DNA of 64,000 bases from Phytophthora colocasiae (Eukaryota > Oomycota > Peronosporomycetes > Peronosporales > Peronosporaceae): assembly GCA_018806915.1 (NCBI GenBank), contig JAGKQI010000098.1, positions 3,844,001 through 3,908,000 on the forward strand. The letters run 5' to 3'. This document shows positions 1-64,000 of this stretch, one piece after another (positions within the stretch are counted from its first letter, which is position 1; every line of letters begins with the position of its first letter). The position numbers and the translations under genes are program-made. The notes beneath the pieces are model-generated. The model did no database searches. It was not told where the DNA came from and worked only from the letters and a program-made list of their open reading frames with translations.

Positions 1-496
1 TAGGCATCCATGGTGTGCGCACTGGCGGATCAGTGCGCGGGGCAGTGAGCGCCCTCGACATGGGGGACGCTTCATCATCACTGCGCGGACGCTTCGAGCT
101 TGAAGCATCCGAGGCCTCATCACGAGGTCGTCGAGATCCCACGGGTGGGTCTGACGTGTCTTCAGACGAAGACACGGGAGCGGGAGCCTTGACATCAACC
201 TCCCCCTCCTCGACATCCTCCTCGTAGTCGAGGATGTCTTCGTAGTCCTCTCCAAAGAGTTCTTTGAGAGGGACAGCAGGATTCTTAATCTCTGCTAGAG
301 AAGAAGACTTCTTCTTCTTCTCATGCTTCTCCTTATGGAGAGCATGGTACTTGGTGACAGAGAGCTTCTCTGTCGGACCGCTGGAAGCAGCAGTGCTAGT
401 GAGTACTGCTGAGGTCGTTGTTCCTGCTGCAGAGGCAGCAGGTGAGGCTTGCGCGTCCGCAGTAGCGGACGGAGACGTGGGCGTTGGCGAGTCCAT
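1..496 (-). CDS. Antisense ORF of Gypsy family A (copy A0), 5' part, runs off window
   Basis: An ORF opens at ATG 494-496 on the minus strand and stays open for 165 codons to the window edge. It is homologous to the plus-strand ORF at 48131-49710 and keeps the N-terminal frame that the other copy lost. The N-terminus is Ala/Ser/Thr/Pro-rich. A Lys-rich cluster (KEKHEKKKK), an acidic stretch (EEDVEEGEVD) and an NLS-like KRPRSDDE follow. It lies antisense to its own element: the purine tract and 3' LTR that follow at 583-1055 read on the plus strand. No enzymatic motif is visible and the function is unknown. That the frame is open supports a real protein; the antisense-gene role is inferred from the same layout in families B and C. 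Confidence 0.6.
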   Translation of the reverse strand, partial: MDSPTPTSPSATADAQASPAASAAGTTTSAVLTSTAASSGPTEKLSVTKYHALHKEKHEKKKKSSSLAEIKNPAVPLKELFGEDYEDILDYEEDVEEGEVDVKAPAPVSSSEDTSDPPVGSRRPRDEASDASSSKRPRSDDEASPMSRALTAPRTDPPVRTPWMP

Positions 497-582
497 TGCG
501 AAATGAACTCGGATTTCTCTTGGGAACTTGACGGTCTTGTCAAGTTCTGTTGATTGACGTATCGAGACCGATACGTCGAATC

Positions 583-597
583 TTAACGGGGGGATGG
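583..597 (+). promoter_or_regulatory. Polypurine tract of family A copy A0
   Basis: TTAACGGGGGGATGG lies directly before the TGTAAC start of the LTR at 598. This is the position and composition of a plus-strand primer for reverse transcription, and it sets the orientation of A0 as plus. The same tract is found inverted at 48051-48065. Confidence 0.6.
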
Positions 598-1055
598 TGT
601 AACGGGGTTACACGTACAAGTGGTAGTACCACTTGTAACTCTAACAGTTAGGATAACTGTTAGAGGTTGGAAATGGGCCTCAGACCTTGGTGTGCTGTAC
701 ACACCAAAGGATACATGGGCGAACCACATTATTGGGTGGTTCGTGTGCATTTGTGCATATTATTGGTAGAAAGTAACTGATTTCTACCAATCACTGAGCA
801 GAGTTTCTGCCAACCACACGTTGGCAGACCCTTTAGAAAAAGATAACAAACAGTTTTAGGAGGTCCATAATTGGCTTATGCCAAATTCAATAACAGTTCT
901 CATTTTACGGTATTTAGCAGTTTAAATTAGTTATATTTGATTTAATTATACTTATTTAAATAAGTATACTTAAATTAAGTCTATTCTAATTGCACGCTTC
1001 CTCATACACGTAAGCGCACGTGTACGCCACCTAATAGGTCTAGGTAGACCCATTA
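598..1055 (+). repeat. 3' LTR of Gypsy family A, copy A0 (end truncated)
   Basis: The sequence is the inverted homologue of the complete LTR at 47571-48050. It starts TGTAACGGGG and lacks roughly the last 20-25 bases, ending near CCCATTA. It contains several perfect hairpins: 615-637 (stem 10, loop 3), 641-663 (stem 10, loop 3), 762-791 (stem 11, loop 8) and 806-828 (stem 9, loop 5). The flank after 1055 shares nothing with family A. Confidence 0.75.
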
Positions 1056-1409
1056 AATGTGTGGTAAATAGTTGCCGCTCTTCTCGAAAGTGTTGTATCT
1101 CGCGGGCGTCTAGAAGCCGAATAGCAATATCCCCATAATAGGGTACTTATGAGAACCTCCAATACTTGAATTGTTCTTCGGTATAGTTGTAGAGGAGTTG
1201 TTGTGGTATATCAATAAGGAAATTAGTGGCTGGAAACAACAGCGCTGGATTATCCACATAAGTACAGAAGCCAGTTGAGGAGCTAGCCAAAGAGCCATAC
1301 CGCTGCACCTCAAAACGCGGCGATGACCGAAGCTAGGGGAAGCGATCCTCCAACGATGCGAACGAGATCAACAGCGAAGTCACGGAAGGCTTCAGGTAGA
1401 GAGTAAAGA
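1056..1409. other. No recognisable gene
   Basis: AT-neutral sequence between the A0 LTR and the PiggyBac-like gene. Only short unsupported ORFs are present. It may hold the promoter or the left end of the PiggyBac element, but I could not identify a terminal inverted repeat. Confidence 0.4.
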
Positions 1410-3962
1410 ATGAGCAAACCTCCGCCGACTACCGATTCGACATTGGGGGTATTGCAGCCCACAAGCAATGTTGTCGTTACAACCGCGAGAGCAGCAACAC
1501 GCAAAACGAAGAAACGGACGACAAGAACGATGAAGGCTTCTAGTGTGAAGAATTCTGTTGATTTTACAATCCCAAAACCGCGCGAGAATCACCAGGTCTT
1601 GCAGTCCAAATAAAGTTCGTTGCCGTCAAGCACGATATCTAAGTCAGCAGACGTTAGCGCGGCACAACGGTACCCGGTCAGTGGGGTTGATGTGCTTCGA
1701 AGTTCGGCGAAGAAACCGGTAACGACAGCGGAGCCATTTCCAGCAACCGCAAATATAACTCGAGAAATTAGACCTGCAGCTCAATTTGAAGAGGGACTTC
1801 AACAACATCAAGCCAGAAGCCTCATTCAGACAGCTAGCAAAGCCACACCAGAAGTGAATCCGGATGTTGCTATGCCGCTAACAAGTATGACAACTAGCTT
1901 GGCGCTAACAACTCAAAATTGGGGCGTTGATTTCCAGCGAGACGACTTTGAAGGAGGACGACATTGCAACGGGCGAGGGGCCTTAGAGCGTATTTGGGAA
2001 TCAATGGGGAACAGAGACTCTGGTGCTAGTTACGCTCGAGAGAGATCTTTAGTTCTAGCAGACGTGAATCGGGGGTCCGGGGTAGACTTAGCATCTCATG
2101 AAGCTTTGACTTCAGACTGCCCACCAGACAGTGATGAAGGGTCAGATTCTGAAAATGCTGGGTTGACATGTGAAGATGTAGATATAATTTGGCACGACAC
2201 AGTTCATGATTCAGACCTGGATACAATGGGTGGTGATATCAATGACGATGACGCATTGCTCAGACTATCCAAGAACAAAAACGAAATCAAGTCATGGGAA
2301 CAGACGGGATGGGAACAAGGTAACAACTTTGAATCTTTCCTTGGGACAGAGTATACTCAATTTGGTTTGTGGTTTGATAAAGGGCCAGGTAGACTGGAGA
2401 CAGAGTCGGAATATCCAGGACTTTATAAAGGCCAGTGGGGTCCAACACAAGGTGTACTGAAGTTCGCTGATTCCCCGATTGATCTTTTCTGGGTTTTCTT
2501 TCCTAAAGATTTACTAGAAACTATTGCTTTCGAAAGCAATAGATATGCTTCGCAAACGGTGGATGATCGCGCACGCAAAATCAGAGATAAGCAAATTGCA
2601 TCCTCTCGCCGTGGCTCAAGATTGAAGGATGTCGAGTCATTTCGCCAGATCCGCCAGCGCTTGCGCCAAATGGAAGAGTTCAGGCCCCACGAGTATGCAG
2701 TTCTTTTTGGTCTGCTAATTGCGAGAATGCTGTGCCCGCAGAAACGCCGGCTCGCATCGCATTGGAGTACGTCAAGCGTAGGGGCTGTTCCTGGGGGAAC
2801 GTTTGGTGCTTGGATGGCTCGAAATCGGTGAGTACATATTGGTTATACTGGGTCGGGCTATTCTAAAGGTTTTATGATGCTGCTGATACATACAGATTCG
2901 ACGAGCTTATGAGCTACCTTCACTTCTCTGATAATAGCGATCCAAGAGCGAGATGCGACAGAGCTTGGAAGATTCGACCTGTCATCGAATCGCTGCAGAG
3001 CACGTTTCTTCGAGGCTATACACCAGGACCTGTGCTATCGTTTGATGAAGGAATGATCCCTTCGCATTCCAAATTCAACCGAACACGAGTGTACATGCGG
3101 GATAAACCTCACAAGTGGGGAACAAAGTTGTTCCTCACGTGCTGTCCTAAAACCTCCTACTGTATACGGTACGTTAAACATCATGTTCGGAAGCTAACAG
3201 TAACTAATCGTTAGGATACGTGCAAATAGATTGGAGGTGTACTGCGGTATGAAAGCTCATCTGGCCGGACCACAGACTATTGACAACAAATCCGGCCCTG
3301 CAGCGGTTCTTCGCAATATGGAAATGGTTTTACCACAAAATCGGCATAGCTATCATGTTGTCGTGATTGATCGTTTTTACACTTCCGTAGCACTAGCTCT
3401 GGAGCTTCTTGCGCACAAGATCTACATGGTCGGGACCATTCAACCACGGCGCCGAAAAAAGAGACCAGCAGACATCCCTCGAGGATCATACCAACTTGCC
3501 CGTTCGAAGACAACACCTGAGATGGTTGCGTGCTGCTGGTGGGACTCAAAACCGGTTCACTTGTTGGCGACAGGGGCCAGTACTCAAGAGTTGGCCATTG
3601 GTACGTCTACGTATTATTTGCATGTATTTTGCCAAATCTAATAGCTGGTTTGCAGGGAGAAAGACGTGGGTAGAAGGTGAGGCATCTGAAGTACCACGTG
3701 AAAGATTATCACGAGGGTATGGGTGGAGTCGATGTTCATGACCAACTTCGACTTCAGAGATACTCTGTACAGATGGCCTTCACGTTCAAGAAATACTACA
3801 AAACGTGAGTGCGGCTTGGTGGTATATGATCCTAAAGGTCTGGTCTAACCTATCTGTAGATTGTTTCTTGGACTTCTGGTCATGGCTTTAGTGAATGCTT
3901 ACGTCGTGCATCGTAGTTGCCGACCCTCATACTGTACCCTACTGATGTCCAAGCGCTGCTGA
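1410..3962 (+). pseudogene. PiggyBac-like (DDE_Tnp_1_7) transposase gene with introns, disrupted
   Basis: Five exon blocks read as a PiggyBac transposase. Introns are 2828-2895, 3169-3214, 3601-3655 and 3805-3859, all GT-AG and 46-68 bp long. The first two and the last join frames exactly. Family motifs in order are SFDEGMIPSHSKFNR with a KPHKWGTKLF block, VVIDRFYTS followed by an IYMVGTI block, WWDSKPVHLLAT, and YHEGMGGVDVHDQL. The Asp residues in the first three blocks match the catalytic triad. The N-terminal region is acidic with a short basic cluster. Breaks are an in-frame TAA at 1611-1613 and a one-base frame change with TAG between about 3656 and 3683, ahead of the GGVD block. The stop is TGA 3960-3962. 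The C-terminal Cys-rich domain usual for the family is absent, so this is a domesticated or decaying copy. The start is uncertain; the first in-frame ATG after the TAA is at 1872. Confidence 0.75.
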
Positions 3963-4560
3963 GGCGTGTGTGGCTAGTGGCCGCCCCTACACTACCGACA
4001 CCTTTGAATAATGTGATTTTTTTGGACGTATTGCCAATTTCGTCCAAATTTGCCGAAATCTGTCGGTTTGCTGGGCCTCCCCATACATTTTTCAAGATGT
4101 TTAAAATCGACAATAATATCACAATAAGTATTCGGTTAAGTACGCCTCTCCACTTTATCAATTCCATAGTGAATTCAAGTGGTTTAAAGCCCACCGTCGG
4201 TTTGCCGGCCATTTGGCTCTGGCGATTTGAACCAACCGCCGATGGAAACTTCAAGTAGAACCTACAATATACGTTATCCCATTCTGCATGAACCGCGATG
4301 AAGCGACGATACATGTTTATAAAGACGTACTGGCGTTCTCGTAGGCTGTATGGTTTTAGTGCCAATATAGATTATTCAATTGTATGCAAATATTAGTATG
4401 ATTGGGAATAACCTTAATCCTAAGAATGTCATTGGTTGAGAATGAACACCAGTAATAAAACCTTGAATGCGAAGCCCCACCCCCCCTTCCCTCCCCCTCC
4501 ATAAGTGCCAGTTCATATCTCGTCACAAACCCCAGACTTGAAGAAACAAGCACTGCAGAA
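3963..4560. other. No supported gene; possible PiggyBac 3' flank
   Basis: A 161-codon minus-strand ORF (3880-4365) overlaps the last transposase exon and resembles no family I recognise. A C-rich run lies near 4480-4500. No terminal inverted repeat was found by eye. Confidence 0.35.
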
Positions 4561-5196
4561 ATGGATGACCATGATCTCGAAACGGAGAATCGTCTACTCA
4601 GGTTTGCCTTGGAGGCTGCCAACAGGGAGCGCCAAACTTTAGTCGGGGCGATAACTGAGAGTAACAATCAAATTCGGCGGAAGGATGAACACATTGCACT
4701 TCTGATTACGACTCATCACGAAGAGAAGATGGCGTTAATTGGGCGTCTTGAGCGACGGATATACACTGCAAAACCTTGCGGACTGCAGAACCACGAAAGG
4801 CGTCCGCAGAACGACGGAAGACGTGTAACTCGTCCACCGGGAAGCAGCAGTGCATACATCAATCATCGAGGTAAAATATTATCGAGTATTTCTGCCAGAC
4901 AACTACTGGAAATAGTAACGGTTAGAGGGTCCGTGTGCAGGTATTTTTCTAGTTCTAACACACTTTATCCGTGTATATGGTTAGAGCAGGAAGCGGAAAC
5001 GCCCGATATTGTCTTCCGTTGCTGCAGATCAAAGTGGGTTGAAAACGAAGCGTTTCCGCTCCAAGAAGTTGCTGAAATCGTGACCGAACTGATGGAAGAA
5101 ACGAAATCAAGCCTACGTCTAGCGGAGTTGTATAGTGACCTTCAAACCCAATTCCTAAACTTCATTTCACGTCAACGCTATCAACTGGGGATGTAA
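4561..5196 (+). CDS. Hypothetical protein with N-terminal coiled coil (211 aa)
   Basis: An uninterrupted ORF starts at an ATG preceded by CAGAA and ends at TAA. Residues 1-75 are rich in Glu, Arg, Leu and Gln with heptad spacing, typical of a coiled coil. Residues 120-211 contain an aromatic/Cys patch and then a helical, Glu-rich end. A possible GT-AG intron at 4871-4940 is rejected because removing it brings an early stop. The ORF follows the PiggyBac-like gene on the same strand. I do not recognise the family, and it could be an uncharacterised host gene or a transposon passenger. Confidence 0.4.
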   Translation: MDDHDLETENRLLRFALEAANRERQTLVGAITESNNQIRRKDEHIALLITTHHEEKMALIGRLERRIYTAKPCGLQNHERRPQNDGRRVTRPPGSSSAYINHRGKILSSISARQLLEIVTVRGSVCRYFSSSNTLYPCIWLEQEAETPDIVFRCCRSKWVENEAFPLQEVAEIVTELMEETKSSLRLAELYSDLQTQFLNFISRQRYQLGM

Positions 5197-5286
5197 ACGA
5201 TAAAGCCGCTGAGTAGGTTACACGACTGATAACCAAACTCGTAATGAATGAAGAAAGAAGCTTCCATTTGCCATGATATCTTTGTC

Positions 5287-5750
5287 CTACTCGCGATCTA
5301 AATGACTTACACAGCGTTTCTTACCCGTCGGTTTCCTGTATTGTAGGCGCTTATCGATGTGTACTGGAAGCGATCTTCCACAGTCCCAATCTTCATGCCA
5401 AATTGTGAAGCAAGACTTCTTTACACCCAGGGATTCATGCCGAAACTGCTGACACAAGTACACACTAGTACAGCGATAATATGTTAGAACAGGAAGTGAA
5501 CCCCAATGTTTCAATACACTTACTGTCCCGTATGAAATACCGAGCACGCACCACAAAAAAACTTTGTGTTTTTCCCTCTCGTTCCCGGCATAGCCAGAAG
5601 ACTGCACACTTTGCAAGCTCGCTGCATTCTCTTTCGGCCCGGGTCGCCAACCTTGCCATGAAAGTCTTGGGTTTCTAACAGTGCATGATCTGAAGCAGTG
5701 ACGTTTCTTCGTTGGAGAGCTGCTGTAGCTGTAGTTGTACTCTTAAACAC
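5287..5750 (-). pseudogene. PiggyBac-like C-terminal Cys-rich domain fragment
   Basis: Two minus-strand blocks read in order. The first (about 5750-5520) carries RKRMQRACKVCS followed by KFFCGAC, the CxxC pairs of the C-terminal zinc-binding domain of PiggyBac transposases. The second (about 5440-5287) carries CFTIWHEDWDCG and a basic tail ending at a stop. A GT-AG gap around 5540-5445 could be an intron. The fragment lies opposite the PiggyBac-like gene at 1410-3962, which lacks this domain, so it is either a second inverted copy or a rearranged end of the first. No catalytic core was found upstream on this strand. Confidence 0.5.
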
Positions 5751-5938
5751 ATCTAGTTAGAAATATTATCAAGGTTCGTCAGTACAATCTTACCTCCGTT
5801 GAGTCGATGGAGCCGGTCATATCACTTTCCTTTAGAGCAAGAAGTTGACAGTGTAGAGTTGTCAGAAATGCTGAGTGAGACATGTTTTTTTTTTTTCGTT
5901 TCTTGAGTCGTGATATACACCAGGTAGATTCTCGCGAT

Positions 5939-6178
5939 ATGGACCTGTTATGTGCACAAAAAACAGGTAAGCGTCTGAGCGCTGAGAAACGTCTCAAGAG
6001 GGCCGAAGATGATCTACGGGAAGCGAATGATCGGTGGGACCGCGCGGACCAAGCCAGAGAGAGAGCCAGGCGCGAACTCGACAGAATCCGAAGCCAAACG
6101 CCGGACCAGGAGAAGATGAGCGCGGATCTCGATCAGATCATAGCAATAAACTTAACGTACAGAATTTCTTCCAGGTAA
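5939..6178 (+). CDS. Small coiled-coil ORF, uncertain
   Basis: The ORF starts at ATG 5939 after a poly-T tract. It encodes about 79 residues dominated by Arg, Glu, Asp and Leu in heptads (RAEDDLREANDRW, RERARRELDRIR), a convincing coiled-coil composition. The C-terminus overlaps the minus-strand ORF at 6133-6459. No family was recognised. It may be an exon of a larger gene or a remnant. Confidence 0.25.
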   Translation: MDLLCAQKTGKRLSAEKRLKRAEDDLREANDRWDRADQARERARRELDRIRSQTPDQEKMSADLDQIIAINLTYRISSR

Positions 6179-6459
6179 GCATCAACTCTTGCACGAAGCC
6201 TGGCATTAGCCTCTCTCTGAAAGTTCTGTCGGAGGTCAATCGGGTTCCCAGTTTCAGTGAAGTGAAACAGTTTGCCAGGGACGTTTCTCAACTGACGTGA
6301 AACGTATGCCTTTTGCCCCGCGATGAAACGAATTTCGTGCGCCCCCTCCTCCTCCAATGGGCGAATAGTCACGCCAAATCCAAGTACTTTGCCATTGTCT
6401 GGGTCGTCGCCTAATGGTGCCGTTGTAATACGATTTTGAGACGCAACCATCGTGTTCAT
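6133..6459 (-). CDS. Hypothetical ORF, uncertain
   Basis: A 108-codon open frame with balanced composition (for example GKVLGFGVTIRPLEEEGAHE) looks protein-like, with a helical Arg-rich end. No motif was recognised. It lies upstream, on the same strand, of the PiggyBac Cys-rich fragment and could belong to it. It overlaps the 5939-6178 ORF by about 45 bases. Confidence 0.25.
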   Translation of the reverse strand: MNTMVASQNRITTAPLGDDPDNGKVLGFGVTIRPLEEEGAHEIRFIAGQKAYVSRQLRNVPGKLFHFTETGNPIDLRQNFQREANARLRARVDAYLEEILYVKFIAMI

Positions 6460-7641
6460 GAGAGCTTCGGACGTATTGATGTGACGTCATGATATTTTCC
6501 ATGACATCTTGCGCAAATCATAATATTTTCCATATTTTGTAGGGATGCCAACCCGTCCTTGATTTCATTGGTTGAACTAGATATTTATATTTTGTATTGA
6601 TCACAAAATAGGTAAATATTTTGATATCATATTTTTACAAATTACCCATTTAAAAGCGTCACCGCATGACGTCATTATCAACTAAGGCATAGCATTCCAC
6701 GTCACTTTCAAATTTGCAACAGCCCTGAGAGGGTGTGCTACTTGAGATTGCCCCCCTGCGACTTTGATCCACACTCTTCACGTAAGTGGAACTCCATGCG
6801 GCTGCGACCCACTGCACTGCACGTCTGATACTGGTGGTGCACTGCACGTCTGATACTGGTGGAGATCTGATACTGGTGGTGACTTCCAGGCGGGTACGAC
6901 CCACTCGCAGCTCTACGCTGCACGTTTGGTACTTGTGGGTGGCTGCTGTGCGGCTGCGATCCGCCCTCACTACTGTGGAGGTCTGATACTCGACGTTGGT
7001 CACTAGATGTCTGCGACCCAGTTGCAGAACTGTGCCGCACGTTTAGGACTCCCCACACGTCGCGGCATCTGGATTTCCGCGTTCATAGTAAGATTTACAC
7101 TGCCATCGGTGCTGAACAACCTCGAAGTGTGGCCGCTGATAATGTAGTTCAGCAGCTAATCCACTGGATCCATAATGTAGTCCAACTGCTAACCCACTGG
7201 GTCCATGTTGCAAACGTCAAAGAAACCAACGTCTCGCACCTCTCGTAGCGGTTGTTGTCTGTGGCCTCGATTCCCTGCAGGGTACCGCTCGTGGTTTTGC
7301 TGGCGCCGTTCCGCACGCGGCCGCTCCTCGCGTAGCCGTTGTTGTCTGGCCTCGATTCCCTGCAGGTTACAGTTCCTGGTTTTGCCGGCGCTGCATACAG
7401 CCGCATCAATTCGCGGTGTAAAGTGTTCGTGCTCGCCATGGCTGGTGCCCTTTTACGAATAAGGAACTGCAGTGCAAAAGCGGATCAGTCGAATCCACTA
7501 AAAGAGTCTAAAAAATTTGCATCGATACATGTACTGTAGTACAACGCAACTAAGTTAGAAGCCTTCTGCAAGAAGAGGAGCCACGTAGAACCCATCGCGA
7601 CTTCAGCGTGCACCGTCGCATCCAGACGTGGTCGCTCAGAC
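6460..7641. other. No supported gene; short repeats
   Basis: AT-rich to 6660. From 6814 to about 6890 a unit containing CACGTCTGATACTGGTGG recurs two to three times. At 7242-7308 and 7329-7393 there is a diverged direct repeat of about 66 bp (TTGTTGTCT, GGCCTCGATTCCCTGCAGG). Short ORFs here are repeat translations. Confidence 0.5.
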
Positions 7642-8094
7642 ATTCGCGTGTTCCACGACAGCAAAGCGAGCAAGTTGAAGCCCAAATTTGTTGCGGTATT
7701 GAGAACGTGCCGCCGGGAGCACAGAGTCTCGAGTCTGGTCACGCCACGATGGAGCAGGGCGAAGCTGCTTTTTACATTTCGTCTCGCAGCAACTAGAACC
7801 GGCACTTGGACACGCCCTTCGAACCTGGAACTATCACGCTGGTGCTTGGTCAGCCTGGTTCTGGCAAGACGTCACTGATGAAGATTCGGAGTGGCCCATT
7901 CCCGATGGAGAAGAACATCTCTGTGGGGGGTGACATCTCGTACAACAATCGGACGTGGAATGAATTGCTCCCGAAGTTACTTCATCTGGCGTCGTACGTG
8001 CCTCAGACAGACAAACACTTCCAGGCGTTGGCAGTTCAAGAGACGCTGGAGTTCGCTCATGCTTGTTGTCCTGAGGTGGCTTCGTAGCGTGGCA

Positions 8095-8580
8095 CACCCG
8101 CCGACGGACGGAATAAATCCGCAAACTCACTTGCCAGTCGTGGAGGTTGAACGGAAAATGGCGTGTGGGTATCCTTCGAGGCCTCGTACTCGTACTGCCT
8201 GTCTGTGCCCAGATCCAGCAAATAGTCAGTCGCGTCGCGCCCGGGAGGACACACGAAGCCCAGACTCTCGAAGTATGGCACAGCTTGCTCGCGAGGTCTC
8301 CTTCGAGGCCTCGTACTCGTACTGCCGGTCTGTGCCCAGATCCAGCAAATAGTCAGTCGCGTCGCGCCCGGGAGGACACACGAAGCCCAGACTCTCGAAG
8401 TATGGCACAGCTTGCTCGCGAGGTCCATGGTACATCACCTCGCTGTCATTCAGCAACAGGATGTTATTGAACAACTCGAATACTTCGGGTGCCGGTTGCA
8501 GCAACGCCATCACCACCGACTTGTGCAGCTTCTTGGCGATATCATGTTGTGTACACACGATGTCGTACGTGGCTGACCCG
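8095..8580 (-). pseudogene. Inverted segment of the PDR transporter pseudogene
   Basis: Inside the plus-strand transporter relic, this stretch reads as the post-NBD1 region only on the minus strand. Motifs are KLHKSVVMALLQPAPEVFEL, EVMYHGPREQAVPYFESLGF and DYLLDLGTDRQYEYEA, in the order expected for the protein. It sits where the same region would be expected on the plus strand, so an inversion of about 0.5 kb in place is the simplest reading. It also contains a tandem duplication. Confidence 0.75.
8173..8425 (-). repeat. 127-bp tandem duplication inside inverted ABC segment
   Basis: The unit starting CCTTCGAGGCCTCGTACTC at 8173 repeats at 8300 with almost no change, giving a period of 127 bp. 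It duplicates the part encoding the EQAVPYFESLGF and DYLLDLGTD motifs. A period that is not a multiple of three breaks the frame. Confidence 0.85.
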
Positions 8581-11419
8581 TGTTGATCTCGTCCATGACG
8601 TCGCGTACTTCATACCGAACTCCATTTCTCCAGTTGTCACGCACCTCCAGACATGCCATGCTTCATAGCGTTTCCAATTACAGTGTCACATGTTTGCAGA
8701 CCGAGTTGTTCTACGATCACGTCCGGGTAGTACTGGTACAACGCTTCTGCCGTTCGTATTACTGCTGCATTCCACTCAATTCACGCGAGCATCGTGCAAG
8801 CTTTGGGCGGACCTTGGAACAGTGACAGTCTGCAGGATGCTCAACAGCACTTAGTGAAGACGCCTGAATTTCGACAGTCCTTCTGGGCCGGAACGCTGAC
8901 TGTCATGTGTCGGCAGATGCTTTTAGCTCTCCGTAACACGGCGTTCATGTGCGTCCGTGCATTGGTGGTGGTCATGGGGCTGATTTACGGCAGCACCTTC
9001 TCCGACTTCGACCCCACCAACGCACAGGTTTCCCTTGGCGTTTTGTACCAGAGAACGATGTTCTTGGTCATGGGTCAGGCGTCTCAGACTCCAGTGTTTG
9101 TCGTAGCTCGTAAGATCTACTACAAGCACGCCGAGCGAATTTCTACCGGACTTCATCCTTCGCGATCGCGTGTCTGACGGTCTTTGAGCCTTCTGCAGTG
9201 GTGGAGTGTCTGGTCTTTAGTAGCTTCGTGTCTGGAGTGGGCTACTTCCTGTACTTCCTTCTTTGTATGGTCCTGACGAACCTCACACTGTGTGGCTGTT
9301 TCTTCACGCTCACGACCATGGCTCCCAATTTCAACATTGCCAAACCTCTGTCCACGTTCTCCATCACGTTCTACGTCGTCTTCGCTGGTTTCATTGTCCC
9401 GCGGAGCCGAATCCCAGATGCTTTCGTTTGCATTTACTGGGCCAACCCGTTCGCATGGTGTCTGCGTGCAGTGGCCGTAAATCAGCACCGTTCTCCAACG
9501 TTTGATGTCTATGTGTACGCTACTGCTCCCAGTACAACATAACCATGGGCGAGTACTCGTTGTCGCTGTCGCTGTATGATATGCCGTCCGGTAAAGAATG
9601 GGTATGGGCCGGTGTGATGTTCCTGCTGTTCTCCGTCGCGTTCTTCGCTACATCCTTGAACACAAGTGTTATGATATTCCAGCGGCGACGGTGGCTGTTG
9701 TTTCACGAAGATCAGGCCAGATTCGAACCGGTGGCATTAGCGTTCAAGGACCTCTGGTACTCCGTGCCTTTGCCCCACCAAAGACACGACTCCATCGATC
9801 TGCTCAAGGGGATCGTTTTCCAGGTACCATGACGGCGCTGATGGGTCCTTGGGTGCAGGTAAAACGACACTCATGGGCGTGATCGTCGGTCGAAGACGGG
9901 AGGCACCATCAAGGGAAAGATTCTGCTCAACGGATACCCTGCCACGGAACTGGCGGCCCGACGGTGTACGGGATACTGCGGGCAGCAAGATGTCCACTCC
10001 GAAGGAGCCACGATCCGAGAAGCGCTCACCTTCAGTGCTTTTCTCTGTCAAGACAACAGTGTATCGGAACGAGCCAAGCTCGCATCAGTTGAAGAATGCC
10101 TCGACTTGTTGGATATGCACGCCATCAGATCAGTCGAGGTCAAATGAAGCGTCTGATCATTGGTGTGGAACTTGCAGCACAACCTAGCGTGCTGTTCCTG
10201 GACGAACCTACCAGTGGCTTGAACGCTCATTCTGCCAAGGTTATCATGGACGGTGTTCGCAAGGTAGCTGAGTGCGGACGGACAGTTGTGTGTACGATCC
10301 ACCAGCCTTCTTCGGACGTTTTCTTCCTCTTCGACAGTCTCCTGCTACTGACACGTGGTGGCGAGATGGTCTTCTTCGGTGAACTTGACAACGCAGCCGG
10401 ACGACCACGAGTGTGGCCACCTGATCGATTACTTTGAAACCATCCCGGAGATCGCTCGTTTACACGAGGGACAGAACCCGGCGACGTGGATGTAGGAGTG
10501 TATCGGTGCTGGAGTGGCGGCTGCAAGTGAGAAGCCACTGACAAACGCCACCACAAACATTGATGTTGTCTGTGAGAACACTGAGCATCAGGCGTTGCTT
10601 ACAGGACTGGAGCAACTGGGCGTGACCTCAGCACCATACCATCTACCAGAGCTTATGTTCAAAAGCAAGCGTGCGGCGAGTCCTTGGACACAATTCCGCA
10701 TGTTCGTGGGGCGGTTCATGACCATCTACTGGCGAACACCACCGTACAACCTGACCCGGTTCCTGACAGCGTTCGATCTCGCCATCATATTTGGTTGATC
10801 CTAGTGAATGGTCACTACACGACGTGCCAAGGTCTCAACTCTGCGGTTGGTGTGGTCTTCATAACAGCGCTCTACCAAGGTTACATCACGTAAGTGGGCT
10901 GTCCACCTTTCACCTTACGCGAACGGGTATCGTTCTACCGGGAGCGGGACTCGCAAATTTACAACGCGCTTTTGTATTTCGTCGGTGCGACAGTGGCCGA
11001 GATGCGTCTTCGGCAGTGGCTTCACGGTCATTTTTCAACGTGTCTCTCTTCGTGCTCATGCAGACGTATCTGGGCCAGCTCTTCATTTACGCCATGCCGA
11101 GTGTGCAAGTGGCAGCAAATATTTGTGTTGATCAACGCTATCTTCCTGTTATTCACGGTCTTTAATCGCCTCCCTGACGGCTACAGGTGGAACAGCGTAG
11201 CCCATGGTGGACAGAGGACCTGCTGAGCTTCTCGAACGGCTCGCTGCTCTCAATCGGTTTGCACACGTGTGCGCCAGAAGCAGGTCCACCACAAATGGAT
11301 CCACTTCTAAATGGCGTTTGCCGCGTCATTTTCCTGCTGTGTTCTGCTCGAGCTGCCGACGTCGGCGCTGTCTGGGCTGTGCGTGTGCGGCCCAGCGCTG
11401 GATACAAACGGCTGCGACC

Positions 11420-12000
11420 TCTCAGTGCTGTTTAGCTTTCTGTTCGAGCGACTGCTTCCTCTGGACAATGGCGGCGTGACGGCGGTAGTTTCTCGCAATC
11501 ACCACAGCAGCAGCTCTCACTGCAATCTCATTCTCGTTTTCAAAATCCGACTGCATCTCGTTCTTCTCACTGGCAGGGGGCGTAGTCTCCTCAACCTCCT
11601 CAACTTCTTTTCTTTACCTTCCAGCTGGTCCGCCTCGTGAATTGAGCTCTGGACGTGAGGAAACGCTGATTCATCTTCGTCTTCCGTGTCCTCTCCATTC
11701 ACAGGTTTCACCTCAATCTCATGATCCTCGTCTTGTTCGCGCTCTCTCCAGCTCTTCCTGTGTCTTTTAAAAGAGGGTTTGTCGATCCTTTTGCCTCGAA
11801 GCTCTCGGCTCCATCGCCGAAACGTCAACGTCAGTGGCGATTCAAAGCCTCCACGCATGGAATTGCTGAACAAAACGCACGTCTGTAACCAGTGGTTACT
11901 AACCACTGCCAAACTTGCAGAGCGTGGCCTTCTCCCACATCCTCTCTGTCGATCCCACATGGGAAACGTCGGCTTCAGCTCGAGTCTCGAAGCTCTCACG
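11420..12000 (-). CDS. Hypothetical acidic protein with IQ-like C-terminus (frame change)
   Basis: A minus-strand ORF (11999-11517) encodes a basic then acidic segment (REREQDEDHEIEVKP, GEDTEDEDE). A shift of frame near 11590 continues as EEVEE, ENENEIAVRAAAVVIARNYR and RKQSLEQKAKQH, stopping at about 11420. The AAVVIARNYRRHAAIVQRK portion resembles an IQ calmodulin-binding motif. It is divergent from the HAD-like gene, whose start is only about 46 bases away, which is tight even for an oomycete. It may be a real small gene with a sequencing error or a relic. Confidence 0.35.
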
Positions 12001-12045
12001 GCCTGTCATTCCTGAATTTGCTTCGGAATCCGACAACTGTCAGCC

Positions 12046-13368
12046 ATGGTCCGCGTCGTCGCTGCTTCGATGATCTCTACGGCTCTTCTGGCTGCCAGTG
12101 CCGCTGCCAACAACTTCTTCCTCACTGCAGAGGCTCCGGACTACAACAACGAAGTGGTGGGCAACCTGCTCGCCACTGTGAGCGCCGTCCGCGGCGACGG
12201 AGAGGCCTACGCCGTCTTCGACTGGGACAACACGTGCATGTTCGGCGACATCTCGTACACGTCGGTGTTCTACCAGGTGGACAACCTCAACTTCCGCTTC
12301 ACCCCAGACAACTTCGAGTCTGTCTTCTCTCTGGGTTACAACGCCAGCAGGAGCGATATCTGGCTTGTGAACGGGACAGACGTGACGCTGGCGACTGCAC
12401 AGGAAGATACTGCCAAGGATTACAAGGTGCTGTACGACGCCTACGTCGCCCGACGTACAATTTGACCAGCAACGGCACAGCCTCAAACGTCACCCTCGAC
12501 GAGATCAAGGAGACCACTGAGTACCAGAACTTCCGAGCCAAGATGGGCTTCCTGCTCTACGGTCTCGAGGCCATGGACGGGGGTGACGACCACTCGGACT
12601 GCTCTCAAACCATCACCATGACGGTGTTCCCCCACCTGCTCGTCGGGATGAAGATCGACGAGATCAAAACTCTGATCCGATCCAGCATCCGTTGGAACTT
12701 GGGTCAGGCGCTGGAAGCTCCCACCTACACGTCGACCGGTGCTCTCCAAGTCGAGGGCTCGTACACTAAGGGACTGCGATACTTTAACGGTCAGGAGTCT
12801 GCGCTTCGTGCTGCCGGTGTGGACGTCTACATCATCAGTGCTTCCCCTCAGCTCTACGTCGCGGAAGCTGGCAACCTCTTTGGACTGGGCAACACCGTAC
12901 CAAATGACAACGTGTACGACGTCCGGTTCAAAACCGACGACGAAGGTCGGTTCATCGCCGATTTGGTGGAGGACTACCTGATCACGTGGGGTCCTGGTAA
13001 GGCCAAGATCGTCACTAGCATTCTCGAACCGATCCACCAGGGAGCTCCTCCCATTTACTCTTCGGGTGACTCGGACGGTGACTGCGAAATGATGGACACG
13101 GTTTGGGATGGTGTCGTTGATACTAACAACCGTCTCAAGGGCAACTCCAGTGCATCAATGGTTTCTACGTCAAGGCTTGCGAGTACTTTGGCACGACGGA
13201 GCCCAGCACCAACAACGCTTACTTACTGCAGAGTCAGGAGTCCTGACTCAGGACCAGGTCATCGGATCTTGGATCACATCTGGCTTCAGTACCGAAGACG
13301 GTGTCACGTACGAGTCGGCTGTGGACTCGTACAACGGATGCGCCCAGTACCAGTACCTTGACTTGTAG
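12046..13368 (+). pseudogene. Secreted HAD-family phosphatase-like protein, two frameshifts
   Basis: The ORF starts with a signal peptide (MVRVVAASMISTALLAASAA). It carries the HAD motif I FDWDNTCMFGD at about 12218-12250, where the two Asp residues would be nucleophile and acid/base. A later VDVYIISASPQLYVAEA block matches motif II (Ser), and a YSSGDSDGDCEMM block resembles the C-terminal acidic motif. The layout resembles secreted HAD phosphatases of the phosphorylcholine-phosphatase type; substrate assignment is inference. Frame changes near 12448 (after 139 codons) and near 13150-13190 split the frame. The rest is open to TAG at 13366-13368. These could be sequencing errors, but the neighbours are also decayed. 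Confidence 0.7.
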
Positions 13369-14032
13369 ACTAAACAGTAACCCACGCGTATAATTCAGTT
13401 TTGCGAAGTTCTACTCGTTCTATCAAAAGTGACTTACGCCAACTGAAAGTATCCGAGCAAAACGAGGTTCTGCACATTCAGTGAATGTCATTTACCGCTG
13501 CAATTCGGTGCCAGCTTTACCGCGAGACTCGACAGAACGACATCCGATATAACCTTCAACAACCAACGCAGCGTGAAAACCAGGTGTATGAGTCATGATT
13601 CAACAAGATTCTCTCTACGATACCAGTTCACGTACCACCGTGTTTGCACGGATCCTTTTTTATCTCGATCTCATGTTACTTTGGTTAGTCGTCTGTCTGA
13701 GTAGAATTCATGTATTCGCCCAAACAGTGAAATGGCAATAGTAACTAAGTCCACAAGTCTAGCTAAAGTAATTGCCAACACGTGTAGTCAGGGTATATCT
13801 CCCCAGCGATGGCTTTTGTCTGCGGACGAGCACAGAACACCAGGATGTGAGCTATGTGCGACTAGTGAGCTCTCTGTACGTGCTCACCCAAGGTGAGACC
13901 ACAGTTCAAATCGACGCAGATACAAGCCCGCTACGGATTGCCAGCAGTTTCCAGGTCCCTCACAACGATGGCAGAGCTCAGTACCTCATTTTCCAATTCA
14001 CTTCGTCCAGTTCTCACCTCCAGCTTCTAACC
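13369..14032. other. Intergenic, upstream of the NLP relic
   Basis: No gene seen. An open frame from 13772 runs into the NLP start at 14033 but has no recognisable domain and is probably 5' flank. No clear initiator was picked out. Confidence 0.4.
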
Positions 14033-14742
14033 ATGAACCTCCTGGGTTTCCTCGCCGCTGTCGCTCTCTCGGCAGCTTCCGTTCAAGCTGGCACTATCTC
14101 CCACGACCAAGTCGTTCCCTTCGCTCAACCGGAAGCCACGGCGATCTCCCAGAAGGCTGCAGTCAAGTTTAAACCCCAGATCCACATCACCAACGGATGC
14201 CACCCGTACCCTGCAGTGAACGAAGCCGGAGAAACCAGCGGCGGACTGATGCCCAGTGGGGCCCCAAGCAGCAAGTGTAAAGGCTCAGGCTGGGGATGGC
14301 AAGTCTACGGACGTTCCACTTGATACAGTGGCAAATGGGCCATCATGTACTCGTGATATTTCCCCAAGGATTCACCTTCCACGGGTCTTGGACACTGTCA
14401 CGACTGGGAACACGTCGTAGTGTGGATCGATAACCCGGAGGTTGCAAATCCCACGATCTTGGCGGCGTCTCCTTCGGCTCACAGCGGCTACTCGTTCTAC
14501 GTTCCTCCTAGCTCCGACTCGGTCGATGGCACGAGCGTCAAGGTCAACTACGAGAGCAACTAGCCCATCAACCACGCACTAGACATCACGTACAAGGGTG
14601 GAGACACTCAAGATCTCATTATGGGGATCAACTCTCGGAAGCAGCTCGCTATGCACTCAACACGACGGACTTTGGGAAGGCGAATGTACCGATGAACGAC
14701 GGCAACTTTGTAGCGAAATTGGGCACGGCTTGGCCATTTTAA
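14033..14742 (+). pseudogene. NLP (necrosis- and ethylene-inducing-like, NPP1) pseudogene
   Basis: The frame begins with a signal peptide ([19 protein letters not shown]) and follows the NPP1 domain. The family is secreted, and cytolytic members act on plant membranes. The conserved heptapeptide normally written GHRHDWE is present at about 14386-14410 but with Cys at the Arg position. Breaks are in-frame stops at 14321-14323, 14354-14356 and 14561-14563, and one frame change between about 14600 and 14690. The expected C-terminal block then ends at TAA 14740-14742. The total length of about 235 codons is normal for the family. It cannot make a full protein and is best read as a dead gene. Confidence 0.85.
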
Positions 14743-15198
14743 AGGGAATTGTCGTTAAAGACACTGCTCGTAATCTCAGTAGTACAGTTGATCTTGTTCT
14801 TATAACCGTTCTCGCTCTGCCTTTACAGAAGCAGTTGTTACTCGAAGAACCTCTAGACTTCACTAGGTCGAACCTGTCGTCGTGCACCTTGCACAGCTTC
14901 TCGAGCTCGTTCAGCGTTCTCGAGATTCTTCCGCAGCTGAGAACAGTCCCACGTGTCCTCGAAATTCACGCAGCTCCTGCGCAATGTCGTCGTCTCCTTC
15001 ATCTTCACTCCCGAACTCAGGCGTGTTAGGAGCTTGTTGAGGCGGAGATGATGGTCCTCTGTCATCTGATTCGCCAATAATATTCAATTTCAGCTAATTA
15101 TTTTACGTACTTCGAAGTACTAGTATGTGCACACGACCACATCAACATGGCGTCATTACAGCCGCGTAAGGGTGTATCTAGTGACTCATTGTCTTCTA
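14743..15198 (-). other. Unknown minus-strand ORF fragments; Copia target locus
   Basis: On the minus strand, 15077-14853 shows Ser/Pro then acidic then helical composition (PEFGSEDEGDDDIAQEL, LEKLCKVHDDRFDLV) with a frame change. At 15198-15098 an ORF reads EDNESLDTPLRGC. If the Copia element and one TSD copy are removed, it continues in frame with 20967-20860 (EAEDDRLAVVE). So the Copia landed in an open frame, possibly a gene. Function unknown. Confidence 0.35.
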
Positions 15199-15415
15199 TG
15201 TTGACAAAGGTGTTGTAGTGATCAAGGTAGGTCGAAGCTGTGCACTTGTGGGCAAAGCGTGTTTTTCCAGACTGATTATATTCTTCTCTTACAAACACGA
15301 TGGTTACCACACACCGCTTCCTACCACCGCGTTTCTTAACTCCCGACCCTTTGAGCATTGCACAACACGTAAGGCCGGCACACAATCTCAAGGTGGGATT
15401 GTGTTCCTGCCAACA
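15199..15415 (-). repeat. Copia-1 3' LTR
   Basis: A 217-bp direct repeat of 20643-20859 with no difference seen by eye. TG...CA ends. The 5-bp duplication TTCTA precedes it. Confidence 0.95.
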
Positions 15416-15424
15416 CTCCTCCCG
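15416..15424 (-). promoter_or_regulatory. Copia-1 polypurine tract
   Basis: On the minus strand CGGGAGGAG abuts the 3' LTR, the expected site and composition for plus-strand DNA priming. Confidence 0.6.
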
Positions 15425-15478
15425 AGTTGTGCTAAGCTCCGTTATCAGTCCAATCTTTTGCCCAGTACATGCTCGGAC

Positions 15479-18400
15479 CTACTTCAGGCCCAGCATCTCT
15501 CGTAGTTCAGCAATTCTGGGAGCCGCCAATCTTTTGGTAAATATATCCGCAAGTTGGACCTTCGTATCCACGTACTCCGGCTTCACAATTCCCCTGGAGC
15601 TCTCGTCCCGCACGAACTTTAACTTCACATCCACGTGCTTCGCCACGCTGCTGGTTGCCTCATTTTCGACCTGCTTGATTGCTGCTTGATTGTCGATCAT
15701 CACTCTAACAGGTAGCACCACACTCAACCCGACTTCTTCGAGTAGATTTCTGACCCCTAGGGCCTCACGTACCCCTACGGCAGCCGCCACAAACTCAGCC
15801 TCAGCGGTGCTTAAAGCTACCGACGTTTGCTGTTTGACCAACCACCCCACCGTCATGCCATTCACTAGAATCACGCTTCCTGATACTGACTTCCGGGATT
15901 GCTTGTCAGCCGCATAGTCTGCATCCGTATACGCACTCACTACCACACCCTCCGTATCAATTCCGCTGCCAAGATGCAGCTTCATGCTGGCTGTGCCGGC
16001 AAGATAGCGCATGGTACGCTTCGCCATTTTCCAATCTTGTAGAGTTGGCGCATGACTTCTTCGTGTCGCTCTGTGAACAGCATACATCGCGTCTGGTCGT
16101 ACCGTTCGTACTAACCACAGCAAGCTCCCGACGAGCGATTGAAACATTTGCCGTGTGGGTCGCTCGGGCGTCCCAGACCCGTGTTCGGGCAACAATTCGT
16201 CATTTCCGGCCTCTGCTTCCAGCGTAGATTCATCTGCAATCGGGACGCGCACTGCATTTGCCTTTTGTAACCCGAACTTGCCTAACAGGTCCACGATTGT
16301 GTGTTCCGCGTCCACAGTGTACCCTGTTTGCTCATTGTAGCCAATTCTCATTCCCAGGAAGTTTTCTGCGAGGCCCACCTTGAGTTCCATGGACTTCATG
16401 TTGTGCTCGAACTCGGTCAACAGTTCTTCACTCGTCGCTGTAGCCAGCAAATCGTCCACGTATACCCCTACTAACGTCGTTCCTCTGCTTGTTACTTTGT
16501 AGTACACACAGGCATCCGTGACTGACTGTGTCATACCAGCATCATTCGTCAGTGTCTCGTGTAGTAGTCGATTCCAAAGTCGCCCAGCCTGTTTTAATCC
16601 ATACAAGCTCTTCACTAATCTCAAGCACACCCGGGTTTGATCGCTCACGCCGAGTCTCCTGAGCTGCTCCCTGGTTAACTTCATGCCTTCCGGAATTCTC
16701 ATATATATCTGGAACTGCGGTTCTTTGAAGGCGCGTACATACGCGTTCGGCACATCGTAGTGTTTAGCTCTCACTCTCCAAATGTGTGCCACAGCCAGTA
16801 TGATCTTGCCACTCGTGAGGTCCAGCACAGCCGAGAAAGTCATTTCGTAGTCTCTCCCTAATACTTGCTTGTCTCCTCCAGCTACAATGCGCACTTTATA
16901 CCTTCCAATCTTCCCGTCTCCATCCATCTTCTTTTTGTAAACGCTCTTGGAGTATATCACGTTCGCTTCATCTGGAGTGATCACAGGTTCCCAGGTCTCG
17001 TTAGCCTCCAGCGAGTTCACTTCTTCGTCAAACGCCATCTGCCACAAATGGGCATCTGGCATCTGCATTGCCGCTCGATACGACTTTGGGTCGGGCAAAT
17101 GCCTGTACTGCTCCTCCCCCGCCCCGATAGCCGACATAACTAGAACGTGTTTCAATGCAGTCATGACCACTTTAGCCCCAACATTGTCCACCCTGTCACT
17201 TGCATGTTGTACAGAGTCTCCATCCGCTTCACGTTGACGTTGAGACTTTTTCCGTTGTCTCCCAGACCTTCTGAGCTCTCCTCCAATATCTTTTACGCTT
17301 TTCTTTCGCTTCGCGTTTGACGCCATGGATTTCCCTTTCGTTGGTCGGCCAGCAGCTGATTTCTGACTTGAGGTTTCTCGTGCGTCTCGCTCCTCCTGTC
17401 GTCTACTCGCTAGTGCTTCCAGGTCATTTTCAGCTTCTCGTTCAAGCACGGCTTGTAATTGTTCATTTGCCTCGCTTGACAGCGTCTCAATGTTGCCCAC
17501 GTGCCGCGTAGTTACAACCACGTTATCCTTGACCACTATGACCTTGTAGCCTTTGGTCTCTTCATTCTTGCCAACGATGATCCCCGCAGTGCCACGCCGA
17601 TCCAACGCCTTTTTCGGATTCGCGTACACCGTGCACGGTGAACCGAAAGCCACAATATCAGTCACGTTTACCGGTTTACCTGTAAGCATCTCCAGCGGCG
17701 GCTTTCGCCCGACATTCGCTCTCGTTGGCATTCTGTTCAGTACATATGCCGCGTATTCAGCCGCGTAGCCCCAATAGTTCAGTGGAAGCCCACACCCGAA
17801 CAGCATACATCGTACCATGTTCATGATTGTTCTGTGCAATCTCTCCGCTTTCCCATTTGATGCCGAAGTATGTGGCTCAGTCACTTGTCTTGCTATCCCA
17901 GTGCGCGCACAGAACATATCCAGCGTTTTGTATTCGCCTCCTCCATCCGTCCTGAGCACATGCACTCGTACATTGTAGGTCCGTTCGAAATACACCATGA
18001 AATGCTTGAATTTGTCTGCTGCCTTGTCCTTTGTCTTGGCAACAAATACCCGACAGAAACTCGTCTTGTGATCGATGAAGTTGATCATATATCGGTTCTT
18101 GTGTCTGTCCATCGGTGTAATGGGCCCTTTGAGGTCTGAACACACCACTGCACCGACAACATCGATCGGAGCGTTGGCTCCACTATCCTTTTTGGGCTGA
18201 GTCGTGCGCGCTTGCTTACCTTCTGCGCAACTTAGGCAATTCCTTCGTGTCTTGTCCGTTAGCTCTATCCCATTACCTGCATCTCTGGCCATTCTCTCGA
18301 TATCATCGTAGTTCAGATGTCCGAATCGAACATGGAATTCGTGTAATGATCCCCTTAGTACTGTGTCTTGAGGCGACTCTGATTCACGAATGGCTGCCAT

Positions 18401-20638
18401 GAACACCTCTCTAAGTCGAGTAATTTTAGTCTCAGGTACACCGCGATCCAGCACAAGGACATTGTTCTTCAGCTGCACGTGCATTACAGTATCTCCATCT
18501 TTCACTACAGCGTATTGTCCTCCTTTCAACTCCAGGGAACACCCACTCGCAAGTAATACACCGAACGATATCAGATTTACTGCCAGTCCAGGCGCGTAGC
18601 ATGCGTTCTTGAAAGTGATCCAAAAGTATTCGCTGTCTACTGACACCCGCAGCTTCAGTGTGCCTCTGCGGGTTGTCCTCAGCGTCGATCCATCAGGCAA
18701 CAGTACTCCGTTTGGGTCATCTTCTTCGGTCCAGTCCTCAAGAACGTCTGCGTTCTTGACTAAATGAGTGCTAGCACCCGAGTCCAGTATCCAGTCTTCG
18801 CACGTGACCTCCCCTGCCAACAACCCCGAAAACCCCCATCTCGGGTTGTTCTGGTCTCCATCAGTTTTGCAATTACCACTGTGTTCGCTCCCCTTGTTAC
18901 CTTTACTTGTGCACACCTTCGCTGTGTGACCACTTTTGTGGCATACTTGACACGAACGTGTATCTTCACGATTCTCTGTCTCATTTTGAACCGCAGCAGC
19001 CAACTTCCCGGGCTTGTTGCTCTTCTTCATGTTGTCCTCGAAATTTTGAGCGAACACCGCGAGCTCGTTCGCGTGTCGGATCGGGCTCTTGGCATCCTTG
19101 TCGTACAGTGTGGACAACGTTTTCGCCATCTCTTCGTCCGCATGAAATACCAAGTGTTCTGGTACATGGGAGAGTGGAGCATGCGTAGCATTCGCTACTG
19201 CCATCAAGTATAGTAGATGTTCATACCATGTTGTCGACGGCGCCTTCGGCTTCATCATTAACTTATTGATTTGCGCGCTGGTAAACGTTCGATTGAACGC
19301 CTGTTCCATTTCCTCCAATGCATATTGTACCGTGGGCTTGCATTCCCACCACTGGTCCTTCATCCCATCAAAGTAATTCTCGGCATTGCCTCGCAAGTAC
19401 GATCCAAGTACCGAAATCTTTACCTCCTCAGGCCACCTATGTCCACACGCACGTTCGGCTAGGTCCACTTGTTGCTTGAAATTCACTGACCACGGTTTGA
19501 ATCCTGCCCCCAGTCCTTTGTAGAGTTCAGCTCCATTGAAGTATCTAAGTTTGAGCTTACAGTTCTTTGCAAGAGGCACCTTCGTCTCCTTCAGAGTGGA
19601 CTCGGCCAAAGGTTGCGGTCCTGGATCGGCCGTAATTCGAGACCTTGTGTTATCTCGGCTTGACGTCCGTGTGGGGAGTTCCATCTCCACAGTGCGTTGA
19701 GCGGTTCTCACTCCGTCCGCTTTCCCGCGTCGATAGGCTTCCTCAGTCGCCACTCGGATTCGCTCGTCAAGGTCCTCCTTGGACAGTTTCATTTCTGCCC
19801 GTTCTAATCCGACTGCGTTTCTGGCATCCTGTACTCGCCTAACCTGACTTTCTAGTGCCGCTTTAAGTTCCTTTTGACGTTCAGACTCGCGCACCATTTT
19901 CTCCTTTTCCTGTTGAAGCTTAAGTTCCCGCTCGTGCAGTTCTCGGAGTCGATTTGAGTGCGCTCTGTCGAGTTCGTCTCGATCTTGCTGGATGCGCAGC
20001 TCTTGTGCCACCAACTCGGCTTCGCGCTGCGCGGCTTGATGTTCTAGTGCTGCTCTGCGCTGATGTTGGATCTTGGCTTCTCCCAGAAGACCTTCCTCTA
20101 CCCCGCGGAGCCGTTCTTGTGCCATTTGGTATTCGCGCTCTCTGACGACCTGCTGTTGCTCTTGTGCAGAAGCAAGTTCTGCGAGGTGCTTCTGTGCCTG
20201 AGCGTATTGGTCGTAATGTAGTTGTTTTTCCTCCTCGAGTTCACGCCTCCTCCGTCGTAGAATGGTCGGACGCATACTCGATTCTCCTAGGAGATCTTCC
20301 ACTTCCATTGGTTCTGCTGGTATCAATGCATGGATCGATTCATACTCCGCCCGCTCATGACGCGAAGGACCTCTCTCTGATGGACCAAACGTATCAGTTG
20401 GGGCTGGAAGATACAATCTCTCTTGCTCTATGGCATCTACTCTTCGGAGTATAGCCAACTGCGCCTCCATAAGTAATGCCATTCTGGGTGACACCGCATC
20501 TTCGCCTCCGTTGCTCGGCGGCGCTGATGGAGTCTGGGTGATCACCGGATATTGGCGCCTAGCTTGTGACGCTGCTAGTACGCGTTTCGCAGCTGGCCCT
20601 ATCGTACGCGAGCCTCTGTTCTCGTCACTTGGGCTCAT
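15479..20638 (-). CDS. Copia-1 Gag-Pol polyprotein (1719 aa)
   Basis: A single unbroken frame. Residues about 128-308 form a long Glu/Gln/Arg coiled coil, an uncommon extension ahead of the Copia Gag domain (about 360-500). A CCHC knuckle CQVCHKSGHTAKVC lies near 570 and protease DSGAST near 620. Integrase follows with an HHCC zinc region and catalytic core (DLKGPITPMD near 832, TDGGGEY, NGKAERLHR). RT has YVDDLL near 1394, and RNase H has YTDADYA near 1566, STAEAEF and MIDNQAA. All catalytic residues are present. The order PR-INT-RT-RH is diagnostic for Copia. The start codon ATG 20636-20638 lies inside the primer-binding site; the next Met is at residue 53. The element should be autonomous. 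Confidence 0.95.
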   Translation of the reverse strand: MSPSDENRGSRTIGPAAKRVLAASQARRQYPVITQTPSAPPSNGGEDAVSPRMALLMEAQLAILRRVDAIEQERLYLPAPTDTFGPSERGPSRHERAEYESIHALIPAEPMEVEDLLGESSMRPTILRRRRRELEEEKQLHYDQYAQAQKHLAELASAQEQQQVVREREYQMAQERLRGVEEGLLGEAKIQHQRRAALEHQAAQREAELVAQELRIQQDRDELDRAHSNRLRELHERELKLQQEKEKMVRESERQKELKAALESQVRRVQDARNAVGLERAEMKLSKEDLDERIRVATEEAYRRGKADGVRTAQRTVEMELPTRTSSRDNTRSRITADPGPQPLAESTLKETKVPLAKNCKLKLRYFNGAELYKGLGAGFKPWSVNFKQQVDLAERACGHRWPEEVKISVLGSYLRGNAENYFDGMKDQWWECKPTVQYALEEMEQAFNRTFTSAQINKLMMKPKAPSTTWYEHLLYLMAVANATHAPLSHVPEHLVFHADEEMAKTLSTLYDKDAKSPIRHANELAVFAQNFEDNMKKSNKPGKLAAAVQNETENREDTRSCQVCHKSGHTAKVCTSKGNKGSEHSGNCKTDGDQNNPRWGFSGLLAGEVTCEDWILDSGASTHLVKNADVLEDWTEEDDPNGVLLPDGSTLRTTRRGTLKLRVSVDSEYFWITFKNACYAPGLAVNLISFGVLLASGCSLELKGGQYAVVKDGDTVMHVQLKNNVLVLDRGVPETKITRLREVFMAAIRESESPQDTVLRGSLHEFHVRFGHLNYDDIERMARDAGNGIELTDKTRRNCLSCAEGKQARTTQPKKDSGANAPIDVVGAVVCSDLKGPITPMDRHKNRYMINFIDHKTSFCRVFVAKTKDKAADKFKHFMVYFERTYNVRVHVLRTDGGGEYKTLDMFCARTGIARQVTEPHTSASNGKAERLHRTIMNMVRCMLFGCGLPLNYWGYAAEYAAYVLNRMPTRANVGRKPPLEMLTGKPVNVTDIVAFGSPCTVYANPKKALDRRGTAGIIVGKNEETKGYKVIVVKDNVVVTTRHVGNIETLSSEANEQLQAVLEREAENDLEALASRRQEERDARETSSQKSAAGRPTKGKSMASNAKRKKSVKDIGGELRRSGRQRKKSQRQREADGDSVQHASDRVDNVGAKVVMTALKHVLVMSAIGAGEEQYRHLPDPKSYRAAMQMPDAHLWQMAFDEEVNSLEANETWEPVITPDEANVIYSKSVYKKKMDGDGKIGRYKVRIVAGGDKQVLGRDYEMTFSAVLDLTSGKIILAVAHIWRVRAKHYDVPNAYVRAFKEPQFQIYMRIPEGMKLTREQLRRLGVSDQTRVCLRLVKSLYGLKQAGRLWNRLLHETLTNDAGMTQSVTDACVYYKVTSRGTTLVGVYVDDLLATATSEELLTEFEHNMKSMELKVGLAENFLGMRIGYNEQTGYTVDAEHTIVDLLGKFGLQKANAVRVPIADESTLEAEAGNDELLPEHGSGTPERPTRQMFQSLVGSLLWLVRTVRPDAMYAVHRATRRSHAPTLQDWKMAKRTMRYLAGTASMKLHLGSGIDTEGVVVSAYTDADYAADKQSRKSVSGSVILVNGMTVGWLVKQQTSVALSTAEAEFVAAAVGVREALGVRNLLEEVGLSVVLPVRVMIDNQAAIKQVENEATSSVAKHVDVKLKFVRDESSRGIVKPEYVDTKVQLADIFTKRLAAPRIAELREMLGLK

Positions 20639-20642
20639 AACC
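20628..20642 (-). promoter_or_regulatory. Copia-1 primer-binding site (half initiator-tRNA type) containing the start codon
   Basis: Minus strand GGTTATGAGCCCAAG directly abuts the 5' LTR. It matches the complement of the anticodon stem-loop of initiator tRNA-Met, the half-tRNA priming known for Drosophila copia. The ATG within it is the in-frame start of gag-pol. The same 15-mer occurs at 24254-24268. Confidence 0.75.
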
Positions 20643-20859
20643 TGTTGACAAAGGTGTTGTAGTGATCAAGGTAGGTCGAAGCTGTGCACTTGTGGGCAAA
20701 GCGTGTTTTTCCAGACTGATTATATTCTTCTCTTACAAACACGATGGTTACCACACACCGCTTCCTACCACCGCGTTTCTTAACTCCCGACCCTTTGAGC
20801 ATTGCACAACACGTAAGGCCGGCACACAATCTCAAGGTGGGATTGTGTTCCTGCCAACA
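20643..20859 (-). repeat. Copia-1 5' LTR
   Basis: 217 bp, matching 15199-15415 base for base by eye. Followed by TSD TTCTA at 20860-20864. Confidence 0.95.
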
Positions 20860-20864
20860 TTCTA

Positions 20865-22315
20865 CGACCGCAAGCCTGTCGTCTTCTGCTTCGGATGAGG
20901 CCTTTGTGGCGTCTGTCTGTCCTGGCTGCTGTACACACTGCAGGGTATCCAGCAGTATTCCATTCATTCTGCAGGATAACGGCGATCAGGCCACCTTCAG
21001 TCTCAAGTATATATGGGATCCGTTCGTAAACTCGTCCTGGCACTCAGCCACGTGCAACAGCTACCTACCTACTCAAGACGAAGGCATGGTGTCAGTGGTG
21101 CGCGTGTCACTCCTCGACTTCATGAATCTCTGAGGTGAGTGATGTTCTTCACGTCACTACTCTTGCCAAGAGTCTTGGGCGTATGAATGAAATTCAAGCA
21201 CGAAAAACATGTGGGAGAGGGCAGCGAGTGGTTGACTATAACCCAAACCAAACGTACTCGCAAACGTACTCAGTGCTACGTCTACCGAGTGTGCTTACTT
21301 TTCGTGAAGCTTCTTACGAGCAAGATTGACCTCGGTGCTGCCGAGAGTGCTATTGAAGTTGATGGAATACGGGATGGAGACACTACTACTGTAGGTATTG
21401 TCATTTCCGACCTGCCTTCGGGATTCAACCACCTAATGAACAAGATGACCCATGTTACCATCGATCAAGGGGCCAAGTGAATCTTGTAGTTGGCTTGATG
21501 GTTGAGGAGCTCATGTTCATGTGGGAGGACACATTCTACACTGCGCGCATCCTGCTGCTGTACCTCGTAAGTTATGATCTACACATCGTGATCCCGAACA
21601 AGCACTTGCTCCTGGTGTTTGTCGTCTACTAGTACTGTTTGTCCAATGGCCGGTGCCATTCATGTGGCTCACGCACTTTATCTACGCAATCCACCTGCCC
21701 ATCACCTCTATGGTGCATTGTGACAGCGCACTGTTCAATGGGCCATTGACAATGGCACAGGCAGACTTGAACGTTCGGGTCGAATTGGGGCTTATCAATG
21801 GTAAGTTATCATACGGCTTCGGCCGCAGCCTTGTACATCTTCGTCTGAATATCGCTGTACAATGTACAGTACATGGCATGCACTGGTGCGTGAACTCATG
21901 GCAGTCGAGCGTTTGGTAGAGTTCGAAGGAGGTGGAGATGCTAGAGACCGTGAGGTAAACTGAGTGTACTGTACAACACAAATAGTACTACGAAGGATAC
22001 ACTGTACAGTACAAATAATACTAACTTTACGTAGGAGGTGAGGTTGGTCGGCTTTTCCACTACAGTCTACGCACAGCATTTTCTTGGCGTGTATTTCTAT
22101 GTTGTCTACAGCGTCGCCGCCTCCGACATGCTGTAGAATCAAAGTCGCTACGAAGGAAGCTTTGTCGGAGATATGTCAGAGGTTGGAAAAGTCCCGCTTG
22201 CATAAACTCCGCAATTTATTCGCACTTACTAAAGGCAATACTAAAATGCTGACAGTTGTTTGGCAGAGGCTCCGACAAGACCATTGCTTGTCGGATAGTC
22301 AGGGAATGAGGGGTT
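20865..22315. other. No supported gene; ORF scraps
   Basis: Near 20865-21043 the minus strand holds two overlapping frames (VYERIPYILETEGGLIAVIL; SEAEDDRLAVVE) that belong to the ORF cut by Copia-1. At 21187-21480 a plus ORF of 97 codons is unrecognised. Between 21860 and 22010 short inverted TGTACAGTACA-type words recur. Nothing else was seen. Confidence 0.35.
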
Positions 22316-22332
22316 AAGGATGCGGTAGCCCT

Positions 22333-24264
22333 TCACACCGTCCGCTCGTAGCCCATGAAGCGACACTTGAACGCCTTCGGATCCAGGTTGAGGAACTTCT
22401 CTCCTGTAATATGCGCATACCCAAGTGCACCAAACACCTTCATGTTCTTGAGCTGTGGCTTGGAACCGCTTACACTCTCATACGGTGTCTTTACTGTGGC
22501 GGCGTTTGGAATCCTGTTGATGATCCACGCGGCCGTGTTAACTGCCTCAGCCCACCACTTCTTCTCGATGCCCTCATGATAGAGCATGCAGCGAGCCATC
22601 TCCACTAGGCTCCGATTCATGCGCTCAGCGAGTCCGTTCTGCTGAGGCGTATAGGGCACCGTCTTCTCGTGTTTGATGCCCGCCTTGTTCAAGTACTCCT
22701 TGAATTGCTTGCCGATGTACTCACCGCCGTTGTCGGAACGCAGGCGCTTGATCGTCTTGCCCGTCGCGTTCTCCATTGCTGCCTTGTAGGTCTTGAATTT
22801 GGACAGTACCACCGACTTCTGCTTCAGAAAATGGACTGCCACGTGGCGCGAGTAATCGTCTATGAATGTCACCGCATAGGTACATCCACCAGGTGTCTTC
22901 GTCTGCATCAGACCTATTACGTCCGAGTGCACCAGGTCCAGCACACCTGCGCTCTTGACAAGCTTCTCCGGGTGTCGTGGAAAGTTGTCAGCATTCATCT
23001 TCCCCATGCAGCATCCTGGGCAGACGTCGTCACTTGAATCGTTGCCCGTAACCCGAGGCAGTCCTTCTGTCATCGTCAGTAGTTGCTCGTAGCGCTTGTA
23101 CGGTATGTGACCAAAGCGTGCGTGCACCACAGCCCATGGCTCCTTACGAGTTGCCGCAACATGGCACACCTCTTCCCCCACTGTCTCCAACTTGTAGATG
23201 TTTCCGTTGCGCTGAGCCTCCATCACCGTAGCATCGCCGTAGCGAAAGACACACTTGTCCTTGCCGAACTGCGCGGTAACACCCTTCTCAGCTAGCTTGG
23301 CCACCGAGATGAGGCTCCCATCAACTTCAGGGATGTACAGTACATCCGACAGCGTGACAGACGTCCCGTCCATCAGCTTGATACCGACTGTGCCACTTGC
23401 AACTGCGTCGATCTTCGTGCCATCCGCGATCGTGATGCGGATCGGCGTCTTCAGCTCCTTCATGGACACGAACTTGTCTTGGACGCTGGTCATGTGCGAA
23501 CTTGCACCAGAATCGACGAGCCACGCAGCCTTGCTCATCGATCCTGTTGCCGTAAAAGCAAAATCCGACGATTCCTCTTGGGCACGCTGTCAGCGTCCCT
23601 CGTCGGCCTTTTTCTTGCGGCACTCGAACTCTCGGTGCCCTTGCTTCTTGCAGTAGAAGCATTTCCCTTGGAATCGACGCTTGCCGAATTCCTTCTTCTT
23701 CGTAGCGAAGGCTTGCTCTTGAGCCGATGACGATTTATCCGAGCTCCCAACACCGGACAGTGCCTCCAACGCGTTGTTGAGGCTGAGGCTGGCCGTGTTC
23801 TCCAGTACGCTGACAATAATGCGGTATTCTTCCGGCAGGCTGCCCAACAGCAACACGATCTGCCGGGTTTCGTCGAGTGGTTCACTGATCGCAGCCATCC
23901 GGTGGACCAGTTCCTTGAACGCATCGACATGCTGCGAGAACTGAGTGTCGGGCTCCATCTTGAAGTTGTGCATCTTTTTGGTCAGGAGTAGTCGGTTCTT
24001 CAGCGCAACCCAGGCTTCCAAAGCCGTTTGAGCATCGCGCATGTACACATGGTATGTCAGGCTAACGTCTTCAGCGATCATACCAAGGGCCTTCAGATCG
24101 TTCATGGACCATTCAACTGTTGCGCGATTGCTCACGGGGTCGGACGCTGGATCCACGATGTGCGCGATGAGTCCCTTCCGAGACAGCTTCATCCGCATGT
24201 TGAACTCCCAGTGGAAGTAGTTGCCTTCCACGAGCTTGACGGAGTCTGCGTAGCTTGGGCTCAT
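22333..24264 (-). pseudogene. Copia-2 gag-protease-integrase fragment
   Basis: The frame starts at ATG 24262-24264, inside a PBS identical to that of Copia-1. It gives a classic Copia Gag: GNYFHWEFNMRMKLS, UBN2-like helices, and a CCHC CFYCKKQGHREFEC near 23640. An in-frame TGA at 23590-23592 separates Gag from PR (VDSGASSHM) and integrase (HHCC, DVIGLMQTKT, DNGGEY, NGLAERMNRS). The coding sequence stops at 22333 in the C-terminal part of integrase; RT and RNase H are gone. The nonsense codon fits a CGA to TGA change. It is a 5'-anchored remnant, so the right flank is its 5' LTR. Confidence 0.85.
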
Positions 24265-24268
24265 AACC

Positions 24269-24640
24269 AATTGAGATTATGCGAACGAGGCTTGTAGTCG
24301 AAGTGAGGTGTTGAATGGAAATCCGAAAGTGATTGAGATTGAATTAGAGAAAACTGTCTGACCAACGTCTCCTACTGCTCCTACATGTATCCTGTGCGAA
24401 AGCTCAGCCTCTAACTCATTCTCATCGAACCGGGGCTGCGTCAGCACATGCGCAAACTGACCATCCGTCCAGCAAGTTGAAGTAGTCGACCAATCAGATC
24501 CCTCGATCTTGGTGTGATAGGCAAGGTGGACCAATCACATCTCTCCATTTGCCGTTAAGTGCGCACGGCACGCGCCAAAGGCAACATCCGCACTACAGGT
24601 ACGCGCTCTGAGGTAGCGAGACCGCGAAGTGTACAACCGC
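24269..24640 (-). repeat. Probable Copia-2 5' LTR (single copy, right end uncertain)
   Basis: The sequence lies between the Copia-2 PBS (24254-24268) and the first base that matches family A near 24641. No coding frame is present. It has no partner in the window, so its limits rest on its neighbours only. Confidence 0.45.
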
Positions 24641-24735
24641 AACAACTGCATGTCTAGGTAGGTTTTATGTAGCCAACAAAACTAATGAACCCTTTTTAAA
24701 TTCATTTATGTTGCCCCTACCAACATTATCAACGT

Positions 24736-27175
24736 TCAGCTTCTGTCGATCGACACAAGCTGCGATAGCATCTTGGACAAACCGTATGACGGCTTGTCTT
24801 CGCTGGACAAGTCTAGCGCACCCGAGCTGACTCCTATCAGCTTGTCGCCCTTGTCAGCAGCAGGCCCTACCTGCTCGCTGTCATCTCTCATGTCTGTGCC
24901 CGGCACAGACATCGCGCGCTCGTTCCTGATAGAACGAGACGTCGCACGCGTCACCGCAGCTGATAGTGTGCTGTTATCAGTTGCATTCTGCGGTTGTTCG
25001 GACGCAACCGTAGATCCTCCCCCACTTAAGGAGGAAGCTACCCCGCCGAGCATGCTCGGCAATCCTGGATGCCTTATGGCGTTCACGTAGAACGGTGTAT
25101 GCCCTGTCGAGGCATGCACCGAGTTGTTGATGGCAAACTCTGCCATCGGCAAGCACTCGCTCCAATGCGGGAACGAGTGAGCGTAGCTCTTCAGCGTGTC
25201 ACCCAGTACGCGGTTGACACGTTCGGTTTGTCCGTCCGTCTGCGGATGATCCGCAGTCGACATTGATAATTGTGAACCAAGAAGTGTAAACACTTCTTGC
25301 CAGAACCGCGCTGTGAAGCGTAGATCACGGTCCGACACAATGTCGAGCGGCATGCCATGGTGTTTGAACACCATGTCAACAAACAGTCGCGCAGTCTGCG
25401 CGGCTGTAACAGTAGCCGGGACGGCAGCAAGGTGGACCATCTTGCTGAATCGGTCCACAAAGACAACGATGCCTGTCCTCCGCTTGCTGTCAGGCGGAAG
25501 ACCGAAGACAAAGTCCATGGACATGGACTGCCAACACTCCGACGGAGTCGGTAGTGATTGAAGAGGAGCCTGCGAGAACCGCGCAGGCTTTATGCGTCGA
25601 CAAACTTCGCAAGCACGTACGTACTTGCGCACCCACTTGTACTGGTGGTGCCAGTAGAAGTCACGCGTGAGAAGAGTGTATGTCTTCTCACGACCCGGAT
25701 GCCCTGCCGTGGGGGCATCGTGATACTCGAACATGATCCTCAACCGGAGGTCATGATCATTCGGAACGACAATGCGATCCGCATTGTCGTCTACTGCACT
25801 GTACAACAGTAGGCCTTCGTGTACACGATAGCGGTGTGCACGAGCTCGAAGATGAGGGGTTAGCTTCCGACGTGCCACGCCGGAAGGTGCTGCGAGGAAC
25901 TCCAGCAGCCCCTTCGCGTCTGCATCCCTTGCATACGCGTTCTTCACGTCGTCAATCAACGTTGACGACGGCACACTTGTCCTCACGACGCCAACGCTGT
26001 TGGCGTCGACCGTCTCCGCATAGTCAGGTCGACGCGATAACGCGTCGGCCACTACATTGAGTCTTCCGGGTTTGTACTCCACCCGGAAGTTGAACTCCGC
26101 GAAGAAGGACAACCATCTCGCCATACGTTGCGAGATGTGCGGCGACTTAATCGCCGTACGCAATGATGCGTGGTCTGTGTAGACCACGAACGGTCTACTC
26201 CCAAGTAGATACACTCGGAATTTTGCGAGTGCATACTTCATGGCAAGGAGTTCCTTGTCATATACGGGGTAGTTACGTTCAGTTGGCTTCAGCTGACGCG
26301 ATTGGTAGTAGACCACACTATCACGCCCTTCGTGATCGTGCATTAATGTGCATCCGATTGCAAAGTCGGATGCATCACACACTACGTGGAATGGACGATC
26401 TTGGTCCGCCACGGCCAAGATCGGCGCTTCAGTCAAGCCCTGCTTGACTGCACCGAATGCCTCCTCGCACTCGGTCGTCCATATCCACTCAGCTTCTTTC
26501 TTAAGAAGCTGCGACAACGGGCGAATCTTGCCCGCGTAGTTCTCCACGTACTTGCACAAGTACGTGGCAAGCCCAAGGAACTGCCTCAGTTCCTTCACAT
26601 GGGATGGCGTGGGCCATTCATTGATCACTCTGACCTTCTCTGGGTCAGGGCGCACGCCGTCTTTCCCCACGAGACACCCCAGCACGGATATCTCGCTCGA
26701 CCCGAAGATACACTTGTTCAGGTTCGCATAGAGCTTATGTTTCCTCATAAGCTCTAGCAGCTTCCGGAGATGCCTTGTGCATCTCAATGTCCGTCTTCCC
26801 GTTCACAGCCCGGCTGTGGACGAACACGTCGTCGAAGTAGCTCGGTGCGAAGTCGCGCACCGAGCGTAATAGATGCGTCACGCATCTATTGTACGTCGCA
26901 GGGGCGTTCTTAAGCCCCTGTGGCATAACGAGCCACTCCCAAAGCATACCGCGTGAAGTGCTTACCAGTGTGAGAGGGATATTCCTCTCACGCATGAGGA
27001 TCTTCGCACTGAGGGAGTCATCACCCTCAGTGATCCCATCGACGACGAGCTGCTTCAGCTCTTCGGCCTCGCGACCCACTCTCTCGACAGCCAAGAGAAT
27101 GCAAATTTGTTCGATGCGTCCATCGTACAAGTCCCGCGCGAAGCTCTTCCAACTCATCGTTGGAAGTGCGGTCAA
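24736..27175 (-). pseudogene. A1 pol remnant (RT-RNase H-integrase)
   Basis: Order on the minus strand: RT with SYFDDVFVHS near 26840; a one-base frame change after TDIEMH (about 26780, shared with A2); thumb and RNase H (VVCDASDFAIGCTLM, YTDHASLRTAI); integrase HHCC (HDAPTAGHPGREK, CEVCRRIKPA), and DDE core (MDFVFGLP, SDRDLRF, DGQTERVNRV). Compared with A2, the RT N-terminus is deleted: the text joins GDDSL to LMRERNIPL. A one-base deletion near 24810 shifts the last part, and the chromodomain is lost. The catalytic parts of integrase remain readable. Confidence 0.85.
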
Positions 27176-27953
27176 CGCCGACGCTCACGTCGGCAGATTC
27201 TCCAACCGCAACCTCTGGTACTGGGTTACAGTACCAGTACGTGTCAAGACGTTCAACGTCTCGACACTCGGTGTCTGCCCTGCAGATACACCCTCCTCAG
27301 TCACCGACTGAGGCTCGCAAAGCTCCCTGAGCTTGCGCCGCGAAGGTCTTCCATGGAGCCCGGCTCCAGGTGCTCCACGTCCAAGGCATCTCACCTTGGA
27401 CGGGACGTTATCGCAATCGTCAGCGGATTCCTTCTGCTGACTCGCAATATCAAGCCTGGCTTGAGAACCGCTCATCGCGTGCAGCGCCGCTACGCAGGTT
27501 GTTCGGGTGCTGGACGTTTGCAACCGCTGCGCCTCCATCCGCTCCCGGAGCGGATGAAGCAACCGCATCGTCGACTCCCGGAGTCGACGTGCTCTCGCTA
27601 GCTTTCAGCAGCTAGCGAGTGTTCGCTTATACACGTATCATCAGCTCCCAGAGCTGACGCACGCCTTTCGGTTCCCCGAATTTTATTTGCTTCGTCAACT
27701 CCCAGAGTTGACGCGACGTCGTCGGCACCGACCCTTGGGGGCTTGAAGTACCTCCAAGGATACCGGTAATACCGGTATGTTTCCTTCTCTCAGGTGGATC
27801 TCATTCACCTGACCATCACTCATGTGTGACCGCGACCCTTCGGCTCAGATTTCTGAGTCGACACACATTTTCTCACAACGACTCCCTGAGTCGTTGATGG
27901 TCGCCGGCGGCGATCGGAGGCAGCGGCGGACGCTGCTGCCTCAACTGGGGAAT
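27176..27953 (-). pseudogene. A1 protease-RT linker, hairpin-rich
   Basis: Low-complexity linker between protease and RT, homologous to 54288-55180 in A2. Frames are broken. It is full of short inverted repeats with a common apex, for example CTCCCGGAG and CTCCCAGAG at 27555-27730, and TTCTGAG types at 27845-27900. It ends where family B inserted (TSD GAAT, 27950-27953). Confidence 0.6.
27950..27953. other. Target site duplication of family B, left
   Basis: GAAT, repeated at 44678-44681. Joining the flanks gives CTGGGGAATCACATGCAC, matching the A2 sequence near 55177-55195 apart from small differences. Confidence 0.85.
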
Positions 27954-29465
27954 TGTGGCGAAGTGGGTGAACACTTTTCCCGCCCAGGTGCGTATAGCGT
28001 GTCTTCCGGAAAATAAGTCCGACTGGAAAGATGTCCGGTCGGACTAACGAAAGTCAGAACCTCCAACCGGGATCCAAATGGGTATCCGGAAAGAGGGTTG
28101 GCGTGTGACCTTGTGACTACCCTCGTAGGTGTCGTTTGTCTTCAAACGCGAGGAGTTCCACCTGGATGAGTTACTTCCAAAAGCTTGACTGGATCCAGAT
28201 GTAGAGTGCTAATGCACTTCCAAATGTAGTGGTTGAGTCTGAATGCAGGTGAGAGACTATTAGCAAAGCCTTCCAACAACAGATAACCAATATACAAGAG
28301 AGTTAAATGCAAATATACAGCCGCTTCTTATTCTTTCCGGCCCTTGAGCGGTGGGCACTCCAAATGCCAGTACGACGTTGGACACTCCAACCGGGACACT
28401 GGCACAGTCCCGGGGTCCTTTAGCGCACCACTTCTGGCAAGTCCACTTGGACTCCCAGAAGACAATTATCCAAATGTACCAGGAATACTATAAGCACTCC
28501 AAAATACACACACACAAATACAGTCCAATCACACAGCAGTCAATCAATCAATTTCAGGGGTGACTACTAATAACCTCCTAAAACGCAGTTGTAATGAAAT
28601 GTACAAACCAAACGACCGTTTGGAATGTCCAACTGGAATATGAAATGGGAGGGGTCACGCCCGGGAATCGCCGCCCGGATCACCTTCCCAACTTGGTCTT
28701 AACCTGGCGGAGATTCACGCGGCGGTGACGATAGTCGACGCGGCCTGACGCTTGTTCGCTGACTCCGAGCCCTCGACTTCGAGGCTGGTCGGCAGTGCTC
28801 ACAGTGGTGGCTTATGGGAAACCTCCCGCTCTTCCACTTGCGCCCTTGGTGGCAAATTGAACTCTCTTTAATATATAACTATCCGTTGTAAAGCTAAACA
28901 TGCAAAATAGACTTGGTTTCACTATAGGTAGAGGCGTGCTTATCCGGAGGCGACCTGACACATCCGAAGAACACCGAAGAACATGGCCGAATTCCAGCTG
29001 TGCCGAACAGATCATGGTCGGTCGTCTTGGTCGGTCGGAAAACACTTGGGTCTAGTATGGTCGGATCTTCAACGGCCGATCGTGGGTACAAATCAGGGCT
29101 AGTCCGGTTGGACTCTGGGTACAAATCTGGACTGGTCCGGTTGGACCTATTCAATCAAAACAGCCATCTTCCACTTGGACATCCAGAAGTAACTCCAATA
29201 TCTCGAAATCAGGTAACTGTCAACTGGGCAGAAGGCGGCAGTCCAGGAAATCACTTGACTTGAGTATGTACGTCCAACCGGACGTATACCACTTGGAGTC
29301 CCAACTGGAGATCTTGGACTGACTTCGCCTGGGCTCTCCGGAATCCACATTTATTTCGTCCATTCAATCCTCCTTGGCTCGCAGCGTCCCAATATAGTAC
29401 TTTCAGAGCCAATCAGAGCGTAGCTGGGGTATTTACTCCGTAAAAACTGGAGCCACATCTTCACA
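27954..29465 (-). repeat. Family B 3' LTR
   Basis: 1512 bp, almost identical to 43164-44677 (small differences include a 2-base indel near 28594). Short ORFs inside are chance. In the minus (sense) direction it contains a TATATATTAAAG box followed by TTCAATTTGCC at about 28851-28885, a likely promoter and initiator. Confidence 0.95.
28851..28885 (-). promoter_or_regulatory. Putative core promoter in family B LTR
   Basis: On the sense (minus) strand, TATATATTAAAG precedes GTTCAATTTGCC. The TCAATTTG part resembles an oomycete initiator. A related CAAATTGAACTCT word is conserved in the family D LTR near 63463, which argues for function. Confidence 0.4.
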
Positions 29466-29480
29466 ACCGTCCCTCTCGTC
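29466..29480 (-). promoter_or_regulatory. Family B polypurine tract
   Basis: Minus strand GACGAGAGGGACGGT runs straight into the LTR start TGTGAAG. Confidence 0.55.
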
Positions 29481-29488
29481 ATGTGCTC

Positions 29489-29502
29489 TCATTGAGAAAT
29501 TT
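29489..29502 (+). promoter_or_regulatory. Initiator-like motif upstream of the family B antisense ORF
   Basis: TCATTGAGAAATTT on the plus strand resembles the oomycete initiator (TCATT...CAWTTT). It lies in the internal region just outside the LTR and about 330 bases before ATG 29822, the strand and place needed to transcribe the antisense ORF. Confidence 0.35.
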
Positions 29503-29821
29503 ACTCTCGAGGTGAAAGGACACGATGAGACGAAGTGGGGCGACATCATCTTGCAAAACTCCCAGTCAGTCTAAACCTTCAGGTCGGTTCGGTCGGAATG
29601 TTCAGTCCAAAACGGTCGATCAGTCCGGCGGGAGCTTAGTGTCCACGAAAGTTCAGTACAACAGAAGATCTCCTTTCTCAGCAAACTCCAACTCCGTTCT
29701 TCAACTGGCGGAGGTCGCTTCCTTTCTGCGCCCCGTCCCAAGTTACCCAATCAAGACTCAAATCAAATCCAAATGGCAGTTCGCCAATCATAACCCGATT
29801 TCCAAGCTCTTGAACGCATCG

Positions 29822-32602
29822 ATGGCGACCCCAAGCAGCGCCTCGGCGTCCGACGCACCTGCGACAGGCGCCTCGCCTTCACGCGCATCTTCCGATGCTC
29901 CTGCAGCGACTGGCGCCAACGACGACAGTGGTGGCGGCACGGAAGTGTCTGCCGGAGCGGCTCCCGGCGGTTCCACGGCTGAGGATGACTTCAGGGAGGA
30001 GGACGACGGCAGCGGCCACGTGTCGGAGACTCCTGCACCTCCTTTCCCAGACACGGCGAAGGTACCTGGCTCGCTCGTGACCATCAGAGAGGCCTCCAGC
30101 GTCGGATTGTTCAAGCGCAAGGCTGTGTCCACTCTCACGTTGGGGCCCGGTCATTACACTTTGGAGGACATGAGCTCCGACGAGCGCGTCCGTATCGCTG
30201 GAGTCCCATTGGCAGATCGCCACTTGGAGCCTGGTGTCTTCGTCCAAGATGGGTATGGTGGTCTGGAGGGCATGGTCCAGCTGGAGAGTCTGTCAACTGC
30301 AGAGAAGTCCGAGTTGTTCCAGTTCTTCGATGATAAAGTGAACTTGGACTATCGCGTGCTGGTGCCCCGAGGTCGTCCTCTGGATGGGGATGCCCTGGAA
30401 TTCTGAAATGAACAACCTGCTGGTCCGACGGGAATTTGCGTCTATCCTGACGCAGTTCGAACCCGAAGGTCTCGCGCGTCGCGTGTTCGGGACGGTCTCT
30501 CTCCTTCGTCGCGTCATCCAGAAGCTCTCCCGGGACCAGACACTGCTCGAAGATACAGACGCGGCGGTGACGGATGCACTGGCTGTCCAAGATTCCTTGG
30601 ACAACTTGAAACGTGGGTCTCAGCTGAAAATTCAAGCCCTGGAACGGCTTGTATCGATGTCGGCAGCCGAGAAGGAGGAACTCGTGCAGAACTTCCGAGC
30701 TGACACTTTACAGCTCATCCAAGAACACAAGCGCGACAAGCAAAGTCTCCAGCGTCAGGTTCGAGACCTGCAACAACAACTAGCCGCCGCCAAGTCTCGT
30801 CAATCCCTTAGTCCAGTTGGACTCATGAACTTTCTCGGTCACGGTGGAAATGGAAATTCTGAGCTCCAGTTGAACTGGGAGCGTCTCTTGGAACTTTTGA
30901 TTCACTTTCGCGATGGGGTCCCAGTGCCGTCGTCCTGGCGTACCATGATTACTGTGATGACACTCGGCACACGTTCCCGCCATTCACGCAACTTCCCCGT
31001 TCGGAAGACGGTGATGAATCCAAGGAGAGCGATCCTCCGGCCGGCGACGAGATCGACCTGACGAAGAATTCGTCCAAGTCTTCCGGTTCGTCGTCTTCCA
31101 AGAAGCGATCTAGACCTCCAGCCGGACCTTCAAGCTCCAAGCGCCGCAAGAAGTCTCGAAAGGCTCCAGAGGAGGTTCAAGAGCGACCCGAGGGGTGGAT
31201 TGCTCACTCTAACGAAGACTGTCTCTCTGACAAGTACCCGTTGTCTTGGACTGTGGAGAAGGCTCGGAAGTCTCTGGCAGATCACCCGGTTGCTTGGGAG
31301 GATCTCCGTTTGGACGTCCAGATGCTGATTCGCACGGGCGTCCCGTTTCCAACTGTGATCGAATGGCTGAACGATGATCGCTCGGCTCACTTTGGCTTCC
31401 AGTTGGATGTCCTCCTCTCGATGCTTGTCCGGATGATGTACTGGAACGCACTGGACGACGTCCACTGGACAAAGTACGTCCCTCGCCGCTACTTCAGTAT
31501 GGCCGATGCCATTCTGGCTAATCTCGTGGAGCAAGATGTTCAGCCGGAGTTCTGGGACCCAATGGTGGAAGGCGAGTCTGGAGTTGAAGAAGATCCCGAT
31601 CCTGAAGCTCTGGTCGAAGACAAGGATGACAAGTCCAAGGACGAGGACTTCCACCCGGACGACGACGGAAATGCCGAAGAAGAAGAAGAAGAGGAAGATA
31701 TCAAGACTCCTCCTCCACGTTCTGCACGCCGTCGTCTGAGCTCCAGCAGTACACCTGCCACGCCGAAATCATCCAAGAAGTCTCGTCGGACGAAGTCTGC
31801 CCGGACGGCTCTCGCTCGGAAGGACTACGAAGACCTTACCCAGTCGGAGAAAGAAGTGATCGAGAGCCCGGACGACGAGAACAAGTCGTGGCTGCACTAC
31901 GGAGCCCGGGTGAAGCGTGGGGACCCCATGTATGGGGTGTCGCTCCAGACGTTTGGATTCCCGGACTACGCACCCAACCGTTGGGACATCAAGATCTTGA
32001 AGTCCCGTTCGACAACCAAGTTCTCAGAGATCCAGCAGCTCATGGCGGACGCACCTTGGAGTGAGATGTTCTCCAACCGGACCCAAACGTTCTTCTTTCA
32101 CAAGCGCGATGACCTCTCGGATGACACGGTGGAAGCTTTGGGTCGGTGGATCAAGTTCGTCTCACGGAATGTCCGGTCGTTCTGGTACGCTGGTCACTGG
32201 TTGACATTGGATGGTTCGGCCGATGCTCCCGCTCTCGTACGTCAGATGCAGAATGATCGGTCGAATCATCAAGCGTCCTTCCGGAAGCGCGTTCTCGCAC
32301 TCCAAACGGAGCTGGATCCCGACATCCCGGACTCACTTTGGATGGATCCTGGCATCTGGGCGTACCCGCACAAGCTGTGCCACTGGATTCTCATGGATCC
32401 AAAGCACATCAACCCGGACACTTCGGCGCCGTATACTGTCCAAGAGCAGTTGAAGATCTTGGACAAGCGTGAACCTGGACGAGCCCAATGGAGCCATTCC
32501 AAGTCGGACAAGGAGCGCATTGCGCACCTCCCACCAGACGTTCGTGCCAAGTTGATTCCGGCCGGACAACGCGTGAAGTTCTCTGACCTGTGGGCACTAT
32601 GA
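29822..32602 (+). pseudogene. Antisense ORF of Gypsy family B (two frame breaks)
   Basis: A protein of about 920 residues runs opposite to gag-pol, between the chromodomain and the 3' LTR. An Ala/Ser/Asp-rich N-terminus leads to a GPGHYTLEDMSSDERVRIAG region. One base near 30400 shifts the frame into EMNNLLVRREFASIL and a coiled coil (about 30590-30800). A second shift between about 30930 and 31000 leads to basic NLS-like clusters KKRSRPPAG and KRRKKSRK (31100-31160), a conserved-looking Trp/Arg-rich block, an acidic run (31570-31720) and an aromatic C-terminal region ending at TGA 32600-32602. No enzyme motif was recognised. Composition and length are not those of a random reverse frame. The breaks may be recent, since the LTRs are young. 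The 296 bases to the pol end hold nothing obvious. Confidence 0.65.
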
Positions 32603-32898
32603 AAGTCCAAGCGAGTGTTTTCCACCTGGATGCCTTCATAGCCTTACATATTTCATACGTAGTGACCCCACAATAATCATCCAGAATATACTCACCTTCA
32701 TTTCCATCACTGTTCCATCTCGTCATAGCTCGCCATCTCGTCTCCAATTTTCACCGTTCGAAAACTCCAATCTCTAACATGTCCACAGTCACTCGAACAC
32801 TCCAAAAGGTACAATTAAAATCAAATCAATGTCCGTCGTAACAGTTCCAATAGTCACACCACCCGGACGTCCAACATGCCATAAGACTTGTTGGACGT

Positions 32899-35800
32899 CT
32901 AAGCCCGGGGATGATCGTCCCCTGCCTGCATCGCTTGGAATCTCGCCCGCGCTCTTGCTCCTTGATTGAACTCATAGAGCAGGGCACCGCAGCTGAGTTG
33001 CGACACAGGTAGCCATTCTGGTTCGTCGTAACCTTTCCACTTGACCTGATACTCTCGGACTCTTTTGGAAGTTCGAGTCCGCTTGGACCATCGGAGATCC
33101 AAGATCTTTTCGACCTCATACTCGTTGTTTCCGACATCCGGTTCCCAACTGTCTTCGGGAAGTAAGGCAGCGTCGAAATCATCGTCATCGTCCGGTTGGA
33201 CTTCCACGGTTGGACGTTTCGGAAAGATGGCTCGTGGCTTCAGTCGACTAATGTGGACCCAAGGGTTGACACGATAACCCGTGTCCTCAACCTTGAGCTT
33301 CACTCGGAAGTCATCGTGCACCTCTTCAATCCGGAAAGGTCCATGCCACATGTGAGCCAATTTTCGACTAAGTCCCGTTTGAACCTTCGGAATGTACAGC
33401 CAGACTGAATCTCCCTTTTCGAACCCGGACTTCAACCGGTCGGACAGTTCCTTCCACTTTTGCGTTTGGACCTCCGACCGGCGCCTCTTGGCCTTCTTTT
33501 GGAGATCTTCAGCGAACGCAACAGCGTAACTGTAGTCACGTTGCACACTACGTCTCCACTCATAGGCTGTGCGCTCCGGAAGGCTATTGGCCTTTGGACC
33601 CAACATTGCTAAAATCGTACTCCGGGCGTCCCAGCCGTGCACCAAGTAAAAGGGAGTCTCCAACCGGGTGCATCGAACGAGGTGTTCAAAGCAAACATCA
33701 ACCGTTCAACATGGTCGTCCCAGTCGGACTGATCCGCTTCCATGATGTAACCTCGGATACTTCGGACGACTGTTTGGACTGACCGTTCTTGTTGACCGTT
33801 CGCCTGAGGGCGATATCCCAAAGTAGCCCGTTGGAGACTTCCGAGTTGATTTCGGAAATGTTCGAACACCGCACTCATGAACCTTGGATCTTGGTCATGT
33901 CGGATCATCGAACTGGCACCAAACTTTTGGAAGACCACTTGCTCGTAAACTTCAGCAACATCTTGGGCAGTCGTTGAACTCATTGGTTTGCACATGACAT
34001 ATCCGGAGAACATATCTTGGAACAATAATAAGAACGTATTCCCACGAGCCGACTTCGGAAGATGAGTGACGAAATCCATCGACACCACTTGGAATGGATA
34101 TGCCGGTTCGATGTTTCCAGGCGACGGTCCTCCATTTGGAGGCCGTCCCTTTCCACTGGCACAATCCACACACTCCTTCACATGCCGTTCAACATCCGCA
34201 TACATTCCAGGCCAGTAGAACTCCAAGAGTAACTTTTCGTGAGTCCGACGGATACCTTGGTGACCACCTTGGAAATCCTCATGGGCATAATGTAGCATAT
34301 CCGACCGGAGTGAATTTGGAACAACCAACCTCAAATCACCCAGAAAATCGCGTGGACGCTTCTGGGTGACAGTAGTCATCCGGTACAGCACATCTCGACT
34401 GTCCAACGTGAACAGGTCTGCGACCTTGGCAATCTTTCGGAGTCTCCGGGGGGAGAACCGTTGGAACTCTCCTTTCAGGAATGACTTCAGCTCAGACAAG
34501 TACTCGTCAGCGTCTTGGTGGACCTTGATCCTCCGCCATCGCTCTGCCTGGAACTCCAGTGGTCCCATTGGAGGTCCATCTGGACGTCCAGGCGGTTCAT
34601 CATCATTCTGAGCTATCGCAGCCATGACTCGAGCGGCGAACGTCAGGGGGGCAGATTCTGATCCAGTGAGATTTTCTCCAACCGGAGGATTGTCATCTGA
34701 ACTTCCACGAACTTGGATGTCGTCCGCTGGCCCCTGGGCACTCATGCGCACAGAACTTGAAGGCTGATCATCTGGCGGTTCATCTTTCAGAGTATGACCA
34801 TCCGGAGGTTCAACTGGTCCGTTGTCTTTTGGAGTGATCTTGACTTCCGGAACCTCAGGTTTCATCAACTTTTCCGGAATCTTGGATACGTACTCCAAAT
34901 GACGTAGGTCACTTTCATCCTCGACATCCCATGACGCTCCCAAGAGTAAAGTCTTGGAAGTGAGATAGTCGGCGGCCTGGTTGTAGTCTCGCTTGAGATG
35001 CACCAGTCGGACCCTCTGGAACTTTGCCTTCAAAACCTCCGCCTCCGCAAGGTGTTTTTGGAGGTGCGGTTGATTGCAGTTGATCAGACCCTGAACTTGT
35101 TGAATCACGATCCGAGAATCTCCAACGATAACTAACTCTTGGACCTTCCGATCGGACGCCATCAGCATACCTTTCAGAAGGCCGTGGTACTCGGCATCGT
35201 TCACGGTGACATCTTCCAAGATGAAACCTCGAGCCTCGAGGATAGTCCAACCGGGTAACTTCCAAAGGATGCATCCACAACTGCCCTTCCGGTTGGAGGT
35301 CTTGGCAGCTCCGTCGAAACTCAGAACGACGCCTTCGTAGTCGGACTCCAACATCTCGATACTCATCACTGGTGGTTTCCGGATGCGTCCCTTCAGTGGA
35401 ATCAACGACTCCGAGATTTCGTCCAAGTGTTCACGAGGAGTGATTCCGGCGCCCATAATGGCCGCTAAACCATCTTCATCCCGTTGGACCTTCCGAATGT
35501 CCAAATTCCAGTGGGACAGTGTGAGTCCCCAGGGTACACACCGTCCATCTTGGAATTGATAACCCACTTCAAGACGGAGTACCGTGTGTACACGATCAAC
35601 TTGGACTGTTCAACCAGCGTCCGGAAAACTTGGAGTACTCTCAGTATTGCGATGACCTCCTTTTCCGCAATGTGATATCGCAGTTCAGAGTCGTTCAGAA
35701 CGCGACCGGTATATCTGACCGGATGGATTACACCATCATACTCCTGGCCCAAGACAGCGCAAGCCGCCCAAGCATTTGCATGCGGGATGATCACGAACGG

Positions 35801-37762
35801 TCGAGTCCGGTCGGGGTGTCGAAGCAGTGGAGTCGAAACGATCTTGTGCTTCAGAAGTCCGAACGCTTCCTTGGCCTGATCCAAGTTCCGGCCGGACTTG
35901 ATCTGCTCATCAGTTAACTCATACAACACTGCGGCGACCACCGGAAAATCTTCGATGAACTTGTGGTAATAGTTCAAACTTCCAAGGAACGATTGGACCC
36001 CTTTCAGAGTGTTCGGAAATGGTAGGTCCAAAACGCCCTTCGCGATTTTTGGAGTCGCTCTGATACCCTCCGCACTGATCTCGTGGGACAAGTACGGGAT
36101 GGTCAGTTTTCCAAACTCGCTCTTCGGAAGGCTCACCGAGATGTTCCAATATCGGAGTCGAAACAGAAGTGCGTTCAAGTCTTCGCATAGCTGATCCCAT
36201 GTTGGAGCACCATGAGCAATGTCGTCGATATACGAACTTCGACCTAACACCGGGCTCATCTGTGACGGAGCAGGGATGTTCCGTTGGAAGACTGTCATGG
36301 TGTCCGACAGGTTCGGCACTTGAACCCCAACGGGTTGATCGTCCAAAAGTGAATGCTCCGGTCGGTCCAATCCCAGAAATTCCATAACCTCCGGTTGAAC
36401 TTCAGCTTCTTCCTCTGGCGGAGTCGGACAAAACCCCACAGACAATTGTTGATAACCGCCTGGTAGACTAGTGGAGCATTCTTCAGTCCAAATGGCATTC
36501 TCACCCATTGGAAGTGTCCAAACGGACATACGAAAGCCGAGATCAGTTTCGCCCTCTCGGACATCCGGATGGCCCAGAATCCACTGGCCATGTCAAGACT
36601 CATAAACCACATCGCACTTTCGAATCCAATCAGCAAATCGTCGATCAGAGGTAGCGGGTAGTTCGACAGTAAAATGAACCCATTCACGACCCGGTAGTCA
36701 ATGCACATCCGGATGTCGATCCCATTCTTCTTCAGAACAATGACGATCGGAGAGGCCCATGGGCTTTCGGAATGTTCAATCAGACCTGTCTCCAGAAGCT
36801 TCTTGAGCAACTCGTACACCTTGATCGCCAAGTGAGGAGCTATCGATCGGGGTCGTTGAGCGACAGGTTTTGCCGACCCGACGTCCAAGTCCTCTGGCCG
36901 GAGCAGGAGCCGCATTACCGTCTCCCAAGAAAATACTCCGATGGCGCTTCAGAATGTCCCGAAGTTTACGTTCCTCTTCTGGAGTAGTTTTTCCCGGTTC
37001 ACCTACATCGGCCGATTCGATTTCACACTTTGGAGTCAGCTCATGTATTTCCGGAAGCATAACCAGCTGCTCACGCAACTGGGACAACATGTCGCTTCCC
37101 TCATGTACATATACAGCTGGCTCCAAGTTCAATTCTTCGGCATTCACGTGCAGGCATCGGACGAACTTGGTCTCTAGCTTCCGGATGGCTCGATTTACCA
37201 CGTCCAACTTGGACTCAGCCTCCGACTGGACATCTTCAGATTCGAGTTCTTCAACCAACGTTTCTTCCGGAAAGCATTCTCCGTCAGCATCACTAATCGC
37301 GTCGAAAAATTCATCATCATCTAAATCTCCAGTTGGATCACCACCTGATCTTTCCAAAATCGTCAATTTTGTCGATCGTTCCACGGGTACACCTTTATCA
37401 TCCATGCTAATCACATCGAAAAAATCCTCATCATCCGAACTTCCAACAGGCTCATCGTTGGTAGGACAATCATTACTGCCTCCATCAGACACATCATCGG
37501 GGGTGACTCCAGCATCTTCTTGCTGTTCGGTAACAGAATCTGCAACTTCTGGATGTAACACCTTCTGAACTTCCGACGGTGGAATCTGCAGTTGGACCAT
37601 ATGAACCCTGGTACTCCCACGCGGCGACCGTGTCAACAACTTCTTCGGCCATGGGTATTTCGGTCTTTGGACCGACGGCGGCGCAGACTTGGACATCATT
37701 TGGAGGTACTTCTCCTGTCGGAGCTGCTCCTGTCTGGAATTCGTATTCTCGTAAATGAGCAC
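32899..37762 (-). pseudogene. Family B pol: RT, two RNase H domains, integrase, chromodomain (frameshifted)
   Basis: Five overlapping frames read in order. 37762-36776 is an acidic linker with a pre-RT region. 36915-36295 is RT fingers and palm (CIDYRVVNG, MPFGLKNAP). 36529-35465 has RT YIDDIAHG, thumb and a retroviral-type RNase H remnant (YHIAEKEVIAIL). 35567-33609 has an additional archaeal-type RNase H (SFDGAAKTSN, NDAEYHGLL, VGDSRIV) and then integrase HHCC and core (SMDFVTHLP, IRHDQDPRF, NGQQERS). 33663-32899 ends with a chromodomain (YEVEKILDLRW, YQVKWKGYDEPEWLP). Four frame changes separate them. Dual RNase H is known from plant Tat and some oomycete Gypsy elements. The chromodomain would direct integration to specific chromatin. 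Confidence 0.9.
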
Positions 37763-37804
37763 TTCCCACTCACGGTACCTCCGAAGTCCGGGCCGAACAA
37801 ATCT

Positions 37805-40800
37805 TCAGAACGGGTAACACCCATACTCTACAATCTGAGCCACAGTAGTATTCGTCCCAAGCCAGACATCCTTCTCCGAGATATTCACCACTCGGACTGC
37901 AACCGCCCAGGACTTCGCTCCATAGATGAGTTGAGTCACCCAACGGTCACCACGACCAGCCCACACAACTTCGCGCTGTGGGTTACTCTGACCGTAGTTA
38001 ATCCGAATGACAGTCTGCTCACCCGGTTGGAGGCATATCGTCCCTGACGGTCGAACGTCCAACCGTAGTCCTTTCCTTTGCTGGTCGAATGTCCGACCAG
38101 ACAACATCACGTTTTCTTCATCCGGCAACTGAGCCAATCCTTCTCGAACGCACAATCGTACTCCAGCTGAGTACATGAAGTCCATTCCAAGTAACACGTC
38201 AACACCTTCACCGATGTTCGCCACCCATAATTCCAGAACGTAAACCACATTCAGTCCAAGGGTGATCTTCACTTCGGTCCGGGCGGTAATCACGGTTGGA
38301 ACTCCACCCAATCCGGACACCCGGAGCTGCTTCTCAAAGTTCAATTTGAGCTTGAGCCTACGCGCAAGGTCTAAGCTCAACATGCTCACAGAAGCTCCGG
38401 AGTCCAAAAGGATGTCGGTCCGACAGTTGTTCACTGCACCATGCACCATCGCAACTCTCTTTGAACTGTCCGAACGGTGTTCTTCCCACCATCCGTAACC
38501 TTCTCCAGGTTTCAGTCTGAACTCCAACGGGGTGTCATCCAGATTGTCTGGATTCCAATCGTCTGAAAGTTCATCTCCGACCGGATCGCCAAAGTCACTA
38601 CCAACCGGAGTACGAGAGTCGTCATCGATAATTGTCGTCATGCATTGATGGTTAACCTGTCGCTTCAACTCTGGTCCAACATACGCTAACACACACAATT
38701 CGGGGGGTTTCTTCAGCCCGGCGCGTTCTGGATCCCCATCCAGCGGGCTTATTGGTTTGACGGCTGTTCCCCTGAATTGTCCTCCGATCCCAAAAAGTTG
38801 GTTCCGGATGGCAGTCGGTATGTCTAGCGCACCTTGTCGGATCAGGTTCTTGATATCTTGGAACGCCTTGAACTCTCCACACGGTCCTTCATGATACTTG
38901 TTGCAGAATTCACACTGTCGAGTCCGGCAGAAGCGGGGCGGATGTCCCTTTCGATGGCATCTTTCACATTCAATGTCCGCCCAGCAATCTTCCTTGACAT
39001 GTCCAAAACCCCGGCAATTCTCGCAATATCTCGCGGAGTAATTCGGATTCCGGAATCCTTGTCGCTTGGAGTCCGGATGGCCTTGACGTCCGGAATCCGT
39101 ATGGTCATTCGGACTTTGAGACTTCCATCCACCTTCCTGAAGGATCTTGAACACTGCGTCCGAAAGATCATCCATAGTTGGAAAAGTGACGTTCGAACTC
39201 TCAGAGTTCGGAGTGTCCGAAGTCGCATTCGCTTCCGGAGTGGTTGTGGCTTCATCTTCTTGGAACGTCACATGACGGTCATCATCGTCCGAAGTATCGT
39301 CACTCCGAGTGAGATATGCCCGTCCAGACCGCTTCAACCGGAGTTTGTCACGGGACACATTGTCCGCCCGGAAGTCCCGTTTTGGAGGAGGGGTATCGTA
39401 ATCGTCATCCAAATTCAAGTCTTCGTGCTGTTTCAAGACGTACTCGACGTCCTTCAGACTTCGGAGACGCTGACCTTGGAGTGTCGTCCGGAGACGGGAG
39501 TCTAAAAGCTTCTTCATGAAAACCTTCAGATGGTCTTCGCGGCGCTTACTCGATCCATCGGTTTCAATACCCGCTCGGTCCGCCACCTTGTTCAATCGGT
39601 AGTAGAACTCCAACGGGGTCTCCGACTTCTTTTGGATCATCGTGTAATAACGTTCCGCATCCGAAGTCTTCGCCTTGCAATATCGCTCTCGGAATGCCTT
39701 CAAGAAGGGCTTCCACTTCCGACGCACTTTGGAGTCCAAATTCGCACGCCAATTCCGGACAGCCGGGGACATCTTCAACTTCATTTCGTAGATCTTGGCA
39801 TTGTCCGCCCAGCCGCCTTGAACCGCCATACTTTGAAATCGCTCTAACCAGCGCATCCGGTTGGACAACGCGGCCTTCTCGTCGAAGTCTTCCAACGTGC
39901 TTGCGTTTACAAAAGGCTTGAACAGGTACGTAGTCGTCCCATTCGGACCAGTTGTTGTCGTGAGTCCCGGAGTTGCGTCTTCAAACGAGCTGCTATCGGA
40001 GCTTCCAGAGTCAGAATCACTGCTCGAACTCGAACTCGAACCGGAAGAACTTGGATCATCGTCGGAGTATCTCTTCCTCCGGGTGGAGGACGGCTTCCTC
40101 AACGACTTGTCCTTCCTCGACGAGGTCTTCTTCGGTACACCTGAACGTCTCGAGGAGCCCCGTCCGGACGTGTCCTTCGACCCCTTCCGGACATCACGCG
40201 AGCCCCGACCGGACATACTTCGTCGTCCAGCGTCTGCATCTTTCCTCGCCACCAGAGCCTGCTGCGTCGGCGCCTTCGCCTCGTGAGTCTTGGGCGCCTT
40301 CGTTTCCCGTGTGACAACTTGGAGGGCGGCCGCAAGTTGAGCGGCCAGCAATCCATCCGGATCCAAAACATCTGTTTTCTGGGAACCGGCTGAAGATGCT
40401 CCCTGGGATGCGCCGCTGGATACTTGGTGCAAAGACGTTGGACCAGACGGCTGACGATCTTGAATATCCGGAGTGCGTCCGGACGCCTTTGGCTTCACAA
40501 ATTCCTTGGCTGTCGTTGCCCGAAGATCTCGGACTTGCGTGGCTAGGAACTTCTGGACAGCCAAAGATGCCTCGCGCTCCTTCTTCCGGGTAGCTTCCGA
40601 TTCTTCCAGTTCTCGCTGTAGTCTGCGGAGCTCCTTCGACGGCTTGGACTTGGACTTGACGTCCCGAGTGGTGTCCCTCTGGTCCTGTTCGAGTTCCAAC
40701 AAGGGGCCATCTGGACGTCCAAAATCCACTTGGACTTCCGGACGCGCAGTGAACACTTGGGTCGGCTCCTGCTTCGGGAACAGCTTCTCGAACTTGGAGT

Positions 40801-43066
40801 CCAACAGTCGGTCCAGCTTGCTGTCCAGGTCTCCAGACATCTTCTCGAGTGCAGAACCTTGCTGGTCCTCCATCCGCGCCATGACCTTCTGAAGCTGGTA
40901 CATGGTGTTCAACGCGACCTGGGTAGATCCGGAACTTGCAGACTTGGAGGACCGCTCAGACCGCACTGATCCAGTTGGAGTCTCATGGCGCCGCTCGGAC
41001 TTTCGACTTCCACGTTCTTTGGATTTCGAAGACTTGTCTGCGCGGGCCGCTTCACTTCGCCTCGAATGCTTCTTCTTCGGCTTCTCCGGTTTAGACTCTT
41101 CCAGATCAACATCATCTTGTTGGACAACACTTGAGCGTCCACGAGGATTCTCGTGAGTAATCTGGAAAGCCATTCCGGATTCCATGGGCATAGCGCCTCC
41201 TGAAGCCCGAGCGGACATGGCCATCGGAGTGAACCTGGGGAACGGCATATGCGATCCGGCGGATCGACTCATTCCGAGCCCTGACGAATCTGACGTGCTC
41301 TCCCTGGAAGTCCGCGTCCCTGACGAAGCGCTAGCCATCGACTCACTTGACCCTCCGGAGGTTCCAAACAAGCTTGACTCTTCAATCGAACTCGTTCGTT
41401 CGGATGGATTCGTCTGATCGGACATGCTCTGTTGAGAAGTCATGCCGCTTCTAGACGACCCAGTCCGGCTGGACCCCAAACTCTGGAATAACGACGATGG
41501 TGCCGATGGGAACGATGATGTAGCGGGCGACGGGATCGACGATGGTGGCGCTCGGGGCATCACTCGCTGGACACGCTTCGGTTGAACCTCCGGCTGAACG
41601 GGTCCTCTTGGACTGCGTACCTTCCGGAATCCAGCCGACTTCAGCAGCCTCGCGAATTCCCATCCAAACAGCGATACTTCGTAATCCGAAATAAACACAC
41701 CTTCATCTTGGCTGAACACTTCTGGATGTTGTTCGTATAAGCTTTGTCTCCCAGAAGTTGCCAATATCCGGTTGGACTCTGTCGCTTGGACAACCACTTG
41801 CCTCCATTCGACCAATTCGACCACCAATAGCTGGAGCATGTCTCCGACCACTTGACGGACCAAATCCGGATGCACTTTGTAGACACGCGTCCGGAACCAT
41901 CCCGGGACGAAGTTGACAAATCCAAATCCAGCTTCGAAAAGTAATGTCTGAAGAACAGCAATACATTCCCGCGGAGAAAACTCCGAAGGTGGAATCAACG
42001 CCGCTTGGATGTCCCGAGCCATTCCGAACGTTCGACGGTGTATCTGCAACTCGGAGATCCAAGCGTCAGTCTGAGCTGGCATCGACATCCGGCGGTCCAA
42101 ATACTGCGAAGTCATGGACGCCGCCCGAATGAACGGTTCACAGTTCAGCCTGACTTGCGGCCAGTCGAATCGGGCCTCGGGTGGGATATTCCTTTCGGAA
42201 CCATCACGCTCCCAACGTCGTACTTGATCGGCCACATACGCCTTCGCTTGAACTTCCGTCATCTCGAATTCCGACGGTGCCGGTTGAACTCTCGGCTGAA
42301 CATTCGGAGGTTCGAACATTTGGGCATCCGGGATGTAAACTCCAGAAGCTTGTTGAGCCGGCGTCCCAGAGTGTTCCACAACAGGTGATTCGTCCGGAAT
42401 CAGTGGTGGCACTTGGACGTCCGGAGTCATTGGCGAAGTCATGATCGTGTCTTCCAGCGCAATGTCCTCCCGGACCGGTGACAGTGGTCGATACTCCTGT
42501 TTGACTGAGGCCATTCCAACTGGGGCATCAGCATCCAAATGAAAATCTTCCAAGGGAGGAGAATCCGCAACTCGATCCTCCACCCGGACATCTTCAAACA
42601 CGTCCTCTCCATCGGAGTTCTCAGCCTCGTTTTCCACAGCTTCGATCTCCTCCCCTTCGGACACCTCCTGACCGGACTCATCTGAAGGGTCTTCGTCCGG
42701 GTCGACATCCGATCCAGACTCCTCTTCTCCATCCGGATCCTCCTCGGACCCGAACTCCTCCTGCTCAAGATCGCCTTCTCCATCCGAAGCTTCCTCGGAA
42801 GCACTTCCGTCTTGACTCGCGTGGTGCGCGTCCAACTGGTCGGCCTCCGACTGGACTTCTTCACGTTCCAGCAATTCCTTTGCCTCAAGGGCAGCCCTCC
42901 GCTTCGCAGCGTTCACCTGACGATTTCTTCTCACAATGGTTTCCAAATCTTCATGCTCCTCAGGCTGCTGCCCTTTCAACCTTCTCGACGCTCTCGTAGC
43001 CATACCGCTTCCAGACGCGTCGCCTCTTCCTTCGCGTGTAGTTTCACTTCCAGTCATAACAACCAC
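37805..43066 (-). CDS. Family B Gag-protease with long N-terminal extension (1753 aa)
   Basis: A single open frame. Residues 1-260 are extremely acidic. About 270-480 is a globular, Trp/Phe-containing block of unknown family. 480-1050 is Ser-rich with coiled-coil and RS-like segments. The retrotransposon Gag core lies only at about 1055-1180 (RMRWLERF, WRANLDSKVRRKWKPF, ERYYTMIQKKSETPLEFYYR). Cys/His knuckles lie at about 1343-1395 (CENCRGFGHVKEDC, CERCHRKGHPPRFC) and the aspartic protease at about 1555 (LLDSGASVSML, then LLGMDFM). The usual Gypsy Gag is a few hundred residues, so about 1000 residues are extra. The stop is 43 bases before the first pol frame, suggesting frameshift or readthrough expression. 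Confidence 0.9.
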   Translation of the reverse strand: MVVMTGSETTREGRGDASGSGMATRASRRLKGQQPEEHEDLETIVRRNRQVNAAKRRAALEAKELLEREEVQSEADQLDAHHASQDGSASEEASDGEGDLEQEEFGSEEDPDGEEESGSDVDPDEDPSDESGQEVSEGEEIEAVENEAENSDGEDVFEDVRVEDRVADSPPLEDFHLDADAPVGMASVKQEYRPLSPVREDIALEDTIMTSPMTPDVQVPPLIPDESPVVEHSGTPAQQASGVYIPDAQMFEPPNVQPRVQPAPSEFEMTEVQAKAYVADQVRRWERDGSERNIPPEARFDWPQVRLNCEPFIRAASMTSQYLDRRMSMPAQTDAWISELQIHRRTFGMARDIQAALIPPSEFSPRECIAVLQTLLFEAGFGFVNFVPGWFRTRVYKVHPDLVRQVVGDMLQLLVVELVEWRQVVVQATESNRILATSGRQSLYEQHPEVFSQDEGVFISDYEVSLFGWEFARLLKSAGFRKVRSPRGPVQPEVQPKRVQRVMPRAPPSSIPSPATSSFPSAPSSLFQSLGSSRTGSSRSGMTSQQSMSDQTNPSERTSSIEESSLFGTSGGSSESMASASSGTRTSRESTSDSSGLGMSRSAGSHMPFPRFTPMAMSARASGGAMPMESGMAFQITHENPRGRSSVVQQDDVDLEESKPEKPKKKHSRRSEAARADKSSKSKERGSRKSERRHETPTGSVRSERSSKSASSGSTQVALNTMYQLQKVMARMEDQQGSALEKMSGDLDSKLDRLLDSKFEKLFPKQEPTQVFTARPEVQVDFGRPDGPLLELEQDQRDTTRDVKSKSKPSKELRRLQRELEESEATRKKEREASLAVQKFLATQVRDLRATTAKEFVKPKASGRTPDIQDRQPSGPTSLHQVSSGASQGASSAGSQKTDVLDPDGLLAAQLAAALQVVTRETKAPKTHEAKAPTQQALVARKDADAGRRSMSGRGSRDVRKGSKDTSGRGSSRRSGVPKKTSSRKDKSLRKPSSTRRKRYSDDDPSSSGSSSSSSSDSDSGSSDSSSFEDATPGLTTTTGPNGTTTYLFKPFVNASTLEDFDEKAALSNRMRWLERFQSMAVQGGWADNAKIYEMKLKMSPAVRNWRANLDSKVRRKWKPFLKAFRERYCKAKTSDAERYYTMIQKKSETPLEFYYRLNKVADRAGIETDGSSKRREDHLKVFMKKLLDSRLRTTLQGQRLRSLKDVEYVLKQHEDLNLDDDYDTPPPKRDFRADNVSRDKLRLKRSGRAYLTRSDDTSDDDDRHVTFQEDEATTTPEANATSDTPNSESSNVTFPTMDDLSDAVFKILQEGGWKSQSPNDHTDSGRQGHPDSKRQGFRNPNYSARYCENCRGFGHVKEDCWADIECERCHRKGHPPRFCRTRQCEFCNKYHEGPCGEFKAFQDIKNLIRQGALDIPTAIRNQLFGIGGQFRGTAVKPISPLDGDPERAGLKKPPELCVLAYVGPELKRQVNHQCMTTIIDDDSRTPVGSDFGDPVGDELSDDWNPDNLDDTPLEFRLKPGEGYGWWEEHRSDSSKRVAMVHGAVNNCRTDILLDSGASVSMLSLDLARRLKLKLNFEKQLRVSGLGGVPTVITARTEVKITLGLNVVYVLELWVANIGEGVDVLLGMDFMYSAGVRLCVREGLAQLPDEENVMLSGRTFDQQRKGLRLDVRPSGTICLQPGEQTVIRINYGQSNPQREVVWAGRGDRWVTQLIYGAKSWAVAVRVVNISEKDVWLGTNTTVAQIVEYGCYPF

Positions 43067-43133
43067 GATCAGAAAGTTAGTTAGTACTCAAACCCCGAAA
43101 CTAATCAAAATATAAAAATAACTCGGTGATATC

Positions 43134-43161
43134 CTCGGTTCGAATCCGGGCACGCGCACCA
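43134..43161 (-). promoter_or_regulatory. Family B primer-binding site, unusually long tRNA match
   Basis: Two bases after the 5' LTR end, the minus strand reads TGGTGCGCGTGCCCGGAT and continues into a full T-arm complement. On the plus strand, 43134-43161 is a T stem (CTCGG/CCGGG), loop TTCGAAT, acceptor CACGCGC and ACCA. A normal PBS of 18 bases would stop inside the T loop. The primer is therefore a tRNA with acceptor 5' strand GCGCGTG; its identity is not determined. Confidence 0.8.
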
Positions 43162-43163
43162 GC

Positions 43164-44677
43164 TGTGGCGAAGTGGGTGAACACTTTTCCCGCCCAGGTG
43201 CGTATAGCGTGTCTTCCGGAAAATAAGTCCGACTGGAAAGATGTCCGGTCGGACTAACGAAAGTCAGAACCTCCAACCGGGATCCAAATGGGTATCCGGA
43301 AAGAGGGTTGGCGTGTGACCTTGTGACTACCCTCGTAGGTGTCGTTTGTCTTCGAACGCGAGGAGTTCCACCTGGATGAGTTACTTCCAAAAGCTTGACT
43401 GGATCCAGATGTAGAGTGCTAATGCACTTCCAAATGTAGTGGTTGAGTCTGAATGCAGGTGAGAGACTATTAGCAAAGCCTTCCAACAACAGATAACCAA
43501 TATACAAGAGAGTTAAATGCAAATATACAGCCGCTTCTTATTCTTTCCGGCCCTTGAGCGGTGGGCACTCCAAATGCCAGTACGACGTTGGACACTCCAA
43601 CCGGGACACTGGCACAGTCCCGGGGTCCTTTAGCGCACCACTTCTGGCAAGTCCACTTGGACTCCCAGAAGACAATTATCCAAATGTACCAGGAATACTA
43701 TAAGCACCCCAAAATACACACACACAAATACAGTCCAATCACACAGCAGTCAATCAATCAATTTCAGGGGTGACTACTAATAACCTCCTAAAACGCAGTT
43801 GTAATATGAAATGTACAAACCAAACGACCGTTTGGAATGTCCAACTGGAATATGAAATGGGAGGGGTCACGCCCGGGAATCGCCGCCCGGATCACCTTCC
43901 CAACTTGGTCTTAACCTGGCGGAGATTCACGCGGCGGTGACGATAGTCGACGCGGCCTGACGCTTGTTCGCTGACTCCGAGCCCTCGACTTCGAGGCTGG
44001 TCGGCAGTGCTCACAGTGGTGGCTTATGGGAAACCTCCCGCTCTTCCACTTGCGCCCTTGGTGGCAAATTGAACTCTCTTTAATATATAACTATCCGTTG
44101 TAAAGCTAAACATGCAAAATAGACTTGGTTTCACTATAGGTAGAGGCGTGCTTATCCGGAGGCGACCTGACACATCCGAAGAACACCGAAGAACATGGCC
44201 GAATTCCAGCTGTGCCGAACAGATCATGGTCGGTCGTCTTGGTCGGTCGGAAAACACTTGGGTCTAGTATGGTCGGATCTTCAACGGCCGATCGTGGGTA
44301 CAAATCAGGGCTAGTACGGTTGGACTCTGGGTACAAATCTGGACTGGTCCGGTTGGACCTATTCAATCCAAACAGCCATCTTCCACTTGGACATCCAGAA
44401 GTAACTCCAATATCTCGAAATCAGGTAACTGTCAACTGGGCAGAAGGCGGCAGTCCAGGAAATCACTTGACTTGAGTATGTACGTCCAACCGGACGTATA
44501 CCACTTGGAGTCCCAACTGGAGATCTTGGACTGACTTCGCCTGGGCTCTCCGGAATCCACATTTATTTCGTCCATTCAATCCTCCTTGGCTCGCAGCGTC
44601 CCAATATAGTACTTTCAGAGCCAATCAGAGCGTAGCTGGGGTATTTACTCCGTAAAAACTGGAGCCACATCTTCACA
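43164..44677 (-). repeat. Family B 5' LTR
   Basis: 1514 bp, direct repeat of 27954-29465, followed by TSD GAAT at 44678-44681. Confidence 0.95.
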
Positions 44678-44756
44678 GAATCACATGCACAGCCTGGTGC
44701 ATGTGCAGCACTGACAGGGCCATCGCTCTCTGTCGCGCATGCGTTGTTGAAGCGTA

Positions 44757-46092
44757 TGTGGTGGAGCGGATCTGGCCAAAATCTGGTTGAGGCCGATCGC
44801 GATCGCCACTTGCGCCCAGACACCGACTAACGGAGGGGGTCCCCCGATGATCCGTGATCTTGCTGCGTGTAGTGTTCACCTTGTGTACCCGTCGGTAGGC
44901 GGGTTACGCTCTTCCAGGTGACTTCTGAAGATGTCTTGGGACGAGAAGAGTGTCTTGGGTGACGCAGGGGTGATGAGGTAGCGTGGGAATACTTCACTCT
45001 ACCTCGAAGGGGTTGATCCGGGTCACAGGCGAATACTCGAGCCTTGATCCGGTCGCCTGATCTTCGATCCAGGTCTTCCAAAGGTCCAATGTTGGGGATC
45101 TGGTCCCTTCCTTTACGATGCTTGCCGCTTCCTATAGCGGGTGTCTTGATGGGTTGAGAGTCGACGAGATCGTCAGGCCAAGCAGCCAATTCCTGCCGAT
45201 CCGTAGTTCGCACGTAAAGGATAGATCACTAGATAGGGTAAAACTGGCCAATGTATTATCCAGAATTAACCTCTATGCTAGATCTCTTCTCCTTACCTTC
45301 TTGATGCTGGTGGGCCAATGTAATTCCCGGTCCCAGTCTTGGATGAAGGCACTTGTGAGGTCCAGAGCAAATTCGATTCTGTTTATGATTATTCCTATGT
45401 CTACTAGTCCCATCCTCATCCGCTATCCTACGATTACCTGACATCCGGCTACATCCGATCTTCGATCTCGATCTCACCTAACCCCTGATCGCGATCTCGA
45501 TCTACCGATCTACCGATCTGCCGATCTGTCGATCTGTCGATCTGTCGATCTGCTGATCTGTCGATCAACCATCTCGATCATCGTTCTTGGTCCACCGTCT
45601 TGAACACTGATCTCGATCAGCAACCTTCATACTTGATCTCGCGTGCCTGTGTCGTCGACATTCCAGGTCTTGATCTTCCTGGACTTGACCACCGCTCCCC
45701 ATGCGACCAATGCTGCCATCATGTCCCCTCGGCAGCATCTCACGGTTGTGTTGTCACCGGCCCACCATAGATCGCACCGGTCCCGATCCTCTGTTGCCTT
45801 GATCTCCTTCTCATGTGATCTCAGGCAAGACGCCTTTTCTCCTCCGACCTTGAGCCGCTACGCGGGACCGTGCGGCGGGGTTCTCCAATCACTTAGTCTC
45901 ACTTGACTAAGACATCCATCATCGCTGGCGAGATCGAGACGAACATCGATCTGGATCCATTCGTCAGCCATCGTTCGCGCAATCTGGGGTCATCAACTGA
46001 CATCTTGCTTCGCCAGAGGCCCCTGTCGCTTGATCCGACTCTCTCTGGGCCTGACGTTGCCTTTTCTCGGATTTCTTATTCGCGCTTCACCA
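44757..46092 (-). repeat. Family C solo LTR, C1, inside A1
   Basis: 1336 bp starting TGTGGTGGAGCGG and ending CTTCACCACA, flanked by TSD CGTA (44753-44756 and 46093-46096). No internal element sequence remains, so it arose by LTR-LTR recombination. GATC is very frequent, including a (CGATCTGT)n run near 45505-45560. Open frames inside are chance. Confidence 0.9.
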
Positions 46093-46096
46093 CACG

Positions 46097-47521
46097 TACG
46101 TGCGTACGCTTCTCCCAGTTGATCACCGGGTCATGCCGTGCAAGCCACGGCATGCCTAATACCAAGTCGAACTTATCGTCTAGATCCAAGACGATAAGGT
46201 CTTCCACAAACGTCCTTCGTTTGTAAGAGAAGCGCACACGGACTACGCGCTTCTCAGTCCTCACGGTGGCACTTGTTCCAACCGCACCTCCAACACGCTG
46301 CGAGGCGTGTCGGCCTCTTCGAAGTCAAACCTTCGAAGACTTCCCTGTCGAACAAAGTTGTTCGACGCGCCTGAGTCCACTAGGGCACGAAGAGAGTTCG
46401 CTCTCTTCGACATCACGTTCGGGATGACAAGGTTTGGCTTGTCATCTTGCATCTCGCAGCGAGAAACCTTCTCGCTGGGGGTAGAAGCCTTCATCGTCGC
46501 GTGTCCAAGCTCGACACGCGAGACTGCATCACCAGTAGGACGCCTCGCGCCTACTGGTCCTTGGTTTTTTTTGAACGCCCGCCCGCAGTGGCACTCGCGT
46601 GCATAGTGACCGATGTTACTACACAGGTAACATCGAACCTTGCCGCTCCTACGCTGCTGTTGACCAGCAGTCGTAGCACTCGAGAGGTCCATAGGCTCCG
46701 GACCTCCCGTCTTCACGACTGGACGCGCCGGCTTCGGCGCGTTCGCATGGAGTTTAGCTTGTCGCCGGCTAAACTCCTCTTGCATTGCAAGGCTGATCGC
46801 CTCCTTGAGAGTATTCGGATACTCTCGGAAGAGGTACGTCTTGACGGGAACATCTCTTAGTCCCTTCATGAACGTGACGACCTGGCTCGTCTCGTCGTCC
46901 GGGTACTATGTTCGATAGCACGCTGGGCAAAGGTGTGAACATTATCCTTGCCCTGTTGCAGATCGAGAAACTCCGCTCTCGATCTGAACTCGTTCTTCGA
47001 GGGCTTAAACGCAAGCTTGAGCTCCTCTTTGAACACCTTGTACGTGCTGAAGCACGTAGGATCCGAGAGTCGGCGCCAATAGGCCTAACCCCTTGTACGT
47101 CCGCCAAGACATGACATGGCGAACGCGACCTTCGACATCGGATCGACGATACGTCGAGCCGCAACGGCTGTGTCGAGTTCGACAAGCCACCGAAGGAGGG
47201 TCTCGTCCTCCTTCCCCGTGTAGGTATTCACGTGGAGTTCAACGACTCCGCGCGTGGCTTCGGGGAAGCCACCGAGGCAGCAACATCTCGTTGCTTCTTA
47301 ACAATGTACCCCAGAGCAACACCATGTTGCTCTGTCGGCGATAGCGTACGAAGCATCGTCGCTACCGCCGCCTCTCCAATGACTTGCGAAAGTCTTTGGA
47401 GAGCTTCCCACTCTGGGTCTGCCAGGTGGGCACAGTCCGTGCGCGTCACGGACATTTGAGGGGTCCCAGCAGATCCCTCATCCATTGGGGAGTTCTCTAC
47501 CCCGCGTTCGTATGACTCCAT
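46097..47521 (-). pseudogene. A1 gag-protease remnant
   Basis: Starts at 47521, about 50 bases after the LTR, with a helical Gag N-terminus (EALQRLSQVIGEAAVATML). Frame changes near 47228, 47005 and 46870 break the middle. A CCHC knuckle CYLCSNIGHYAREC lies near 46610 and protease LVDSGASNNFV near 46365. The protease flap region VLGMPWLARHDPVINW is at about 46130. The end is cut by solo LTR C1. Short perfect hairpins occur every few tens of bases, for example GAAGAGAG/CTCTCTTC at 46389-46410. Confidence 0.8.
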
Positions 47522-47570
47522 GCGAACGAACAGCAGTCGGTCGTGGGACGGACTACAAAGTGCTACCAGG

Positions 47571-48050
47571 TGTAATGGATCTACTTAGACTGTAATGGGC
47601 CTACCTAGACCTATTAGGTGGCGTACACGTGTGCTTACGTGTAGGAGGAAGCGTGCAATTAGAATAGACTTAATTTAAGTATACTTATTTAAATAAGTAT
47701 AATTAAATCAAATATAACTAAATTAAACTGCAAAATACCGTAAAATGAGAACTGTTATTGAATTTGGCATAAGCCAATTATGGACCTCCTAAAACTGTTT
47801 GTTATCTATTTCTAAAGGGTCTGCCAACGTGTGGTTGGCAGAAACTCTGCTCAGTGATTGGTAGAAATCCGTTACTTTCTACCAATAACATGCACAAATG
47901 CACACGAACCATCCAATAATGTGGTTCGCCCATGTATCCATTGGTGTGTACAGCACACCAAGGTCTGAGGCCCATTTCCAACCTCTAACAGTTATCCTAA
48001 CTGTTAGAGTTACAAGTGGTACAACCACTTGTACGTGTAACCCCGTTACA
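47571..48050 (-). repeat. Family A LTR shared by A1 (5') and A2 (3')
   Basis: 480 bp on the minus strand, TGTAACGGGG...GATCCATTACA. On one side A2's polypurine tract (48051-48065) abuts it; on the other a PBS-like TGGTAGCACTTTGTAG begins two bases on (47568-47553). A single LTR serving two elements is typical of unequal recombination between LTRs. Confidence 0.85.
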
Positions 48051-48065
48051 CCATCCCCCCGTTAA
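48051..48065 (-). promoter_or_regulatory. Family A polypurine tract (A2)
   Basis: Minus strand TTAACGGGGGGATGG immediately before the LTR, identical to 583-597. Confidence 0.65.
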
Positions 48066-48120
48066 GATTCGACGTATCGGAACTTGACAAGACCGTCAAC
48101 TTCCCGAGAGAAATCCGAGT

Positions 48121-48130
48121 TCATTTCGCA
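48121..48130 (+). promoter_or_regulatory. Initiator-like motif at the family A antisense ORF
   Basis: TCATTTCGCA directly precedes ATG 48131 and is conserved in A0. It resembles the oomycete initiator core, but the leader would be only a few bases, so it may just be start context. Confidence 0.25.
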
Positions 48131-49710
48131 ATGGACTCGCCAACCCGTCCGCTTCTGCGGACGCGCAAGCCTCACCTGCTGCCTCTGCAGCAGGAACAAC
48201 GACCTCAGCAGTGCCCACTAGCACTGCCGCTTCCAGCGGTCCGACAGAGAAGCTCTCTGTCACCAAGTTCCATGCTCTCCATAAGGAGAAGCATGAGAAG
48301 AAGAAGAAGTCTTCTTCTCTAGCAGAGATTAAGAATCCTGCTGTCCCTCTCAAAGAACTCTTTGGAGAGGACTACGAAGTCATCCTCGACTACGACGAGG
48401 ATGTCGAGGAGGGGGAGGTTGATGTCAAGGCTCCCGCTCCCGTGTCTTCGTCTGAAGACACGTCAGACCCACCCGTGGGATCTCGACGACCTCGTGATGA
48501 GGCCTCGGACGCTTCAAGTTTGAAGCGTCCGCGCAGTGATGATGAAGCGTCCCCCATGTTGAGGGCGCTCACTGCTCCACGCACTGATCCGCCAGTGCGC
48601 ACACCATGGATGCCTACTAAGGCAGAAATCCATGTCCGGTTCGGTGCTAGTTCACCACCGAACCCGATACTGTTGTACGCATGCAACAGTATCAATGACG
48701 ACGACGTCGCCGCTAAGGTTGTCTTTGAGTCTGAGACTCAAAGACGCGACTACTATATCGGGCTCTTCCACGAGCTCCGATACTATGCAGCGAAGAAGAC
48801 TTCGCGCAAGAGCAAAGTGCCAGAGTGGCAGGCACTTTGTCAGTCGTGGAACGCCTTTGTTGAAAACTTCAACTAAGACCCGAAGGCATATGGCGAGCGC
48901 GTTGCTGCGGCTCGCGATCGCTACTACACTTACACTACGCGTGGTAAGTGTGAACGCCTCCATGATCAGTCCATGGAAGCGGGGATCCCATGTGCCGTTC
49001 CGTTTGGCACACCCTGTCCGTGTTGCCAACCCTTGGCAACACGTCTCACCGAAAGTGATCTCCTGGGGTACACGGTCGTCCGTGTACCCGATCACATCAA
49101 GGAGCTCCGTGGTCGTATTGTGCCACGCGGAGCTCCGAGTGCTGTGGCTGACCGCAGTACTCCTCGTGCAGGGCTTACCCCTGCAAGTTATGGTGGGCTT
49201 CGTACGCCCTCACCATTTCCGGAACGTCCTCCATCAGGACGTTCCGGGGCTCCCATGTATCTCGATGGGGAGGAAATCCTCTCCAACGAATACGAAAACG
49301 AACCCCTTGAGAGTTCGTTCTCTTATGATCCACGATCCGCTCCACAATCCAGCGGATCGCTTCACGCGCGTCGCGCAACGGCGGCGGAGGGGGTGGGAAC
49401 ACTCCCTCCGCATGGTCAACGCTATGACCATGACGATCGTGCCCTGCACGATCGAGTTGCTGCGCTGGAGCAGACACAGAGCGCTGAGATAGCGGCTCTA
49501 AAGCAGGAGGTTCGTGTCCTCCGTGCTGAGGTCTGCGAGGCAGCTCAGACTGCCTCGAACCTCTCGTCCGGTCTTGGGACGAGAGTGAACCGGTTGACCG
49601 ATCGCGTTGACGGTCTCGAGAAGGCGTTCCAGGCCTCTCGCACTGCTCAGTCGGACTACCCAACCCTAGGTAGTCCGTGCTGCACGTACGGCTTCAACCG
49701 CCCGACGTAG
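48131..49710 (+). pseudogene. Antisense ORF of Gypsy family A, copy A2 (10-bp deletion and one nonsense codon)
   Basis: Compared with A0, a 10-base deletion just after the start (near 48146) throws ATG 48131 out of frame; the correct frame is open from 48211. A TAA at 48874-48876 interrupts it once; the same frame continues to TAG at 49708-49710. Segments: Lys-rich, acidic and NLS-like N-terminus; a region about 48610-48960 with aromatic residues (YYIGLFHELRYYAAKK); a Cys cluster CAVPFGTPCPCC near 48990; and a long C-terminal coiled coil (VAALEQTQSAEIAALKQEV, LTDRVDGLEKAFQ) at 49430-49650. Its last 536 bases lie opposite the chromodomain end of pol. Function unknown. Confidence 0.65.
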
Positions 49711-52700
49711 AAGGTCGGGTGGAGCCTCATGCTGGACGGTATGTCCAGCCGGTACGCGTTACCATGCCGTTCAAGTACTTTGAACGGTCCAATGAATCTT
49801 GGAGCAAGCTTGCTTGCTCCAAAGTCAGACACTGCATGTTTAGGCAGGTTTTGTGTAGCTAACAAAACTAATGAACCCACTTTGAATTCATTTATGTTGC
49901 CCCTACCAACATTATCAGCGTTCAGCTTCTGTCGATCGACAGAAGCTGCGATAGCATCCTGGACAAACCGTATGACGGCTTGTCTTCGCTGGACAAAGTC
50001 TAGCGCACCCGAGCTGAATCCTTTCAGCTTGTCGCCCTTGTCAGCAGCAGGCCCTGCCTGCTCGCTATCATCTCTCATGTCTGTGCCCGGCACAGACATC
50101 GCGCGCTCGTTCCTGATAGAACGAGACGTCGCACGCGTCACCGCAGCTGATAGTGTGCTGTTATCAGTTGCATTCTGCGGTTGTTCGGACGCAACCGTAG
50201 ATCCTCCCCCACTTAAGGAGGAAGCTACCCCGCCGAGCATGCTCGGCAATCCTGGATGCCTTATGGCGTTCACGTAGAACGGTGTATGCCCTGTCGAGGC
50301 ATGCACCGAGTTGTTGATGGCAAACTCTGCCATCGGCAAGCACTCGCTCCAATGCGGGAACGAGTGAGCGTAGCTCTTCAGCGTGTCACCCAGTACGCGG
50401 TTGACACGTTCGGTTTGTCCGTCCGTCTGCGGATGATCCGCAGTCGACATTGATAATTGTGAACCAAGAAGTGTAAACACTTCTTGCCAGAACCGCGCTG
50501 TGAAGCGTAGATCACGGTCCGACACAATGTCGAGCGGCATGCCATGGTGTTTGAACACCATGTCAACAAACAGTTGCGCAGTCTGCGCGGCTGTAACAGT
50601 AGCCGGGACGGCAGCAAGGTGGACCATCTTGCTGAATCGGTCCACAAAGACAACGATGCCTGTCCTCCGCTTGCTGTCAGGCGGAAGACCGAAGACAAAG
50701 TCCATGGACATGGACTGCCAACACTCCGACGGAGTCGGTAGTGATTGAAGAGGAGCCTGCGAAAACTGCGCAGGCTTCACGCGTTGACAAACCTCGCAAG
50801 CACGTACGTACTTGCGCACCCACTTGTACTGGTGGTGCCAGTAGAAGTCACGCGTGAGAAGAGTGTACGTCTTCTCACGACCCGGATGCCCTGCCGTGGG
50901 GGCATCGTGATACTCGAACATGATCCTCAACCGGAGGTCATGATCATACGGAACGATAATGTGATCCGCATTGTCGTCTACTGCACTGTACAACAGTAGG
51001 CCTTCGTGTACACGATAGCGGTGTACACGAGCTTGAAGATGAGGGGTTAGCTTCCGATGTGCCACGCCGGAAGGTGCTGCGAGGAACTCCAGCAGCCCCT
51101 TCGCGTCTGCATCCCTTGCATACGCGTTCTTCACGTCGTCAATCAACGTTGACGACGGCACACTTGTCCTCACGACGCCAACAGCGTTGGCGTCGACCGT
51201 CTCCGCATAGTCAGGTCGACGCGATAACGCGTCGGCCACTACATTGAGTCTTCCGGGTTTGTACTCTACCCGGAAGTTGTACTCCGCGAAGAAGGACAAC
51301 CATCTCGCCATACGTTGCGAGATGTGCGGCGACTTAATCGCCGTACGCAAAGATGCGTGGTCTGTGTAGACCACGAACGGTCTACTCCCAAGTAGATACA
51401 CTCGGAACTTTGCGAGTGCATACTTCATGGCAAGGAGCTCCTTGTCATGTACGGGATAGTTACGCTCAGCTGGCTTCGGCTGACGCGATTGATAGTAGAC
51501 TACACGATCACGCCCTTCGTGATCGTGTTGCATCAATGCACATCCGATTGCAAAGTCGGATGCATCGCACACTACGTGGAATGGACGATCTTGGTCCGCC
51601 ACGGCCAAGATCGGCGCTTCAGTCAAGCCCTGCTTGACTGCACCGAATGCATCCTCGCACTCGGTCGTCCAAATCCACTCAGCTTCTTTCTTAAGAAGCT
51701 GTGACAACGGGCGAATCTTGCCCGCGTAGTTGTCCACGTACTTGCACAAGTACGTGGCAAGCCCAAGGAACTGCCTCAGTTCCTTCACATTGGATGGCGT
51801 GGGCCATTCATTGATCACTCTGACCTTCTCTGGGTCAGGGCGCACGCCGTCTTTCCCCATGAGACACCCCAGCACGGGTATCTCGCTCGCCCCGAAGATA
51901 CACTTGTTCAGGTTCGCATAGAGCTTATGTTTCCTCATAAGCTCTAGCAGCTTCCGGAGATGCCTTGTGCATCTCAATGTCCGTCTTCCCGTTCACAGCC
52001 CGGCTGTGGACGAACACGTCGTCGAAGTAGCTCGGTGCGAAGTCGCGCGCCGAGCGCAATAGATGTGTCATGCATCTATTGAACGTCGCAGGGGCGTTCT
52101 TAAGCCCCTGTGGCATGACGAGCCACTCCCAAAGCATACCGCTTGGAGTGCTTACCGCTGTGAGAGGGATGTCCCTCTCACGCATGAGGATTTGGTAGAA
52201 TCCATCACGCAGATCTAGAGCACTGAAGATAGTGCTCAAGGCCATCGAATCGATGATAACATCTTTTCGCGGTATCGGCGTCTGCGCCGGTATCGTCGCA
52301 TCGTTCAGCTTGTTATACGCATGAACGATGCGCCAGCCGCTCTGTGGTTTGTTCACACAGAACGTTGGGGCGCTGTGCGGGGACTTTTATTCCCGCACTT
52401 GACCTGCAAGGCGACGACTTTCAAAGAAGTCGTCGATCGCTTGAACTTGTTCACGCGGCAGTGGCCACTGCCGTGTAACACAGTACTTCGTGCCCGGCAC
52501 GAGATCAATCTCGTGCTGTACGCCCTTGTCCTTCGGAAGCTCCGAAGGAATCTCGTCCGGGAGTACATCCTTGTACTCCCGCAGAACTTCGTAGTAGGGA
52601 CTCGACCTCAACGAGTCCCAACTCTGCTCTTCGAAGCGCTGCTTCTTAGTCTTCGCAATGAGGGAGTCATCACCCTCAGTGGTCCCATCGACGACGAGCT

Positions 52701-52944
52701 GCTTCAGCTCTTCGGCTTCGCGATCCAGTCTCTCGATATCCGAGAGAATGCAAATTTGTTCGATGCGTCCATCGTACAAGTCTCGCTTCCAACTCATCGT
52801 TGGAAGTGCAGTCAACGCCGACGCAGTCGTCGGCGGATTCTCCAACCGCATCCTCTGGTACTGTAACCCAGTACCAGTACGTGTCAAGACGTTCAACGTC
52901 TCGACACTCGGTGTCCGCACTGCAGATACACCCTCCTCAGTCAC
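49175..52944 (-). pseudogene. A2 pol: RT, RNase H, integrase, chromodomain
   Basis: 52740-52390 is the pre-RT and RT start (EYKDVLPDEIPSELP, DLVPGTKYCVTRQWPLP). After a frame change at about 52370, 52356-51925 holds RT (WRIVHAYNKLND, MPQGLKNAPATF, SYFDDVFVHS). After the one-base change near 51970 shared with A1, 51960-49656 is one long frame with RNase H and integrase (HHCC; MDFVFGLP, SDRDLRF, DGQTERVN) and the GPFKVLE integrase tail. Near 49660 a final frame change leads to a linker and a chromodomain (WIVERIVDHKRT, FRIRWRGFPPHRDTWEP) ending at 49175. Only one RNase H type is seen, unlike B and C. Confidence 0.85.
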
Positions 52945-54283
52945 TGTGGTGGAGCGGATCTGGCCAAAATCTGGTTGAGGCCGATCGCGATCGCCACTTG
53001 CGCCCAGACACCGACTAACGGAGGGGGTCCCCCGATGATCCGTGATCTTGCTGCGTGTAGTGTTCACCTTGTGTACCCGTCGGTAGGCGGGTTACGCTCT
53101 TCCAGGTGACTTCTGAAGATGTCTTGGGACGAGAAGAATGTCTTGGGTGACGTAGGGGTGTGAGGTAGCGTGGGAATACTTCACTCTACCTCGGAGGGGT
53201 TGATCCGGGCCACAGGCGAGTTCTCGAGCCTTGATCCGGTCGCCTGGTCTTCGATCCAGGTCTTCCAAAGGTCCAACGTTGGGGATCTGATCCCTTCCTT
53301 TACGATGCTTGCCGCTTCCTATAGCGGGTGTCTTGATGGGTTGAGAGTCGACGAGATCGTCAGGCCAAGCAGCCAATTCCTGCCGATCCGTAGTTCGCAC
53401 GTAAAGGATAGATCACTAGATAGGGTAAAACTGGCCAATGTATTATCCAGAATTAACCTCTATGCTAGATCTCTTCTCCTTACCTTCTTGATGCTGGTGG
53501 GCCAATGTAATTCCCAGTTCCAGTCTTGGATGAAGGCACTTGTGAGGTCCAGAGCAAATTCGATTCTGTTTATGATTATTCCTATGTCTACTAGTCTCAT
53601 CCTCATCCGCTATCCTACGATTACCTGACATCCGGCTACACAGCTGCCCCTCCGATCTTCGATCTCGATCTCACCTAACCCCTGATCGCGATCTCGATCT
53701 ACCGATCTACCGATCTGTCGATCAGTCGATCTGTCGATCTGCTGATCTGTCGATCAACCATCTCGATCATCGTTCTTGGTCCACCGTCTTGAACACTGAT
53801 CTCGATCAGCAACCTTCATACTTGATCTCGCGTGCCTGTGTCGTCGACATTCCAGGTCTTGATCTTCCTGGACTTGACCACCGCTCCCCATGCGACCAAT
53901 GCTGCCATCATGTCCCCTCGGCAGCATCTCACGGTTGTGTTGTCACCGGCCCACCATAGATCGCACCGGTCCCGATCCTCTGTTGCCTTGATCTCCTTCT
54001 CATGTGATCTCAGGCAAGACGCCTTTTCTCCTCCGACCTTGAGCCGCTACGCGGGACCGTGCGGCGGGGTTCTCCAATCACTTAGTCTCACTTGACTAAG
54101 ACATCCATCATCGCTGGCGAGATCGAGACGAACATCGATCTGGATCCATTCGTCAGCCATCGTTCGCGCAATCTGGGGTCATCAACTGACATCTTGCTTC
54201 GCCAGAGGCCCCTGTCGCTTGATCCGACTCTCTCTGGGCCTGACGTTGCCTTTTCTCGGATTTCTTATTCGTGCTTCACCACA
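52945..54283 (-). repeat. Family C solo LTR, C2, inside A2
   Basis: 1339 bp, TGTGGTGGAGCGG...CTTCACCACA, with TSD TCAC at 52941-52944 and 54284-54287. Very close to C1. GATC-rich run near 53690-53765. Confidence 0.9.
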
Positions 54284-54287
54284 TCAC

Positions 54288-55260
54288 CGACTGAGACTCG
54301 CAAAGCTCCCTGAGCTTGCGCCGCGAAGGTCTACCATGGAGCCCGGCTCCAGGTGCTCCACGTCCAAGGCATCGCACCTTGGACGGGACGTTATCGCAAT
54401 CGTCAGCGCATTCCTTCCGCTGACTCGCACTATCAAGCCCGGCTTGAGTGCCGCTCATCGCGTGCAGCGCTGCTGCACGTGAGCACGCAGGTTGTTCGGG
54501 TGCTGGGCGTTTGCAACCGCCAGCACCTCCTGCCGCGCAGTCGGTTCCCTGAACCGCTGCGCCTCCATCCGCTCCCGGAGCGGATGAAGCAACCGCATCG
54601 TCGACTCCCGGAGTCGAACGTGCTCTCGCTAGCTTCCTGCGCTAGCGAGTGTTCGCTTATACACATATCGTCAGCTCCCAGAGCTGACGCACGATCGCTA
54701 GTTCCCGGAACTAGCAGCGAACGTTCGCCTGTACACGCATCATCAGCTCCCGGAGCTGATGCACGATCGCTAGTTCCCAGAACTAGCAGCGACGCGCCAG
54801 TGGCGTCGGCTCCCAGAGCTGACGCACGCCTTTCGGTTCCCCGAATATTATTTACTTCGTCAACTCCCAGAGTCGACGCGACGTCGTCGGCGCGACCCTT
54901 GGAGGCTTGAAGTACCTCCAAGGATACCGGTAATACCGGTATGTTACCTTCTCTCAGGTGGATCTCATTCACCTGACCATCACTCATGTGACAAACAACA
55001 TTCAGATGTTTATGCGTCAGGTGATTCATATTCACCTGACCATCACTCATGTGTGACCGCGACCCTTCGGCTCAGATTTCTGAGTCGACACACGACCCTA
55101 CTCACAACGACTCCCTGAGTCGTTGATGGTCGCCGGCGGCGATCGGAGGCAGCGGCGGCCGCTGCTGCCTCAACTGGGGATCCACATGCACCGGCCGGTG
55201 CATGTGCAGCACTGACAGGGCCATCGCTCTCTGTCGTGCATGTGTTGTTGAAGCGTACGA
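54288..55260 (-). pseudogene. A2 protease-RT linker
   Basis: On the minus strand a low-complexity frame (about 55050-54433) repeats LVxGTSDRASALGADD-like units, followed by Ser/Arg/Gly-rich text. This corresponds to the hairpin array described separately. It connects protease to RT; no domain was recognised. A diverged 50-base repeat with CACCTGACCATCACTCATGTG occurs twice near 54970 and 55035. Confidence 0.5.
54590..54870. repeat. Array of hairpins with a constant apex
   Basis: Successive perfect stem-loops vary in stem but keep apex YTCCCRGAR. Positions: 54669-54689 (stem 9), 54697-54715 (stem 8), 54741-54761 (stem 9) and 54769-54787 (stem 8), with imperfect ones at about 54600 and 54806. 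Loops are CCA or CCG. The related A1 array is at 27535-27730. Confidence 0.85.
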
Positions 55261-55921
55261 GTGTACGCTTCTCCCAGTTGATCACCGGGTCATGCCGTGC
55301 AAGCCACGGCATGCCTAATACCAAGTCGAACGTATCGTCTAGATCCAAGACGATAAGATCCTCTACAAACGTCCTTCGTTTGTAAGAGAAGCGCACACGG
55401 ACTACGCGCTTCTCAGTCCTCACGGTGGCACCTGTTGCCAACCGCACCTCCAACACGCCGCGAGGCGTGTCGGCCTCTTCGAAGTCAAGCCTTCGAAGAC
55501 TTCCCTGTCGAACAGAGTTGTTCGACGCGCCCGAGTCCACTAGGGCACGAAGAGAGTTCGCTCTCTTCGACATCACGTTCAGGATGACAAGGTTTGGCTT
55601 GTCATCTTGCAGCTTACAGCGAGAAACCTTCTCGCTGGGGGCAGCAGTCCTCATCGTCGCGTGTCCAAGCTCGACACGCGAGACTGCATCACCAGTAGGC
55701 GCGGGGCGTCCTACTGGTCCTTGGCGTTTTTTGAACGCCCGCCCGCTGTGCACTCGCGTGCATAGTGACCGATGTTACTACACTTGTAACATCGAACCTT
55801 GCTGTTCCTACGCTGCTGTTGACCAGCAGTCGTAGCACTCGAGAGGTCCATAGGTTCCGGACCTCCCGTCTTCACAACAGGACGCGCCGGCTTCGGCGCG
55901 TTCGCATGGAGTTTAGCTTGA
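55043..55921 (-). pseudogene. A2 gag C-terminus and protease
   Basis: Frame 55920-55711 gives Gag C-terminus and knuckle CYKCSNIGHYAREC. A frame change near 55740 leads to protease with LVDSGASNNSV near 55535 and VLGMPWLARHDPVINW near 55290. The 5' part is removed by the family C LTR at 55922. After protease the frame enters the linker. Confidence 0.75.
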
Positions 55922-57414
55922 TGTGGTGGAGCGGATCTGGCCAAAATCTGGTTGAGGCCGATCGCGATCGCCACTTGCGCCCAGACACCGACTAACGGAG
56001 GGGGTCCCCCGATGATCCGTGATCTTGCTGCGTGTAGTGTTCACCTTGTGTACCCGTCGGTAGGCGGGTTACGCTCTTCCAGGTGACTTCTGAAGATGTC
56101 TTGGGACGAGAAGAATGTCTTGGGTGACGTAGGGGTGTGAGGTAGCGTGGGAATACTTCACTCTACCTCGGAGGGGTTGATCCGGGCCACAGGCGAGTTC
56201 TCGAGCCTTGATCCGGTCGCCTGGTCTTCGATCCAGGTCTTCCAAGGGTCCAACGTTGGGGATCTGATCCCTTCCTTTACGATGCTTGCCGCTTCCTATA
56301 GCGGGTGTCTTGATGAGTTGAGAGTCGACGAGATCGTCAGGCCAAGCAGCCAATTCCTGCCGATCCGTAGTTCGCACGTAAAGGATAGATCACTAGATAG
56401 GGTAAAACTGGCCAATGTATTATCCAGAATAAACCTCTATGCTAGATCTCTTCTCCTTACCTTCTTGATGCTGGTGGGCCAATGTAATTCCCAGTTCCAG
56501 TCTTGGATGAAGGCACTTGTGAGGTCCAGAGCAAATTCGATTCTGTTTATGGTTATTCCTATGTCTACAAGTCCCATCCTCATCTGCTATCCTACGATCA
56601 CCTGACATCCGGCTACACAGCTGCTCTTCCGATCTTCGATCTCGATCTCACCTAACCCTTGACCGCGATCTCGATCACCGATCTCGGTCATCGATCTCGA
56701 TCATCGATCTCGGTCATCGATCTCGGTCATCGATCTCGATCTCGATTGGCAGTCTTGATCAGCTGCTCTGAACAGTAGTCTTGACCGTAGCCTTGATCGG
56801 CCAGCTTGAACAATGATCCTGATCGGCAATCTTCTCACTTGATCTCGTATCTCCGCGTCACCGATATTTAAGATCGCGATCTCCCTGTACTTGAGCATCG
56901 CTCCCCCGCGCGACTGATGCTGCCGCCATCGTTCGAACCAGAAATCACCTCTTGGGATGACCTCTGCATGACTGCTTCCTTGGCTCTTCGAATCTCCTTC
57001 GGCTTAACACGGTGTGTAGCGTCACTGATCTTGTGCAATTCACACTGATCGTTGGATATCGGCCCCCTTCTTCGACGGCATCTCACGATCAGGTCGTTGT
57101 CGATCCACAGCAGATCGTGCCTGTCCTGATCTGCCGCTGCTTTGGTCTCCTTCTCTCCGGTGCTGAGCCACTACGTGAGACCTTACGGCGGGGCCCTCTG
57201 ATCGCTTAGTCTCACTCGACCACGACGCCATCCATCATCCACTTGCGGAGAGATCAAGACGATTACCGATCCGGGTCCATTCTTCAGCCGTCGTTCGCGC
57301 AATCTGGGGTCATCAACCGGTATCTTGCTACGCCAGAGGCCCCTGTCGCTTGATCCGACTCTCTCTGGGCCTGACGTTGCCTTTTCTCTGATTACTTATT
57401 CGCGCTTCACCACA
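55922..57414 (-). repeat. Family C 3' LTR (C3)
   Basis: 1493 bp with the same TGTGGTG...CACCACA ends as C1 and C2. It is longer because the 56640-57200 part differs, including a run of GATCTCGGTCATC-like units near 56680-56750. Confidence 0.85.
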
Positions 57415-57430
57415 TCCGCCCCCAGCCTGC
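57415..57430 (-). promoter_or_regulatory. Family C polypurine tract
   Basis: Minus strand GCAGGCTGGGGGCGGA abuts the LTR start TGTGGTG, confirming that this LTR is the 3' one of a minus-strand element. Confidence 0.55.
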
Positions 57431-57460
57431 AAGTTGGTCCGTCTCGGTCCACTTCAGGTC

Positions 57461-57476
57461 TCATTCTCCAATCTTC
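57461..57476 (+). promoter_or_regulatory. Oomycete initiator-like motif for the family C antisense gene
   Basis: TCATTCTCCAATCTTC on the plus strand closely follows the oomycete initiator pattern (TCATTY..CAWTTT) and lies 80 bases before ATG 57541, outside the LTR. Confidence 0.45.
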
Positions 57477-57540
57477 TGTCCAAGGCACAAGTTACCTCAA
57501 CAGCACCTCGACCACCATCACCCGACTTTCTCCGGCCTAC

Positions 57541-60177
57541 ATGAGTCAACAAGGAAGTGATCCGGGGAGCGATTATCTGCCCACACCTCCCGACTCCCCA
57601 AGATCTCCTGGCTGTCCGCCATCTCCCCACTCCGACATCTCGCGACGTTCGTCGGGTCCGGCTCCAGACCACGCGCGCCCGCTCTCACCCGATGAGGCTG
57701 GGCCGATGCCGGGCAGTCCAGGGCGGGATCGCCTGGTGCGCGAACGTGATCAGCTAAGTCGTGAAGCCATGGAACTTCGGGCGCATGTCGACGCCATGGA
57801 GCGGTTCCGGGCGGACCAGCAGAACGAGATCGCGCGTCTGGAGCGCGAGATCGCTGATCTCGCGGAGGAAGCCTCTGATCTCGATGGATTGTGCGTGCAG
57901 GTTCACCAGCTCCGATCGGAACGCGACGAGTTCGCGCAACGTCTCAACTCTGCCCAGGCAGACCTAGATCGAGCTACAGAGGACCGGGATCGTTTGACTG
58001 ACGAGATGGAACAAGCCACTAACGAGATCCAAGATCTCCAGGCGGAAGCCCGGATCCATGCTTGCGATCTGGCTGAGGCGAAGCAAGACTCCGTCACCGC
58101 CAAGGCCAGCTACAACCGGATCTCGGCTGATCTTGCACATCTCCAACTGGATTCCAGCCCCACGCCTTCGACCGGGGCTCCCACCCGATTGGCCCTGGCT
58201 GAGCGAGATCGAGCCTTGGCGGACTTCGCCCGAGCGACCGCTTCCCTGACCAGCATCGTTGCCGAACGCGACCTGATCACCGATCAACTCGCCAACGCTA
58301 ACTCCGAACTGAACCGAGTCACTTCGGAGCGGGATCGCCTACTCGTGGAACGAGACCAAGCGTTTGCAGATCGCGACAGGGCACAGATGAATCTCGGCAC
58401 CGAGCGACAGCGATCCACTCGTCTAGGTACGCATATAGGCTAGATCCCCCTCCACCTGACCACGATCACTCATATTCTGTTTGTCGTAGAGGATGATCTG
58501 ATCGGTACCCATGCCGAAGTGCAGGAGTTAGAAGCGAGTCTTCAAGCATTGCAGGAGAACTACGATCAGGCGGAAGATAACGTATGGGCGACTACCAACG
58601 TCCTGACCGAAATGGTGTCTCGGCTCCGCGCCGCTCAAGATGAACGGGGGGTCAAACGCGCTCTCAGTCCGCCCCCATCTCCCGCTACATCGCCCCCGCA
58701 CAAGGCTTCGCGGACGGAGCCTCCCCCGACCGACCACGATGCGGCCACACCCGACGTTCCCGCTGGAGACCAACCTGGTGGCCAGGCCCAGGCGACCGAG
58801 CTCGAAGAAAAGCACGAGGAAGGCCCAGACCCCTTCGATCTGGGTCCCGAAGCCGTGATCCCGACTGGGCCGGATGCGGAGGAAGCCGATCGCACCCAGG
58901 CCACCTCGCAAGTGACCGTGGAAGCACCTCCCCCGAAGAAGGGTGGCTCGGATCGGTCCAAACGCAAGCCCGATCCGGAGCATGACGATGACGAAGAGGA
59001 TTCTGGCGCTGGATCCGACGACGCCCTTCGGGCTATGATACTCCGATCGCTGTCGTGGCACCGCCGGCATGGAAATCCTCCTCCGGCATCCGGTGATCAA
59101 GGGAGCCCCGCTCCTCAGACGCCTCCTCATCCGGCATCCGGTGATCAAGGGGGGTCTGCTCCTCAAACGCCCTCGGCTCAGCCGACACCTCCGGGGGGCG
59201 GTTCCCCTCAGACTCCGATCACCTCTCCTCAGGGATCCCCGAGGGGTAGTCCGGCTGGCGGGAGCCCTCCTGGTGGGGGATCTCCGGGTGGCGGCTCTCC
59301 CGGCGGCTCGCCGCGCCCCCGGCTGCACCCTCCTCTGTTCGCGATCCGCTCGTCCATTCCCGGATATGCGAACGTCCGGCAGTTCACGGCTGGTGATGTC
59401 TTCCCGTGGGATCCGATGTTCGTCGGAACTTTGGCAATCGTCGGTATGATCCTCTCCACACTGGCCAAGAGGTTGCTGCTACCCCCCGGATTCCTCTACC
59501 CAGCGAGATCTCCGGCTAACCGACCTCCCCAAGCTGGGGTCGGTTGGTTGGCCAACCTGATCACTGGGCCCAACGTGCGGGCCCTACTTGCTACCCGACC
59601 TTGGGAGGTGCTCCGCACCCGACCGGCCCCCCTCACCTTCGATCTCGGTCTACATCGTCGTGCTAGAACTCCGCTGGGGCAGATCGCGGATGCCTACGCC
59701 GCCTACGAGTCGGATCACCTGCAGGCCTACTGGGAATCAGCCCACTATCTCGAGATCACGAAGGCGATGTATGAAGCTGATCCTGATCTTCATCGGTATT
59801 ACCTCGAACGTCGGCAACGGCGTAGCCGCACCGGAGAACGTTGGCGGCTGCTATTGGGACGATTCCTGCCCATGATGCGTGCGATGTGGGCGGACATCGA
59901 TCTTCTGCTCGATCCCTACTTCCTGCACTTCCCCACTATCCGTGATCGGGTACACTGGTATCCCGGATCGGTCTCCCGAATGGCCAACCTGGCCCAGCCG
60001 ACTCTGAACCGACCGGAGCCCACCAATCTGATCTCTGCGTTGGCAGAATGCGATCAGGAGGACCTTTGGCGCAACCATTACCGCGATCGGCCGGTAGATC
60101 ACCCGTCTCGGCAGATCCCACGGCTCGAAAACAAGTTTAACCCTCCTGCTCCACCTACACCTCCTGGGACTCCCTGA
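57541..60177 (+). CDS. Antisense gene of Gypsy family C (857 aa, one intron)
   Basis: Two exons, 57541-58426 and 58490-60177, joined in frame across a 63-bp GT-AG intron. Residues 1-60 are Ser/Pro-rich. About 61-335 is one long coiled coil (RERDQLSREAMELRAHVDAM; then ELEASLQALQENYDQAED after the junction). Next come an SP-rich NLS-like stretch (VKRALSPPPSPATSPPHK), an acidic DDDEEDSG segment, a Gly/Pro-rich repeat near 555, and a C-terminal 270-residue region rich in Trp, Tyr and Arg that looks folded. The protein is intact. It is encoded against the direction of gag-pol, with its end 377 bases from the pol end. No family was recognised. The intron and intact frame argue for a real transcript on this strand. 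Confidence 0.8.
58427..58489 (+). other. Intron in the family C antisense gene
   Basis: Starts GTACGC and ends TTTGTCGTAG with a pyrimidine-rich tail. It contains an in-frame TAG at 58441-58443, so without splicing the protein ends there. Removal restores GAG GAT GAT and continues the coiled coil. Confidence 0.75.
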
Positions 60178-60553
60178 TCTCGCGATCTCGGCCAGTCCGG
60201 AGGTGATCAGCCGAACCTGGGGTCGATCAGCATGCCTACATGTTCTTCATCACGATCCGGTACCTCACCGCGCGATCCCGACTCCAGCTTAACCTCCGTT
60301 CAATCCCACGTAATTTTCCAACTTCCGAGATCGGCGTTCTTCTCCATACTCGCTCCACAGTTTCGATCCCCATTTAACATCTTCGAAATCTCCACACCTT
60401 CCATTCAATCACTCCAGTTTCACATGCATATACAAGAAAAATATAAAATCTCCACGAAAAAAATATAAAACCTCCACTTCCGACCCAGATAGACATCCAG
60501 ATCTGCATCCGCGATCTCGGCGTTGTGACCCGGTCACATCGCCCACTTCGCGT
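60178..60553. other. Gap between antisense gene and pol end
   Basis: A-rich in 60430-60475 with AATATAAAA words on the plus strand, possibly 3' processing signals for the antisense gene. No ORF of note. Confidence 0.35.
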
Positions 60554-62627
60554 CTACACCTCTTCGTGCGACTGCATCACGCTAAACCGATTTCGGTTAG
60601 CATGATCGCGTAGGAACGCGCTCAATATGGCTCCACAGTTAAGATCAGCTTCATCGACCCAAGTCGGCTCATCATAACCGACCCAGTGCACCAGGAATTC
60701 ACGATAGATCCGGCCGTAGCGAGTTCGTTTCCCACTTCGCATGTCCAAGATCCGTTCGACCTCGTACTCATCGGCATCCAGATCCGGGACCCAACTGTCC
60801 TCCGGAAGGAGGATCTCATCTAAATCGAGCCGATCTGCTTCATCCACCGTCAACTCGATCCGCGGTCGATCAGGAAAATTCCGTACCAGCTTTAGCTTAG
60901 AAACATGGACCACTGGGAAGATGCGGTAATTAGATCCCGCGATCTCCAGCTTCATCGTGAATTCATTGAGCTTCTCTGCAACACGGAACGGGCCGTGCCA
61001 AAGGTGAGCGAGTTTACGCGCATATCCTTCCTTCACACGATCTAGATACAGCCAAACTCGTGATCCAACTTCGATCTGATGCGGATCGACATCCTCATTG
61101 TGCCGATCGGCTCGATCTGCAATCGCCTCTCGTAGCCTAGCGTTGACCTGTTCTCGCGACTGCCGGTAGTATCTCTGAACCCGATATCTCCACCGTCTTG
61201 GATCGCGATCGTGGCGTCTGGTCGATCCGATCGGGATCGTTGCTTCCAACGTAGATCTCGAATCCCATCCGTGTACCAAATAGTGGGGGGGTATCTCCCC
61301 GAACCCGATCGTGAGCCGTGTTAATAGCGAACGTCAGTCTCTTCGCATATTCATCCCAGTCCTTCTGATCGAGATCTTGAACGTACATCTTGATCGCCCT
61401 AGTCGCCGTTTGCACCATCCGTTCTGCAGTCCCATTGGCTTGTGGCCGGTGGGCCATCGTCGCCCGCTGTCGCTGCCCCAGGATCCTATTGAACGATCTG
61501 AAGAAGTCGGACATGAAACCCGGTTCTCGATCGTGCCTGATCATCTCGTTAGCACCAAATCTGCGGAACACGCATTCTTCATAGGATTCTGCGACGGTCT
61601 GGGCTGATCGGGAGGAACTGGCCTTCGCGATCACATATCCCGTGAACAGATCTACCCAGATCAGTAGTTCGGTGTTGCCTTTGTTAGATCTGGGTAGGGA
61701 GGGTATGTGATCCATCGCTATGATCTGGAATGGGTATGTCGCTTGTAGATTCCCCGGCGACTCGCCCCGGATCGTGGGCCTCCCCTTTCCAGTCTCACAG
61801 TCTACACACTCGCCTACGTATCGCTGCACGCTCCGATATAATCCCCTCCAGTGGAAATGATCTCGGATCCGCTGATAAGTGCGTCCGATCCCCTGATGTC
61901 CCCCCTCCAGAGTCGTATGGTAGTGGTGGAGGACATCCTGCTGTAGCGTTTCTGGAACCACGAGCCTCATCAGGCGGTCGCGATCACCACTTGATCTCGG
62001 CCCTGGTGGGCAGTAAAACAGCAGATCCTGTTCATCTACCTCGTACTCGGAGGCGATCTTGGCGTAGGATCCAGATTCGGCTCGAGTAAGATCCGCGATC
62101 TGCCCAGCCAAGTACTTCTTTAGTCCGGCGATCCAGACTTCCTCGTCCTGGGCTCGCCAGATACGATCAACCCGCATCTCCCGGATCAGTTCCTCTCGCA
62201 GGGCAGCGGCACCAGGCCGCGCTCGGGCTGCACGCGTGGCTACTGCTGACACTTGCACAGTTCGATCTTCAACTCGAGGGATCAACACCTCATTGAGCCG
62301 ATTCAGGGTGATCAGATCACATCGATCTGCCTCATCGTGGACCTCGATCCCGCTTCCTCGCTGCAGCGCGGCACTCGCCAAGCTATCTGCGCTCCCATTC
62401 CAGTCTCTCTTCACATGGACAAGCTCATGATCTCCCCAATCCCGCAAGTGATCTAGCACCTTCTGTTTCAGTAACGTCAATCCTGGCGCCTTACAGTCGA
62501 TCTCGCCCCGGACTTGTCGGATCACTAGGTTGGAATCGCCGCAAACTACCAGACGACGGCGTTCCAACTGTGCGATCATACTGAGACCCAGCAAGAGTCC
62601 ACGGTATTCCGCTTCATTGACAGTAAG
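60554..62627 (-). pseudogene. Family C pol end: archaeal-type RNase H, integrase, chromodomain
   Basis: From 62627 the frame reads VNEAEYRGLLLG, VCGDSNLVIRQVRG and HVKRDWNGSADSLAS, the second half of an archaeal-type RNase H. Then come integrase HHCC (HYHTTLEGGHQGIGR, CVDCETGKGR), and core IAMDHIPSLP, IRHDREPGFM and NGTAERMV. At about 61285 a run of seven G shifts the frame; the continuing frame (61279-60554) has the integrase tail LWHGPFRVAEKL and a chromodomain (YEVERILDMRSG, FLVHWVGYDEPTWV). The upstream end is cut by the family D LTR. Confidence 0.85.
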
Positions 62628-64000
62628 TGTCGCGAAGTCGGTGAAACTTTGGTCGCGGAGCAGGGGGCGTATAGTGAACCCTAGTTATACGACTACTGAA
62701 AAGGGGTTTTCAGAGCCGTACAACGGTAGGTTGGCGTGTGGTACCTTGCGGTATCCTCGTGGGTTCGTTGTCTTCAGAAATATGACCCTCGCCGGAGTCT
62801 GAGAATGTGTTGTGAAGAGAAGTTGGGGTTCCCTTGGAGTCTGGTGTCGGTATTCAGGAAATCCTTCCAGGAGCGTTCGGGAGTCGGAATCTCTGGGAAC
62901 CAAGATGGTTTCCAGGAAGTCGGCGGTCGAAAAGAGGTTAATGTACCAGAGAAAGTCTGAAATCGGTGTCTGAATATCACAAATCCAGAACCGAGATACC
63001 TGACTTTCAGAGATAAACAACCAATATACAGAGTTCGAAAATATACAAATATATACAGCCGTTCTTATTCTTTCTAGGCCCTTGAACGGTGGGCTAACAC
63101 TCCAGGTCAACTAGGGACTTTCTACCAGACACCTGGTCTGTCTGGTATCCCTTTACGTTCGCGCACCACCCTCTTATATAGAGGAAAATATAAACCAATA
63201 CAATCGGCTATATACAACAGTCTACCTTGCACTCTGAAAACGACTGTCTAGTTTCCAGAGCCTGTCCAAACGATCAATATGAAATGGGCTACCGCTAGAG
63301 ACAAAACAAACGACCCAACTAGGATATGGAATAGGCGGGTCCTTTCAGGTCTCTACGTTACCTGATCTCCACCTAAGGGGATTGAATTTGGTGGAGATCA
63401 CACGACGTACGTGATGACGCAGTGGCTTGGATACCTCTCAAGCGGACTTGTGCAGTAGCAAGCAAATTGAACTCTGTTTATCGTTTATCTTCCTCATAAC
63501 TATTATATATCTCTGGTAACTCTCTTCTTCTTGTCGTCTTTTGCGTCCTTTATGCAGTCAGTCTTCATATCTCAGGTACTCTTGGTCTTTGTATACATCT
63601 GGTAATGTGACTTGGTCTCAGTATGCAGTCTGTGCAGCCGATCTCGATGGGTTGACGGGTAGAGACGTCATTACGGGGGATGTGCAGGTCAGTAATCACT
63701 TGAATGCGTGACTTGAACTTGGGTTCACTTGGTTTCAGTATGGTCTTGAATCTTCGGTGGTTTCAGAGTCTGGTATCCTGGTTTTCAGAGTCTGATATCA
63801 CTTGGTTTTTCAGAGTCTTGGTCACTCAGAGTTAGAGATACCAGAGTCTTGAGTACGAAACCAGAGTACGGAGCACCAATGCTACAACGTACATGAAGAT
63901 CTTGAGGGTTGCGCGGGTGCGCGGCGTCCGGCGCGCGATACTTGGTCTCTGCGGGTATATATTGTGAATCCTTGAACCATCCATCGTCGCGCTGGACGGT
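62628..64000. repeat. Family D LTR (related to family B), runs off window
   Basis: Starts TGTCGCGAAGTCGGTGAA, alignable with the family B LTR start TGTGGCGAAGTGGGTGAA. Later shared blocks are TTATTCTTTC...GGCCCTTGA..GGTGGGC near 63060-63095 and CAAATTGAACTCT near 63463. No coding frame of note. It interrupts the family C RNase H after TAAG (62624-62627). The other end and the element body are outside the window. Confidence 0.75.

Follow-up and report, generated by a model that had tools for sequence, protein, structure and literature searches.

Some plant Tat elements contain antisense ORFs, and HTLV-1 carries at its 3' end the antisense gene HBZ, whose transcript from the 3' LTR is spliced and encodes a coiled-coil nuclear protein. 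In plant Ty3/Gypsy elements generally, extra ORFs (eORFs) of at least 250 codons were divided into four classes, one of which comprises reverse ORFs at the 3' side (eORF-3'R) (Neumann et al. 2019, PMC6317226). According to the same source, most OTA elements have eORFs, whose sequences are divergent and which are thought to stem from many sources; PF10536 (plant mobile domain) or PF04195 (Transposase_28) was reported for 57% of Ogre and 23% of Retand elements, plant Tat elements carry an archaeal-type RNase H, and it was questioned whether plant eORFs have any function (PMC6317226). In oomycetes, the Ty3/Gypsy group Chronos was described (Ustyantsev et al. 2017, PMC5348765), in the main text of which the terms "antisense" and "opposite strand" do not occur (term search). 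A limited literature search revealed no publication that describes an antisense gene for oomycete elements, which lends weak support to its being absent from print.

In this study, Gypsy elements of three families (A, B and C) were analysed within a 64,000-nt stretch of Phytophthora colocasiae DNA (hereafter the window; Table 1). We consider it probable (about 0.62, for the joint reading) that all three carry a genuine antisense accessory gene at the 3' end of the element, having the promoter and the nuclear role proposed below. A long opposite-strand ORF past the chromodomain end of pol had been claimed for each family in a preliminary description. The frame does lie near the 3' LTR in all three, but in family A it overlaps the pol linker and chromodomain by approximately 490 nt and is thus not located beyond the chromodomain.

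Table 1 Features of Gypsy families A, B and C in the window.
Feature	Position	Strand	Basis and remarks
Second A antisense gene, 5' part, cut by the window edge	2..496	-	self-BLAST; genome match C100:3842952-3844496
B element, Chronos-like Gypsy, 16.7 kb	27954..44677	-	self-BLAST, edges, Pfam; TSD GAAT
B LTRs	27954-29465 + 43164-44677	-	99.6% identical
B candidate INR+FPR-like promoter	29489..29504	+	14/16; chance 0.061
B antisense gene (probable start)	29525..32602	+	about 1,010-1,030 aa where open; this copy in three frame stretches
B pol: RT, Gypsy RNase H, archaeal-type RNase H (RVT_3), integrase, chromodomain	32899..36915	-	Pfam
B gag-protease ORF, 1753 aa	37805..43066	-	ORF listing and Pfam
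A LTR, ~465 bp, forming the 3' LTR of the next element on the right	47588..48052	-	LTR match with 5' ends in L052/L053
A candidate INR+FPR-like promoter, overlapping the ATG	48121..48136	+	14/16; chance 0.061
A antisense gene	48131..49710	+	515 aa in intact copies; window copy with a frameshift close to its ATG and a single in-frame stop
A pol C-terminal linker and chromodomain (the antisense gene overlaps this part)	49175..49663	-	Pfam PF00385, E 5.5e-13
A pol: RNase H, integrase, SH3	49656..51977	-	Pfam; no archaeal-type RNase H found
C 3' LTR	55922..57416	-	self-BLAST
C candidate INR+FPR-like promoter	57461..57476	+	15/16; chance 0.008
C antisense exon 1 (predicted)	57541..58426	+	Ser/Pro-rich start, long coiled-coil-like stretch
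C antisense intron, predicted, 63 nt	58427..58489	+	GT in 14/15, AG in 15/15 aligned copies
C antisense exon 2 (predicted)	58490..60177	+	shares a homologous C-terminal domain with the B protein
C pol C-terminal part: archaeal-type RNase H, integrase, chromodomain	60554..62594	-	Pfam

By domain make-up, families B and C fit the Chronos group. The dual RNase H, a Chronos trait, is present in B (RT_RNaseH, E 2.7e-18; RVT_3, E 2.2e-17; Pfam), and in C an RVT_3 match (E 3.4e-6, Pfam) was found in the part of pol lying in the window, outside which the Gypsy RNase H would be located. Both families resemble Chronos, as described (PMC5348765), in the archaeal-type RNase H, the integrase and the chromodomain that follows it at the C-terminal end of pol (PF00385 above the cut-off in both); they differ in the antisense gene, a further trait recalling plant elements. 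The genome holding B and C also has elicitins. In A pol, no RVT_3 match was obtained between RT_RNaseH and Integrase_H2C2 (Pfam), i.e. the archaeal-type RNase H typical of Chronos was not detected there, and the integrase region of A is 25–28% identical to those of B and C.

As in the plant eORF-3'R class, a reverse extra ORF with 250 or more codons is located 3' of pol (overlapping its end in A). Neither PF10536 nor PF04195 was found at E≤1 for the A, B and C exon 2 proteins, among the 25 of 47 matches listed for C exon 1, or at E≤0.5 in pieces of the loci L045 and L054. A further difference from the plant ORFs, the function of which was questioned (PMC6317226), lies in the codon selection demonstrated here.

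The copies present in the window are damaged or split, and the complete gene was seen in other copies of the same 92.5 Mb genome, which was the scope of the copy survey. Of 20 fetched A copies, 17 hold the frame as one uninterrupted ORF of 515 aa or more, and residues 1–515 are free of stops in 47 of the 62 match rows spanning them (among the best-scored 85 rows); the second A copy of the window has two in-frame stops over its whole length. In C, the first ORF has 300 aa in 9/11 copies and the second at least 521 aa in 4/11 (window copy counted in both cases). The window copy of the B gene is divided into stretches 29525-30400, 30399-30998 and 30956-32602. From the first ATG, four of the 13 fetched B copies are open to the fetched end (approximately 100 nt short of where the frame normally stops) and one more as far as a stop that comes slightly early, while from the second ATG (29822) five are open to the fetched end and two to a slightly early stop.

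Pooled dN/dS was 0.22–0.37 within families, and ratios of 0.11–0.44 were obtained between subfamilies, compared with 1.06–1.88 for the +1-frame controls (B and C exon 2). A synonymous excess versus the neutral null (P<0.0005) was found in both exons of C, in the part of A lying outside pol and in B starting from the second ATG. Such purifying selection is a criterion for a protein-coding gene and, judging by stops and substitution pattern, the conserved frame is the antisense one, both within and between families. Selection has kept the antisense gene working, so the gene genuinely belongs to the element, and the accessory gene postulated in the preliminary description is borne out in all three families. 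Among the signs against such a gene named there are random stops in other copies and dN/dS near 1. Neither was encountered, as full-length open antisense frames exist in other genome copies and the within-family ratios are those given above.

A frame open by chance or through composition (GC-rich DNA, mirror of the coding strand), yielding no protein, has several observations in its favour: about one third of the A frame mirrors pol, A copies hold a second overlapping open frame on the plus strand (~363 aa), and the mirror frame sharing the wobble base has a similarly low dN/dS (0.21–0.38). For B and C this was rejected on the basis of stops, which fill the other five frames, and of selection; the synonymous excess, the cross-family conservation and the +1-frame controls all argue against it. 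For A it was rejected because of the ~1,050 nt outside pol, where N/S is 0.45 of neutral. We thus assign it hardly any probability. Constraint on the A antisense frame equals that on A pol, but for the tail overlapping pol a clear constraint is lacking (antisense 0.76 vs pol 0.47 within the family, 0.42 vs 0.81 between subfamilies).

The B gene had been proposed to start at 29822, which is its second ATG. The start is probably 29525, a position now preferred, though not proven, because the start ATGAGACGAAG and, with third-base changes, the stretch L..(V/M)AS.L(R/H).VP are kept between families. The former is present in all seven B-type loci examined. Within B, the N-terminal extension shows no clear constraint, and polymorphism upstream of 29822 looks neutral, with N/S at 0.76 of the neutral value (0.98 among shared variants).

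The three antisense proteins had been described as dissimilar in sequence. This holds for A, for which profile comparison (A as a single sequence) revealed no relation to B or C, and the A gene may be independent of the B/C gene. The B and C proteins, by contrast, are homologous in their C-terminal domain, as judged from hhalign (probability 86–90%, E 2–5e-6, single comparison), so that two of the three genes are one; family C also matches the B relative L045 (tblastn, E 1e-8). Relatives of B at 40–47% protein identity retain the antisense gene and, in the two loci for which pol was also fetched (L045 and L047), it occupies the reverse position. Scans of virus contigs gave no relative of the A, B or C protein. 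Between B and L045 the antisense proteins are 41% identical, versus 87% for the integrase core and 84% for the chromodomain end, and such faster divergence would be expected if the protein faced host factors. Other pol stretches of this pair are 53–69% identical (L045 pol is frame-broken), hence the rate contrast between antisense gene and pol is not uniform. A host gene captured in each lineage, as a passenger selected for the sake of the host, would be expected to show reverse orientation and an intron, as seen or predicted here, and would agree with the many sources suggested for plant extra ORFs (PMC6317226). However, the B/C domain is common by descent and a gene of the B type is found in several families of elements, and we regard capture as quite improbable.

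The two C antisense ORFs (57541-58443 and 58519-60177) are best read as two exons around a predicted intron, the removal of which restores the reading frame and would give a protein of ~857 aa. Such an intron is not spliceable from the sense genomic RNA and would therefore survive retrotransposition. Oomycete INR+FPR core promoters consist of YCAYTYY and MWTTTNC separated by 2 nt, near the start codon and in gene-forward orientation (Roy et al. 2013, PMC3599244). Candidate blocks, scored as matches out of 16 to the published one, were found in all three families upstream of the antisense ATG, ~23–68 nt inside the internal region and thus within the element. The second A copy likewise has a block (at 493, minus strand), and all four B-related loci scored reached 14/16. 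In A, no more than ~8–10 nt remain as 5' leader after the block, and in B the match to the INR half is partial. These blocks resemble the known promoters in motifs, spacing, place near the start codon and orientation to the gene, and differ in that they lie within a retroelement, on its antisense strand. The host polymerase would transcribe the antisense gene from this core promoter of its own just inside the 3' LTR, and the C transcript is predicted to be spliced. The arrangement parallels HBZ as an antisense 3' gene with predicted splicing (in C) and a putative coiled-coil nuclear product; here, however, the promoter block is situated in the internal region and not in the LTR, and no bZIP family is among the Pfam matches listed (25 of 47 weak matches for C exon 1).

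Transcripts from the predicted promoters would be complementary to 1.5–3 kb of genomic RNA, and the antisense RNA itself might be what matters (as dsRNA for or against silencing, or in copy-number control), the protein being secondary. We find this very improbable, as RNA function leaves the codon-level selection unexplained, although both may act together.

Pfam searches with the antisense proteins gave no recognised domain, only weak sub-cut-off matches (mostly coiled coil). A sequence search against solved structures returned weak coiled-coil-like matches for B (best E 0.036) and none for A or C exon 2, and AlphaFold, run twice on B, reached mean pLDDT values of 36.5 and 38.2 and gave no usable structure. 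Of the plan proposed earlier for the proteins, tracts of acidic and of basic residues and coiled-coil-like stretches were recognised (NLS and coiled coil being sequence impressions). The product may be a nuclear protein that oligomerises by its coiled coil, bears acidic/Ser-Pro as well as basic tracts and is synthesised separately from the gag-pol precursor. Inside the nucleus it would assist the element, most probably through control of element transcription or silencing or as an escort of element DNA to chromatin; a role as nuclear regulator or coat, as suggested earlier, is likewise putative. Alternatively, the protein could be structural, a coat or assembly partner of the particle with an env- or capsid-like position. 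The gene sits where retroviral env does, coiled coils suit scaffolds, divergence between families is strong, and the position and selection measured here are in line with it. Yet the translations show no signal peptide or membrane span by eye, the sequence search did not link them to any solved coat or env protein, and the tracts are basic and NLS-like; a structural role is thus unlikely.

A reverse extra ORF that is a selected protein gene is common to several element families, far from plants, and it has a predicted promoter and, in C, a predicted intron of its own. We advance only tentatively, as a rather doubtful proposition, that two unrelated Gypsy lineages (Chronos-like B/C, and A lacking a detected archaeal-type RNase H) independently gained a separately promoted antisense gene for a nuclear coiled-coil protein. 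If this were true then, together with the plant reverse ORFs, the reverse 3' gene would be a repeated convergent invention for a shared problem, probably silencing escape or nuclear delivery, and retroelements would gain a gene whose control is separate from that of their genomic RNA. These are high-copy families with many intact copies, which opens transcripts, splicing and localisation to direct testing. Many copies, including those in the window, carry a broken antisense gene and, since the LTRs of the window B element are still 99.6% identical, the gene may be dispensable in cis.

Long ORFs opposite gag-pol near the 3' LTR, reported for Gypsy families A, B and C in the preliminary description, were found again in further copies from the P. 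colocasiae genome (92.5 Mb in 105 contigs searched; its oomycete nature is borne out independently by 62 elicitin (PF00964) matches vs 0 in 14 control genomes). Besides the window's own copies, 20 A copies (from 39 other rows listed) and 10 C copies (from 40 other rows), in both cases mostly the best-ranked, were fetched, together with all 13 other near-complete B copies listed. A single antisense ORF of at least 515 aa was present in 17 of the 20 A copies. The B gene was open through the fetched stretch in 4/13 copies from its first ATG (29525), and in 5/13 from the second (29822), with 1 and 2 more copies, respectively, stopping slightly early. In C, read as two exons around a predicted intron, the first ORF had 300 aa in 9 and the second reached 521 aa or more in 4 of the 11 copies (window copy included). 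The antisense frames were not riddled with random stops: residues 1-515 of A were stop-free in 47 of 62 full-span rows and the second C ORF in 24 of 25, counts biased to intact copies since they come from the best-scored genome matches only (85 and 94, respectively).

The antisense frames are under purifying selection. Within-family dN/dS (uncorrected proportions pooled over all pairs, which are not independent) was 0.365 for A (0.265 when the pol overlap is excluded), 0.342 for B, and 0.248 and 0.224 for the first and second ORFs of C, well apart from 1. On the same strand, the other two frames gave about 0.9-1.8, and the mirror frame, with which the wobble base is common, was likewise low, yet full of stops. 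Compared with a neutral null, in which the same base changes were placed at random, a synonymous excess (P<0.0005) was observed in both C exons, in the part of A that lies outside pol and in B from its second ATG onward; no such excess was detected in the A tail over pol or in the N-terminal extension of B (between its two ATGs). Within the A/pol overlap, dN/dS was 0.76 for the antisense frame vs 0.47 for pol within the family, and 0.42 vs 0.81 between subfamilies. Subfamily comparisons yielded 0.44 for the A and 0.11-0.24 for the C antisense genes, while B against three related loci of the same genome (L045, L054 and L056) gave 0.20-0.36, with dS saturated or nearly so. The +1-frame controls, which covered B and exon 2 of C, gave 1.06-1.88. 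The A antisense gene is as constrained as A pol (N/S relative to neutral 0.45 vs 0.56; 0.26 vs 0.24 for shared variants; pol values from the 16/21 copies covering that region), and the C antisense gene (0.31-0.42) is under less constraint than the C chromodomain region (0.20). A copies also hold a second + frame of ~363 aa, open within the 515-aa gene (in the window 286 aa, 48632-49492), with dN/dS of 1.7 outside pol.

Relatives of the B antisense gene (40-47% aa identity), some of them broken, were identified at L045, L046, L047, L054, L055 and L056, and further B-type relatives listed share 49-53% with L045. At L045 and L047, the loci for which pol was fetched too, the gene lies reversed beside sense pol. 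The antisense proteins of B and L045 are 41% identical, vs 87% for the integrase core and 84% for the chromodomain end; elsewhere in pol, identity varies between 53 and 93%, in part owing to the frame-broken pol of L045. A direct tblastn match (1e-8) connects the second C ORF with L045. The profiles of B and C, both shallow, could be aligned along ~100 columns of a C-terminal domain at a probability of 86-90% in hhalign (E 2-5e-6), so the B and C genes are related. The earlier statement that the proteins do not look alike thus fails for B and C, whose C-terminal domain is homologous, and holds for A, whose protein, searched as a single sequence, showed no detectable relation to either. A pol has no archaeal-type RNase H match, and its integrase region is 25-28% identical to those of B and C. 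At L047:97-5866, two B-related copies have their antisense-gene regions arranged as a large inverted repeat, with ~600 bases between.

Each antisense gene is preceded by a match to the oomycete core-promoter block, composed of INR (YCAYTYY), 2 nt and FPR (MWTTTNC) (PMC3599244).

Coordinates of promoter-like blocks and element parts in the window
Feature	Position	Direction	Remarks
INR+FPR match, A antisense gene	48121	antisense	14/16; 10 nt before ATG
INR+FPR match, B antisense gene	29489	antisense	14/16; 36 nt before ATG
INR+FPR match, C antisense gene	57461	antisense	15/16; 80 nt before ATG
Family B element, complete	27954-44677		LTRs 99.6% identical; GAAT target duplication
Family A LTR	about 47588-48052		set from 5' ends of two other copies
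Family C 3' LTR	55922-57416

In random 158-nt stretches a score of 14 was reached in 6.1% and 15 in 0.8%, which gives a joint chance of ~3 in 100,000, if independent; the test was not wholly blind, as it followed an initial scan with a provisional consensus. That scan (128 kb) returned 11 sites scoring at least 13, of which 3 lie at antisense gene starts (A, a window-edge A copy and C), 2 precede apparent host genes and 6 have no evident start. Each of the 4 B relatives examined for the block likewise reached 14/16. Strong blocks of this type at 12004 and 13984, just upstream of two apparent host-gene ATGs (read by eye), hint that this genome uses the motif to mark gene starts. Between the two C ORFs, GT was present in 14/15 and AG in 15/15 copies; the predicted intron has a length of 63 nt in 11 of these copies and of 62, 66, 66 and ~75 nt in the other four. 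The flanking exon ends are conserved, and in the window copy, as judged by eye, removing the intron brings the two ORFs back into one frame. Owing to its orientation, an antisense intron would not be recognised when the genomic RNA is spliced, and would therefore persist.

The antisense proteins contain Ser/Pro/acidic and basic tracts, with coiled-coil-like stretches in B and C exon 1 (weak Pfam matches, below cut-off); Pfam searches found no known domain and no usable fold was obtained. Judging from sequence features, our best guess is that the product may be a nuclear, oligomeric cofactor working in trans; the main rival is that it is a component of the particle.

Plant Tat elements have an archaeal-type RNase H and carry a reverse extra ORF; in both traits Chronos, a group of oomycete Ty3/Gypsy elements, would parallel them. 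For plant elements, PMC6317226 describes extra ORFs, one class being reverse and 3', and questions their function. B shows the domain features given for Chronos (PMC5348765), as does C as far as it lies within the window; a term search of that paper's main text returned no antisense gene, and none of this kind in oomycete elements was found in literature titles and abstract beginnings.

The A and C elements of the window are truncated or rearranged through nesting. The 5' part of an A element (46095-48052) continues directly into the A LTR, which doubles as the 3' LTR of the next A element, i.e. a shared-LTR tandem. C-like LTRs stand alone within family A sequence at 52945-54283, with a 4-bp duplication seen against an uninterrupted copy at 27301-27304, and at 44757-46094. 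A Copia-type element (15199-20862) has 217-220 bp LTRs that are 100% identical and one open 1719-aa ORF, and is thus a very recent insertion. At 8168-8425, a 127-nt unit is tandemly duplicated (98%) inside an apparent broken ABC-transporter gene (named by eye).
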